The translations under genes and the position numbers were made by a program. Below, piece after piece: positions 1 to 64,000 of a stretch of DNA of 64,000 nt (its first letter is position 1; every line of letters begins with the position of its first letter). The notes below the pieces were generated by a model, which did no database searches, had not been told where the DNA came from, and saw nothing but the letters and a program-made list of their open reading frames with translations. Source of the DNA: Sycon ciliatum. Lineage: Eukaryota; Porifera; Calcarea; Leucosolenida; Sycettidae. The DNA lies in contig NC_088654.1 in NCBI RefSeq assembly GCF_964019385.1, positions 19,962,498 to 20,026,497 of the forward strand, given 5' to 3'.

Positions 1-984
1 AGTAGTGGCTGTTTCTGAGTCGTTTCATTATGTACGTGCGTGCTGCATTACATACGCTCAAGCCAGCTCTTATTAATTATGTTGAGCTATTTCATTTGAC
101 TCTTATTATGCCGCCGTATGCATGTATTTGATTTGCCTGGACACTCTCCTTTTTCAAAGAAAGGGAGATGCCACGTGTACTGCGTTCACATACACGTGTG
201 TTCAATGTGTGCCCCACGCATGCGCATGTGATGTCATGTGTGGTTTGGGTTTTGGCTCCTTCTGGCGTTTCAATCTTTCGCTACTCAGTCTGTTCTTTAC
301 GCTTCTGGCAACTGGTGTCTTTTGCCATTGCTCTGCTCTGTTCTTACTACTCCTGCTATTACTCTAAGTGCCATTCACAAGGCTGTAGCACTATTGGTTA
401 TAGCTAAGACAGGTCACGTAACACTAGGCACCCTGTTATTCTACCTCCCCCAAACGTGCTCTCCGGCCGACCTCACACACCAGCAACATGACTTCAAGTT
501 GTAGATACGGACAAATAATTTCCTCCATACAACACAGTTTGCTGCGGCCGCAATACCCAGCAGCAGTCAAAGGGTTAAATTATCCCTATCGTCTTTGTAG
601 TAGACGGACTTTCCCCTACACAAATCATTATGTATTACTATGTATTGCACTATGCATTGCTGACAACATCAGATCCCTTGCTTTCATTCACTAGCTAGCG
701 CTCGGAGCTGTAACTGGCAATCTTGTACCGTATATAGATCCGTGTGTCAGTTGCCCAGTTCAGTTGTTGCAGAGTCTTTGCTTCCGTTGTTTCTGTCGTC
801 TTACCTTCGCTTATTGAGTCTTTCAGTATAAGTTAGTTCTGTGCTACCTACGTTTGTCCTTTCGTGCAATATTGTTCCCTGAGAATACTACCTGTGTTTT
901 GAGTCGGAGAGACTGAGCCAGTTTTGCCTTGTCACTCGGTCGCGTACTGCAGCCTTGATTTTTCTGGACAAATCAGTTTGCTTA
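1..984. other. Intergenic or intronic DNA, no gene recognised
   Basis: Only short frames without recognisable domains are present. A TATA-like stretch at about 730 (gtatatag) and a pyrimidine-rich run at 740-960 could be the remains of a promoter or LTR, but I see no matching repeat elsewhere in the window. If the FN3 gene continues leftward, this is part of its intron 4. Confidence 0.4.
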
Positions 985-1064
985 TTATTTCGAAATGTGC
1001 AGTAGACAATGTGCACGAGTCAGTACAGTGTACTTTTTGCTGGTGCAAGATTCAATGTACATAC

Positions 1065-1385
1065 CGTCAGCGGTGGTAGTAACTCGAGATGCTGTGCTGA
1101 GGCCATCTACATCGTTTCCATTTGTAAAATAGGCAACAACTTCGAAGTTTGAATCTTCTTCTAACATATTCATATCATACATCTGTGCGTCAAATTTGCC
1201 AGGCATGGTAACAGCAGTGCAACCTGATATTCTCTTCACTGATTCACTGGTTATGCCAGAAATAGACTTCCTTTCCACTCCGTAACAACATTTCTTGGGG
1301 TTATAGTTACCCACAGTGGGAGTAATAGACACAGTGAACTGTTTTGATTGAAAACTAGGAAACAAAATTACTGGCATTGGTGGAC
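1065..1385 (-). CDS. FN3-like domain exon (fourth exon seen)
   Basis: This 321-nt exon is flanked by a pyrimidine-rich acceptor ending in AG (1387-1386) and a strong donor GTATGT just below 1065. It starts with two bases of a split codon and ends with one base, so both introns are phase 1. It encodes about 106 residues beginning PPMPVILFPSF and ending ASRVTTTAD. The end FEVVAYFTNG...LSTASRVTTTA looks like the last two strands of a fibronectin-III fold. The middle (CCYGVERKSISGI...SGC) resembles the middle of the exon at 34566-34880 (YCWELERTTISGV...TSC), so these two domains are probably homologous, with a conserved cysteine pair. The fold call rests on pattern only. Confidence 0.65.
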
Positions 1386-1459
1386 CTGTACAAGGATTGA
1401 CAGTAAAGAATTAAAAAATTAACAAAACAGTCGTTTTGATGAAGGAAAGGAGGAAAACG

Positions 1460-3160
1460 AGAGAGCTTGGAAGCTCAGGGCCCTACGCTATGCTATTTTG
1501 CCTTGATGACCTAGACAAAAAAAGCATAGGGATATTATAAATTCTTATAAGTTTCTACTTTTTGTTTGAGACATAACCTGGGATTCGAAACCCGCACTAT
1601 CGCCCTGCATGCATCCCCCGATACACTTCGTATACATACCAATTCTTCCAAGTTGCTTCACATTATGATCGTGTATTTGAAAGCCCTATTTGAATACCGT
1701 ATATTCTCTATTATAAGCACAGGTCTCCATTACTAGCACAGTCTCTAATATAAGCACACTGTGAGCACCTTTCCAAACATTATAAGCACAGTCTCTATTA
1801 TTAGCACGGTCTTGGTGGAAATCAATGCTGCATGCATAATATCTAGCATGTATTTCTTCTTGATCTGTACGGATGCATTGGTTGAAAAAATATAAGCACA
1901 GTCTCCAATATAAGCGCGGTCTCCAATATAAGCACGGGGTAGAGGGGTGTTGAAAAAATATAAGCACAGCGCTTATAATAGTATGCATTGTGGCCAGGCG
2001 TCTTTGAATGTACGGAACGGTACGGGACAGGTACGGGACAGGTACGGGACAGGTGCGGGATAGGTACGGTCGAGGGTAATACGACACCGTCTACCGCCTT
2101 GATGACGGCAAAAAAAAGAAAAGGGATTATATAAATTTTTCAATTCTCCTATTTTTTAGGCATTTCCTGGGATTAGAACCCGCACTATCGCCCCACATGC
2201 ATTCCCCCATACACTTCGCATTCATACTCATTCTTCCAAGTTGCTTCACGTTATGATCTTGCGTTTGAAAGCCCTATTTGAATATTGCGGCCAGCTGTAT
2301 GTGGCCAACTGTGTTTGATGGTACAGTACGGTACGGGACAGATACGGGATAGCGCCAGGCGTGACACAAACACACAAACAAACAAACACCAAATTAAAGC
2401 TGTGTGGACCCTGGCTAGCGCCAGACGTCACTGAAGTAACGTCTTCTGCATAGCTACGGGAATAAAAGCAAACGAGAGAGCTTGGAAGCTCAGGGCCCTA
2501 CTCTATGCTTTTTTGCCTTGATGACCTAGACAATAAAAAAGCATAGGGATGTTATAAATTCTTTAAAAAATTCCTTTTTTTAAGACATAACCTGGGATTC
2601 GAACCCGCACTATCGCGCGCCCTGCATGCATCCCCCGATACACTTCGCATACATACTAATTCTTCCAAGTTGTTTCACATTGTGATCTTGCATTTGAAAG
2701 CCCTATTTGAATATGCATTGTGGCCAGCCGTCTTTGATGGCACGGTACGGTAGGGGATAGGTACGGGACAGGTACGATCGAGGGTAATACGACACCGTCT
2801 CCCGTACCGTACCGTACCATCAAACACAGCTGGCCACATACAGCTGCCCACAATATTCAAATAGGACTTTCAAACGCAAGATAATAACGTAAAGCAACTT
2901 GGAAGAATGGGTATGAATGCGAAGTGTATGGGGGAATGCATGTAGGGCGATAGTGCGGGTTCGAATCCCAGGATATGCCTGAAAAAAAGGAGAATTGAAA
3001 AATTTATAACATCCTATGCTTTTTTGCCTTCAGATACGGATAGCGCCAGGCGTGACAAAAACAAACACACAAACAAACACCAAATTAAAGCTGTGTGGAC
3101 CCTGGCTAGCACCAGACGTTACTCAAGTAACGTCTTCTGCATAGCTACGAGAATAAAAGC
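1460..3160. repeat. Cluster of tRNA-like (SINE-like) dispersed repeats
   Basis: At least four related copies lie here in both orientations. Each holds a B-box-like GGTTCGAATCCC or its complement (about 1570, 2165, 2590 on minus; 2955 on plus). Next to it is the line tatgggggaatgcatg, and further copies of ttgaaagccctatttgaata and a short tandem run of ggtacgggaca (2010-2065, 2320-2345, 2740-2780). The preceding motif gagagcttggaagctcaggg occurs at 1461, 2471 and again at 38855. A further fragment lies at 39360-39660. This looks like a tRNA-derived SINE family with a composite body. I cannot define unit ends exactly. Confidence 0.55.
1697..1985. mobile_element. MITE of the CCGTATTTTC family, diverged copy
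   Basis: It starts after TA with CCGTATATTCTCTATTATAAGC and holds repeated phrases of the type 'aagcacagtctcc'. The fuller copy is at 49629-50791. The right end reads gcttataatag, a partial inverted match to the left end. Confidence 0.5.
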
Positions 3161-3239
3161 CCGCTCTACCAGATCACAGAAGGTATGGCAAACCGATACA
3201 AAATGTCCCTTTCGTCAACACTTGGAACAGAACATTTGA

Positions 3240-4044
3240 GCAGCTTGGTAGTTCAGCTCGCCTAGAGGATGCTCTACTCACAATATCCACAGCCTGATGC
3301 TGGCAACGATACAGGTCCGGGTTGACGTGTAGCGGAATATCTCACTTCTGGCACATGTACTTCTTTGGTGCCCTCTTCAGCTAGTACCACTGCCCGTGGT
3401 TGAGCTCAAATCTTGTGCATCATGTTCCAGGACAATATTTCTAGCATTGGTAGAGATAAGTCCCCATTCAAACAGGTAGACTCCAACAACTCCCAGTAGC
3501 TCATCCGCACTGCGGAAACTGGTAAGTTTACACACTCTTATGTCCTTTTAGACACAGTCAAAAGGCCAGCACTGATTCACCCTGAGTTTGCTCAGTCGAA
3601 AACAATTACGCCGAATGGGATGCTGCTTTCTGCTTCAGGCCGAAATACTCTTCAAAGAAGTTCACCAGATCGTCATAAGGATCGGGTGAAGTCGGCACCA
3701 TAGGGCAACTATGCCAATAAATAGCGGCTCACCTAAATCGGCAGCTGCTGCCAAGTACTTCTTCGGCTGCACAGTAACATTGTGTTCCGAATCAAATTTC
3801 TAGTTGGCTTTTCCATGTCTGTTAGGTATTGCATGCGTCTTCACTCTGTACCTATTAGTTCTGAGCCTATCATTGTACATTGACATCTTCATGGAATTGA
3901 AAATGTATTTCTCCAGTCTCATCTCGTTCCTTTCCCTGTTCTATATGGACTGACTCTGTCCGACTGTGGATCTCACTGATGTCACTGGCAAACCATAACT
4001 TAGTGAAACAAGAATCTCCTTCCAAACAACAACGACAACAACAA
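3240..4044. other. Non-coding DNA upstream of the LINE
   Basis: There is no frame of note. The run aacaacaacgacaacaacaa at about 4025-4045 resembles the CAA-rich tail of the LINE at 10510-10535, so an older LINE may end here, directly in front of the next one. Confidence 0.35.
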
Positions 4045-4188
4045 TCAACTAGCTGGAGAGCGGAAGCAGTTTTTGGAGCTCCGTAGTTTTTTTAGCATAA
4101 TAGTCCGCTCCCAGCCCGTATGGCTGTGGATGCACAGGTAGCAAACTAGATCACCTAGAGTGCTGATTCACTACAACCGCCAGGCGTC

Positions 4189-5418
4189 ATGGCCGGAAAC
4201 GGAGCAGATACGGAGCCCTGGCGACAGCTCTCGTCTTCGACACTGAAGAAGAACACTGTTGTATTCCCCTCGCAAGCCCAGGTAAGCGTGGGGGCCTACA
4301 TAAAGCTCCTAGAAGAGCAAGGTATCACCGGCATCATTTCGATGCAGACAACAAGCAGGGGTCAATGTAGACTTACCGTTGAGTCATATGAAAAAGCCAA
4401 ATTGTTGGTGCTCAATGGCTTCGATTGCAAGGGCGAACGAGTTTCACCACGCTTCGTTTCCGCACCAACAACACAGCTACACATCCATGATGCTCCGAAC
4501 TGGATCTCAGACGGTGTCCTAAAAGCTGCGCTCTCACCGTACGGAAAGCTTATCGGTGAGATACGACACGGCAAAATCAAACTTTCAAACGGCACCCAAA
4601 CAGCAACTGGTGTGCGATTCGCCACGTTTGAACTCAAACCAGGCAGTTTGATCCCGTCGTACCTGCGTACGACAGAAGGTTCTCACGAGCTCCGCATCAT
4701 CTACGACAGCCAGGTAGGCACGTGCAGGCTATGTGGCCAGCTAGGTCACATCGCGCGTACCTGCCAAAACCGTCGCAGTGCACACACCTCCACGCATGCC
4801 GGCAGAGAAGGCAGCAGCACTGGCAGCACAGAGCGGAACATGAACAGCGGAGCTGAAGCGGAGTCTCACCGTACCGATTCGGCACCAAAAGCGTCCCCGA
4901 GTTTGACCCACGCCAGCGGCGTATCCCAAACGGCCTCCGATGGTGCCAATACCACGCCGAAAGCAGACGTGCTCTCGAGCTCGCACCCAAACGACCCAGT
5001 CAACAACCAGTACGAGTCGTACGAACACGACATCGCATCGCCCATGTCGGCAACCAGCACGACCGTGCACCCCGGAACGCGGCCAGGCAGCACAAATACA
5101 AGTACGACAACATCCAACTCACCGCACACCGACACAACTACTCCGACAACAAAGTGTAGTCACCCAGATTCGGCGCGTGCTGAAGACCTCGTCTCCTCAC
5201 TGGTGACTAACACAGACATGTCTAACCAGCCAGCAAACCCCTGGATTACCTCCGAACGACGCAGGAGACCCAGTCCCAATGCGGTATCCTCACCTGATTT
5301 CAAAAATTCCAAAAAACAAAAAGAGAGCAACAACATCGACCCTGGCCAAAGCCAACCCCTTGCCCCGGCACAGGGCTCACGCTTCAGCCCACTGGTGTCA
5401 CACGATACTCAATCCTAG
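4189..5418 (+). CDS. LINE ORF1, gag-like RNA-binding protein with CCHC zinc knuckle
   Basis: 409 codons, uninterrupted. Residues about 20-160 look like an alpha-beta RNA-binding region of the kind seen in Jockey-group ORF1 proteins. At C179, C182, H187 and C192 there is a CCHC zinc knuckle (CRLCGQLGHIARTC). The remainder (200-409) is low-complexity Ser/Thr/Pro-rich sequence ending in a basic patch. ORF1 proteins of this class coat the element RNA in the cytoplasm. It sits about 95 bp upstream of ORF2. The ATG chosen is the first in frame after a stop and begins the conserved part. The reading frame is intact although the ORF2 partner is not. Confidence 0.8.
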   Translation: MAGNGADTEPWRQLSSSTLKKNTVVFPSQAQVSVGAYIKLLEEQGITGIISMQTTSRGQCRLTVESYEKAKLLVLNGFDCKGERVSPRFVSAPTTQLHIHDAPNWISDGVLKAALSPYGKLIGEIRHGKIKLSNGTQTATGVRFATFELKPGSLIPSYLRTTEGSHELRIIYDSQVGTCRLCGQLGHIARTCQNRRSAHTSTHAGREGSSTGSTERNMNSGAEAESHRTDSAPKASPSLTHASGVSQTASDGANTTPKADVLSSSHPNDPVNNQYESYEHDIASPMSATSTTVHPGTRPGSTNTSTTTSNSPHTDTTTPTTKCSHPDSARAEDLVSSLVTNTDMSNQPANPWITSERRRRPSPNAVSSPDFKNSKKQKESNNIDPGQSQPLAPAQGSRFSPLVSHDTQS

Positions 5419-5512
5419 CGCTGTCCTCCACACAATATCAGTGAGAACAATACTTTCAATTGCGGAAATACCAAAAAAAAACGAAACAAATTACAAAAAT
5501 AAATAAAAAATA

Positions 5513-7829
5513 ATGGAAGTCGCGAATTTCATCAGCTCGAACGTAGGTGTCTGTTCAACAAGATGGACGAGCTTAGCCACGTGGCAAAGTTGCAACAACC
5601 GTCAATAATCGCCATCCAGGAAACCTGGGCGGATCCATCGGACAGCGACGGGATGTACGCCATCAACGGCTACAAACTCATAAGAGCGGACCGAGACACC
5701 TTTGGTGGAGGAGTCGCCACATACATACCACACAGCTGCCAACACGAGACAATTACCATTCCCATGACTCAAGCGGAATGTATTTGGATTAGAATATCAA
5801 TCGGCCAAGCCTCCCTTGTGGTAGGAAACATCAACCGTCCCCCGCGGTCCGACCCCGCAGAGTTCGTGATGGAACTGGAGAGAGCCATAAAGCTAGTTGA
5901 AAGACCCCAGGATGAGATACTTCTCCTTGGCGACTTCAACGCCAAGAACTGCTTGTGGCACCCCAGCGACACCACCGATGCCTTAGGTGAGGACCTGCAT
6001 TGGCTGTGCGAGACTCGTGGCCTCACACAACACGTCTCCTTTGCCACCCACCTACGCCAACACACACCTACATCGTGCCTGGACCTGGCCATCTCTAGCC
6101 TCAGCCGCCATAACATCACCATCACAAGCCTGCCCCCTATGGGTGCCTCTGATCATGTTGTCATACAAGGCAACATACGACCCCAGCAGCACACCACCCA
6201 CAGAAACAATAATACAAAATATATTAATAATAATAAAAATGAGAGCAGTACTACACAGCAAAGCACCTCCAGCACATACTGGTTGTGGAGCGAGGAACGC
6301 ATTGCGTCCCTGCGTGAAGCTCTTGCTACCTGCAATCTGCAGTACGATCCACATCCCACTGACCCTCAGCCAGTAACCTCATTCTGGAACTTCTGGAGAG
6401 ACCAGATACTGAAACTAGCCATGCACCACTGCCAAGTGACCAGAAGCAAGTCCCGCAAAAATTCTACGCCCACTCGTCCCTGGATGACGAAGGATCTCCT
6501 CAGCCAGATCAAAACAAAGCACAAACAGTTCCGCACCTACAAGGCGACCCAACTAGACTCAGATTGGAAACTGTACACAGCCCAGCGTAACCGAGTAACC
6601 GCTCTTTTGCGACAGGCTAAGTCCGACTTTGTCCAGCAAACAACGTCAACGGGTACAAACCTCCACCGTCTACTGAAGCACCTGAAAAAACCGCCTAAGC
6701 AAACAATTCCCACACTATCGACAGCCAACTCCACTGCAGCCACGGCTATGGAGAAAGCAACAGCTCTCAACAAGTTCTTTATCTCCCAAAGCCAACAGTC
6801 CATCGACAAGACCACCTGTACTACACCAGAGATCAACACTACCCCTGACATCAGTCTTACTCTAAATACAATCGCAGCAACAGTGGAAGAGGTCGAGAAG
6901 CTTCTATGCAGTCTAGACACTGGCAAGAGCCCAGGCTTTGACAACATCCCAACTCGCCTCCTGAAAGAAACTGCAAAGGAAATCTCCCCATCTCTCACTA
7001 GTCTCTACAATCTGTCCTTCAGAACCGGAGAAATATCACAGGATTGGAAAGACGCAACTATTACACCCATCCCCAAGTCGGGCAACCCCTCCCATCCTAC
7101 CAACTACCGACCCATCTCCCTGCTCAGTATAATATCAAAAACACAAGAAAAAATAGTCCACTCTCGTCTGTACAATCACATAGCACCGCACTTACCCTCC
7201 AACCAATCCAGCTTCAGGAAACAAGACGGGACCGAACTGCTGAGTCACTATGGTGTCGACGGCAAGGCTCACAATTGGCTCGAAGCCTACTTGACAGGAC
7301 GCAGACAGCGGGTGCAGGTTGAAGGCACAACATCCGCCTTCATACCAATACCAGCAGGAGTGCCCCAGGGCTCAGTCCTGGGACCACTTCTGTTCCTGGC
7401 GTACACCATTGACCTGCCCACTGCCTGTGAAAATGCTACAACCTCGTGTAGCCAGTTCGCGGACGACACCGCACTAATTGCCATTGCAGGCAGCTACATT
7501 GAGTGTGAGGCTGTGCTACAAAGAAGCGTCGATGCCGCAGCAGAATGGCTAGAGCGCTGGCACCTGCTAGTCAATAAAACGAAAACCGTCATCCTCCCGT
7601 TCTACCATGCTAACCGACCCCCACCACGACTACCCGAAATAAAACTTGGCCAAACCCTATTAGAAACAGTAACACAACATCGTCACCTCGGCATCATCTT
7701 TCAGCACGACCTAAGATGGTCAGCCCACCTTGACTTTGTGCTGAAGAAAGCCGTAAAATCTTTTAATATTCTCTTTAGGCTCAAATCAACTCTACACACT
7801 AAATCACTCTCTCTCATTTACAAAACGTA
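5513..7829 (+). pseudogene. LINE ORF2, apurinic endonuclease plus reverse transcriptase, defective
   Basis: The likely start is ATG 5513 (MEVANFISSNVG). A one-base frameshift near 5546 separates it from the long frame that begins at 5563. In the long frame an exonuclease/endonuclease domain shows AIQETW (near residue 20), GDFNA (near 123) and ASDH (near 195). Reverse transcriptase follows with NYRPISLLS, VPQGSVLGP (near 599) and FADDTALI (near 632). Between SNQSSFRKQDG (near residue 553) and YGVDGKAHNWL about 60 residues normally present are absent. That gap removes the motif A aspartate, so the enzyme should be inactive. The frame is then cut by an LTR at 7830; the last 15 residues of the open frame (to 7878) come from the LTR. 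The C-terminal codons reappear at 10108. Confidence 0.85.
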
Positions 7830-8365
7830 TGTCATGGCTGCGCTTGGCGGGTTTGTGACTTGGCTTAGATCAGTCTAGTGGATACCCAGGTAGACGACCA
7901 ATATAGTCGCCGCCCAAGTTGCTAGCTCACACCTGTTTTCCGGCTCACACAAGGTAGTCGAAGGTTGAAAGGGAGCGATCAAAGATACTTTTATTTGTTG
8001 GAAGAAGGCGGCTTTTATGTGATTTTGGTTATAGTATAATTGTGATATAATAATTAGTAGGAAATATTAGTATAGCTTCAGGGAGCTCGCTCACCCACAT
8101 TACATGATAGAGTTACAAATATGAGTGATCTTCCGAGGTTATTCGTACGTCGATCATGCGACGGAGCCTGGAGTACGCTGTCGGATGTTGCTGCAGCTAG
8201 AGCGCGCCGCCTTCGTACGGTGTCTTGACTGGGTCACCCTTCATCTTCTGCCCCGTAGGCTCTTCCCTCTCATTACCCCGTAGGGCGCTCACGGTCAAGC
8301 CGCGACCTCTCCCAAAAAAGGGATAACGGAGTCCGCAGTGCGCGAAGCACTTGCAGGACCCTTTA

Positions 8366-9189
8366 TAGGCCTTTCACACGACGGGACAAAGTCACGTCTG
8401 TTCGGGCTCGCGGGCGGATCACCAAGGCGATCATCAAATGGCGGGAAATCTGAATCCGTAGACCCGACGGTCTGCCCGCGACATCCTGACCCCCTGGCTG
8501 TGCGTTTTCGTTTTCGATTTCGTGTTTCCTGTACTGGTTTGGCTTGTGTTCGCGATCGCGTCTTCTCACTGAGCGTTTCCTGAACAGCAGCACAGGTCCG
8601 ACTTTCTGAACAATGGCCACCCGGACATTCAGCCCAGAATCCGAAAGGATGCTTATCGAAATCTACTGCTCCCTACTTGAATCGACTGATAATGGTGATG
8701 ACGCGAGCAGCGAATGAAGACAAAGCAACAAAACGGCTGAACGGCCAAAAGGATTTGGGAAATCGAACGAGGCACTCCAAACCCTGTAGGTTGTGAGCCG
8801 ATTGCCCTGTCCGGACCCAGTTGCCCAACGCCACGGAAAACAAACAGCAAAAATAGAGCAAAGCTACGCGGCTTTGTCAAATCCTTGGTCCCAGAAATCC
8901 AGTCAAGAACGCCAAAGCAACAAAGTCGTCTTTTCAGTCTTCTTCTACTCCAACATCAGGCAAAGAGAGTTTGAATTTTTCCCGGGAGGCATGAAAAATA
9001 AAAAAATATTTTGATTTATTTCCATCAAAACACGTGCCTCCATTACAATTACCTAGGCAACAGTCAAATCGTGACCGACTCGCGTGCGCCGTGTCGGCAG
9101 AGCTAGTCGTCGTGTGAAGTGTCTTGCCGTGGATCGTAGAACCATGGTATCGTGAAATCGTGAGCACGAACCGTCGTGTGACAAGGCTA
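8366..9189. mobile_element. Harbinger-like DNA transposon (non-autonomous), TTA target duplication
   Basis: 824 bp bounded by TIRs TAGGCCTTTCACACGACGG and, inverted, TAGCCTTGTCACACGACGG, with TTA on both sides (8363-8365 and 9190-9192). The second LTR copy near 31560 is the empty site: cccttta runs straight into cgtcgtacg. A three-base TWA duplication is typical of the PIF/Harbinger superfamily. Confidence 0.85.
8613..8717 (+). pseudogene. Remnant of Myb/MADF-like protein of the Harbinger element
   Basis: The frame opens MATRTFSPESERMLIEIYCS and stops after 34 codons. The pattern 'F..E....LIE.Y' resembles the first helix of the Myb/SANT- or MADF-like DNA-binding protein encoded by Harbinger transposons next to their transposase. 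Further open stretches follow in other frames to about 9010. This is a tentative call from a short match. Confidence 0.35.
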
Positions 9190-9825
9190 TTACGTCGTAC
9201 GACGCGAGAAGAGGTGCCATGCTTGCTCGACTAACAAAGGTATCAGCTCCCTTGCAGGACTAAGCAGGGTCCCCTCAAGCTCAACAGTGTAGTGAGTACA
9301 ATGCTGACGACTTGTACTGAAGGTGTAGCCGCCGTACGACAACACTTGTGACTCGAGGCCACGAGTTGTAAGCCATGATTGCTCAACTAACGAAAGTGCC
9401 AAATCCTTCGCAGGACTAATCATGGTTCTTACAGAACTCTAGAATATTTCGGAGCCCAGCTTTTGGCTGCTGAATCTCATTGCGTGGTCGCTTTCACGAC
9501 GAGTCGAGTCCGGGTCATGACAGTATTGAATTATGGAAGTATTTCGACAAGAGTGTAGACAGGAAGAAGAACAGGACAACGACAACTCAAGACTAGAACA
9601 GAACAGAACAGGAGACCCACTGTAGCATGCGCTCTTCTATATGTGAGTGGCTCTCATTGCCAAGGGGAACGAGCGGGAAATACGAATAGTGAGTATGACA
9701 TTGTACAGGTCGTAGCATAAATACACCTATTACACTGTGCCCCCCCCCCCAGCTAAAATTCACGTCCACGGGAATGAACGAAATACGTAGGAAACAATCA
9801 AAAGAAAACAAACCAAATTATAAAC

Positions 9826-10107
9826 TCAGTCCAGGACATAGTCAGCTAGTCGAGCAGGTGCAGTGCGAACACGGCCAGAACGACGAGAAACAGGAGAAGA
9901 AGTACTAACTGGACCAGACGACGGTGGCTGTAGCGGCGGAATGCAGCGCGGCAAATCATCATCAGGCAGCGGCAAAGTAACAGGACCGGACACAGTTACA
10001 GCTTTCTTGAGGCGCTTGAAATGGACGGTACGCTCACACCCAGGCATGGACAAGGTATACGACGTAGGACCATTCACACGAACAACACGAAACAGACCGG
10101 ACCAATA
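9826..10107 (-). pseudogene. Ty3/gypsy pol C-terminus (integrase tail)
   Basis: The minus frame reads YWSGLFRVVRVNGPTSYTLSMPG then VHFKRLKKA and ends SRRSGRVRTAPARLADYVLD before a stop. The W.G.FRVV...G..Y.L...G......V..KRLK pattern is the C-terminal part of gypsy integrases, and the basic 'R-SGR-R--P-RL-DY' end is typical of their pol tails. Everything upstream of it in the element is missing. It joins LINE sequence directly at about 10107. Confidence 0.7.
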
Positions 10108-10178
10108 ACGTAAGATCGAAAACTGATGCCGATCAATTCAAGAGAGCCCTATCTGATATTGACGTACCTAACTTGTAA
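10108..10178 (+). pseudogene. C-terminal end of the interrupted LINE ORF2
   Basis: The frame VRSKTDADQFKRALSDIDVPNL ends at a TAA (10176-10178). The pattern matches the last residues of Jockey/CR1-type ORF2 proteins; compare TRSLTNLVHFKKSLSDLDLTSLH at 44604-44675 on the minus strand. The segment between this and residue 755 of ORF2 is lost. Confidence 0.65.
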
Positions 10179-10535
10179 ACTCTATGCCAACAGTCCAACA
10201 CCCCTCGCTGTACTTCATGTTCCCTGGACTGCTAAAAATTGTCCCCATCCAACAAAGTCTGCCAATGTTCACACCTATTTTCTCATGAAATGCTTCCACT
10301 ACATTTTATTTGTTATCACAATTTAAAAAATTCACACAAATTGAGTCTCAGCATACACACAGTGTCATAACAAACATTTCTATAATAATAATTATACCGC
10401 TTGCATGTCTTTATCTCTATACATTTCCTCATATAATTTCCTTCATCTTTCTGTGAGAACTGGACCTATGGGCCGGTAAGAAGGCAATCATGGCTGTGCA
10501 ATTGGTGAAGTAAAATAAAAGTCAACAACAACAAC

Positions 10536-11074
10536 TATAACGGTGGCAGGGATCGATATATCTGGGTTCGCATTGCAGTTTGCGAATCAAAATTGACCTG
10601 CTGCGATTCGCTTTTCGTTTTTTATCGCCCAAAACTGCGATGCACTTCGCGTCAACTAACTGTCGTAGATCTACAGACTACACCATGTACACTGCACTGA
10701 GTGGCCCGGGCCGTGCATGCAACTAGCCAGTACAGGTACACGCGCGCACTTCCAAGCAGGGAGTAGTAAAAAATGTACTAGTAGTACTGGCACGATCCGT
10801 ACTCCCTGCACCTGGCTGGGACCGTTTCAGGCGTGCGCGGCTCACGGATCGCTTGTTCGTAATTTTGAACACTGGAAAGTGACTGGGTAAGTGCGAGTGG
10901 TGTCTTTTGAAGTTCCGGTAGGGGCTCTACTCGTGATCGTAGTCGTAGTCGTAGTCGTACTGTGTGCAATGTAGCGAAAAAACCGGTGGTGTGCCACTTT
11001 CAGCGTTACTAGTATGCGCCTTGCACTGGCTGAAGGTTTTTCTTCCTTCTTTCACCATGTTCACTCTCTGTTTA
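10536..11074. other. Non-coding DNA, no feature recognised
   Basis: It contains a short gtagtc hexamer-like repeat (10936-10962) and nothing else I can support. Confidence 0.4.
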
Positions 11075-11302
11075 GGGACCGTCCGTAAATATCGAACATT
11101 TTTCACAAAACGAAATAATTTCGTTATGGGGTGGGAGGGGGTTGACCAATTTCGTTTCAGAAAACATTGATTCATGTACATGGCTGTTGTACATGCATGT
11201 ATGTCAACATTTTTTACGTTCTGAGGGGGAGGGAGGGAGGGGTTGGGTCTAAACTAAAATAATTCGTTTGGTGAAAAAAGTTCGATATTTACGGACGGCC
11301 CC
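11075..11302. mobile_element. MITE with GGGRCCGTCCGTAAATATCG termini, TTA duplication
   Basis: 228 bp with matching inverted ends (ccgtccgtaaatatcgaac and gttcgatatttacggacgg) and TTA on both sides (11072-11074 and 11303-11305). A second copy in opposite orientation is at 38956-39215. The termini and target site suggest a Harbinger-like family. Confidence 0.8.
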
Positions 11303-12216
11303 TTAGCTGTTTGTTTCTGTTCGACAAGTCGAGTAGATCGTTTTGTCAGTGTCTTGAATATCGAAAGCTAACATGTCAGTTAATCAGACTGTCACGTCCC
11401 AGAATAAGACAACTGCTGCCTGATAGTCCTGTGACAGCAGGATCTACATAGTGAGCAGCTCTGTGCTGAGCTGTCACGCCCTTTTAGTACAACGTGGTTT
11501 GGCCAGTGTCTTGTCCAACGTGCTTAGCATGTAGGTTGAGCGACACGCGCTTTCCCACGTAGGTGACATGCCTTCTTGGCATGACACATCATGTGATCCA
11601 AGGCCGGAACCTGGTCAGGTAGGTTCTCGCGTTGTACGTTTCCTGGAAGTGCTTCACTTCCTGGAAATGTGACTCCAGGCTTTGTGCAAAACCACGTCAC
11701 TACGACGTTCTACAGGTTTCCACGATGCCTCGGTGCTTCGTGCAAAGAGCCAAGACTAATATGACATTGTATAACAAGAGCTAAGTGCAAGACAGGAGAA
11801 GTGTGCAAGAACCAAAACCATCACCGCGCAAGAGGTCAGAGTATCACGCAAGCAAGACCAAGAATGCAGCAGAACTTACCATAAGAAGCCGCTGAACTAT
11901 GGCACGTTGGGTGAGCGGGCTCCCCAACGTGCCGCTTGTAGTAAAATTCAAGATTTGCGCTCATGCCTGCAGTCACTTTTGCATCAACAGTCGCCCAAAA
12001 CATTATTGGTGGCGCAAGAAGAAGCTTTTCGTTTGGAGTGACAAGTGATCACCGCTGCTTTTCCTTGTCAGAGTCAACAATACACTTTGTTCTGCAGCCT
12101 TGGGAATAGTTTTGGAGTAGAAATTGCTGAGGAGACGTCGCGGAGGGAGAGCTTTCCTGCGCAGGTATGACTTTGGCCGTATTTCAGCATGGTCGAGTGG
12201 AAAAATTCAAAAAAGT
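11303..12216. other. Non-coding DNA with a small hairpin
   Basis: No coding signal. A perfect stem, gcacgttgggtgag...ctccccaacgtgc, lies at 11901-11933. Confidence 0.4.
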
Positions 12217-12704
12217 TTATTTCAAGAAAACACCAAAAGGAAGATGGGGACATGTTCTCAGCGCTAGAAGAGGTGTTCTACTATCTGCCGGTGTATAGTT
12301 CTGGCCAATTGAGGACGTAGCTGGCTGTTTTGCCAGCGCTTGTAAATTGGCTATTTTCAAGACGATAATTTGTGGCGTCAGGGGGTGATGGACCTCGTCT
12401 TCTGGGATCCTGGCGTGGCTAAGCGGTACTGCTCCAGGAACTCTTCTAAGGTGAGGCAATGTTGGCTTGATGGAGTTTTGTTCATAGCTTGTTCGGATAC
12501 GCTGTGGCGTGACTCGTTTCTAGGACCCATAAATAATGTGATATTTCGGCCATATTTGAGGGGTATGCAAATTTCAAGGTTCCCTTCAGAAACTTTTTCA
12601 AGGGCTTTGCACAATCGATCCACACCCCAAAGGGAACCTACCTGCAAATTTTGAGCGAAATTGGAGAGATCCACTTGCACACATACTTTGGTATTCTCAG
12701 ACAT
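12217..12704 (-). other. Two overlapping minus-strand frames, unrecognised
   Basis: A 108-codon frame (12704-12378; includes FAQNLQVGSLWGVDRLCKALEKVSEGNLEICIPLKYG) overlaps an 80-codon frame (12459-12217). The composition of the first looks protein-like rather than random. I recognise no domain. It could be the eroded remains of a transposon protein, or chance. Confidence 0.25.
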
Positions 12705-12953
12705 GCTCTCTTAATAGCATTTCACTCAGCCTCCGGCAAATCAACCCCAGACGAGATTTCAAAGCAAACATCCTACCACTTGTCAACTCTTCCGTATGTA
12801 CTTGCTCACATTGCTCAGCATATCTATAGCTCCATTGCTCCCAGCCTATGTAATCAACTCCCTATTGCCATCGCTACTGCTTCAGCAAGCAGCTAACCTT
12901 TGATCTTTCTCTCTCTCTATCTGATCCACGTGCCTGTAATTATTTTTCTCTTA

Positions 12954-13166
12954 CTGTAAAAGCAGAAATTTTCGGTGGTGTTTTATTTTCGGTAAAAATT
13001 GTCGGCACCGAATGCACCGAAATTTTCTGTACAACCGATACTGTATACATGTAGTACTAGTACACCTACCTGGAGAACGGGTTTTACCGAAAATTTCCCG
13101 CTACCGAACCGCCGATTTTGGCGAATACCGAAAATATTACACCACCGAAAATTTCTGCTTTTACAG
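12954..13166. mobile_element. Mariner-type MITE, TA target site
   Basis: 213 bp between TA dinucleotides. The ends CTGTAAAAGCAGAAATTTTC and its inverse are perfect for about 28 bp. The inner part repeats the word accgaaaatt several times. Confidence 0.85.
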
Positions 13167-14335
13167 TATTGGCCACAGGCCATCGTGAGAATGAAAGATT
13201 TCAAACCAACAACACACAGAGACACTGGCGCACACAAAACTCCAGCGCTCCAGGGGAACAGAATGTTTAAATCACGTGCATGCATATGAGAGAAACCATG
13301 ATGTCACGCTGCCATGACGATACAAGCTGTACTGCAGCCATGGCGGGTACCCCTGACTGGTTTATCAGGGCAATGGGCCGATGGTGGAGCAACAGTGTCC
13401 TGTGCCACATCAGAACGACCGACACAGACGTGGTACAGCTGACCCAAAAGCTGTCCGAGGTACAGGCGCATCGTAGAACACAATGAGGTATGTAAGAACC
13501 CGCCACTCGAGCACACAACTCACACTGATGCATGAACCCGCACACCTGCTTAGACCAGCTGCCGATTGTTTGTGTTGAGTCACAGAAGGTCTCACCATCC
13601 CAGACACAAAGGAACAACTGGGGACAGGTACTAGTAGTGGGAAGACATTTATCATACACGGAGAGACGGAGAGAAAGAGGAACTAAACGACTACATTGTG
13701 AAAGAGAGAGAGAGATCCGAAGAGAGTTGAGAGAGAGATCTGAAGAGAGTTGACGCAATATATAGGGCCTGGGTAGCTATGGCAAACATGGGTGCGCAAG
13801 TAGCTACCCAGGCCAACGGAACGAAAGGTGAGAATGACGTAGGTGAGAATGACGTAGCACGGGCGGAGGTGTGCGTGGACTATCATACATACTATCATAT
13901 GAGCCGTCCACACTCCGCCCATCTCATGGGTGCCCAATTCATGGGCTGCACCTCGTGCGTGGACAATCCTACATAATGATTATCACATGCCAGATTCCGT
14001 TGCCCAGCACTCCATGAATCCTCCATACGTTGTGTGTTCTCAACTGGTCTGCAATAGCGAAGAATGCATGCGTGTTAATATCCATATGATGTATGGCCCC
14101 ACCTTTGGTTGCTGGATGCTAGCCCGGTGGGTGCCAATCTCCGGCCTTCGGCCAAGTGCTGATTTATAATAATAAAGCGCATCGGCTGGTTATCGCCCTC
14201 ATCTCTGGGGTTGCTCCCCACATAAGCAATGCGTGCACATGCTACGAGATTGAGTTTAGTAATAATAATAGTAATAATAATTTTAGAATTGCGATCAACA
14301 GAACGAGCTGAACCGACATTTCACAAAGGCTTTTA
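13167..14335. other. Non-coding DNA with small repeats
   Basis: A hairpin gcctgggtagct...agctacccaggc lies at 13767-13814. It is followed by a direct repeat of gtgagaatgacgtag (13828-13857). An (aat)n run lies at 14261-14282. No gene is visible. Confidence 0.4.
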
Positions 14336-14558
14336 TTGTATTCAAAGCACGAGTGGATACGAAGGCAGTGAAGAACATGGAAGAAAGAAAAAATGTGATG
14401 TGGAAGAAATGATGAACAAAAATCTTACTTCAAACTAGTTTTCGCACAACACTCCTCAGGTGTTGTGTAAGATTTTGTTCATCATTTCTTCCACATCACA
14501 TTTTTTCTTTCTTCCATGTTCTTCACTGCCTTCGTATCCACTCGTGTTTTGAATACAA
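14336..14558. repeat. Foldback element, arms of about 92 bp
   Basis: Arm 14336-14428 is repeated in inverted order at 14467-14558, nearly perfectly, with a 38-bp centre that itself contains cacaacac..gtgttgtg. The transcript would form one long hairpin. Confidence 0.85.
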
Positions 14559-14984
14559 CGAGAGAGCAACGAGCTTCGCACTATGTACGGCTGGTAAAGG
14601 GTTAACCCTTTCAGCACGCATCACGTATATGTACGTGATGGTAACTGGCCCACGGATCACGTATATATACGTGATGCGTACAGTGAAAATGAACGTACTC
14701 CCGAGACATCCATGGTCGACGGATCTTATCGCTACGTGGACCAGTGACGTGCTGGATGAACGTCGACTGTTCTACGATAGTACTGACGGGCGCACGTGTG
14801 CCGCTATGCACGCGTTCTAGTACATAGATGTCGCGTGCGAACATGCATTCCGCAGAAAAAATTGTGAGTTAGTAGGACTACTTTTGGAAAATCATGAAAA
14901 TCACTGGTTTTGGCTCCGCGGGTTAGTTACACACCCTGGCCGTGCTGAAAGGGTTAAATATCGCGTTATTTTGGCCACTTTCCA

Positions 14985-15120
14985 TGCCGATGGAAACTTC
15001 CCTGTTCTGAAAGACAAATTAAAGAGAAGACATAGAGGATATGATGATGATGGTGCTAGAGCCTTAACAACTTCGTTGGAGATACCGTCCATACCAGGCG
15101 ATTTTTTTAAGCTTAAGCTT
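14985..15120 (-). pseudogene. LINE reverse transcriptase fragment
   Basis: The minus frame reads LKKSPGMDGISNEVVKALAP...LLFNLSFRTGKFPSAWKVAKI. This is the N-terminal part of a LINE reverse transcriptase (compare GKSPGFDNIPTRLLKE...LYNLSFRTGEISQDWKDATI in the ORF2 at 5563-7829). It is about 45 codons, with both sides lost. Confidence 0.7.
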
Positions 15121-15233
15121 GGCAATAGCTTTGTGCACTCCAGCTGTGGTTATTATCGGAGCGCGAAACGCATTCGGGAGGCAAGGGTGTTGGTCTAAGG
15201 ACGGCAATGGTATGGTATTATACTGCAAGTTTA

Positions 15234-15501
15234 CAAAGGAGAAAGGATCAAGGAACTACAAGTTACGCTATACTGCCCACTAACACCACCAGTTACTAAT
15301 CAATCAGCTCATGCGATAACATTGCACAACACTGACCGACGGTACTGACGTTCTACAACTAACTGGCTAACAGCTCTAGCACATCTTGGATGCGCGTCGG
15401 TCAGTGTTGTGCAATGTTATCGCATGAGCTGATTGTTTAGTAACCGGTGGTGTTAGTGGACAGTATAGCGTAACTTGTAGTTCCTTGGTCCTTTTTCTTT
15501 T
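15234..15501. repeat. Foldback element, arms of about 106 bp
   Basis: Arm 15234-15340 recurs inverted at 15396-15501, around a 55-bp centre. Part of the arm (aatcagctcatgcgataa, with tccactaacaccac) occurs again near 34990-35040, so it belongs to a dispersed family. Confidence 0.8.
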
Positions 15502-15540
15502 GTATAAATTAATCCTTGGCTCTCCATCCGAGTCCATATA

Positions 15541-15738
15541 CTGTAAGACCAGATATTTTAACGTCAATTAAAGTTAACGGTCTCCGGATTTTTGTGGTTT
15601 AACGAATTCCGTCTCAAAGCCGGCAAATGACTGTACATTTTCATATCATTTTCTACCTAACGACTTCAAATGTTAACGAATTTTTTAATTCGTTAAATTG
15701 TTAGAATTAAATGTTCGTTCACACTACTGGTCTTACAG
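15541..15738. mobile_element. Mariner-type MITE, TA target site
   Basis: 198 bp with ends CTGTAAGACCAG and inverse, TA on each side. It borders the satellite that follows by only six bases. Confidence 0.75.
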
Positions 15739-15744
15739 TACATA

Positions 15745-16434
15745 GCCCTTGACAAGCAAGACAAAAAGAATGGGTGGGTGGGCCCTTGACAAGCAAGACA
15801 AAAAGAATGGGTGGGTGGGCCCTTGACAAGCAAGACAAAAAGAATGGGTGGGTGGGCCCTTGACAAGCAAGACAAAAAGAATGGGTGGGTGGGCCCTTGA
15901 CAAGCAAGACAAAAAGAATGGGTGGGTGAGCCCTTGACAAGCAAGACAAAAAGAATGGGTGGGTGGGCCCTTGACAAGCAAGACAAAAAGAATGGGTGGG
16001 TGGGCCCTTGACAAGCAAGACAAAAAGAATGGGTGGGTGGGCCCTTGACAAGCAAGACAAAAAGAATGGGTGGGTGGGCCCTTGACAAGCAAGACAAAAA
16101 GAATGGGTGGGTGGGCCCTTGACAAGCAAGACAAAAAGAATGGGTGGGTGGGCCCTTGACAAGCAAGACAAAAAGAATGGGTGGGTGGGCCCTTGACAAG
16201 CAAGACAAAAAGAATGGGTGGGTGGGCCCTTGACAAGCAAGACAAAAAGAATGGGTGGGCCCTTGACAAGCAAGACAAAAAGAATGGGTGGGTGGGCCCT
16301 TGACAAGCAAGACAAAAAGAATGGGTGGGTGAGCCCTTGACAAGCAAGACAAAAAGAATGGGTGGGTGGGCCCTTGACAAGCAAGACAAAAAGAATGGGT
16401 GGGTGGGCCCTTGACAAGCAAGACAAAAAGAAGG
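15745..16434. repeat. Satellite, 37-bp unit, about 18 copies
   Basis: The unit reads gcccttgacaagcaagac plus aaaaagaatgggtgggtgg. Copies are almost identical; one is shortened by four bases near 16256, and two carry g-to-a at the last position. 37 is not a multiple of three and the unit has no stop on the minus strand, so three long overlapping frames (242-286 codons) exist there. They are by-products of the repeat, not genes. Confidence 0.95.
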
Positions 16435-17340
16435 ACAATCTTTTTTTCGCAAGCTTTGTTTCACAGCGCTCGCTCAACAATGATAACATCACTACAGTGA
16501 CGTCAACCTGCACTGCGTGCCACAACAAAATAATGTGCAGAAAATAAGCATCGCAAATATTCGAAGTTCGAGAGAACATTGCTTCTCGTTTCTTTTAGAA
16601 TACTCAGCCAACTAGAAACGTACACAACTACAAGTTACTCCATAATGCCCAATGACAATTCCACTCTTCTGTTATCATAATTATAACTTAGAACCTTCCA
16701 AGTTGGAATTTGCATTGTTGCGGTCGGCGATCATGTGCATCCGAGGTGCCTGATCGTCATATCACCGTCCTGTGAATGCATTGCGAGAGTTGGTAATCTC
16801 GGAGGGCCGGCTGTGAGGTTTTGGAGACGATGGTGGGCAGGACAGTGCCCTTGTATTTTCCTGGGTTTTTTCTTCTTTCTTTTTTTCTCGTTTTGCGTTT
16901 CTTTTCACACATACAATGGTTTTCATTTTTTGGTGTTGTGTTCTAATCATTCGCCATGCCACTGTCAATTGAATTCTATTTGCCCGTAAAAGAGGACTTA
17001 TCACCATTGCATTCGACCTGAAGAGTAATGGAGTGAAAGGCATTGTCGAACAAATTATATGGCTTCTGTGCTTCATGTGCTGGTATGTGAAAAACCCTTT
17101 ATAATAGCAGTCTTGTCTTATTCCAAGTTGGAAGGCTGTTGGTGTGCACATCCAAGATGTGCTACAGCTGATAGCCAGTTAGTTGTAGAACATCGGACTC
17201 CATTTCCAAGTTTTTCAGTGTTGCTACTCTGAGTTTCGTGCAAATGCACTCTTCAGGCAACTTACTCTTCTCTCACATCAGTATCCCTTTACATACCAGA
17301 AAAGACGAAAAGAAGCACCCTAGGTGGGAATCACACTATT
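16435..17340. other. Non-coding DNA, nothing recognised
   Basis: No domain-bearing frame. A T-rich stretch lies at 16861-16890. Confidence 0.4.
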
Positions 17341-17352
17341 GTTCTATTGTTC

Positions 17353-17584
17353 AGCAATGTCGTCAGGTTGAGCACTCTTACCTTAGCGCGAACCCTTGCC
17401 GCTCGCCTTGTGCAACGCTCACTGCTCTTGGAGCATTTCGAGCACTCTTGGCGGGGTTTGCAGCTCTTTATAAAAATGCTTTGCTTTACGGAAACGTATT
17501 TCATTGCGAAGAGCTGCGCTTCGGTCCTCTGAACTGTGCTGATGAGCTCTAACAGAGCGAAACAGTTGCTGTCCACAGACTTGA
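17353..17584 (+). mobile_element. Hammerhead-bearing retrozyme-like monomer, flanked by 12-bp direct repeats
   Basis: About 232 bp lie between two copies of gttctattgttc (17341-17352 and 17585-17596). It ends in a hammerhead (17534-17578) followed by acttgag, as the other copies end in attgag. The body is only distantly like the copies at 18721-19220 (shared words gttgagcactctt, gagcactcttgg), so it is a separate subfamily. The direct repeats look like a target-site duplication. Confidence 0.7.
17534..17578 (+). ncRNA. Hammerhead ribozyme, type I, copy 1
   Basis: Stem I ctgtg (17534-17538) pairs with cacag (17574-17578). The core CTGATGA is at 17539-17545. Stem II gctc/gagc (17546-17549 and 17555-17558) closes a five-base loop. 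GAAA follows (17559-17562), then a three-pair stem III cag/ctg with a ttg loop, and TC with cleavage expected after C17573. Every conserved hammerhead position is present. Stem I and stem II differ in sequence from the other copies yet still pair, which supports selection on structure. Confidence 0.9.
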
Positions 17585-17639
17585 GTTCTATTGTTCTATA
17601 TATTTTTTTATTTTTAATTGCTATCAATAGCTGATTGCT

Positions 17640-17838
17640 GATAGCAATGAAAATTCAAAATTCCAATCAGGCCCGAACGTACCTTGCCAGAGTGCTCAAA
17701 CTGACAAGTCAGTGAGCTCTGCGCAACGCAAACAGCAAAGGCACTACCCTACATGAAAGTGCTCAACTACTACAAGAGCAGGAGCGAAAATACTCAATCT
17801 GCGGACAGCATGCTGTTTCGTTCTTTGTGAACTCATAT
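17640..17838 (-). mobile_element. Retrozyme-like copy, inverted and 5'-truncated
   Basis: On the minus strand it begins gagttcacaaagaacgaaacagc, that is, inside the hammerhead after the lost CTGAT, and continues through the body to about 17640. It lacks a second ribozyme, so it is not a full monomer with two sites. Confidence 0.75.
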
Positions 17839-17850
17839 ATATATATATAT

Positions 17851-18710
17851 GGGCCTCAACCAGCGAAAACAGCCCTTAGGGTCAACATTTTCAAAATTCC
17901 TTTTTGGTTAGAAATTTGTTGAACCACATCTACTGAAGGACCTCAGCCAAGAAAAAGTTCAATATTCCGATTCTAAACGGGTGTATACACCAATATACAA
18001 TATGTACTCCAAATTGGTGCAATGTATGTATACGATGTATGTGTACAATGAATATTCAGCATTCGAAGGTGGGTGGGCAGCTTGAATACTTTTGAAATAG
18101 TGAAGTAAGCAGCTATAATGACAAAGAATAGCTAATGAGTGCGGAGAGGTGATCGACATATTCGCAGCTTCATCCTGCGTGGAGTCGTTCCGCAATCTCG
18201 TCTTCCATTTCTTCCTCCGCAGCTGAAGACACGACGTCGCTGCGGTCACTAGCCCCAGACTCAGAATTTATCTCAGGTGACGACTCCTCATCTTCCGACT
18301 CTGACGAGTCATAGGCCACCTTGAGCCGCATCGCAGCAGGAGATGACGGCTGCGATCCGCCTCGCTGTCGACACCGATGTCGGAACCAAAGAACGTTTCA
18401 TCCTCATTCTGAACTTCAACGGCTAATTCAGCATCCACTCCCCACCAGGCTCGAGCTAGCTGTAGACAATGACTGCCGTGTGTGCTCTGCGAACAGCTCT
18501 GGCGTCCGCAGCCATCGCAACAAAATCAAGGAACACTGGAGTCGCCACTCGACACCCCTTCAACTTCAAAATAAATTACTTCAAGCCAAGAGTTCAAGAA
18601 GTCGTCGCGCTGTTTGCAGCGCAATCAAAAAATCGTTGAACGTCACAAATCGAACTTTTTTTTGTAAAAATTACGAAATCTCTAAGGGTCGTTTTCGCTG
18701 ATTGCGGCTC
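17851..18710. mobile_element. DNA transposon remnant with about 27-bp TIRs
   Basis: The left end gggcctcaaccagcgaaaac and the right end (inverted) gccgcaatcagcgaaaacg match over about 27 bases, through ccttag. It lies in an AT run between two oppositely oriented hammerhead elements. Inside, the minus frame at 18332-18171 encodes an acidic peptide (SSESEDEESSPEINSES). The plus frame near 18470-18560 has DCRVCSANSSGVRSHRNK, faintly like a Cys-rich transposase tail. No family can be named with confidence. Confidence 0.55.
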
Positions 18711-18720
18711 ATATATAATA

Positions 18721-18949
18721 ATTCGCTCCTGCTCTTGTAGCAGTTGAGCACTCTTGCGTGGGGTAGTGCCTTTGCTGTTTGCGTTATGCAGAGCTCACTG
18801 ACTTGTCAGTTTGAGCACTCTGGCAAGGTACGTTCGGGCCTGATTGGAAATTTTTATTTCCATTGCTATTAGGTTCGGCCTCATTTCCTCTGTGCTGCGC
18901 TGACGAGTCCACAAAGGACGAAACAGTTCTGTCCGCAGATTGAGTATAT
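18721..18949 (+). mobile_element. Hammerhead-bearing retrozyme-like element, copy 2
   Basis: It runs from ttcgctcctgctcttgtag to ccgcagattgag. The body is nearly identical to the next copy (18961-19219). It carries one full ribozyme at its 3' end. Confidence 0.85.
18895..18938 (+). ncRNA. Hammerhead ribozyme, type I, copy 2
   Basis: Stem I ctgcg/cgcag (18895-18899 and 18934-18938). Core CTGACGA (18900-18906), where the C at core position 7 is allowed. Stem II gtcc/ggac with acaaa loop. GAAA at 18920-18923. Stem III cag/ctg with tt loop. Cleavage is expected after C18933. Confidence 0.92.
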
Positions 18950-18960
18950 ATATTTTATAT

Positions 18961-19220
18961 TTATGGACGAAACAGTTCTGTCCGCAGATTGAGTATTTCG
19001 CTCCTGCTCTTGTAGCAGTTGAGCACTCTTGCGTGGGGTAGTGCCTTTGCTGTTTGCGTTATGCAGAGCTCACTGACTTGTCAGTTTGAGCACTCTGGCA
19101 AGGTACGTTCGGGCCTGATTGGAAATTTTTATTTCCATTGCTATCAGGTTCGGCCTCATTTCCTCTGTGCTGCGCTGATGAGTCCACAAAGGACGAAACA
19201 GTTCTGTCCGCAGATTGAGT
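18961..19220 (+). mobile_element. Hammerhead-bearing retrozyme-like element, copy 3, with a partial upstream ribozyme
   Basis: It starts inside a hammerhead (ggacgaaacagttctgtc at 18965-18982), passes through a full body and ends with a complete ribozyme. The distance between the two cleavage points (after 18982 and after 19208) is 226 nt, giving the monomer length. Confidence 0.85.
19170..19213 (+). ncRNA. Hammerhead ribozyme, type I, copy 3
   Basis: Stem I ctgcg/cgcag (19170-19174 and 19209-19213). Core CTGATGA (19175-19181). Stem II gtcc/ggac (19182-19185 and 19191-19194). GAAA 19195-19198. Stem III cag-tt-ctg. Cleavage is expected after C19208. A short outer helix ctc/gag beyond an internal loop in stem I may serve the loop-loop contact. 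Confidence 0.93.
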
Positions 19221-19344
19221 ATTTTATATTTATATATTTATTTATTTTCCTCTGCTTCTTCTTCATAAGCGGTTGACGGAGACTCCCTCGATTTAGGCTA
19301 AGGCCTGTGGAGATTCCATAAATACAAATACAATCAAACTCACC

Positions 19345-19555
19345 CACAGCAATTCCCTTGCCTTAGTCTTTCTGACACTGACCGTTAGGCCCCAGCTGCT
19401 TGCACATGTGATGATGCTGGATGTCATCGCTTCAAAGGCAGGCCGAGATGTTGTGTACAGTGCAGCGTCGTCATCAAACTGGGATTCTGTGACCTTTGAT
19501 GACAGGAGCTTGCCCTTCGCCGCTCGATCACCAACTAGTTTCCTCCCGACTTTAT
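19345..19555 (-). pseudogene. LINE reverse transcriptase fragment with palm motif C
   Basis: The minus frame reads GRKLVGDRAAKGKLLSSKVTESQFDDDAALYTTSRPAFEAMTSS...GLTVSVRKTKA. FDDDAALY stands where the catalytic FADD box is normally found, and GL.VS..KTK is the next conserved block. It is of the group whose C-terminus is seen at 45287-45703. It is about 70 codons long and cut on both sides. Confidence 0.75.
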
Positions 19556-19559
19556 AGTA

Positions 19560-19765
19560 CACCCACACCCACACCCACGCACGCGTACACGCCCGCACCC
19601 GCGCCCGTGCACACGCACACACACGCGCACCCACACGCACACGCACACATACACACACACACCTACCTACCTACCTTCTTACCTACCTACTTACCTACCT
19701 ACCTACCTACCTACCTACTTACCTACCTACCTACCTACCTACTTACTTACCTACCTACCTACTTG
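19560..19765. repeat. Microsatellite (ca-rich, then cctacctact)
   Basis: CA/CCCACG-rich repeats to 19660, then (ctac)n with scattered t changes. Long frames here are meaningless. Confidence 0.9.
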
Positions 19766-19979
19766 CAGACAGCGTATAAACGATGAGCAACTTTCTCTGA
19801 CATACGAAAACACTGCCCGATATGTTTGAGAGTGGTTCCTGTCGTCAGTACTGGCCACCAACATGTTTATCTATAACAGAATGAGGATGCTGATTATGCA
19901 TGAGGTACTGTAGGGCACAACACACACACAACATTCTGTAATGGCCGGTACCAAACTAAAGGCCACCATGTGTACTTAC

Positions 19980-20309
19980 TTTCTTCAGTGGTAGCGATGA
20001 CAACAGTAGCACTGCTCGAGTAAATGGTTGATAGTGTGTAGCTTGCGCGGGCTGTTACAGTGCATGTGTACATTGTAGCATGGGTTAGACCATCAACCAT
20101 TGCAGTTACATTGCCAGGGAGTAGAACACCGCTAGAATCAGTAGCTCGGACTGTTGCTGTTGCTGGTCCTGATGGTGATGATCTCGGACATGACACGACG
20201 TACTCTCTAGTACCTGCTGCATTCCACTGTAAATTAGTCAGAGCAGCCAACGTTACAACCAGAGAAGTTGGGGCTGGATTCACACCGAGTATGGGTACTA
20301 TTTCTGGAT
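19980..20309 (-). CDS. FN3 domain exon (third exon seen)
   Basis: A 330-nt exon with acceptor tttttgcacag above 20309 and a consensus donor GTAAGT directly below 19980. Both ends are phase 1. It encodes about 109 residues starting DPEIVPILGVNPAPTSL and ending SATVVIATTE. This is the clearest fibronectin-III pattern of the set: NLQW, a middle strand EYVVSC, then VDGLTHATMYTCTVTA and the final strand SSSATVVIAT. FN3 domains mediate protein contacts outside the cell. Joined to the exon at 1385-1065 the split codon gives a serine followed by PP, a normal FN3 linker. Confidence 0.75.
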
Positions 20310-20418
20310 CTGTGCAAAAACGAAAGGAGAACATTTGTGGTGTAGAGGTATATTGAAAAAGTTCCTTTTCAACAGGTCAGTATGCTGAAGCATAGTATGT
20401 TGCAGCAAAATTTACGCG

Positions 20419-20601
20419 TCGGGTCTACACGCCACCGATGATAAATTGCAAGAGGTTCAGAACGCACGTGCACCGACGAATGTCATGGAGCTCGAGTCAT
20501 TATTGGGTCTGGTGAATTTTTATTGTCAGTTTATTGAGAACTGGGCTTTGCTCGCACAGCCTCTCTACGATCAGCAGAAGCGCAACACCGCTTGGAAATA
20601 G
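20419..20601 (+). pseudogene. Ty3/gypsy pol fragment (RT/RNase H junction)
   Basis: The frame SGLHATDDKLQEVQNARAPTNVMELESLLGLVNFYCQFIENWALLAQPLYDQQKRNTAWK ends at TAG. The block L.SLLGLVNFY..FI.N...LA.PLY is diagnostic of gypsy-type pol, just past the reverse transcriptase palm. A 60-codon remnant; the stop falls right after AWK, where W is usual. Confidence 0.8.
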
Positions 20602-20988
20602 AGTATGGCTCATCCAGAAACTGTTGAAATGTTGTCTCACCATCCACTCTTTACTTGCTCTTTCCCAGTACAGTTGCCTTGTTATTCACCCTGTCGGCAT
20701 TACGGAAAACACTCACCAAGTTTTTACTTGTAGAAAGGAAAAAGGACATAAGATCCCAACTTGGGTGGCTCAGAAATATCAAAGATAAGTACAGAAGGGG
20801 GAAGCTTTGCGAAAACGAATTTTACAAGCCGAACGCCAAACTCCGACAGTACTCCTCATGCATGACCTAAGGAGTCAAATTTAAGTAGTCAAATATATTG
20901 TGTATTTGACTAAGCAGTCAAATACGCGATATATTTGACCGCTTAGGTATCAAGGAAATTAGTGGGGTCAAATACTGAGAAGGCGATA

Positions 20989-21170
20989 AGCAGCATTATC
21001 AACAACGATACACAGCATTATCAACAACGATACACAGCATTATCAACAACGATACACAGCATTATCAACAACGATACACAGCATTATCAACAACGATACA
21101 CAGCATTATCAACAACGATACGCAGCATTATCAACAATGATACGCAGCATTATCAACAAGGATACGTATA
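20989..21170. repeat. Satellite, 22-bp unit, about 8 copies
   Basis: Unit cagcattatcaacaacgata plus ca or cg. The same unit and the same about 75-bp left flank (gaccgcttaggtatcaagg ... gaaggcgataag) recur at 27612-28972 with many more units. Confidence 0.95.
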
Positions 21171-21371
21171 GATTATAGACCGGTTAGGAGGTCTATACAG
21201 GATATATAGACCAACTATGAGGTCTATAATCTATTTATCGTGTTCTCCACGCAATAGTTTCTCTTCATATACGACATATCCTTGTAATTCTAGTATTATA
21301 CTATAGCCTATACCGCAATGTACGGCATTGCAGGATCAAGGTCATTGTTTAAAGTACGTTCAGCATCGGTA

Positions 21372-21450
21372 GCACAGTGGCTGGGTGGTAAGGAAGAGTG
21401 ACTGAGATTCACAAGGTTGTGTGTTCAAATCCCATCTTGTGTATTTCTGC
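21372..21450 (+). repeat. tRNA-derived SINE-like sequence
   Basis: Has an A-box-like tagcacagtggctgggtgg and, about 45 bases on, a B-box-like tgtgttcaaatccc, spaced as in a tRNA. There is no closed cloverleaf by eye. Confidence 0.45.
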
Positions 21451-22251
21451 TTTCTTCAAAAAATTCTTTTTCTAAGTTGGAGAGAAAATTTCCAAGTCCA
21501 AGAAATTCTAAGGAGTCAAAATGGAAGTTTCCGGAGGAGGAAGGAGGAAACTGTAGTTATCACCAACCCTCACCGCGCCCAGCTCACGCCGCTACGGCGT
21601 GCGACCTGAGCTGGGCACCCTGCCCAGTATGGAACTGGCCTCAAGACAGTCACGTATTCGGCAGCCCAGTGAGCTGTCTACCGGATCGCAGCGTTTAGAA
21701 GCGCCAAATGCGGCAGGACCAGTCTCAGGCTGGTCGCGTAGGCGGCAGGCCGGTGGGCGACCGGCAAGGCTGCATTCGCATTTGGATCACCGAAGTGATA
21801 CAGGTGCTTCGACGGCACTCCGTGGCGCATCAAGGAGGCATCTGGGGCCCAGGCAGCCCGCCCGTAAGCGCACCACCGTATCAGGTATGCGCAGGTGGAG
21901 CAGCAGAGCAAGATGTGTGCCTGACACTCACCATCATCCGGTCGACCGCATGGTTGTGCGACTTTACACAGCCGTCACTCATTACTTGCTATTGCTTGCA
22001 GAAGGCCAGAATTTTTTTTCTTTTTTTCGCTCTTTCCCTTCTTCCAGGCACGGCTTCATGTTAGAGCAGTAAATTGCAGTTAGGGACTCAGCTGAGTCAA
22101 GCTGGACTCAGCGTGTCAAGTTTGGCATAATACAATAAGCGCGCTATCCCCAAACAGTTGTGTGGTTATTGTGTGAGTGTATATGCAGGAGTCCGCGGTC
22201 ACGTGAGGGGGGAGTGATAATATAAGTAGTCAAATATATTGTGTATTTGAC

Positions 22252-23593
22252 TTAAGGGGGCTCAACCCCGAAGAGGGAGCAAAAATAATTATGGTAAATC
22301 GATCTGAACTGTGTGTTTTCAGATGGCCAGACACCTACGAGGTGAATTGCTATTTCAGGACATTGTACATTTCTGGACATTTCGAGTAAAATAATTTTTC
22401 GTCGCATGTAGAGTCAAGTCAGTCAGGTTGATGAAGTTTTTTCTTGTTGTAGTTGACAGCTGGGCTGTTGTAGTTTCTCCTCGTATCGGCGCCTTGTTGA
22501 TAGCCTTTTCTTGGGAGGCATTTCAACGAGTTTTGTGGTACTATGTCGCATGAGAATTTTGAATTTTGAGTAAAATAAGAAGTAATGGACGAATCGTTGG
22601 CTTCCCCATGTGCACTCCACTTCAGACGCTGTATAGTCTTGGACCTGTTGGCTGGAAGTGTGAAGAGGCCAACTGCAGTCCACCAATAGAAAAAATAACA
22701 AAAATGGTGCAGTATAGGATGCCTATTGACGCTATTTTACTTTCATGTCCAGAATTCAATACACTGAAATTTAGGCCAAAAATTGGCCTGTCGAAAACAT
22801 CCTGCTATAAAGTCTCTGGGATCACAGCATGAGCAATTGTCACATATTTGGAAAGATGAAGGATTAGGCCATACAATAGATACAAAAAGATATGAAAAAT
22901 GTAAAACACACAGCCAGTGGGCCTCTATTTTATTTTCATGTCCAGAAATTGCTATTCACCTCGTAGAGAACTGGTCTGGGGTATTTCAAGGATAGGTCTA
23001 TTATGTGGTTCCCCAGCTATGGGGGTGTAATTGTACCTATGTTTTTCGGCAAAAATTCAATGATTTTTCACTAAAGGCGTAAAATTCCAGTTGGAAATGC
23101 TTCAAAAATCCTGAAAGTGGGTATGGAGGGGCCTACAATACTGTCTCCTTTAGAAAATGTCCACAACATATGACCAGACCACTGTGAGAGGCCAAGGTAG
23201 CCCAGAATGTGATTTGGCAAAACGCGTATTTCAGCAGACCGGACTTTAGACTTGTTTGAATAGTGGAGAATCGAGACAATAACATGGTCCATTTCATGGT
23301 CATTATCTGCTCTTCAAGGCCATAGGAAGGCTCTAAAAAAATAAATTTTTATGTCTACCATCTCGTTTCTCCGTGAGAAACAAAATTTGTGACGGATTTT
23401 GCATATTCAACTTGAAAGTCAGATTCAGCATTGTTGCCAAAATGAGTGTATCGACTTCATTCAAGCTTCACTTTGACTATGTAGGGCGAGAAGCATTTTC
23501 TATAGACCAATCCCAGACAATACCACAGGCCACAGTCACCACTGAATTGTGTTATTCACATCTTTGTTGTATATTGTGAGTATGTACATACAT
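22252..23593. other. Non-coding DNA with a loose inverted repeat
   Basis: The block around 22337-22380 (cctacgaggtgaattgct) recurs inverted at 22950-22975 (attgctattcacctcgtag), so an old TIR element may fill 22330-22980. No coding remnant is recognised. Confidence 0.35.
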
Positions 23594-24562
23594 CGTCAGG
23601 CGAAATAGCACGTCATAGTACATTTGAGATCAGCGGGAAGAAGATGACGACGTCCACTAATTCAGTATCTGTGCACACGAATCTGCTGTGTGTGTGACTC
23701 TGTGTGTCAGCTATGATATCATCTTCTGTGGTTCCATGCCTAGCATGTACGTCTGAACCATCCTGCAAAGTTTGAATGACGTAGGTTGAGCGATCGATCC
23801 GCGAAACATACTTTTTGAAATTCTCTTCATAGTATATCTTCCACCTATGAAATTTCGAATTTCTTCGAAAAAAGTGCTGAGAGGGGTGGCTTGCAACCTC
23901 GATATGGCTTGTTCCAGGCATGCTTTGGAGCCATCTTCTGTTGAAGTAGTGGCAGGGATCTGCCCTGCAACTGCTACAACAAAAAATGATTCGATCTGAG
24001 AAAGGGTGAGACCGCGAATCTCCGTTGAATATTGAGTATTTCAAGCCTTTTCACGACGAAGATGGAGTTCTTTTTGGAGATGAACGGCGCGGCAAAGGAC
24101 ATGGTGTCCGACTTCTGGCGTCTGTTGAAGCCAGGGATCATTTGTCCAGTCAGGTCGGCAGCCTAACCGTCGGTAAGCTTGTGTTTGGATCCCGTTCTGC
24201 TCGATGTGGTAGATCACAAACAATTTTGATATCGCACAAATTGATCTCAGCATCGTGCGTACGGTATTTTATATTCAGAAAATCCCAAAGTGTCTCTGTG
24301 TGGCCGTCCTATGCCACGAGAAACTCCAATCAGGCTCCTATGTCCTCTGCCTTCATGATTGAATGTCCACTTCGTTTGAACAACGAACACATCAATCGAG
24401 GAGGGCTTTGCAATGAAAAATACAGCTATACTGGAGCTGAAAAAAGAAAGAAAAAAACGTGCTCAGGATGAGACTCGAGTACACGCATACTCTCCCAGCA
24501 GGTGAAACGCAAATTTTTGTGAAAAATGCTTGACGCCGACTGACCAGTAATTTCGCCTGACG
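23594..24562. mobile_element. TIR DNA transposon, CGTCAGGCGAAAT family, copy 1
   Basis: 969 bp with ends CGTCAGGCGAAAT and inverse. The copy at 32196-33163 is the same element in opposite orientation at about 95 percent by eye. Frames inside both copies (for example MEFFLEM...FWRL.KPGIICPVRSAA, plus strand near 24064) agree between copies and may be coding remnants of an unrecognised protein. Confidence 0.85.
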
Positions 24563-24706
24563 AATATAATGTACATACATGTAAGAAAGGGTTTGCTCCC
24601 CACACCGGAGCTCGCGCTACATACATACATACATACATGTACATAACGTTACATACATGCATGTGTATATCAATGTACAAAACAACGGCTTATAAGTATA
24701 ACGCTG

Positions 24707-25367
24707 TCAATGAGCAACTTGAGTTGCTTGGTTACTGCTGGATGAGATGGCTAGCAGCCACTGTTGGTATTGTGGGTTCGCGCCTCCAGTGTGCAGCACA
24801 ACGTGAATGTTTGAGCAGATAACTGCAGCATCATCACGAGTGGTAGAAAGTGGGGACGATGCTGCACCTCCTGCAGCTGCTGGAGTACTTGTGTGGTCTG
24901 GAGCAGTCTGTAAAACAGGGGTGTTGGTGTTGGGTCTTGCAGCTGCTAGATGATGTGTTATGCGTTTTGTAATATCAGAACTCGTTGTGACTAGCACACG
25001 CCCAACGCCACCCGGCTCGTGCAATAATCCAGGGATGCCAGTTCCCTGATTCCTCTCAAATGCCAACACCAGATGATTGTACCTGTAGGCAAGATATTAT
25101 ATAACGTTGTTGTTGAAGAATATTTATACTTCTACAAACACCCATGTTGCAGCGAAACTCCCACTCCAGCTTGTTTGCTGAGACTGTGACAGAAGCCTGA
25201 CTAGTGCTGCAATGTGTACTGTTGTGATTCATGATTTCAGTTGACATTCCTTGCCTTGCCTTGCCTGGGTAATATTGCAGTTCTTCACAACATGCATAAC
25301 ACAATTTTATGCTGCATTCACAGTCTAGGTCAAGGCCGAGCTCATGAAAATGTGACAACTTGACCAT
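24707..25367 (-). other. Exon-like minus-strand frames, unassigned
   Basis: Below an acceptor-like ttgcctacag (25083-25092) the frame YNHLVLAFERNQGTGIPGLLHEPGGVGRVLV runs about 125 codons to 24707. Above it lies SVTVSANKLEWEFRCNMG. The obvious donor near 25142 does not keep the frame. The pieces could be host exons, a different gene, or chance; no family is recognised. Confidence 0.25.
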
Positions 25368-25369
25368 GC

Positions 25370-26348
25370 ATAATATTACGTGTCTGTGACTCTCTGCTCA
25401 AGTTGTTCTACAAGGCATATTGCCAATATTTCAATATTCAGTTTTATAGTATAAACAGATTCCTGTCATAGTTCAATGATACAAGCACAGCCATACTACC
25501 TTGAACCCACATCCTTCTCCTGAGAAACACAGGCACATGTCAGAACTCACCCAGTGCAGCCTTAGAAGTTAGAGTTCATAGGATCCATGCTTTCCACTCC
25601 ATCCAGCATGAGACTCAAATGTCTGACCAAATTCTCCTGCCCACACACAGAACACTTCACTGGCATGTCGCTGTGCTGTTCCTACTGGCTGTTCCAGACC
25701 ACACTCATTACTCACAGAGATCAAGTCTCTACTTGCAGACACTACACCCTGACTCCACTATCCCCAGGTACTGCAGGTACAAGACCAGTTTTTCTCTCAC
25801 AGTCGTCAGTAACATTTTTATCTGGCGACTGGAAAAGAAAAAAATAGATATCGTTCCAAGTGCCACTCAAGTGGATGCACTTGAACTTGAGAGAAGCATG
25901 TCACTTACCTGCGCTCTGAGACTGGTACATGTATCACTGGTAGCTGGGCTCTGGACAATCTTGCGGGTTTACTTGTCTTCACTGGCAGGCGAGACTGAGA
26001 AAAGGGCATATCTGAGCTAGAAGTTAGAACTACACGACCTGAAGAAGATTGAACACCCTTTGTTCCTGAGCGCCCACGAAAACGGACGTGCCTATTGATA
26101 ACTACAAGTACTTGACACGAAGCTCCATAGCTCCATCGCCGACATCCAGCAAACCAAAATGGAAAATACAAAACGTTCAAACTGTTCAAGGACTGCAGTT
26201 TCTTTGATTTCTCGCAAAATAAACTTTTGAACACGACTATTTCTCGCAAAAAAACTTTCTCCAGCCGCGGACAAAATGTTTTCAAACGCGAAATTTTGCA
26301 TAAAATCATGCCCAGATTTCGATGCGCGCGCAGAAGTACTGAGCCCCC
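25370..26348. other. Non-coding DNA, nothing recognised
   Basis: Only short frames without domain patterns. Confidence 0.35.
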
Positions 26349-26351
26349 TTA

Positions 26352-26775
26352 AGCGGGATTCACAGAAGCTTTTTTGCGATGCGACACGCGATGCGACGCG
26401 ATCTGCGATGGATGCGTGCGATGCGAACTCGCGAAATACCATTCACAGAAGAAGTCAGCGATGCGACAAAGTTTTGCTGATTTGGGTACGTCACCATGAT
26501 ATTCGCGCGGTTTGACACAAATTGTAAAAATTTCTAGGCAACTCTTGCACCTTTGTACAACTTTGCTGTAGAAAAGGTCAAAATCGTACACCAAATCGCT
26601 TGTCGCATCGCATCGCATCGCAAACGTTGAGCCAAGCTCAACTTCTGCGATGGCCTGCGATGGCCCTGTTGCGGCAGTTGCGTGGGGTCCGCGATGGTTG
26701 CGATTTGGGGATTTCCCGGTTTCGCGGCTGTCGCATCGCGTGTCGCATCGCAAAAAAGCTTCTGTGAATCCCGCT
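26352..26775. mobile_element. MITE with AGCGGGATTCACAG termini, TTA duplication
   Basis: 424 bp. The ends (agcgggattcacagaagc and inverse, extending through tttttgcgatgcgac) match for about 45 bp, with TTA on both sides. The interior has many cgatgcga words. Confidence 0.85.
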
Positions 26776-26778
26776 TTA

Positions 26779-27611
26779 GGCCTCGGTCACACTACGGCAA
26801 GTTTGAAGATGGACGCAGCGTCAAGTCGCAGCACTGGACGCAGACGCGGGGTCACACAGTGTTTTGTTTTTCTTGCAGCTCATGACTGCCGCGGCCTGGC
26901 GCATTTGTCTACGTCACAAAATCACCAGAGAAACTCAATGACGACACGGATTCCCACGGAAACCGGCCTTTTGTTTATTATACAAAAAATTGTCGGACAA
27001 AGTTTTCAAAATTTTCATTGATTTTTGATTACAAGAAGACGAAAGATCCACTCGCGCACGATCGTTGTTGTTTCTTTCCGAATTTGAAGCCATTTTCAGT
27101 TGTAGTGTCATGGATCAGGCAAGAAAAGTCCGCACCGCAGCTGTGTTTCTCCTGACTTCGTCATACTGGTTGTCCTTTTTGGGGCTCTTGACGACAACAC
27201 AACACGCACAAGTCAACAGGCTCCAGTTGGCCGATGACCCACTCAAACAACTGGTCCTTTCTCGACATTATTTTCTTCTCAGAAATCGTCTCGCTCTTCC
27301 GCCAGGTTCGGAGCAGAGCAGCCTCGGCCTCGTAGGTCCACGGACTCGTCTCGAAAAAAAGAGGAAACAAAACAAGCCTTGAAGAGACGAATGTCGAATG
27401 ACTGCTCAACTCGAGCCTTGAAACTAATTTTACTTGAAAGACACTGTTTTTCCGCCAAGCGTCACTCCCATCAGCGGCAACGCAGCCGATTTCCCCACGT
27501 CAGACGCAGCAGCGTCTGACGCTCAAACTTGCCGCGTTTGCGTCAGTTGCCATGGAAAAGCTCATGATTCTGACGCTGACGCAGCATTTTTGCCGTAGTG
27601 TGACCGAGGCC
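26779..27611. mobile_element. Harbinger-like element with GGCCTCGGTCACACTACGG termini
   Basis: 833 bp, inverted ends perfect for at least 22 bp. TTA precedes and TAA follows. It directly abuts the previous MITE. The termini (TAGGCCT..TCACAC.ACGG) resemble those of the element at 8366-9189. The frame at 27065-27382 (MDQARKVRTAAVFLLTSSYW...) may be a transposase remnant. Confidence 0.8.
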
Positions 27612-27682
27612 TAAGCAGTCAAATACGCGATATATTTGACCGGTTAGGTATCAGGGAAATTAGTGGGGTCAAATACTAAGAA

Positions 27683-28972
27683 GGCGATAAGCAGCATTAT
27701 CAACAACGATGCGCAGCATTATCAACAACGATACGCAGAATTATCAACAATACGCAGCATTATCAACGATACGCAGCATTATCAACAACGATACACAGCA
27801 TTATCAACAACGATACGCAGCATTATCAACAACGATACGCAGCATTATCAACAACGATACGCAGCATTATCAACAACGATACGCAGCATTATCAACAACG
27901 ATACGCAGCATTATCAACAATGACCCGCAGCATTATCAACAACGATACGCAGCATTATCAACAACGATACGCAGCATTACCAACAACGATACACAGCATT
28001 ATCAACAACGATACACAGCATTATCAACAATGATACACAGCATTATCAACACCGATACGCAGCATTATCAACAACATACGCAGCAGTACCAACAACGATA
28101 CGCAGCATTATCAACAACGATACGCAGCATTTACAACGATACGCGGCATTATCAACAACGATACGCAGCATTGTCAACAACGATACGCAGCATTATCAAC
28201 AACGATACGCAGCTTTATCAACAACGATACGCAGCATTATCAACAACGATACGCAGCAGTATCAACAACGATACGCAGCATTATCAGCAACGATACGCAG
28301 CATTATCAACAACGATACGCAGCATTTACAACGATACGCAGCATTATCAACAACGATACGCAGCATTATCAACAACGATACGCAGCATTATCAACAACGA
28401 TACGCAGCATTATCAACAACAATACGCAGCATTATCAACAACGATACGCAGCATTATCAACAACGATACGCAGCATTATCAACAACGATACGCAGCATTA
28501 TCAACGATACGCAGCATTATCAACAACGATACGCAGTATTATCAACAACGATACGCAGCATTATCAACAACGATACGCAGCATTATCAACAACAATACGC
28601 AGCATTATCAACAACGATACGCAGCATTATCAACAACGATACCCAGCATTATCAACAACGATACGCAGCATTATCAACAGCAATACGCAGCATTATCATC
28701 AACGATACGCAGCATTATGAACAACGATTCTCAGCATTATCAACAACGATACGCAGCATTATCAACAACGATACGCAGCATTATCAACAACGATACGCAG
28801 CATTATCAACAACGATACGCAGCATTATCAACAACGATACGCAGCATTACCAACAACGATACACAGCATTATCAACAACGATACACAGCATTATCAACAA
28901 TGATACACAGCATTATCAACAACGATACGCAGCATTATCAACAACATACGCAGCAGTACCAACAGAGCGAGT
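27683..28972. repeat. Satellite, 22-bp unit, about 58 copies
   Basis: Unit cagcattatcaacaacgata plus cg, with occasional 16-, 19- or 20-bp variants and higher-order repetition (the block near 27960-28090 resembles 28840-28965). Three units (66 nt) encode a 22-residue peptide repeat, giving a 427-codon open frame from 27709 to 28992. I regard that as a repeat artefact. Confidence 0.95.
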
Positions 28973-29449
28973 GTCATGTGCCTGCGTGGTAGCCGCTCTG
29001 TTTTCGCTGTACATGCACTCTTCTTCTGCCTCCCTAGTTGCTGCCGAAGCTGGCACTTCCCGTCATTAATTAATTTTTATAGTCTTTAGTTCTTTAATAT
29101 TATTATTTGCCATGGCGACCCCCGTAAGCCCACATAGCTGGCAGGGCAGGGTTGGGCCTTTTTTTTTTTACTTCACAGGTGTAGCATTTTATCAGTCATT
29201 ACGTATGATTTATACAGTGGCAGTACCAGGCGTGGGCCATCCCCTGGATTATCAACAAAAAAATTTTACAGCACTTTCTGACTGTATATAGTATCTAGTT
29301 ACAGTGGTGGAGAGTTACTCTTAACTCGTTTCCATATGTCCTTTTCCTTTCTACTTTTAATAATAATAATAATAAAGAATCAGAAATTTTTAGGAAATTA
29401 GATGCCACATGCCACGTACTGCTCTTTTCTCTCCGAAACTCAACATTTG
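28973..29449. other. Non-coding DNA
   Basis: A T-run (29159-29169) and an (ata)n run (29359-29375) only. Confidence 0.4.
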
Positions 29450-29545
29450 CAAGCCAGATATGAAAGAAAGAAAAAAATTAATCATCAGTCAGACCACCGG
29501 GACTCGAACCAAGGACCTTGCTATTCGCAAGCAATGCTCTAACCA
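29450..29545 (-). repeat. tRNA-derived SINE head (degenerate tRNA)
   Basis: The minus strand reads tagctcagttggttagagca (A box and D arm), an anticodon stem ttgct/agcaa, and ggttcgagtcc (B box). The D stem and anticodon stem pair. The anticodon loop is tgcgaat, with G instead of the universal T at position 33, and the T stem has a mismatch, so a working tRNA is unlikely. The copy is flanked by agaatca words and (ata)n runs, as in a retroposed SINE. Confidence 0.6.
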
Positions 29546-30060
29546 ACTGAGCTACAGTATGACTCTTATCCACAGTGAATCAGAATCATAATAATAATAA
29601 TAGCCCGAAGCAAGTATGTCCATGTATGTCTCAAACCATGCGTCCTTGAGGCATAAGCCGCAAGAGGCTCCACCGCCGCACCGTTAGAACCTTCAGCTCT
29701 TGAATACTCTCATCCGTTCGCTGAATTGCAATATCACTCGCTTTAGTGCTCTACATTCTGTAGGAAAAATTGTGAAATTGTGGAATTTGTGGATTCAACA
29801 ATAAACAGGGTGTCACAGGGCAGTGGGAAGTGATAGGCCCCTGGGTTGTCTTCAATGTAGTAAATGTATTTTATTATTATTTATTTTTTTACAATGATCA
29901 CAGCTCACAGGCAAAGACGAAAAATTGCATAGTGGGAGCATAGTGATGGTGAGGCTTTTTGCCCTCAGCCGACCTGAGGTCTCGACGTCATGGGGACATA
30001 AAACGCACCAAAAAAAGAAGAAAAATGAAAGGAGTGACAGGTACATGATACGAAATGTTA

Positions 30061-30150
30061 TCTGCGCAATCTGCACCGTGCCAGTCCAAAAGAACGTTCG
30101 GTTCTAAAATGTCTTAGTGTTCTTTCGGACTGGTGTGGATTGCGCAGATG
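30061..30150. repeat. Inverted repeat, about 38-bp arms
   Basis: tctgcgcaatctgcaccgtg and the following bases recur inverted 15 bases later with a few mismatches. Confidence 0.8.
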
Positions 30151-30882
30151 CATGTACTACATTTAAAGGGGAAGTCCGGTGAAAAATTTAAATTTCAGGG
30201 TCGGTAGATTTTCGGCCGCTGGGTCGAATGGTGTTGGTCCCACGTGTCTCCGACAAAGCGTTCTCAAGATATTCCAGTTTGAAAAACTGAGTTTCGGGGG
30301 GGGGGGGCTGCGCCATGAAGTCATGCGGCCGCGCCACACCCTCCGCAACGTCATAACGTGCAGCTAGGTCAAATGGAGTGCGTGAAAGCAATAGTGTCAG
30401 TGCTATTTCAAATGATTTGGCGACCGATAGTAGGTGGTGCAAGCGACCCCGAAGACGTAACTCCTTGTGAGAGTGACGATGCAGCCATGGCTGACCTTCA
30501 GGAGTTCGGTCTGGGGCTGAGAACCTCGGTATTCAGCTGATGAAGAAGTGGCCGCGCGGTCCGGTCAAGAGTGAGCGCTACTGAGTTTTCGACTGATGAA
30601 GAAGCAGCAGCTATTGCAGATGAGGCTGGTATAATTATCAGATCGCTGGAGAGCAGAGTCGCCAAAATGGAGAAGAGTGATGCGAGTGCTCTAAATGTTG
30701 TTCCATACCGATTCGCTTGGACTCCAGTAGCCTGGCACATGTTGATGTTTTAGTGCGAACTTGACATATTTCGGACTACTCAATTGGAGAACAGTGCAGG
30801 CTCTTTGAACCACGGGCATGACTCTTCCCTCGCAACGCTACGGGATCTGAAAGTTCTAGGTCCGGGAGCTGTTCATAGCCAG

Positions 30883-31892
30883 TGTCATGGCCGCGCTTGG
30901 CGGGTTTGTGACTTGGCTTAGATCAGTCTAGTGGCTACCCAGGTAGACGACCAATATAGTCGCCATCCAAGTTGCTAGCTCACATAGAACGACAGGTTTC
31001 TAATTCCACTTGAACAGTGTTTATTTGAACCATTGCAGTACTAGATCGAAAGATCAAGTGTGTAGAGTCAAAAGACCAAAGCAGGAGAGAGTCGGAGTGA
31101 CTCTCTCAGAATCGAGAGGAGTAGTGAGCTCCCCGAGAATCGAGGATGAATGTTAGCAAAACAGCTCCTTATATATGCTACATTATGTGATCAAAAGTAT
31201 ACAGTGGCAAGAATGCGTAAGGATTATTTCTATATTACAAACAGTGGTGCAATATGTGCAATCAGCCAAACTAGAATATAGTACAAAGAATGATCAATCA
31301 ATACGGGGAGCTCGCTCACCCACATTACATCAAAGGACTCCGAGGCTCTTCGTGCGACGGGGCCTGGAGTATGCTGTCAGAAGTTGCTGCAGCTAGAGCA
31401 CGCCGCCTCCGTACGCTGCCTTGGTCTTTGTTTACCCTTCATCTCCTGCCCGTAGGCTCTTCCCTCTCATTACCCCGTAGGGTGCTTCACGGTCAAGCCG
31501 TGACCTCTCCCAAAAAGGGATAACGGAGTCCGCAGTGCGCGAAGCACTTGCAGGACCCTTTACGTCGTACGACGCGAGAAGAGGGGCCTTGCTTGCTCGA
31601 CTAACAAAGGTATCAGCTCCCTTGCAGGACTAAGCAGGGTCCCCTCAAGCTCAACAGTGTAGTGAGTACAATGCTGACGACTTGTACTGAAGGTGTAGCC
31701 GCCGTACGACAACACTTGTGACTCGAGGCCACGAGTTGTAAGCCATGATTGCTCAACTAACGAAAGTGCCAAATCCTTCGCGGGACTAATCATGGTTCTT
31801 ACAGAACTCTAGAATATTTCGGAGCCCAGCTTTTGGCTGCTGAATCTCATTGCGTGGTCGCTTTCACGACGAGTCTGATCCGGGTCATGACA
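30883..31892. mobile_element. Solo LTR of the TGTCATGG family
   Basis: 1010 bp, TGTCATGG...TCATGACA. It is flanked by CCAG on both sides; the T0 copy at 50068-50780 shows the empty target catagccagcaatcg. There is no internal region, so it arose by LTR-LTR recombination. It matches 7830-9522 without the Harbinger insertion. Confidence 0.88.
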
Positions 31893-32195
31893 CCAGCAAT
31901 CGCATGTCACCACGTACATTCAAAATCAACATAATTTTGCGAATCGACCTTTTTTTCAGGATCACTTTTCAACGAGGACGAAGCAAAGTCGGCCGAACGA
32001 AGCCTAGAGGAAGAAAATCACCCTCTCCACTTCACCATCACGATACTGACATAGATACGAGATGAAACAACTAAAAAATCCACAAGAAAACTGTACGGCC
32101 ATCATCGCGCTGACTTTGGTCTGACTCTGGTCTGAGAATTTCTATCACGATCAAATATGTACGAGGAGCACTCAAAAATAAGCCACAGACGTACC

Positions 32196-33163
32196 CGTCA
32201 GGCGAAATTACTGGTCAGTCGGCGACACGCATTTTTCACAAAAATTTGCGTTTCACCTGCTGGGAGAGTATGCGTGTACTCGAGTCTCATACTGAGCACG
32301 TTTTTTTCTTCTTTTTTTCAGCTCCAGTATAGCTGTATTTTTCATTGCAAAGCCGTCCTCGATTGTTGTGTTCGTTGTTCAAACGAAGTGGACATTCAAT
32401 CATGAAGGCAGAGGACATAGGAGCCTGATTGGAGTTTCTCGTGGCATAGGACGGCCACACAGAGACACTTTGGGATTTTTTGAATATAAAATACCGTACG
32501 CACGATGCTGAGATCAATTTGTGCGATATCAAATTGTTTGTGATCTACCACATCGAGCAGAACGGGATCCAAACACAAGCTTACTGACGGATAGGCTGCC
32601 GACCTGACTGGACAAATGATCCCTGGCTTCACCAGACGCCAGAAGTCGGACACCATGTCCTTTGCCGCGACGTCCATCTCCAAAAAGAACTCCATCTTCG
32701 TCGTGAAAAGGCTTGAAATACTCAATATTCAACGGAGATTCGCGGTCTCACCCTTTCTCAGAACGAATCATTTTTTGTTGTAGCAGTTGCAGGGCAGATC
32801 CCCGCCACTACTTCAACAGAAGATGGCTCCAAAGCATGCCTGGAACAAGCCATATCGAGGTTGCAAGCCACCCCTCTCAGCACTTTTTTTGAAGAAATTC
32901 GAAATTTCAATGGTGGAAGATATACTATGAAGAGAATTTCAAAAAGTATGTTTCGCGGAGCGATCGCTCAACCTACGTCATTCAAACTTTGCAGGATGGT
33001 TCAGACGTACATGCTAGGCATGGAACCACAGAAGATGATATCATAGCTGACACACAGAGTCACACACACAGCAGATTCGTGTGCACAGATACTAAATTAG
33101 TGGACGTCGTCATCTTCTTCCCGCTGATCTCAAATGTACTATGACGTGCTATTTCGCCTGACG
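32196..33163. mobile_element. TIR DNA transposon, CGTCAGGCGAAAT family, copy 2
   Basis: 968 bp, opposite orientation to 23594-24562. It interrupts the T0 element: filled site gtacc[element]tttatcgctc. The T0 copies at about 60211 (gtacctttatcactc) and 50482 on minus (gtacctgtatcgctc) are empty sites. No target duplication is seen. Confidence 0.88.
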
Positions 33164-33904
33164 TTTATCGCTCTCTACTCCTTTTTCAAGGCACAAACGT
33201 CGACTCTCCACTTTCAAACCAGGAACCAGACATACCAGTGGTCCTTTTTGCTCCATGAGCCCTGGAAAGGTTCACCAAGGGGCGCAGAGCAGCATCCATT
33301 CCAGAAAAAGAGCTAAAATACGAGTGAGACTGCATGCCCGAGTACATGAGTACATGTATGAGTACATGCAGAAAATAGTCAATTTCAGCATTTCTGCTCC
33401 AAACAGCAACTAGCTTCGACTAGAAACAAAGATTACAACAAAGGATCAAACAACAACCATTTTCTGCAGTTTTTTTGCAGATGGCTTCCTTGTGCTTGGC
33501 CCAGCACAACAAAAATCACACCTTGGAGGAGTACAAAAATTACAACTCTCAGATGTCCTCGATTGCTGGCCATGCGCTGTTTTGTCACTTGTCATGGTTG
33601 TGCACTCATCGCTGTAGCATAAAATAATGAGGCGGGCCGAGAGCGGAAAACTAAAATTTTCTTTCTCAAAGCACAACCACCGGCACCGACAAGGAGAAAC
33701 GCACGTTCTCTGACTACATGACTGCAGACAATACGACTGATACGAGTGTAGTACATGACAAGTCCGTGTGCTGACTAGTTTTCTGAGTCCGTGTGTTGAC
33801 TAGTTTTCCAAGTCTTGTAGTAGTTCCGTTTGTGATGAGTTTGTTGACTACACTACAGCTAGCATGCACGCAGCGCATTGCTAGTATAAAGCCGTGGACT
33901 AGTA

Positions 33905-34090
33905 CAGTGGTCCCTCTATAATCCGGCACCATTTCTGCCACGAAAATCTGCTGGATTAGGGAGGGTGCTGGATTAACAAATCTGATTTACTGCTGCAATG
34001 TGCATGAAGAGGACATTTTGGCTACTGAAAATTGTGCTGGTTTATCGAGGGTGCTGGATTATAAAGTGCCGGATTAGAGAGGGACGACTG
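33905..34090. mobile_element. Pogo/Tigger-like MITE, TA site
   Basis: 186 bp, ends CAGTGGTCCCTCTATAATCC and inverse CAGTCGTCCCTCTCTAATCC, TA both sides. A longer relative is at 51945-53360. Confidence 0.82.
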
Positions 34091-34565
34091 TACTACTAGT
34101 AGTAGTACAGTAGTAGAGGCCAGTGCATGCCGACGGAAAAAGTCCAACTCGGAAACGGCTAAAATACGGCATAACCTTGAGGTTTACCGAGCTGAAAATC
34201 ACAGGATACGTAGTGTTTGTAACACTGAATCGAATCGCTTTGGTCCGATGAAGCTGCGACAAACGGTTCCCTATCGAACGCGCTCCGAATATGGCCATTT
34301 TGTACGCAACTAGATAGTGTGGCTACCTGGCTGCACACTGTGACGTCATCACCTGGATCTGGGTGATGCGCGCTCAAATTCGCACATGTTCCATTGGGCG
34401 TATCTGACGAGCCATAGGCCGCGGCTTCCTTGGACAAAGACCATTCGACTCAGCGCCCCGAACTCTACAAACTGTGAAATTTATATTTTTCACCGGACTT
34501 GCCCTTTAAGAACTACATGTAGTGACTATAAACCAGCTTATTGTTTCAAGATACAATGCGCTTAC

Positions 34566-34880
34566 TTGCACTGGGAGTGGTAGTGGAGACAGCTGCCGTA
34601 ATGTTGGCCTTTACTTGTGTCACATCTTCAAAATATGCCATGGTAATATTGTATGTCGAGTTTTCCTCCTGCGAAGTGAATGGAATGGTGACATCACCCG
34701 ACGTGTTCGTAACACATGAAGTGATGTTATGTATTACCGAACTTGTTGAGACACCAGAAATGGTAGTCCTCTCCAATTCCCAGCAATATTTTGCAGGGGT
34801 AAACATTGTGGCATTCAGAACGAGTCTGACGTTGAAACTAGTTGCATTAACACTTTCAAATGTAGCTATTGCCGTTGCAG
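34566..34880 (-). CDS. FN3-like domain exon (second exon seen)
   Basis: 315 nt. Acceptor ttacttctcgtgtag above 34880 and donor GTAAGC below 34566, both phase 1. It encodes about 104 residues (AATAIATFESVNATSFNVRLVL ... VKANITAAVSTTTPSA) with seven or so N-x-S/T glycosylation sites, as expected for an extracellular domain. The cysteine-bearing middle (YCWELERTTISGV...NITSC) resembles that of the exon at 1065-1385. It lies just outside the TTAA transposon that ends at 34505. Confidence 0.65.
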
Positions 34881-35229
34881 CTACACGAGAAGTAAATATA
34901 AGAAACATGCAACATAACAAACATCAAACAGGATTATGCTATTATGTCCACAAATATCAAAAAAGTATTCTTTCTAGACCAACCAACTCAATGTCCACTA
35001 ACACCACAAATTGCTTGACAATCAGCTCATGCGATAAAATGGGTTGTGTCAACAAAAATGATTAGGCTGGCGGCGGGGACACCCTAATGCTGCACTCGGC
35101 TCAGCACTATCCAAAACATTTCGTTATCGCACATCACGATACAGAACCCTGAGTAATGCATACAGGGAAGTCATGTGCGGAGCTTGCAAATGGAAATAGA
35201 AAGAAGTAGGCTTGCAACGAATATTCTAT

Positions 35230-36690
35230 AAGGTTAAAACGAACGAATACTTTCCTTATCGGACAAATATCGAATATCATCGGCATAAAGTTGATTCAAT
35301 GCATTTTGGAAGCACTGTGGTGCATCACGGGTGTAAATGCAAAATAGCAATAGGCCGAGCACGGAGCCTTGTGGGACGCCTCTTGTGCAAGGGCGGGTCC
35401 CACCTAGCTGTTGCCCTACTCTTACTCGCTGGACGCGTCTGGTCAGGTAGCTTGCAAACCAAGCAAGTGCAGTGTCAGCAATGCCAAGCATCTTCAACTC
35501 GTCAATGAGCTCTTGATGCTTAACTCGGTCAAAAGCTTTGCTCATATCTGCAAACACTATGCCGCAGCACTCGTTGTTATCAAGGGCTTTGAGCCATTCG
35601 TCGACCACTAGCGCTAGGCAGTCCTCACACGAGCTGTTGGTACGGTAGGCAAAGTGATTGTCGGGCACGTACATGATGTTGTGTAACTTAAAGAATGCAA
35701 TCAGCTGCTCCAAGACAACTCGTTCTAATATCTTGCTGCATATGGGCAATAATGAGACTGGTCTGTAATTAGTAGAGCTTTCTGCATCGCCTGATTTGAA
35801 AACTGGGCTGACTGTGGCATTCTTGAAAATATCTGGTACGCACTCTGTGCTCAGAGATTTATTGATAATATCAGTGAGAGAAACTGCTATGGAATCACGA
35901 CCATGCTTCAGCACGGCTGGTAAGACATTGTCAGAGCCAGGTGACTTACTTGTGTTTGTTGCTTTGAGCAGTGTGGTGATGTGCGCCACAGTTACGGGTC
36001 AAAAATGGGACAGTCGAGCAATAGTAGTTGGCTGTTGGGTGGCTGGGCGTAAACATAATTATGTCAGCAGGCTGGCTTGGATCGTGCACTACGTTAGCAA
36101 ATGTCTCTGTCAAACTACTGAGAGATGCAATTGGCTGATTTCTTACTTTCCGCCTGCCAGACAGACTGTTAAGAAGAGCCCACTGACCTCTAGGATTTTG
36201 TCGGAGTGCCGAGAACTGGTGCATCAGGAAATGGGATTTCAGTCTCCTACTCAGAAGCAACCCCTCGCGTCTGACAGAACAATACTGTTGCCTAAGAACC
36301 ATATTCCCAGGCTGCGAAAGGACTCTACGATGCAGAGTAGTTCTGCGCTGCAGCAGCTTCCGTAACTCTGGTGTTGCCCACGGTTGAGGCTTAGGTTTGG
36401 GACAGAGGGGTAGTCTAACTTGTTTAGATGGAGCATGCGTATCAGTAACAGCAACGATAGACGTTAAAAGATGGCAAGTTTGACTGTCCAATGTTGAAAA
36501 TGAGGATGAGTCCTCGAGCATCATTCAGTAAACTCAGAGTAGTTGTTAGTAACTATTCCTGGTTTTCTCACAACCTTAGTTCTCTGGGTTGCTGGGGGCT
36601 TCCATTCCGGTATTACAATATCAAGGCGGACTAGGGGGTGATCAGTAAGATCTGACATGGGAATGATCTTTGGATTGGGCAATGGAAAGG
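35230..36690 (-). pseudogene. LINE ORF2 fragment (CR1/Jockey-like reverse transcriptase)
   Basis: On the minus strand the end of the endonuclease (SDLTDHPLVRLDIVIPEW, near 36640) is followed by a connecting region (36524-35946). After a frameshift near 35980 comes a reverse transcriptase: TSKSPGSDNVLPAVLK, NYRPVSLLPICSKILERVV, FADMSKAFDRV (motif A, aspartates present), GVPQGSVLG (motif B) and YADDI (motif C). It breaks off at 35230 after the palm. Unlike the LINE at 4046-10535 it keeps motif A, so it is a different or less damaged lineage. The piece is about 1.46 kb. Confidence 0.85.
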
Positions 36691-36699
36691 TAGTGGGTT

Positions 36700-36925
36700 A
36701 GGGTAGCTTGATACTAAGTCACAAACTGGTCTTCTGAGCATCCTTCTACGCAGGTCATGAGTGGATATAATTATTATGGCTTCCACCCCTCATGGACAAC
36801 TTTTTTTCCATGGCGTTTTCGACTGAAATAGCCCATTTCCGGAAGACAGGGCGGGTTTTACAGCAGGAAATTGCCCAAATACCCCTCATAATCATTTTTG
36901 TTTTCCTGCTCAGTGAATATACTCG
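36700..36925. repeat. Dispersed repeat shared with 48900-49145
   Basis: Both contain cacaaactggtc.tctgagcatccttct, then catgagtgga, and later ctgaaat..cc.atttc. Ends are undefined; probably copies of an unnamed transposon. Confidence 0.55.
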
Positions 36926-37688
36926 ATCGCGTTTGGTGCTCGCGGGCAAAAAAGAGATTTCGCAGTGTCCGGTTGTTCATGGATGGGGGGACCATCATCA
37001 CTCAGCTTGTTCAGGAGACGACGAGTATCGCTGGCACCCACGCCACAGTTTAGACACTTGCATCAAATCAAAATTTCCAAAAATATTCTGCATCTGCGTA
37101 TACAAGCGACCGCGTTGAGTTCTGATTTTGCGTTTTCTTTGTACATTGATACCCTGTTCTCTCAATGCCATCATGTTCCTTAGGGTCTCAAGGCACTGTC
37201 ACAGACGACGAAGGGTAAGCGAATTATATTATTCTTTAAGCCGTAAGATCTAAATGGGAACTCACCCATTACTGGCAATGCATGCATTGAATTGGTTGAA
37301 TTCCCAAATTAACTTGCAAGCAAATCCATACCTGCTACAACTCGAAAAATGAACCCACGAGGAATTCCCGTGGCCCACAAACGGCCCAAGGCATGATATC
37401 AGTGATAGCTGAAGAGATCCACGAGCAAGAAACTACCCGCGCGCCGTCAGTGATATTACCTTCCGTGAAAAACTCGCGAGCTATGATTTCGCTTAGACTG
37501 TGGGGTCCTTTCGTGCTCAGAGCTGGGCAAGGATGTAGCCACCCTTTGCACTCAAACGGATAATAGCTATGTAAATACTTCATTCAAGCCCCACTGGAGG
37601 CAAGTTTCAACTAACTCGGCTTTCAGAAAAGCGAAACTCGTACAAACAAACTGGCCCAATATCCGGATTTATTGGCATTTTTATTTAA

Positions 37689-38788
37689 AGGGGAACTGTC
37701 ACCAAAAATATTCTTTGTCTTATCTTGTATTTCTTTGGCTCCTGATCACGATGGTGTTATTCGTTTTTTCTGCGATGACTGGAAGTGGGTGAAAACTTGA
37801 AAAGAAGGTGCCCAAAATTGTCCCGAAGTACCGAGTGACTGAGGTCAAGTCCGAGCTGGACTTGACCTCCACGCGTACATTCGTCGTCAAAAACGAAGTC
37901 CACCCCGTGTGCTGGTCGATCGTGCCAACTGTTCGATGTACGGTGCACGTGTGCCTTCTGAGTTCAGACACTGATGTGTACATTGTACACAATGAGAACG
38001 CCAAAAGGGACTAAACCAACAAAAGTCGACAGCATAATAGTCGCACTGGTAGTTCCTCCGCGAAGCTACAGCTCTTTGTTTTGTTTGTGATTACAAAGGA
38101 GTGGAAGGATGTTTGTTTGCTGTTAGTGTGACACACATCCCTTGTACTTGAAACAGATTTCGTTGTATTGAAGGTGGCAGAGTTGCCCACGCGGCTCTGA
38201 AATGAAAGACATCGGAGCCGCGGAGTGGCCCACGCGACTCTGAAATGAAAGACGTCGGAGCTTGGGTTGGTGGTATTATCGCCGGCCGGAGGTGTACTGT
38301 TTTCTGCAAACACACTCATCATCGTGTTGTTCCTCACACAAAAAGTTCAAAAACAACGACATAATTTCATGCTCACACAAATTTAAACTAAGATCCTTGC
38401 GGAAGAAGTCAAAAAGGTGAAAGCTCTGCTGCTTTTTTACTTTGATTTGGCTATGTAGCTACGAGGGTCTCTGCCTCTTTGGCATTCTCCTTCTATCCGA
38501 CGAACCCATGATCTGTGTCCGAGTTAAGAAGGCACCGTATGCCGTACATCCGAACAGTTAGCTCGATCGACCAGCACACGGGCTTGACTTCGTTTTTGAC
38601 AACGAATGTATGCGTGGAGGTCAAGTCCGGCGTGACCTCACTCGGTACTTCGGGACAATTTTGGGCACCTTCTTTTCAAGTTTTCACCCACTTCCAGTCA
38701 TCGCAAGGAAAAATGAAGTACACCATCATGATCAGTAGCCAAAAGACTACAGGACAAGGCAAAGAAATTGTTTGGTGACAGTTCCCCT
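37689..38788. mobile_element. TTAA-site element with long inverted repeats
   Basis: 1100 bp. Ends AGGGGAACTGTCACCAAA and inverse, TTAA on both sides (37685-37688, 38789-38792). The inverted repeats extend inward, with gaps, for about 300 bp each (for example gtgggtgaaaacttgaaaag near 37787 and its inverse near 38670). Confidence 0.85.
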
Positions 38789-38955
38789 TTAATTATTTTT
38801 ATGATCGATTTTATCACTGGTATGGAAACGGAGCGTCTGGAGAGCGATATATACGAGAGAGCTTGGAAACTCAGGGCCCTACACTATGCTTTTAGTCGAG
38901 CGAAAGCGACGCAAACTGAACTCTCTGCTCATTCTGCCAATAGTTTCTCTTGTAA

Positions 38956-39215
38956 GGGGCCGTCCGTAAATATCGAACTTTTTTCACCAAACGAATTATT
39001 TTAGTTTAGACCCAACCCCTCCCTCCCTCCCCCTCAGAACGTAAAAATTGTTGACATATACAATGCATATACAACAAAACCCGCAAGTGTGTAACTGCTC
39101 CTATGGCCATGTACATGTATCGAACTTTTCTGAAACGAAATTGATCAACCCCCTTCCACCCCATAACGAAATTATTTCGTTTCGTGAAAAAAGTTCGATA
39201 ATTATGGACGACCCC
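38956..39215. mobile_element. MITE with GGGGCCGTCCGTAAATATCG termini, copy 2
   Basis: 260 bp, TAA on both sides, same family as 11075-11302 in reverse orientation. Confidence 0.8.
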
Positions 39216-39965
39216 TAAAGACGCTGTACATGAGCTGAACTACCTTCGCCCAGTGGTTTGCAGTCGGTACAAACTCTTCTTGGCCTGTTCTTAGCGTTTT
39301 CATATCCATCAAAAATTCAAAATCCATCACAACGTTTTTGTTAACGGAGGAAGTTTTTGTGGACCCTGGCTAGCTAGCGCCAGACGATACTGCACTATCG
39401 CCCTGCATGTATTCCCCCGATACACTTCGCATACATATTATGCCAGGCCTCTACAGTCTCTCATTTCTTGGTGCTGTCCACTTTAATGCTATACATACTG
39501 CTACTATACATATTCATTCTCTTGATGGTACGGTACGGGACAGATACGGGATAGTGTCAGGCGTGGCACAAACAAACAAACACGAAATTAAAGCTGTGTG
39601 GACCCTGGCTAGCGCCAGACGTTATTGAAGTAACATCTTCTGCATAGCTACGGGAATTAAAATACAACTATACGTGGTCCTCTTCAGGCACAATCTTTCT
39701 CTGCCTACTCAAGCTCAACTGATGAGGGGTGAATTCCCCGGAACACTGTGGATCGAGCAGGGAGTGGTGCTTTCTCGCAAGTTTGCTGAGTCAAAGGCTC
39801 GATGGACTTCTCGTGTGCTCTGGATGGCAGTCGTGAGTCAGTCAATTGTCAAGTCAAGTCGGCGGAAGAGCGCCGTTTCCAATGTGGGGAGCAAGCCCCT
39901 TCCTATCGATTTCATCAGCCGTAAATATCCGCCACCAGAGTGTGCAAGTCCCGCATACCCTGCTG

Positions 39966-40110
39966 TACGGACACATAGCCAGCAAACCCATGTCATCACG
40001 TACATTGAAAATGAACATAATTTTGCGAATCGACCTTTTTTCGTCATCACTTTTCAACGAGGACAAAGCAAAGTCGGCCAAACGAAGCCTAGAGGAAGAG
40101 AAAAGGTTTA
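39966..40110. mobile_element. T0 family fragment, copy d
   Basis: Starts catagccagcaaacccatgt and follows the T0 left end through cgaagcctagaggaaga, then diverges. Confidence 0.65.
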
Positions 40111-40424
40111 GTTATCACCCTCCCCCTGTAACAAAACCTAAACGAAAATATATTGACTTGACAACTAGAATGGATTGATATCTCGGCTATCAATGTCTTT
40201 CAAAAGGAAACTCTCCAGGACCCACCCACCAATAAGCGAAACGTTTTCGTTTCGTGTAAGAGATCGACGATTATGGACGGATCCTTACTTCTCATTGCCC
40301 AGACAAAAACAATGTGATCTTCATGAAAAGTATACAGGTCATAAACCGGGAAAGGGTCCAACCTCAAATAGAATAGCGTCCCTTAAACTAACTCAAAGTA
40401 CACATCAACATAAACTTGGCGTAC

Positions 40425-40587
40425 TGGGCATTGGTGCCGTAGTAGTATTATCACCCATTGTTCCAGTGGTTGGCATTACGGACGGTGGTTCCTTAGTAGT
40501 AACAGCTTCCATTGTTCCAGTGCAGGTCCCCCAGAGAATGCTCAAGAACAAGAGGAGCAGCGAACACTTTGTTGCGCCTGCTGCCAT
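40425..40587 (-). CDS. Signal-peptide first coding exon of the FN3 gene
   Basis: ATG at 40587-40585. Residues 1-24 (MAAGATKCSLLLLFLSILWGTCTG) form a textbook signal peptide: short basic start, hydrophobic core, small residues before cleavage. A Thr/Pro-rich stalk follows (TTKEPPSVMPTTGTMGDNTTTAPMP). Two donors would end the exon in phase 1: A|GTACGC after 40425, or A|GTTTAT after 40416. Neither is a strong consensus. Either joins in frame to the exon at 34880. The upstream minus-strand sequence is a CA-rich satellite, so the 5' UTR is short or includes that array. Confidence 0.6.
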
Positions 40588-40615
40588 GGTGTAAACAGGT
40601 TGAAGCTGCACAAAA

Positions 40616-40838
40616 ACACAAACACATGCCCACGCACACAAACACATGCCCACGCACACAAACACATGCCCACGCACACAAACACACGCCCACGCACAAA
40701 AACACATGCCCACGCACACAAACACATGCTCACGCACACAAACACATGCCCACGCACACAAACACATGCCCACGCACACAAACACATGCCCACGCACACA
40801 AACACATGCCCACGCACACAAACACATGCCCACCCACA
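40616..40838. repeat. Satellite, 20-bp unit, about 11 copies, next to a start codon
   Basis: Unit cacgcacacaaacacatgcc with one-base variants. It begins about 29 bp upstream of the ATG of the FN3 gene (minus strand) and so lies in its 5' UTR or promoter. Confidence 0.93.
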
Positions 40839-41705
40839 AGGCGTAAACATTCAAATACACGTACAGTAGGTATCGGTTATAGCGTGGGTGTTTGAGAAAC
40901 GACTTTCTATTCTTATATCCGATATTTCTTACACACGATCCATCAAGTGTGCCATATCATATGCATGTGTGCAGGGACAGGAAGATCATCGTACGTGCAA
41001 CGTAGTGCTACTGTGCATGTGGCTGGTCATAGTCCCATTGGCCATAGGCTTACCATGTGGCTATCCAACATGAGTTACATGACCACAACAGTTGAACCTG
41101 CAGCACTACGACGCAACGCGAGTCAGATCAGAACTGCATGGGACAGATGTTATTACTACAGGTGATACACCTTGTACTAATCTCAGTGGCGTAGCCAGGG
41201 GGGGGGGGGGGTGCTTTGGGTGCCCAAGCACCCCCCTCAAAAATTTCAGGTACCATTTTCGTACTGCTGTGGATCTACGCCCGCCCGCGATCGAGACTCG
41301 ACGTCAACAAGATCGACGCCACACGACGCTGCGCTGCACGACGGGGCCCGGCCAACTGTATTACTGGGCGTGTTGGCGTACATATCCACGTGTCATTATC
41401 GTGTACCACGTGGGCTGTCCCTGCCGCGCCGCATGCAGGTTGCACTTGAGACTGCATGCATGGCTGCACATGCAGTCATGTTCTCGCCGGTGACAGGCGC
41501 AGTAGTGCTAAATTATTAATTTTTAGTACAATGTAGTACTACCAGTACTGTAATTTGAACTAGTACTACCGTGGTAGTATAGTTGTGTGTAGATCTTTGC
41601 CTTTGAATGTGAGTTTGGTCGTTTTCGGATGCACTGCGCATTGTACAACTACCGGTATATAGACTCGCACTTTGTGTAGCTAGACTTGGTAGAAGTGAAA
41701 GAGAA

Positions 41706-44174
41706 GTGTCAACGTCGTTTTGTGATCCGCAAGTCGAATGGATTCTTATGAAAATGTCGATCTTGAAGTATTTCAGTCGAGGGAAGTCGAAGAGACCAGA
41801 TACCAGTAGCAGCAGTGCCAGTGCCATTTCCGAATCTGACGAATCTAATTGCGAAATTGTCGAAGTCGAAGGCTCGGAAGAGCCGCAGTTGTCGCCCTTG
41901 GCTGTACCAGTCGCAGTCGTCCGAAATGACATCGGTACCTTCATGGAGGACATTGCGAAGGGTGCACCGCTCGACGACGACGTGATGTTTGCCCTGCTAA
42001 AGGACCATGTCCAACCGGATTGTTCGTTTGTTTTCCCGAAGAATGGTGGCCGGTCTTTTCAGCCCCGCTGGCTCGATGTATACAAGCCATGGCTGGTGTT
42101 TAGCCCTTCGCTTTCCAGCGGAGTCTGCATTCCATGCTGTCTATTTGCAAATGCATTCCGAGGATCGTCGCTCGGTGTTTTGGCAAGACGTCCCTTGACG
42201 AACTTTCGGAAAGCACTGGCGCTCCTGGATGAGCATATGGGGAAAGCCTACCACCAGGACGCTGTGGTAAGAGCTGACGGCTTCCTCAGTGTCATGGAGG
42301 GGAAAACGAAGGACATAGCACAGCTGACCAATGATGGACTCGCGGCTAGGGTAGCTGCGAATCGCGCCAAGTTGGAGGCGATAATCAAAATCCTGATCTT
42401 GTGCGGCAGACAAAATATTCCTCTGCGAGGTCACAGAGACGCCAGCACAAACAAGGAGGCCGCGGATTCCGCAAACTGTGGAAATTTCTGGGCTTTGATG
42501 GACTTCAGAGTGGAGGCTGGTGACAAGATCCTAGCTGGTCATATTGCTTCTGCCCCAGCCAATGCAACGTACACGTCAGGAGATATCCAGAACCAACTGA
42601 TCGACATCATTGGTGACCAGATTGCCCAGAGGATTGTTGATCGGGTCAAGGATGCTGGATGGTTCACGGTCATCGCTGATGAGGTGACAGATGTGGCAAA
42701 CAAGGAGCAACTCAGGTTGGTGTTACGGTACGTGGACCTATCGACAAAGGTGGTTCGAGAGGATTTTGTCGTGTTCGTTGAGTGTGCAGCAGGAGTTACC
42801 GGAGAGGCCCTCGCTAAGCTGATCACGGATACCATCACCAGTCTTGGCCTTGACCTTGGCAAGCTCCGTGGACAGAGCTATGACGGAGCAGGCAACATGG
42901 CAGGAGCCAGGAAAGGTGCCGCTGCCCGTATCACAGAGAAGTACCCCCGAGCTTTGTACCTGAACTGTGCCTCGCACTGCCTGAACTTGGTGGTCGTCTC
43001 ATCTCTGCAAGATCGTTTGGTGCAGAATATGATGGGCGTCGTCACCCGAGTAGCAGTTTTCTTCGACTCCCATCCGAAACGCCAGAAAGCGCTCGAGGCC
43101 GCTTTGAATGATGCAGACGAGGAACCTGATACATCCAAGGTAAAGGATCTCTGCAGGACACGGTGGGTGCAGCGACTTGATGCACTGGAATCCTTCTTGG
43201 CCCTTCACCCCATGCTTGTGGTCTGCTTCAATGCAATCCTGGATGAAGGTCCCCAGGCGTGGTCAAGAGATTCCATTACGGATGCGAATGGTTTGCTGAC
43301 GGCTATCACCAACACCGACTTTATCGCAGCCTTAGTTATTGTCAACAAGTGCCTTCATTACGTGCGTGGCATCACCTCCAGTCTCCAAGCAGAAGCCAAG
43401 GACTTGATTGCAGCAATGCACGATGTGAGTTCCGTCACAACCACACTGGCAGAAGTCCGAAGAAATGTGGACAAGTACCATGGTGAGTGGTTTAAAGTGG
43501 TGAAGTCCATATGTGAGGCAGTGCACGTTACGCCATCACTTCCTAGGCTGTGTGGTCACCAGACCCAACGGAACAACGTTCAGGCCGATACGCCCGTCCA
43601 GTACTACCGACGTGCCCTGACAGTGCCCATTCTGGACCACATGGTGTCGGAGATAGAGGCCAGGTTCACGCCGCTCGACTCGACCGCACTCCAGGGCTTC
43701 TGTGCCATCCCAGCACTGCTGCTAAAGATGTCCATGGACGCTGCGAAGTCCCAAGTACAGGAGCTGGTGAAGCTGTATGACGACGACTTTGTGTCTGGCC
43801 GTAGTATGGAGGCTGAGCTCCACTGCTGGCGCGTGAAGTGGGTGAAGGCAAAGGCAGAGCACGGTGAAGCTAGCTTGCCGACCTCGGTATCAGCAGCGCT
43901 ACCCCACGCTTCCCAGATGTTCCCGAACATCCGCTGCCTTCTGCAACTTCTTGCAACCTTGCCAGTGACGTCTTGCTCGTCCGAACGGTCCTTCAGCGCC
44001 CTGAAACTGGTCAAGGACCGGCAGAGATCAGTGATGAAGAACTCCCGGCTGACTGGCCTCACCTTGCTGCAGGTTCATCATGACATTCCAGTTGACGTGG
44101 GTGCGGTCATCGATGAGTTTGCTCGCCGCCATCCACGACGAATGCAGCTGGTGAATGTATTGCACAGTGAATGA
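41706..44174 (+). CDS. hAT-family transposase, intact, 822 codons
   Basis: The gene encodes the DNA-cutting and joining enzyme of the surrounding hAT transposon. The N-terminal 80 residues are acidic and serine-rich. A TTF-type zinc-finger region follows near residues 117-160 (FQPRWLDVYKPWLVFS....GVCIPCCLFAN). Then comes the DUF4371-like part (GHRDASTNKEAADSANCGNFWALMDF). The RNase-H-like catalytic fold shows VIADEVTDV (near 323) and GQSYDGAGNMAG (near 391). The C-terminal hAT dimerisation motif is TLPVTSCSSERSFSALKLVK (near 750-770). It is similar in layout to the animal 'repressor of the inhibitor of protein kinase-like' and ZMYM-like transposases. There is no stop or frameshift. A downstream start at M16 (MKMSILKYFS) is an alternative. 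GC content is higher than in the flanks. Confidence 0.92.
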   Translation: MSTSFCDPQVEWILMKMSILKYFSRGKSKRPDTSSSSASAISESDESNCEIVEVEGSEEPQLSPLAVPVAVVRNDIGTFMEDIAKGAPLDDDVMFALLKDHVQPDCSFVFPKNGGRSFQPRWLDVYKPWLVFSPSLSSGVCIPCCLFANAFRGSSLGVLARRPLTNFRKALALLDEHMGKAYHQDAVVRADGFLSVMEGKTKDIAQLTNDGLAARVAANRAKLEAIIKILILCGRQNIPLRGHRDASTNKEAADSANCGNFWALMDFRVEAGDKILAGHIASAPANATYTSGDIQNQLIDIIGDQIAQRIVDRVKDAGWFTVIADEVTDVANKEQLRLVLRYVDLSTKVVREDFVVFVECAAGVTGEALAKLITDTITSLGLDLGKLRGQSYDGAGNMAGARKGAAARITEKYPRALYLNCASHCLNLVVVSSLQDRLVQNMMGVVTRVAVFFDSHPKRQKALEAALNDADEEPDTSKVKDLCRTRWVQRLDALESFLALHPMLVVCFNAILDEGPQAWSRDSITDANGLLTAITNTDFIAALVIVNKCLHYVRGITSSLQAEAKDLIAAMHDVSSVTTTLAEVRRNVDKYHGEWFKVVKSICEAVHVTPSLPRLCGHQTQRNNVQADTPVQYYRRALTVPILDHMVSEIEARFTPLDSTALQGFCAIPALLLKMSMDAAKSQVQELVKLYDDDFVSGRSMEAELHCWRVKWVKAKAEHGEASLPTSVSAALPHASQMFPNIRCLLQLLATLPVTSCSSERSFSALKLVKDRQRSVMKNSRLTGLTLLQVHHDIPVDVGAVIDEFARRHPRRMQLVNVLHSE

Positions 44175-44344
44175 TGCAGCATACTGTGGTACATCTCACT
44201 CTGGCACATGTGGACTGTAAATACAAATCTCATGAGGCGGATTGAACATGAGCACTCGTCGGCAGACATACGTAACCTCTAATACCTGTATAATAAGATT
44301 TCCCCTGTATAATAAAATTTTCCTATCCTGGCTGGTATAATGTT

Positions 44345-45286
44345 ATGTTATGTTACCTTTATTTTACTTCACCATAGGTACAGGCATTGCTGCCTTCTTG
44401 CTGTGGATCATAAATGATGCCACAGCTCCTAGGCTATGATGAAAAATATAATAGTATGATAGATTAATATGATAAGATGTCATGACCGTCAGCAGGACAA
44501 TTATAAAAATACCATGCAGCAGTGTATTTTATGTGTGTTGTGGTTGTACATGTAGATAATATTGATGATGGACAGGGGACAGAACGTACTCGTGTGTCAA
44601 TAGCTAATGGAGTGAAGTGAGATCAAGATCTGAAAGAGATTTTTTGAAATGAACAAGGTTTGTTAGAGAGCGGGTAGCATCAGGTAGAGAGTTCCATGTG
44701 GTGCTGCCCAGAAATTGGATAGAACATCTCCCAGCAGGATTGGGTAGGAATGGGATGCGAAGTAAATTATGCAGCTGCCCACGGGTGACTATACGATCAG
44801 CAAGTGGTATCTGAGGCTGGGCAAGTAATACAAAATAATCTTGAAAGAGAGAGCTTGCAGATCCGTGTATAGACCGGAAAACAAATACAAGCAGCTTCTG
44901 TAAAAGGACTTGGTGAAGTGATGGTATGGATAACTTAGCAAGCAAGGGAGCTGTTGCACTGCGGCGGGGAGCCTGAAACACAGCACGAATACCAGACTTA
45001 TGCAGTTTTACAAGGCAATTTAGCAGAGACCGTGAAAGCGCAGGAAAGAAGCAATTAGAGGCGTAACAGAGATGAGATAGTATCATAGACATATACCACA
45101 TTCGACGTGCTTTCAGTGACAAGGCCCGGCCATGCCTCCAAAGCTGTCCAGTGGTCGCCGCCAATTTTTTCGCCAGAAACTCGATGTGGGGTGCCCAAGT
45201 TAGCTGGTCATCAATCAACACACCGAGGTATTTTGCCACGTGTGTGACTTGCAGAACACTGTTGTTGCAGGTGACGATGTGCAGCA
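44345..45286 (-). pseudogene. LINE ORF2 C-terminus plus 3' UTR
   Basis: The minus frame from about 45286 reads VTCNNSVLQVTHVAKYLGVLIDDQLTWAPHIEFLAKKL ... TWNSLPDATRSLTNLVHFKKSLSDLDLTSLH and stops at 44604. YLGV.IDD.L.W..HI is the block after the reverse transcriptase palm of CR1/Jockey LINEs, and the end matches 10108-10178. The 3' UTR runs to 44345 and ends in a ggtaacataac-type repeat. It is a 5'-truncated copy, as usual for LINEs, inserted in the hAT. Confidence 0.85.
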
Positions 45287-45703
45287 GTGTCCTGGCATAG
45301 AGTTGATGCGTTCCACAGACAACAACTGCGGAAAGTTATTGGCATACGGTACCCAGCTAAGATCAAGAATAACACCCTGTACAAGAGGACAAACTCAACA
45401 CCACTTGGTATCTCGATCCTGGGAGCCCGCTGGCGTCTGTTTGGGCACGTGCTGCGGCTGGACCAGAGTGCACCGGCGAACCTGTCAATGTGCTCCTACT
45501 TCAAGCCATCCACTGAGCCTACCTGGAGGGGCAGGCCGCGCACAACTCTGCCGGTCGTGCTCAGACACGATCTTGAGCTGGTTGGGAGGACCCTCAAGAC
45601 CTCGGCAGATCTTGAGGAGCTGAGGAGCATCGCCCAGAATCGCGGGGCGTGGACCTACCTCAGCGGCCGTATCCTGGAGAGATATGTTGCTGCTCACAGA
45701 TGA
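45287..45703 (+). pseudogene. LINE (RTE-like) ORF2 C-terminal fragment
   Basis: The plus frame SWHRVDAFHRQQLRKVIGIRYPAKIKNNTLYKRT...ARWRLFGHVLRLDQSAPANLSMCSYF...GRPRTTLPVVLRHDLELV...LRSIAQNRGAWTYLSGRI ends at TGA. R.RW..FGH.LR and GRPR.TLP are hallmarks of this group of LINE proteins. The copy is strongly 5'-truncated and abuts the minus-strand LINE fragment. The following 45704-45740 is its likely 3' tail (cagtaaattcaaattcaa). Confidence 0.8.
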
Positions 45704-46591
45704 ACCCTGGTAATGATCAGTAAATTCAAATTCAACTCGGTTGAGCTGCTCGTTTGCTTGTCTTAATTGTATTCTATTTTCGTCACGCGTTTTATATCGC
45801 ATATGTTTTATATCGCCATCAATATCCTGTTTGGCTGTTGTCGCTTCGGCTTATGCGAAAGCTATACATGCTGTGTATATCTACATTGCATTGATGCCCA
45901 CGCGGAGAAGCTTCTAATAATAAGTGTCCTGGTGATTACATGTATTCAATCGTGGATTGAACGAACTTCAACAATTGTCTGTATTATATTCTGGGTCTAA
46001 CCACACCCTGTCAATCTCTTACCATCCAACTTCTGTAGCAAAGTACTGTGCGTTTCATACGATTATCTGACTTTTTATTGAATCATTGGTGGAATGGAAA
46101 ATAATGAAATAGATGCAAAAATGAAGGATTTGGCACTCAATATCGAAAAAATTTCAGGGGGAGGGCCCCCGGACCCCCCCCCATTTTTCGCGCCCTTCGG
46201 GCGCAGGCCCACACTTCCAGTGAGCACCCCCCTCAGCCACAATCCTGGCTACGCCCCTGAATCTGGCATGTTTCGCTACACAAAGTCCATTCTTAGGACC
46301 GAAATATTCTACTATGCAATAAAATTGCTTGTAAGAATATTTGAAATCCATGTTATGATTATGAAAATATGAGAGTTCATTCTTGTAGGCAGTATATTCT
46401 TTTACACAACCACGCTATAACCGATACGCACTGTACTTGCAATTGTTCACTCATTCCCGGACAGACTTCATGTGGGCTTGCCCGGGAGAAGCCGGAGAGA
46501 GATTTCAAGGAATTCGGGAAAAGTCACTCAATTGACGATCGGAATAAAAGCCACACATCAGACTTTGAATTTCAGGGCTCACGGTTGGGTA

Positions 46592-46839
46592 TGTTGTAGT
46601 ACGTTATTTTGTGTATGTCATGTGTACGTCATGTTGGTGCATGCGCGTGTTGCTGTGGTTTGAAAAGCAGTCTTCATTTTGAGTTCATCATGTCTTCGTC
46701 TTGAGTTCGTCATGTCTAGTTGTGTTTCCGTCGTCGTCTCGTAATAAACAGTCTTCCTAAATGTAGTTATCGTCGTCCATTTGTACAAGTATGGAGATGG
46801 CACGGGACTGGGAGCAGGTAGAGAAAGGCAGTTACAACA
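46592..46839 (+). mobile_element. Short LTR (248 bp), TGTTGTA...TACAACA
   Basis: Inverted ends TGTTGTA and TACAACA. A polyadenylation signal aataaa is at about 46743, followed by a T/GT-rich stretch, so U3-R-U5 order is plus strand. A primer-binding site begins two bases after its end. No coding region follows, so it is a remnant or a TRIM-like element. Confidence 0.75.
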
Positions 46840-46840
46840 T

Positions 46841-46883
46841 TGGTGGCAGCGGTGGGATTCGAACCCACGCCTCCGGAGAGACT
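46841..46883 (+). promoter_or_regulatory. Primer-binding site, unusually long, tRNA-Leu-like
   Basis: tggtggcagcggtgggattc continues to gaacccacgcctccggagag then actg. It is complementary to the 3' end of a leucine tRNA including the CCA tail, the T arm and the long variable arm, about 43 nt rather than the usual 18. The CCA complement shows it derives from a mature tRNA, not a tRNA gene. Confidence 0.65.
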
Positions 46884-46932
46884 GCACAAACTCTAGCCAT
46901 CTCGCAGCGCATTTTCAGTGCAACACATGCCT

Positions 46933-47209
46933 CTTCAAAATAGACTAAGGTAGCACGGGTAGACAGTACGACACTGAAAATTTAGGTGGAACCAGGCAAG
47001 ATGTGAACTAGGGGATCTACCGAAGGAATTTTTGATTTTGGCCGCGGGAAACTAAAGATATTGTCACAAAGTCCGTGAATGCTCTACAGCGATCCCTTGA
47101 TCTAGAAAAAAATCGCTTCTGTTAAACTGTAGCTTAGCATCTACTGAAGATTTTGAGCCATCGATTGTCAAAATCGGCCAATATTGTGCTACCTTAGACT
47201 GTTTTGAAG
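46933..47209. mobile_element. MITE, ends CTTCAAAATAGACTAAGGTAGCAC
   Basis: 277 bp with 24-bp ends differing by a base or two. Target duplication not clear. Confidence 0.7.
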
Positions 47210-48290
47210 TGAGCTAAGTCGGCAGCGGCGTACGCGAACTCCTGTGCGCGACGACAAGGAAGGAAGCATGTGCAGATGCGTTGTAGATGCGGAAACTACA
47301 CCAGCGAGGCAGCAGCAAGGCGTTTTTTGCAATGTTTCCTCCGTGACTGACAAACTCTTGAAATAATATTCACCGTTTGCTGTCTCGCTCATCGGCGCTC
47401 TACTGCTGTATGCTTCAGCAGATATGGTGAACCGAAAATACTTGACCAGTACAACGGCGAAGCCATTTGATTTGTCCTCTTGCAATGAAACAGAGTGGCA
47501 AATCAAATAATTCACAACTCTCCATCGTCACTTCTCACAGCAGCATGTCCGTGCATTTACTAAACACTCTGAGAGCAGAGATAACGAACTAGAACACTGT
47601 GTGAGTCTTAGCTTCATTCCATCAAGGAGTGCTTGTCCTCTACCTCTCCTCACCTGCGCCAGTTCATCAGCAGACGAGATAGATGTCGATCCCTTTCTCA
47701 GCAAAGACTCGGCGGCAGAAATCGCGACTTCTACTCATCGCAGGACTTCGCGTGCGAACTGTCTGAAGCCTTTGGCTTACGAGGCCAGCAACGCTCGCAA
47801 CACACTCGCTCGGAAAGAAGCAATAACAACGACGGTGAACGGCAACCAAAGTGAAACACAAGTCCCCTGCGGGTCTCCGTCTTCCTCAGTTCTACTTTTT
47901 CTTGTCAGTCGCTGCAACTCTCCTCGCAAAATCTCGAGTCCTTGCTGTGCTCCGCGCACTGCCGCGTACATGTAGCTCCGGTCACGCGAGCTCATTTCTA
48001 TGGTGATCAGATTTCAAGATGTCCTCCCACGTAATCGAGTTTTGGCATCACAACCGTGAGCCCTGAATTTGTTGGCAACCTAACCAAATGGGTACTAGTG
48101 CATGCAAGGCATAAAATAGTCGAGAAGCACGACTACAGTTCTAGCAATACTGAACTACAGTGCCATCCGGGCCCATAGCTCGTGTATAGTCAGAGTAGTC
48201 CGGTCATTGCACCAGAACATTGCCGTCATACATACTACATACAGTAGTGAAGATAGGCGGAATGGCGGCTCTGAGGGTTACCGGTGGTTC
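47210..48290. other. Non-coding DNA or unrecognised frames
   Basis: A minus frame at 47515-47189 (FAVVLVKYFRFTISAEAYSS...) is open for 108 codons but shows no domain I know. Confidence 0.3.
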
Positions 48291-48293
48291 ATG

Positions 48294-48372
48294 GTCACCA
48301 CACCATGGACATGCTCTGGCACATTGTCACCACACCATGGACATGCTCTGGCACATTGTCACCACACCACAG
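48294..48372. repeat. Short tandem repeat, 32-bp unit, 2-3 copies
   Basis: gtcaccacaccatggacatg plus ctctggcacatt. Confidence 0.85.
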
Positions 48373-48899
48373 TTGTTCGAGCTACTTATAGACCTTTTTT
48401 CTAAATTTGGAGTTTGGCCGTCATTTAATCTTCAATTATCTCTGATTGATCAAACTGAGCTGAGCTGCCGATATGAAGCATTGGCCAAGCAGCCCTGACT
48501 GGAGTGAATACCGCAGCTGTCCTCTCGTGTGTCAGTGGTTGCTACCAGACCTGCTAGCATCACACTCGGGACTACAAGTTTCGTGGTGCACATCGACATT
48601 GGCATCAGTGAGGACTCCCACTGTCAATCCCGTTGACGGGCGGACAGGATGGTGTGGATCCTGAATGGCAACCGATCCTGTCTCTTTGGCAGATCTCAGG
48701 GGTGAGTTTCACCTCACCTGCACACAAGGGACAAAGCACCATCCTCTCACTACGCAGAAAACATAATTTCCAATGACATCATTATTCTCGCTTTATTGCA
48801 ATCAGTTGTAGTGTAATTTCCGTGTACGTTTTACGTAGAATGTATTGCGTGTTCCTCCACCAAAAAGCGCGTACAATAGCTCTTCACACCAGTCTCACA

Positions 48900-49145
48900 T
48901 TCTAAGGTAGCTCAATCCGAATTCACAAACTGGTCCTCTGAGCATCCTTCTGCGCAGGCCATGAGTGGAAATATTATGACTTTGCGCCCCTTGCGGGTTT
49001 GAGCCACCCTTGTGCACAGCTTTCTTTCTTCTTTTTCCCTCGTGTTTTTGACTGAAATCTCCTATTTCAGAAGGGAAATGAGGCTTTACAGGAGGAATTG
49101 GTCCAAATACCCTCTATCATCTTTTGTTTTTCCAGCTCAGTAGGG
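48900..49145. repeat. Dispersed repeat shared with 36700-36925
   Basis: See the partner copy; same orientation. Confidence 0.55.
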
Positions 49146-49628
49146 GTGTGACTTGACATTGAAGCTGCAAAACTGGGAAATCTTTGAACTGATTTTTTAT
49201 TTCATGTTGCTCACAGCGAAATTCCCACGAAATACATCATCTGCGAAAGGCTAAGGATTATTGCAATGATTGTAATGGGTCGGCAGGCTGTGCTTGGTTG
49301 TGTATGGATCAATACGTTTACCAGCAAGCATATTCCTCTTCAGCTCATGGCAAACTGAGCAGGTTACACATGTCATTATGTGCATTTCCGTTTAAATCAA
49401 ATCGTGTAGAAGAGCACTCAATTCTTCCCACACCACCGTTATCCATCCATTTACCTACCGTAATTTATACCTTAATTTGTATGTCTGTCTATTCTATGGA
49501 CATATAGCAATGTAGAAAAGAAGAAAAAACTAAATATTTTCGGGCCATTTTTGTAATTTGCCCAATATAGAACTTCCAGGTCATGAATTTTACTAGTAAT
49601 AGGCCGAGGAAGTGAAAAATTTTCAGTA

Positions 49629-50791
49629 CCGTATTTTCTATAATAAAAGCCCAGGTCTCCAATAATAGCCCAGTCTCCAATAATGACCCGGGGTGAGGGT
49701 GGTTTGAAATAATAAGAGCACAGTCTCTAATAGTAGCGCAGGTCACAATTGGAGTATGCAACAAGTATATTGACTGCATATAAAACAGCAGTACAACATG
49801 CCAAGAACATATTTGTAAGGACGTTTTCGGTCTACTGCTTCCTTCCTGGTGCCAATGCTATTGTGAAACATCTGTTTTGACCATATTCCTGAGTTAGGGT
49901 TGAAACATCAGTCTTGATATGGTCAGTTTATGCCTGTATAGACTGGAGTTGGCTTGATATGACAATTGAAAAAAAATAATAGCCCAGTCTCCAATAATAG
50001 CCCAGTCTCTAATAGTCGCAAGGGTAGAGCTGTCACTGAAAAAATAAGAACTCCGGGCTCTTATTAGCATGGCCAGCAATCGAGGACATCTGAGAGTTGT
50101 AACTTTTGTACTCCTCCGAGGTGTGATTTTTGGCGTGCTGGGCCAAGCACAAGGAAGCTATCTGCAAAAAAACTACAGAAAATGGTTGTTGTTTGATCCC
50201 TTGTTGTAATCTTTGTTTCTAGTCGAAGCTAGTTGCTGTTTGGAGCAGAAACGCTGAAATTGACTATTTTCTGCATGTACTCATACATGTACTCATGTAC
50301 TCAGGCATGCAGTCTCACTCGTATTTTAGCTCTTTTTCTGGAATGGATGCTGCTCTACGCCCTTGGTGAACCTTTCCTGCGCTCGTGGAGCAGCTGAAAA
50401 GGACCACTGGTATGTCTGGTTCCTGGTTTGAAAGTGGAGAGTCGACTTTTGTGCCTTGAAAAGGAGTAGAGAGCGATACAGGTACGTCTGTGGCTTATTT
50501 TGAGTGCTCCTCGTACATTTTTGATCGTGATAGAAATTCTCAGACCAAAGTCAGACCAAAGTCTGATGGTCGTACAGTTTTCTTGTGGATTTTTTAGTTG
50601 TTTCATCTCGTATCTATGTCAGTATCGTGATGGTGAAGTGGAGAGGGTGATTTTCTTCCTCTAGGCTTCATTCGGCCGACTTTGCTTCGTCCTCGTTGAA
50701 AAGTGATCCTGAAAAAAAGGTCGATTTGCAAAATTATGTTGATTTTGAATGTACGTGGTGACATGCGATTGCTGGCTATGAGAAAATACGG
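49629..50791. mobile_element. MITE of the CCGTATTTTC family, split by T0 copy b
   Basis: Left end CCGTATTTTCTATAATAAAA after TA. The right end reads inverted CCGTATTTTCT, then T0, then CTAATAAGAGCCC, so T0 sits inside the right terminal repeat. TA lies on both outer sides. Confidence 0.75.
50068..50780. mobile_element. T0 family DNA element, copy b (uninterrupted)
   Basis: 713 bp, ends catggccagcaatcg and inverse catagccagcaatcg. The interior matches copies a and c, including the empty sites for the LTR and the CGTCAGG element. Confidence 0.85.
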
Positions 50792-50792
50792 T

Positions 50793-51744
50793 ATCTAGCT
50801 AAAAACATGCTTCTTATGTACTATTTTTGTTTCTGAGGCTTCTCACACATATCCTGGTCCTGCTGACTTCATTTGTTTTGGAAATGTATCAAGCAGATAC
50901 ATAGCATGGGCATTGGTTAGGCTGAGAGCGCATGGTGGTGACGGGTTGAGAATGTAGTAAATTACAGACATTGACTAATATAATTAACTGCAGGTTCGAA
51001 TTCAGCAAAACTGAATATTCCACAATTCATCAGTGGCAACAAAGAAAACCAGCTAGCAGAACTGGCAAAACAGATGAAACAATGGAGTAGACCGGACGAC
51101 TGCTGTACTGTAACAACAACCTGACAGTGGTAGTGACCACAACTGAAAAAGAACAGGAAAGAAAAAATCCTGCAAAATTCCACGTCACAAAAAAACACTG
51201 TCCACGAGAGAATCCACCAAGCAAAAGGAGTGTGGGCATCCGAAATCCCACCAGGACTCCACTGGCAGTTCTTCCACATTGAAGATGTAAGCGGCAGGGC
51301 AAGGCCTCACATATCCGACAGACTTCCACAACGCTTGACCAGTGCACTCATGATGACGAAGGATTGAAGGCTCAATTCCCACCATTCCGCCATTGCGACC
51401 TTCCTCTCAGCACTCCCTCGTCCACTCCACTGTAAACAACGAGTCGTTCCAGCACTCCACCAACCAATCTGCAATTCCCACCACTGCTTTCTTTGAGCTT
51501 AGATAATACAGCACTCGCTGGACAGCTACTCCACTGCGAGTGGTGGACCACGGCCGACGCAGCAGTGACAATATCGGAATAAATTGTCCTGCAAGCTACA
51601 TCGCGATTCTGCGTTCCAATCATGTAGCACTACCTTGGCAGTGTGCGAGGGTGCTCCAGAGTCGACTCTGGCTATGCCAGAGTCGCCCTGGGCAGGCAGA
51701 ACACTTTGGAGAAAGCCAAAAAAGGAGCTCAGAAAGTGTAACCT
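50793..51744. other. Non-coding DNA, overlapping frames unrecognised
   Basis: Two minus frames of 105 codons overlap at 50962-51347 in different registers, a sign of chance openness. A hairpin ccagagtcgactctgg lies at 51656-51671. Confidence 0.35.
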
Positions 51745-51755
51745 GCTCCCAAGGA

Positions 51756-51801
51756 GCACACACACACACACACACACACACTCTCTCTCTCTTTCTCTCT
51801 C
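51756..51801. repeat. Microsatellite (ca)n(ct)n
   Basis: acacac run followed by tctctc run. Confidence 0.95.
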
Positions 51802-51944
51802 CATGTATCCATCTATCTATCTTAATCTCCCTCCTAGCCACGACGACAATGACAACGTTGGTTACAGATGCCCTATCACCATCTGCTATTTTGGTTTCCC
51901 GTTCCCTGAGATTGTTTCCCACGGAAGGGTAGAAAACAGAACTA

Positions 51945-53360
51945 CAGTCTTCCCTCTCTAATCCGGCACATGTATAATTATACAGCACCCTTGCAAACCA
52001 CCACACTTTCTGACAAAAAGGAATTTTTCAGTTCATTTTCTACACTTTGATCCGACACTTGAATTCTGCCTCCAGCAGCAATTTTTGCAACAAATCGCTC
52101 AAACTGTACTTTTAACTGTTGGACTCGAAATCGAATTAAAATTCGATCTCGAGTCCAACAGTTGTACATCACATACCATACCGGAGCACAGCTACATGTA
52201 TGCCAGTTTAGTCAATACATGACGTGCACAAACTAACCTATCTCTGCGCGTGTACTTTCTGAATGTCACAAACGGTTGAGAACATAATTATTAGGGCATC
52301 AAGAAAGGTTCGAAGGTTCTAAAACAGGTTTCTGAACATGCATGATCTCAAAATCTACTTTAAACTCTGAAAAGCATGCCAAGAGCATGAAACGACAAAA
52401 ATGCAAATAAATCTTGCAACAGTGATGCCTTTCCGGCTATTGGTTGCCTTCAAAGTTTGCACACAGATTATTGTTCTGCATGACATGATGTGTATACCTA
52501 TGCCATGACAAGTGCTGTGAGATGCTAACAGTCACCTACTCGACAGTCCTAGCAGGTTGGAACCTTCATTCGTTTAGATTAGAAGGGTTCTTCAGCGATT
52601 TAGAACATTCGTTGCAGCCCTGATAAGTATCACATCTACAGTGTACGCAATGTACAGCCTACAGTGTACGCAATGTACAGCCTACAGTGTACGCAATGTA
52701 CAGCCTACAGTGTACGCAATGTACAGCCTACAGTGTACGCAATGTACAGCCTACAGTGTACGCAATGTACAGCCTACAGTGTACGCAATGTACAGCCTAC
52801 AGTGTACGCAATGTACAGCCTACAGTGTACGCAATGTACAGCCTACAGTGTACGCAATGTACAGCCTACAGTGTACGCAATGTACAGCCTACAGTGTACG
52901 CAATGTACAGCCTACAGTGTACGCAATGTACAGCCTACAGTGTACGCAATGTACAGCCTACAGTGTACGCAATGTACAGCCTACAGTGTACGCAATGTAC
53001 AGCCTACAGCTTATGCACTATAGGCTACACAATCTACACTCTGTATGGACATGCATTCCGCAAAGCCCTTGGATTGACACGGGAAACCCTTGCGTTTTGA
53101 CGAATAACACAAACATGCATGTTAGATAAGTGGGCCACCTTGGGCGGCAGGATTTGTTAAAACCAGCACCCTTGTTTACTTGTATTTTTATTATTCTCAA
53201 TCCGTGGCTGACATAGTGTCCACCGATGTAATGAATGAGGGCTATCAGCCATGGAAAAAGATTAAAAGAACAAGAAGGCAGGAAAAACGCACACTCAAAA
53301 TATGGTTTATCCAGTAGAAAATGCCGTTGCACAACGTGCCGGACTAGAGAGGGACAGCTG
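51945..53360. mobile_element. Pogo/Tigger-like element containing a satellite
   Basis: 1416 bp. Left CAGTCTTCCCTCTCTAATCC, right inverted CAGCTGTCCCTCTCTAGTCC, then ggcac, TA both sides. Same termini as the 186-bp MITE at 33905-34090. A hairpin (52114-52136 with 52141-52163) and the 23-bp satellite lie inside. Confidence 0.75.
52637..53008. repeat. Satellite, 23-bp unit, about 16 copies
   Basis: Unit tacagtgtacgcaatgtacagcc split after 20 as tacagtgtacgcaatgtaca + gcc. Copies are identical. It contains the near-palindrome tgtac...gtaca. All three plus frames are open through the array as a by-product. Confidence 0.95.
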
Positions 53361-53466
53361 TACTTCTAGTACAAGTAGACAGGAAAACATTTAAACACTT
53401 TGGTAAAGACTAAAGAACAGATTACTCGCATAGCAGTGGCAGCGCCGAAGTCAGATGCGCGGAACC

Positions 53467-53766
53467 AAGAGTAGATAAACAAGAGTGTGCAACTCCGGGA
53501 TGGGTTGGTCCGCGGCGGAATTTTTTGTTGACGTAATCTTTCGACGATGCACGCGCTGCGAGTCTTTTGGAAAGTGTTGCCTCGTGCACTTGGCCGGGCT
53601 TTACATTACAAAGTCGGTGCCCAGCACGTGCTCTCACACTGCTCTGGGGCAAAATGCGCGTTCTTCTGAAAAAAGGTGACGTGAACAAAAAATTCCGCCG
53701 CGGGCGGGGGTATCTGCAGATTGTGCAGGAGAGATCCGGAGTTGCACACTCTTGTTTATCTACTCT
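53467..53766. mobile_element. MITE with AAGAGTAGATAAACAAGAG termini
   Basis: About 300 bp. The ends match perfectly for about 32 bp (through tgtgcaactccgg), flanked by gcggaacc on both sides (an 8-bp direct repeat). The interior has a second inverted pair (ggaattttttgtt / aacaaaaaattcc). Confidence 0.85.
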
Positions 53767-53770
53767 TGGC

Positions 53771-54732
53771 GGAACCCAGTAGGCATGCGTGTACAGCAGT
53801 ATACAGGTCTACCCTCGTTAGTATGCCCGCAGGTACAAGACGAACCGGCTCACTAACCTCTCTAGACCATTGAGAGGTCAAGCTGCACATTATTTTTGAC
53901 ATGACGCGAAAGCTCAGCTCGCGTTATTTGGCTCGCACGTTGGAAACAACGCGAGTAACCTGCAGCTCACGTTTGAGCGACACGTCAGAAATAACATGCA
54001 GCTTAACCTTTCCAATGATCCAAAGTCTCCGACGCCTGATACGCGTTCATGCAAGTGTGGATAGTAGATAATACTCGTTAGAAGACAACAATTGCGACCC
54101 CCCCCCCCCCCCCCCCCGGGTTGTCAACTAACGAGAGTAGACCTGTAACGCAAATTATAATAAGTATGACAGGCGCGGGGAAACTACATGCACATGAGTG
54201 GCATCATATCACCTGATCCCAACAGGTTAAGCGGGTGCACGTGCACAGTAGTACAATGTATTCGTAGCACAACGATTACGACAACGAACACCCCATCCCA
54301 CAGGGCTAACTTTATGTTTCTTCTTCTTCTTCTTCTTCTTCTTCTTCTTCTTCTTCTTCTTCGGTAACTACAAGTCATAATAAAATTTAATATGAAAATG
54401 ACTGTGAACTTTATGTTTGATCAGTGACCATGCTGCCTAGACCTTACTGGCCCAGCTGGGACTTACCTTTCAACTTGGTGTCCACTGGGCTATTACATGT
54501 ATACAAGCCCACAGGCACTCGACAAAGGATGGGCGAGGAGCACTGGACGACTCTGTTCACACTCGCCAGCTGCCGGTCTGGTTTTCCAAAAACGTTCTTG
54601 TGTTCTTAAGCCGTGCTCGCACGGAATAGGCAACCAAAAGGCTTTCTCTGTAGCCAGAAGCCTTAGACTGGATCGGCAAGCAACAAGCTTTCCTCACGAC
54701 CTTATTGGCTATCGTCTTTCTGACTACTGCAG
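53771..54732. other. Non-coding DNA with a C-run and (ttc)n
   Basis: A C homopolymer of about 20 lies at 54099-54118 and a (ttc)n run at 54317-54362. No gene is seen. Confidence 0.5.
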
Positions 54733-54821
54733 TCCACTAGAAGTCAGATCATCGAAAGTTTCCTTTGAGAACGGGTTGAAAAAGCATGAAGTAAAAACCA
54801 AAGCTACTATCACTATCACTG
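54733..54821 (+). CDS. Candidate host exon (89 nt), unrecognised
   Basis: Pyrimidine-rich acceptor tcgtctttctgactactgcag immediately before, and a perfect donor GTAAGT immediately after. The frame that stays open encodes PLEVRSSKVSFENGLKKHEVKTKATITIT, flanked by split codons (phase 2 in, phase 1 out). The charged, repeat-free sequence looks coding. No partner exon could be identified on either side and no domain is recognised, so this may be chance. Confidence 0.3.
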
Positions 54822-57620
54822 GTAAGTTAGTTGTAGATCTACCACAGTACCAGTGAGTTACATAGTCATTGTCATAGGTCCTCTTAGTGTGAGTGATAAA
54901 ACCTCCTCTATTGCTGAACTCACAAGTTGTGATACAAACGATAGTAATTACAATCATTACGTGTACCTATCCACAATCCTGCTACATACTGGACCTGGTA
55001 GATCTGCCAAGTAGGCCTTGTCAGCATCGTTGTTTATTGTCATCTGTTTGTAGCATGCTGGCAGTTGTTCTGACATGAACTTTGACCACTAGGTTCACAG
55101 ATTGACCCTGGAAGGTGCGTTATCGTTAGTTAGTGTGTGGCTACTATCTGTAGTAGATGAGTACAGTGCTGGCAACTGAAATCCGACCCCCTTGCCCGCG
55201 CGGCGCGCTGGCAAGTGGGTCGGATTTCAGTTGCCAGCACTGTACTACAAAAATTGTATTGTACTTATCTGCCAACTCTGATGTTCGCCTTCTTTATGCA
55301 GAGGCGCTTGGGCGGACTACGACCACAACAGGCGAGGACGCATAGTGCTCCTGACTACAACCATAACCCGGTTGGCAGGGTCACGGTCTTGCGACCATTT
55401 GAACCGTATTGCCTTGTAACATGTTACTTTGAAATCGAAAAACAGAAACTGATCCTTTTTTAATATTAAATTGATGCCGCTCTCTCGTGTGCTCCCAACA
55501 ATTCTCAATAGCAACATCAGGTGGTTCTTCCTTTGTCTTTCTGCGAAGTCGTACAGGATACTAGTAACCAGTTATGCTAGGCTGTGTAGACAAGCGCTCA
55601 GCTGGAAGCGCTTGCAAATGCTTCGAAACTGCAACGATCGAATGCTCTCGATCGATCGCTTCAAGTGAATGAAAATTAATAATTTTAAAATAATTTTTTT
55701 GTTGAGTGAGTAGTTAGTTACAATAGCTCGTCGTCGCAGTTGTGAATATTCTGGAGTTCATGAGGCCAAACGAAGGCTACTCGAAGCTGAGAACCATTTA
55801 TTTTGGTCTCGACATAGTGGCGTTGCGACCAACTCAGAACAAATAGCTGTAGTAACCTGTCAAGAATCTGAGAACTAGTCAACAAAGCTGAGGAGGAGCA
55901 GAGGTGTTTCCATCGACAACGTAGGATGGAGATTTCAACATGCTTCTACAGCTGAAGCGACTTTCAATGCAGAGACGATCGCTGATCATCTACTATTCTA
56001 GGTATTAGATGTGGCTGTCAAACGCTTCTGGCCTTGGATGTGGATACGACGAGTTTATGCTCAACGTGCAGTTGTTCATGATGCACCTGAGGTGCAGCTA
56101 ACGCTGCTGCAAACATGGTGTTCAACAATGATTGAATCTCAGGGAGAACAGCATGAACCCAGCCGTTCTGTGTATAAAACTATCCCTGACACTGAGCTGT
56201 GTTGGCCAGCACAAGAACCCGTAGTGTGTGTAGGCTGCAATTTTACTAGGTGCTGATCTTATAGTGTGCTGGATGGTCAAGGGAATGAAGCCCTACCTGA
56301 ATCAAACCCACAATGTTCTGCACATGGACAAGCAACTAAAGAGAGCAGAGTGACAATGATCCTTACAAACATGCTTTCTTGGATAATTTCTTCTTGGATA
56401 CTTTCTTGGATATTTTCTTGGATATTTTTTTTTCCAACATGCTTTCTTGGATATTTCACCTACAAGTAGGGTTATCCCTCCGGTCCATTTTTTCGCTGAC
56501 TCGCCCTTGTCCAATCCGCCCCAAACTTTGTGTACATGACCCTCAAATAGAAATAATTTCCACCAGAAAAACCATTGTTGAAATGTTTGGCCTGTAGTAT
56601 ACATCATGTAGGTCTGCTTCTGCTGATCATGGCTCATGTATGCAATGGAATGGAATGGCTGGATTGATGATATGAATCCAGCCATGAAGGTCAGATGAGC
56701 TACCGGTATGCGTAAATCCTTTTGATGCTGTGCCTGTTTTTCATTCTCACATTCCTCCGGACTTCGTTCGCTAAATAAACTGCTAGGCTAGTCCTCTCTT
56801 CTTTTCACTATTCGCCAGACTCTAAGTTTCCCGAAAAGTCCCCGCACGAATGTACCCTCGCCAACTACGGTTCATGTGTAGTTCCACTCGCTACTTCGCT
56901 GTTTGTGGCAGTTTGAGAGATTACTATCCTAACTTGCCCTGGAGGCGGTAAGCTTTTACTTGCAGTGCTGAACCGGCTCAGCTTATGATGGAGCTTATAG
57001 TGAGTATCTGCATGTGGATGTAAATGCCTAAGAGGAGAGGAGTCTAGGTTTTAGGCGAGAGAATCTGGCCACTGTCATGTGGATATGTTTTGGTGTGTGC
57101 ACGGCTTCCTGTGGTCAGTCAAATCAGTCATGATCTTGAGCGTTTCCTATTTACTTATATCTCGACCCTCTGCTTGCCAACATACCGTACTTGTGCGCAC
57201 AAAAGCATGTGTGCTCAAATCTGAATAGATTCTGGGTTGGACGGAATCAAACTAACACCCGAAGCACAGAAGTAATAATAATTGTAGTTTCGACTAGGCA
57301 CTTCGTACGATTTCTTCTTAAGTCGAAAACAGTAGTGATTGAAGCCGCAGCAAGCAAGTCCTTATATCTGGCACTTTGGTGGTCAGAGCAGTGACAAAAA
57401 TAGCACCTAAGAAAGCGCTAGTGGCGCCAACTGCATAGTGAGACAATCAATACAGAGCGTATTATCCAACAACAGTGGGGACTACGGTACCACAATGTCA
57501 AAACAACTTTCGCACATACTTCTTCTAAACACACAGTTCAGGCTTCAGAGTTTGCAATGCACACCGCCTCCAGGAGAGCAAGGTCAGGTTTGTTGCGCGC
57601 ACGCGCTTGGATATTGAGGT
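54822..57620. other. Mostly unannotated DNA with one hairpin
   Basis: A strong hairpin (55161-55195 with 55211-55245; arms gtacagtgctggcaactgaa and following) stands out. A short tcttggatatttt tandem lies at 56375-56455. No gene is recognised. Confidence 0.45.
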
Positions 57621-57906
57621 GCGAGTGAGTGCTGTGTTTGCAGACTGCGAGTGAGTGCTGTGTTTGCAGACCGCGAGTGAGTGCTGTGTTTGCAGACTGC
57701 GAGTGAGTGGTGTGTTTGCAGACTGCAAGTGAGTGCTGTGTTTGCAGACTGCGAGTGAGTGGTGTGTTTGCAGACTGCAAGTGAGTGCTGTGTTTGCAGA
57801 CTGCGAGTGAGTGCTGTGTTTGCAGACTGCAAGTGAGTGCTGTGTTTGCAGACTGCGAGTGAGTGGTGTGTTTGTAGACTGCGAGTGAGTGCTGTGTTTG
57901 CAGACT
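57621..57906. repeat. Satellite, 26-bp unit, 11 copies
   Basis: Unit gcgagtgagtgctgtgtttg plus cagact, with c/g and g/a variants. The minus strand is open through it (57525-58232, 235 codons) with a non-repeat upstream part. That part (SLPGEGSRTVPRIDSAS...) is not recognised. Confidence 0.93.
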
Positions 57907-58462
57907 GCACTCAGGCAGGTCGGTGACGATGCCAGGTGACGGAGTATTGCAGAGTCCTTCTCACTATCACCATCGTCAGGGGGTCCATTCGTAGGGTTCC
58001 TGCTATGCAGTGACAAGGTTAAGGAGCGTCTCCGCAACAACTCCCTGCAGGAAGTGGCTGAGGCGGAATCGATGCGTGGAACAGTGCGTGACCCCTCACC
58101 CGGCAGAGACGCCACCAGCAGCACAGCTGAACGAACCCGAAAAACTGGGTTGTGTCGCTTGACCAACTGATGTTGGTAGCGCACCCGCTTTATGAAATGG
58201 CCGTAAATACATGCCTGCTCACATGCACCCACTCGCCCCCACCCCTCTCTCTAACTTTGCAAAGCTCCGGCAAAGAGTGCACCTTCCAGCACCACCATAG
58301 CTTTGACCCTGGCATGGAGCCTCATCAATGCATGGCTGCTGGTAGGTGTAACTTATGTGTCAATGCACAAATAACTATATTGAACGGACTTTATAAATGT
58401 AGTACCTGCACTACCAGGCATACATGCAAAACATTTCAGTGTGTGCTGAAGAAATTCCACTG

Positions 58463-58980
58463 CTGGGCATACTCATGGTTGATAAATATGGTGGTAAAGA
58501 CACACCTGGCAATATGGCGGTAAACACACGCCTGCCCACACACGCTCTCTAGGCTGCAAAGTTCTGGCACAGAGCTCTCCTTCTCACCACCACCACCATC
58601 AGTTCGCACCATATTTATCAACCATAAGTACAGCTGCAGTGATGTCTTCAATTTCATTCTCCCGAGTCAAGCTCCGTATGAAGACATCCAAGAAGAAGAT
58701 TGCCTGACGAGTCCAGCGGGGACGAAACGTACGTCGCAATCGAGCTATGCCGTTGCTGTGTCATCATCTATGTGCCATGCGCTACTTGATGTACCAGCCT
58801 GCTATGCCGGATACCGCCAGCCACGCATCGACCAGGCGCCAGGCGCGAACTGATGGTGGTGGTGGTGAGAAGGAGAGCTCTGGCACCAGAACTTTGCAGC
58901 CTAGAGAGCGTGTGTGGGCAGGCGTGTGTTTACCGCCATATTGCCAGGTGTGTCTTTACCACCATATTCATCAACCATAA
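58463..58980. mobile_element. Foldback element with about 150-bp arms around a hammerhead
   Basis: 58472-58614 recurs inverted at 58849-58977 with small gaps (ccgccatattgccaggtgtg and its inverse, gagagcgtgtgtgggcaggc and its inverse). A third, diverged copy of the arm is at 58196-58300. The 234-bp centre holds a hammerhead ribozyme (58698-58741). It could be two head-to-head copies of a small hammerhead element. Confidence 0.8.
58698..58741 (+). ncRNA. Hammerhead ribozyme, type I, second family
   Basis: Stem I gattgc (58698-58703) pairs perfectly with gcaatc (58736-58741). Core CTGACGA (58704-58710). Stem II gtcc/ggac (58711-58714 and 58720-58723) with a five-base loop agcgg. GAAA 58724-58727. 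Stem III is the minimal cg-ta-cg, then TC, with cleavage expected after C58735. All conserved bases are present. The stems share nothing with the 17-19 kb and 59 kb family apart from stem II, and the surroundings are unrelated. Confidence 0.88.
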
Positions 58981-59058
58981 GTACAGCTGCAGTAATGTCT
59001 TCAATTTCATTCTCCTGGGCATACTCCTTGATTTAAATAGATCTTCAGAGATCAGACA

Positions 59059-59111
59059 CACTCTATCTCTCTCTACCTCATTCTATCTCTCTCCATCTAT
59101 CTATCTATCTA

Positions 59112-59184
<73 letters not shown>
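59059..59184. repeat. Microsatellite (ct)n and (atct)n
   Basis: Long tctctc run bordered by tctatctatc. Confidence 0.95.
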
Positions 59185-59185
<1 letters not shown>

Positions 59186-59186
<1 letters not shown>

Positions 59187-59350
59187 TTCCACTCAGGCCC
59201 GAACGTACCTTGCCAGAGTTCTCAAACTGACAAGTCAGTGAGCTCTGCGTATTGCAAACAGCAAAGGCACTACCCCACATGAGAGTGCTCAACTACTACA
59301 AGAGCAGGAGCGAAAATACTCAATCTGCGGACAGCATGCTGTTTCGTTCT
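59186..59350 (-). mobile_element. Retrozyme-like copy, inverted, truncated at both ends
   Basis: The minus strand starts in the hammerhead (agaacgaaacagcatgctgtc) and ends in the body at attggaaat-like sequence. It forms a head-to-head palindrome with the next copy. Confidence 0.85.
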
Positions 59351-59552
59351 CAACAGCATGCTGTCCGCAGATTGAGTATTTTCGCTCCTGCTCTTGTAGT
59401 AGTTAAGCACTCTCATGTGGGGTAGTGCCTTTGTTGTTTGCATTACGCAGAGCTCACTGACTTGTCAGTTTGAGCACTCTGGCAAGGTACGTTCGGGCCT
59501 GATTGGAAATTTTATTTCCATTGCTATCAGGTTCGGCCTCATTTCCTCTGTG

Positions 59553-59598
59553 CTGCGCTGATGAGTTCACAAAGAACGAAACAGCATGCTGTCCGCAG
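59553..59598 (+). ncRNA. Hammerhead ribozyme, type I, copy 4
   Basis: Stem I ctgcg/cgcag. Core CTGATGA (59558-59564). Stem II gttc/gaac (59565-59568 and 59574-59577), a paired C-to-T and G-to-A change relative to gtcc/ggac in copies 2 and 3. Loop acaaa. GAAA 59578-59581. Stem III cagc-at-gctg, one pair longer than in copies 2 and 3. Cleavage is expected after C59593. Confidence 0.94.
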
Positions 59599-59781
59599 AT
59601 TGAGTATTTTCGCTCCTGCTCTTGTAGTAGTTGAGCACTCTCATGTGGGGTAGTGCCTTTGCTGTTTGCATGACGCAGAGCTCACTGACTTGTCAGTTTG
59701 AGCACTCTCGCAAGATACGTTCGGGCCTAATTGGAAATTTTTATTTCCATTGCTATCAGGTTCGGCCTCATTTCCACTGTG

Positions 59782-59827
59782 CTGCGCTGATGAGTTCACA
59801 AAGAACGAAACAGCATGCTGTCCGCAG
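59782..59827 (+). ncRNA. Hammerhead ribozyme, type I, copy 5
   Basis: Identical to copy 4 in core and stems: ctgcg 59782-59786, CTGATGA 59787-59793, gttc/gaac, GAAA 59807-59810, cagcatgctg 59811-59820, TC, cgcag 59823-59827. Cleavage is expected after C59822. Confidence 0.94.
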
Positions 59828-59833
59828 ATTGAG

Positions 59834-59948
59834 TATCTATCTATTTATCTATCTATCTCCATCTCTATCTCTCTATCTCTCTATCTCTCTATCTCTCTAT
59901 CTCTCTCTCTCTCTCTCTCTCTTTCTTTCTCTTTTCTCTCTCTCTCTC
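59834..59948. repeat. Microsatellite (atct)n(ct)n
   Basis: It follows the tandem dimer directly. Confidence 0.95.
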
Positions 59949-60621
59949 ATAATTTTGCGAATCAACCTTTTTTCAGCATCACTTTTCAACGAGGACAAAG
60001 CAAAGTCGGCCAAACGAAGCCTAGAGGAAGAAAATCACCCTCTCCACTTCACCATCACGATACTGACATAGGTACGAGACGAAACAACTAAAAAATCCAC
60101 AAGAAAACTGTATGACCATCTTCGGGCTGACTTTGGTCTGACTTTGGTCTGAGAATGTTCTATCATGATCAAAAGTGTACAAGGAGCACTCAAAAATAAG
60201 CTACAGATGTACCTTTATCACTCTCTACTCCTTTTTCAAGACACAAAAGTCGACTGTCCACTTTCAAACCAGGAACCAGACATACCAGTGGTCCTTTTCA
60301 GCTGCTCCACGAGCGCAGGTAATGTTCACCAAGGGCCGCAGAGCAGAATCCATTCCAGAAAAAGAGCTAAAATACGAGTGAGACTGCATATCTGAGTACA
60401 TGCACGAGTACATGCAGAAAATAGTCAATTTCAGCGTCTCTGCTCCAAAAAGCAACTAGCTTCGACTAGCTACAAAGACTACACCAAAGGATCAAACAAC
60501 AACCATTTTCTTCAGTTTTTTTGGCAGATGGCTTCCTTGTGATTGAGCCAGCACGCCAAAAATCCCACTTGGGAGGAGTACAAAATTACAACTCTCAGAT
60601 GTCCTCGATTGCTGGCCATGT
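59949..60621. mobile_element. T0 family DNA element, copy c, left end missing
   Basis: It starts at ataattttgcgaatcaacc (internal to T0) and ends gattgctggccatg. It gives the empty site (about 60211) for the CGTCAGG insertion. Confidence 0.8.
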
Positions 60622-60964
60622 TTCTTTCTTTCTCCCCCCCCCCCCCCATCTCTCTCTCCCCGTCTTTCTTCCCCTCTCTGTTCTCACTCGGCCACATGGG
60701 GTACAACGACAGAAGTACCACAGTCTGTTTCAAGAAGATTAGAAATCAGGTTTGGATCTTAAAAATTATGAAGATAAGGGAAAATTGGACAACAAAACAC
60801 ATAAAAGGGTTTGTTAGGGCACGGCAAATTGTTCTCTGAGGGTTTCGTAACAATTGGACCAGCCGTTAAGGAATTAGAATTTCGGCCAGGCTTCTTACCT
60901 TTTCCCATGGTTTACAATTGGAAGACAGTATCAATTTTTTTTAATCAAAACCCACGATTTATCC
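60622..60964. other. Non-coding DNA
   Basis: C/T-rich run at 60625-60680; nothing else. Confidence 0.4.
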
Positions 60965-60969
60965 ACTCC

Positions 60970-61060
60970 TTTTTGGCCTTGTGGTTATGAATGCTGTCTG
61001 CTGACCATGATTTTGCGGGTTCAAATCCCAACCTATCTTCAAATCCAACTTTTTTTCACT
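60970..61060 (+). repeat. tRNA-derived SINE-like sequence
   Basis: A-box-like ggccttgtggttatgaatg and B-box-like gcgggttcaaatccc at tRNA spacing, then a T-run. A full cloverleaf is not evident. Confidence 0.45.
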
Positions 61061-61360
61061 GTTTTGGTGATCAAGCTGAGAAGGTGGCTGCACCAAACGA
61101 CTTGTTGTTGGAGCTCGCGCTTCCTGCCGAACTGACAGACACTTGACTGGCTCACGCCATGTGAACACACCCACAACACTGAAATGGTGTGAGTGAATAG
61201 AAGTCATTGCGCTGTAGCTAAGTGTTGAAGACACCGACACATCAATGGATCGATTTCTTGTTGAGAATTATTTTTGTATTTCAAGATCGCCAATTTATTT
61301 GAATTTAGGACTCAACACCGTCTTCTATCAGCTTTCACAAGCGTCTGCTTTTCTCAAAAC

Positions 61361-62122
61361 AGGGAGGTTTAGTTCCCACGTAACGGAAACGCGTACGTGG
61401 GTGATACACGTAAAGTGGATAAAGGGCACCCACGTTGCAATGTGCTGTTTAGTCACACATAATGAAAACTTGTGAAATCGTTGCAGTCTTTTCGATGGAA
61501 ACGGCATTTATGTGAGCGGGAAAGTTTTGAAAGTTTGAAAATAGATTCGAAGTCGACACCACGACAAAAGTAAATTAGTTGTTTCGGTCAATGGTTCTTG
61601 CATGTTCTTGTAGCAACTTTGGATTCTCGTTGTCCCTCTGTGTTTGTCAATCAAGTACATGTCCTCATGGCTCTCGTACCTGTCCTCTGCGAGCAGAGCT
61701 ATGTCATCTCTAAGCGAAAAACGCACTGTATTCTTCGTTGGGGTTATCTTGGGCGTACTGACCACAACCACATCCTCAACATCAGCCATGACGAAGAAAA
61801 GTGAGAGGAAAGATTCAACGACTGCACAAAGCTACAAAAATTGTAAGCAGGGCGAAAGTGAAACTCGCCCACGTAACAAACAAACAAAAAAGTCGTTCCA
61901 CACTTGGTTTTATTTCGGGTGATCTAAATCCGCTACATTTGAGCACACTCACAACCAGCGCAATGTGCTGCACTTTCATTTTCACTCGCGTTCTGGCCGA
62001 ACGTTGGTGAGCCTCCATACACGGCATATCGTGAATCAGAAGACGTCTGTACGTGGGTCACTGAGTATCACGTGGTACACCCACGTAAAGTACACACAGA
62101 TTGCGTGGGACTAAACCTCCCT
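61361..62122. mobile_element. TIR element with AGGGAGGTTTAGTTCCCACG ends
   Basis: 762 bp. The right end inverted reads AGGGAGGTTTAGTCCCACG. Both subterminal regions carry several cacgtggg / cccacgt words. No target duplication is visible and no coding frame is recognised. Confidence 0.65.
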
Positions 62123-64000
62123 ATTGTCGTCGAGTCACACGGATGGCTTTCCCAAGTCATGCCCTCGAGAATGAGTGCGTACCCATATATTTTTCGTCAC
62201 ATGGTGAGAGTAAAATTGCATCGCAGCTCAAAGAAACTATTTGGTCACGAAACGATTTGGGACCCTTGCCGCGCTTCGACATTCGACATGTCCTCTCCGA
62301 GTCCATATCGATACGATACGAGGAAGAACGTTTGTTGTAAACCAGACATAACATGCTGACGTGAGTGAGTTGTCATTTTTCATGCTTTCGCGCAGAATAT
62401 TTCTTCGAGTTCACGCTCACAGCGAGTTTTCCAGGCAGCTCATACGGTAAGACTGCAAACTCCTCGGGCGATCGCCAGGATTGCTAATCTTTTTGAAACT
62501 GATTTGTGAGCTAAAGAGCGTGCAACCTATCCGTCTATACTGATAGTTACCATAACTATTATTAAACCGGACTAGAATGGCACAGGTGAGACTTACCTTT
62601 TATCCCGGTTTACGATCCGTATAAACGCTTGCTCCGGGAAAGGTCTTCAGAGAACGTTGAGTGTTGGAGTAAGCACCCACCAGCTGGTCTACTTGACCAG
62701 AACCGTTCTAGGTTAGAGTTGCTGAGCGGAAACAGGTAATGAGACTTGTCTAAAGATAGCACCTCCTGTTCGATTGTTCTTTCGAGAGTGAGCTTCCTGC
62801 GCGCGAGCTAGCTGGAGTTTGCTTTTCTTTCTTGCTTCTGCCTACACTGCAGGTCATTCCGTGAACCGTTTAACCTTTAGATGTTCATTAAATAGAGCCT
62901 GTAGCCATAATGGCGTACACATTTTCGGTACGCATAATCCATAATGAGTGCAGTGTATCACTTCCCTAGATACTGTGTTGATCCCTAGCATGGTAGCAGG
63001 TACTGTAGGTGTCACACGCATGCACTTGTCACGTGCACGTGCATACATCTACACACCGTAAGGATCTTTATTTGTACGGTGTCCGTCATGGGGAGATTCG
63101 GAAAGGGGGAGGGGGGAGGGTCGGATGGGAGCCGGGAGGGGGACCTGTTACTTCTTCCCGTACATGGGAAGAACATTAGTTCCTTCGCGGTCACCGATAA
63201 GGGAGCCATACCGGCATACGTATAGATACGTAAGTGTAGGGCTCCCGGAACTGATCCTTTGTAATTGTAATCTTTTAAGGATTCCCCAAAGGCTTTCGCC
63301 TATATATCTCGAGGGGGGTTCCAAACTTTCCATAATACCAAATCTGAAAAAGAAGTGATGAGCAATAGGTGAGCAAAGAAAGAGAAAAAGACATAGTCTA
63401 TGACAGAGCTCTGCGCTTGAGCATTATTATCCCCTCCTCATTACTTGCGGAATATTACTATTATTACCGGTAAATTAGTCAGTGTCGCTCACATGTACAT
63501 TGTATACATGGAGGCGGCATCGCCTGTTTGTTTTGCAACTTTAACATTTAATACTCAACAACAACAACAACAATGCTCTCACACCGTTGTCACACACTTC
63601 CCTTGACAGGCTAGAACGACTCCGGAAAACCGCCAGAATATGTCTCCACCTTCCCCTTTAAACACACTTAGAACACTCCCACCTTTTGCATCGCGTCGAT
63701 CAAATGGCCAACATTATTTTCACGCTGTCTGAAGCCTTTCCATACTGCACTGGTACTCGATGTTCCAGTTTTGTGACACGAGAATGGCACGAGAATTAGT
63801 GTACCGCTGAGTGTACCGCTATACACTTGGTCGACACTTTGTCGACACGTTGTTGATACTTTGTTGACAAGTGACCCCGTCAGCGGTCTAATTATTTGTG
63901 CCAAGGAGAACTGCAGAAGTCGACGAAGTCGAACGAGGAGGCCCCTTTCCGTACCCCGTACCGCAAAGTGCCATTGATGAATGTCTTCTGCACCTAAAAA
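62123..64000. other. Unannotated DNA
   Basis: A G-rich run lies at 63100-63145 and a (caa)n run at 63558-63575. A 78-codon minus frame at 63904-63668 ends in STSAVWKGFRQRENNVGHLIDAMQKVGVF and shows no domain I can name. Confidence 0.35.

Follow-up and report, generated by a model that had tools for sequence, protein, structure and literature searches.

Animal genomes hold abundant retrozymes, for whose insertion Penelope-like elements (PLEs) have so far been proposed only as strong candidates (Cervera and de la Pena 2020, PMC7229834; PMC7761336). As described in PMC7229834, these metazoan non-LTR retrozymes carry type I hammerheads in units of 170–400 bp, found as dimers to multimers, with target duplications longer than 4 bp and a GC content below 50%. 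The two sponge families analysed here, A and B, agree with that description in hammerhead type, unit length, multimeric arrangement and duplications, and have GC contents of 47.2% and 53.3%, respectively, the value for B lying above the described range. Set against those retrozymes, A and B are new sequence families in a sponge, with start sites mapped, and B occurs mostly as head-to-head arrays with a PLE-like tail.

Those arms have their counterpart in PLEs: the anole PAc (PMC11167929) and rotifer Penelope (PMC3846280) are described, as here, with head-to-head inverted arms, short duplications, an optional tail of ~31–37 bp on one arm, an internal start and AT-rich targets. What separates A and B from PLEs are units of 229 and 352 bp devoid of a reverse transcriptase or endonuclease frame, and insertions that hold many laps. 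Plant LTR retrozymes (PMC4918200, PMC7761336) resemble A and B in being non-autonomous, in bearing hammerheads and in having a circular RNA proposed for them, but are described with type III hammerheads, LTRs, a primer binding site and 4-bp duplications; the hammerheads here are type I and the duplications 8–16 bp, outside the plant type, and no LTR, primer binding site or polypurine tract was evident by eye in the units. The hammerhead satellites of newts and schistosomes (PMC7229834) likewise place type I motifs in short tandem repeats, with a weak stem III in newts; by their description they are other sequences, and insertions with fixed ends are visible in the sponge.

Families A and B are probably (at a probability of roughly 0.75) non-autonomous animal retrozymes copied into the genome by a reverse transcriptase, most likely that of a PLE of the same genome. 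They add to the known animal retrozymes. The remark of the initial annotation that it knew of no description of the family agrees, for this sequence family, with the literature searched, but the kind has been known since 2016–2020. A limited open-access literature search recognised no report of sponge hammerhead retrozymes or of PLE-type inverted arms in retrozymes.

Hammerhead motifs and their fold

Seven separate places in the window (the whole 64-kb stretch of DNA analysed here) match a descriptor composed of stem I of at least 4 bp, CTGANGA, stem II of at least 3 bp, GAA, stem III of at least 2 bp and UH; one of them also pairs with a second partner. Sixty random sequences of 64 kb from a first-order Markov model gave 5 hits, about 0.08 per window. 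All five hammerheads of the initial annotation were re-found at the same coordinates and with the same stems, and are listed here with a sixth.

17534–17578, plus strand: type I hammerhead, subfamily A′; stem I CTGTG/CACAG, stem II GCTC/GAGC; predicted cut after GTC; RF02275, 27.8 bits, below cut-off
18895–18938, plus strand: family A hammerhead; CTGCG/CGCAG, GTCC/GGAC; RF00163, 30.1 bits
19170–19213, plus strand: family A hammerhead; RF00163, 28.2 bits
58698–58741, plus strand: family B hammerhead; stem III is the palindrome ACGTACGT; predicted cut after C58735; RF00163, 37.4 bits, above cut-off
59553–59598, plus strand: family A hammerhead; GTTC/GAAC; stem III is the palindromic CAGCATGCTG; predicted cut after C59593; RF02275, 24.1 bits, below cut-off
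59782–59827, plus strand: family A hammerhead, second unit; predicted cut after C59822; RF02275, 22.1 bits, below cut-off

The motif at 58698–58741 is the sole hammerhead at an Rfam gathering score. Two of the five others score below the cut-off of 34 for Hammerhead_1 (RF00163) and three below that of 52 for HH9 (RF02275), with E values of 0.002 to 0.6 (4227 families). Scores below threshold at all five sites had been named beforehand as grounds for giving up the ribozyme reading, and this is literally what was found; we judge that test too strict, because the hammerhead pattern has 5976 matches genome-wide against 0 for the reversed pattern and because of covariation in 35 distinct stem combinations. 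Covariation in these stands at 165 of 175 pairs for stem I and 135 of 140 for stem II, both exceeding every shuffle (shuffles that take no account of relatedness). The description of the motifs as type I with a short stem III, a maintained fold and a retrozyme-like character was thus right, covariation between the subfamilies being strong, and in predicted activity the five sites are true self-cutting RNA motifs.

Among the five themselves, both-sided changes affect three base pairs, the second of stem I and the second and third of stem II. The copies surrounding the four CTGCG motifs are ~92–99% identical and therefore provide no independent evidence, and the motif at 17534 belongs to a sister lineage (78% over 55 bp). 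What had been read as five members of one family are all present, but as two lineages plus close copies. That reading overlooked the motif at 58698–58741, the arms in antisense, the unit of 229 bp and the make-up of the 275-bp motif spacing, as well as the insertion structure and family B, which carry the greater information.

Minimum-energy folding of the isolated motifs gave the three-way hammerhead in 0 of 6, and the fold energy of the unit RNAs was no better than that of shuffles (z of −0.27 and 0.27). Strong self-pairing in animal retrozymes is a descriptive rather than a defining feature. Sub-threshold miRNA and snoRNA matches were attributed to chance or to inverted repeats and discarded, and an exact pattern scan of viral contigs gave no match.

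Family A insertions

Family A, with a unit of ~229 bp, has numerous copies in the 538-Mb genome, the matches listed comprising 74 on 13 contigs. Its parts in the window are as follows.

17330–17578, plus strand: diverged family A unit (A′), defined by alignment to A units and ending in the hammerhead 17534–17578; left limit approximate
17638–17837, minus strand: partial, antisense family A copy with its 5′ end within the hammerhead
17844–18717, no strand: unrelated insert between the antisense and sense A copies; 36-bp terminal inverted repeats, 86%
18719–18944, plus strand: family A unit, 3′ end GAG/TAT (break between GAG and TAT)
18965–19219, plus strand: second family A insertion, adjoining the first, ~1.1 laps
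59185–59350, minus strand: family A antisense arm, head-to-head with the sense arm 59352–59836
59352–59836, plus strand: sense arm of family A with 2.12 units and GAGTAT at its 3′ end

Bounding the insertion at 18965–19219 is a 14-bp duplication, TATTTTATATTTAT (18951–18964 and 19220–19233), a length reached at 0 of 1000 random positions; the 275-bp motif spacing is the sum of a 229-bp unit and the 46-bp junction of this second insertion. The sense arm at 59352–59836 lies in a TATC microsatellite, where the 13-nt repeat on both sides is uninformative. A LINE occupies 4159–7878 of the window.

Genome-wide, 79 pieces were sampled, of which 4 cut by locus edges and then 5 of the remaining 75, duplicate insertions, were dropped, leaving 70 independent pieces. 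Sixty of the 70 stop 10–16 nt past the cleavage site, and 30 of those 60 are flanked by target duplications 9 nt or more in length (mispaired control: mean 2.8, maximum 8). By script, 16 of the 30 duplications are not simple repeats (two of the 16 nearly so; control mean 0.75, maximum 3), and 12 of the 16 start with TA. Insertion length ranges from 0.14 to 3.98 laps over the 60 pieces, and from 0.4 to 2.4 units in those with clear duplications.

Insertions of 1.0–2.4 laps with non-simple duplications continue through the cleavage site; therefore the template was circular or multimeric, and a cut linear monomer was rejected as the usual template. A stop after a full lap was rejected as proof of circles, its frequency (16 of 39 in the first sample, 3 of 21 in the second) being mostly a selection effect. 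Spread of the units as satellite DNA through unequal exchange, with the ribozyme a relic, would account for the long arrays (up to 13.9 units) and for certain loci that are segmental copies, but is highly improbable given the scatter of the 74 listed matches over 13 contigs, the fixed 3′ ends and the compensatory changes within the fold; a satellite-only origin was rejected on the strength of the target duplications.

Units within one array tend to share alleles: once five segmental-copy loci had been left out, 14 arrays compared at 10 diagnostic columns gave 22 discordances in 410 comparisons, against a mean of 38.7% and a minimum of 16.3% when shuffled. Twelve of the 22 come from L070 alone. 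Heterogeneous arrays, with a mean within-array identity of 93.9–96.5%, are L013, L027, L070 (with its copy L071), L089 and that at 59 kb in the window, whose unit pair agrees at every diagnostic column. These arrays and the L070 discordances mean that not each array need derive from one monomer circle; template jumping may be their source.

Family B and Penelope-like elements

Family B, for which a first look counted 1163 places, has a unit of 352 bp and these parts in the window.

58475–58610, minus strand: antisense arm of family B, reaching outward to the short site at unit position ~19–24
58607–59014, plus strand: sense arm of family B with 1.16 of the ~352-bp units, reaching outward to the long site at position 56
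58626–58662, plus strand: 37-nt tail separating B's two initiation sites; has AGCTGCAGTGATG and resembles Penelope-like tails

The composite is enclosed by the duplication CTGGGCATACTC (58463–58474 and 59015–59026), a length reached at 2 of 1000 random positions. Among 150 of 181 matches listed, 23 of 39 B loci are head-to-head within 60 bp, two more are head-to-head with wider gaps and none is tail-to-tail; in this count the window's copy was scored as a single orientation, its antisense arm lying outside the matches listed, and C8:10106321 and C8:10364525 seem to stem from a single insertion by copying. Arms reach 13.9 units among the matches listed.

In ten fetched composites and that of the window, one arm ends at unit positions 12–24 and the other at 52–62 (11 of 11), one arm being 32–47 nt shorter at its outer end in all 11. 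Flank repeats in ten flank pairs measure 8–13 nt; 7 of the 10 are longer than any repeat in 90 mismatched pairs (maximum 9 nt) and 3 do not exceed that maximum. PLE composites of the genome have the same layout: at five loci selected for showing inverted arms (L058, L059 and L065 scored by script, L064 and L066 by reading printed ends), one arm has the tail and one does not (5 of 5), with an offset of ~37 nt and target duplications of 11–14 nt, 20 mispaired pairs reaching at most 7. The PLE integration signature of inverted arms, a one-arm tail and short duplications is thus found in 11 of 11 B composites and 5 of 5 PLE composites, and was not seen in family A.

Common to B and the PLEs is a tail motif, AGCTGC..GATG. 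When B was compared with three PLE tails, none of 3000 shuffles scored as well as B; 15 of 20000 random 37-mers of the window score equally, and a scan found three further places in the window. A general likeness of A or B to the PLE 3′ region was rejected by shuffles (96 of 1000 equally good for A; 223 of 2000 for the whole 3′ region of B, not significant), the short tail motif of B alone being significant. The sequence AGCTGCNNGATGNNTC, with 443 occurrences genome-wide and 4 reversed, fits the PLE tails and not B, which has one extra base.

The units could instead be pieces (pseudo-LTRs) of an autonomous PLE. Hammerheads are described in the pseudo-LTRs of PLEs (PMC7761336), the local PLEs carry a hammerhead-like core, CTGATGATGGC..GCCGAAACG, in their 3′ end region, and arm layout and duplications agree; yet the nine regions examined near GIY-YIG hits held nothing that matched A, A′ or B (E ≤ 1e-3), the copies listed are 229- or 352-bp units, single or tandem, and stem III, present in the five motifs, is mostly missing from reported PLE hammerheads, which makes this origin quite unlikely. 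No frame of at least 150 aa lies inside the A or B units, so that none for reverse transcriptase plus GIY-YIG was found there; such frames are present elsewhere in the genome.

It is rather unlikely that a LINE-type enzyme moves the units, the inverted arms being ordinary twin priming as in L1. LINEs are present, duplications of 9–16 bp are compatible with them too, and the antisense arm of the window's A composite has its outer end at position 144, a non-canonical start such as twin priming would yield. Twin priming leads to a variable second start, whereas in B each arm has its own narrowly placed start (11 of 11), like the arms of the PLE insertions with which they were compared.

Less readily dismissed, although still doubtful, is fold-back self-priming of a single cDNA rather than priming from both DNA strands, a mechanism proposed for rotifer Penelope (PMC3846280). 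Palindromic stem III sequences are present and the window's A junction is at CAGCATGCTG; against it, each arm of a B or PLE composite has its outer end at a specific start site of its own, mostly with target duplications, and B junctions among the matches listed are scattered along the unit, 13 of the 23 showing overlaps of 1–7 nt.

Proposed route of insertion

Under the retrozyme reading, copies would be transcribed and the multimers cut by their hammerheads, as the conserved fold suggests, into units that would be closed to circles. Reverse transcriptase then begins at a constant position within the RNA, with a nicked and often AT-rich target as its primer, as the fixed 3′ ends and the target duplications show. 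It copies anything from a fraction of one lap to several laps of a template that is probably circular; insertions of several units are observed. In family B the other DNA strand would usually prime a second copy ~39 nt away, the two being joined head to head; the structure is observed, and the order of events is the likely one.

The enzyme would most likely be a PLE of the same genome, because PLE insertions share the double-arm layout, the ~37-nt offset, the duplication size and the tail motif. On this insertion evidence a PLE is the most likely mobiliser of B. The case is weaker for A: the tail motif is absent (best score 23 versus 31 for B), and the few inverted pairs of A break the rule of one short and one long arm, both arms of L011 ending at the same site and the window's composite at 59 kb having an outer end at position 144.

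We lean slightly towards B being a cis-acting, 'SINE-like' PLE partner with a PLE tail, both elements using paired target-primed synthesis, with the two DNA strands priming at fixed sites ~37–39 nt apart on circular hammerhead RNA and each copy making up to ~14 laps. The optional PLE tail, already known on one of two inverted pseudo-LTRs in the rotifer description (PMC3846280), would then be the difference between the start sites of the two strands, and the enzyme mobilising animal retrozymes would have a name. The anole PLE offers an in vitro precedent, cutting and extending both strands and initiating synthesis at two neighbouring internal sites, although that study saw no strand difference in the start site (PMC11167929). 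The match between B and full PLE scars within a single genome, in their layout, the offset of their ends, the size of their duplications and their tail motif, makes the enzyme question testable in this existing system and the PLE tail a mechanistic clue. At one further locus, L127, a PLE 3′ end stands tail-to-tail against an A′ hammerhead.

Hammerhead motifs and stem covariation

The five hammerhead motifs of the initial annotation are present exactly as claimed, and to them is added a sixth, absent from that annotation.

17534–17578, hammerhead
18895–18938, hammerhead
19170–19213, hammerhead
58698–58741, sixth hammerhead, 37.4 bits (Rfam)
59553–59598, hammerhead
59782–59827, hammerhead

A hammerhead descriptor matches seven places in the window, where Markov sequences would give 0.08 per window. 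The sixth motif is the sole hammerhead in the window at the Rfam gathering score; the other five all fall below the gathering scores, and this is therefore, literally, the outcome that the initial annotation had worded as its refutation. On free folding, the full hammerhead is the minimum-energy structure in none of the six. The doubt raised by the low scores and the folding is answered by the genome-wide frequency of CTGANGA-N10-18-CGAAACAG-N0-6-CTGTC, which has 3047 + 2929 matches in the 538-Mb assembly, where its reversal has none. With the Rfam model, 4 of 74 scored candidates in the whole assembly (76236 first-look candidates) exceed the cut-off, and none does in 14 control genomes.

Covariation was examined in 35 distinct stem combinations, taken from 138 pattern matches pooled from the window and 78 loci; the test covers stems I and II, stem III being fixed by the search pattern. 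Standard pairs make up 165 of 175 in stem I (shuffled mean 136.5, maximum 148) and 135 of 140 in stem II (104.5 and 116), the shuffles ignoring relatedness, and pair 2 of stem II is seen as C-G, T-A, G-C and A-T. The earlier interpretation of the motifs as a family with a maintained fold is thus supported, and we infer that they are transcribed and cleave.

Insertions of family A

Elements of this kind are already known: animal retrozymes have been described, with Penelope-like elements (PLEs) suggested as helpers, in PMC7229834. What is new is the record of insertions: it links one hammerhead retrozyme family, B, to Penelope machinery and suggests paired priming.

Candidate retrozyme family A has a 229-bp unit. 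Its sample comprised 36 loci retrieved by a full-unit query, 24 by a 79-nt 3′-end query and two window stretches, leaving 70 pieces after removal of edge-cut and duplicate ones. The 3′ end lies 10–16 positions past the predicted cut in 60 of the 70; these ends fall after GATTGAG, often with TA or TAT common to the target, and 5′ ends are scattered. These 60 pieces span 0.14–3.98 laps of the unit (0.38–2.71 in the 3′-end sample), and one edge-cut array (L067) runs to about six. Duplications of at least 9 nt occur at 30 of the 60 (2.8 in a control pairing flanks of different insertions), and those that are not simple repeats at 16 (control 0.75). The 275-bp spacing at 18.9–19.2 kb is a second family A insertion with a 14-bp duplication.

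Insertions longer than one lap read through the cleavage site. Diagnostic alleles within arrays are discordant in 22 of 410 comparisons (38.7% when shuffled), which fits one template, presumably a circle, copied repeatedly; mixed arrays number five, plus one copy of them. By eye, several subfamilies have an upstream CTC or CCC complementary to a GAG or GGG that immediately precedes the 3′ end, so that the start would sit at the hammerhead foot; this pairing is absent by eye from two loci, L096 and L101.

Family B composites and Penelope-like elements

The family B unit is 352 bp long, and its hammerhead exceeds the Rfam cut-off. Among 150 of 181 matches listed, 39 loci were distinguished: 23 with head-to-head arms no more than 60 bp apart, 2 with such arms across a wider gap, 14 in single orientation and none tail-to-tail. 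Both outer ends were examined in 10 of the 25 head-to-head loci, and in all 10 one arm stops at positions 12–21 and the other at 52–62, with the short-ended arm in either orientation; the arms of the window's copy end at ~19–24 and 56. Across these composites the offset is 32–47 nt. Flank repeats of the ten composites measure 8–13 nt, 7 of them exceeding the longest among 90 mismatched pairs (9 nt), and that of the window's copy 12 nt.

A GIY-YIG search of the assembly gave 13 matches, around which nine 10-kb regions were examined; two (L058 and L059) hold long RT and GIY-YIG frames. Of the nine, the five PLEs with inverted arms carry a ~37-nt tail on one arm and none on the other (L064 and L066 by eye), with duplications of 11–14 nt (mispaired, at most 7), and 20 further PLE 3′ ends include both tailed and tailless forms. 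AGCTGC..GATG..TC is present in PLE tails of three diverged lineages, and the PLE form of the pattern has 443 matches genome-wide (4 reversed). The family B tail carries AGCTGCAGTGATG at nearly the same offset, a likeness matched by none of 3000 shuffles but equalled by 15 of 20000 random window 37-mers. Penelope machinery would supply the mobilising enzyme of family B, with paired priming as the presumed order of events.

In PMC3846280, a tail present optionally on just one of a pair of inverted pseudo-LTRs is already reported, as are 8–10 bp duplications, and a fold-back interpretation of the inverted pseudo-LTRs is given. According to PMC11167929, an anole PLE cuts and extends both strands, starting at two adjacent internal sites, although no strand difference in start site was seen there.

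Near the 3′ ends of the PLEs in L058–L066, except L060, is a hammerhead-like core, CTGATGATGGC..GCCGAAACG, with GGT/ACC instead of GGC/GCC in L062 and L066 and with unconvincing stems I and III. At another locus (L127) a PLE 3′ end stands tail-to-tail with a retrozyme of A′, a diverged subfamily of A, a short AATAATAATAAC stretch lying between.

Other elements

Further features of the window
4159–7878, +, LINE: zinc-knuckle ORF1 (slightly below the Pfam cut-off), endonuclease-RT ORF2
14338–14556, long near-perfect inverted repeat
15745–16432 and 52636–53009, other minisatellites
17220–17261, −, hammerhead-like motif: cut site GTA, stems GTTGC/GCAAC (I) and GTGCA/TGCAC (II)
17844–18717, ~874-bp insert: 36-bp terminal inverted repeats (86%), next to TATATA
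20984–21165, minisatellite, 8 copies of a 22-bp unit, CGATACRCAGCATTATCAACAA
27685–28964, minisatellite, 59 copies of a 22-bp unit, CGATACRCAGCATTATCAACAA
29489–29561, −, tRNA-like match, 35.7 bits
35234–35998, −, RT fragment
41613–44174, +, hAT-type element: apparently intact 853-aa open frame, DUF4371, hAT dimerisation

Because L017 (an inverted pair) and L043 hold relatives of the motif at 17220–17261, a third hammerhead family is likely. A further hammerhead group (L091, L092, L094, L095, L100, L102, L106 and L108) differs in downstream sequence, its stem III mostly shrunk to the palindrome CAGCTG. The motif GGTGATTCCTGAAGAGTGTTGTACGAAAAC..GAATCATC forms inverted pairs in L009 and L061, the latter adjoining a near-perfect palindrome.

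The insert at 17844–18717 is possibly a DNA transposon. By E-value, the first named match of the hAT protein is Priapulus caudatus (45%), with Amphimedon at 51%; among named matches identity peaks at 62%, with 54% of the query covered, in a sequence tagged scpid, a tag that stands for the sponge Sycon ciliatum. The host is accordingly probably a sponge. Sub-threshold miRNA and snoRNA matches arise from the inverted repeat at 14338–14556. The minisatellites at 20984–21165 and 27685–28964 lie 6.5 kb apart, with nearly identical 22-bp units.
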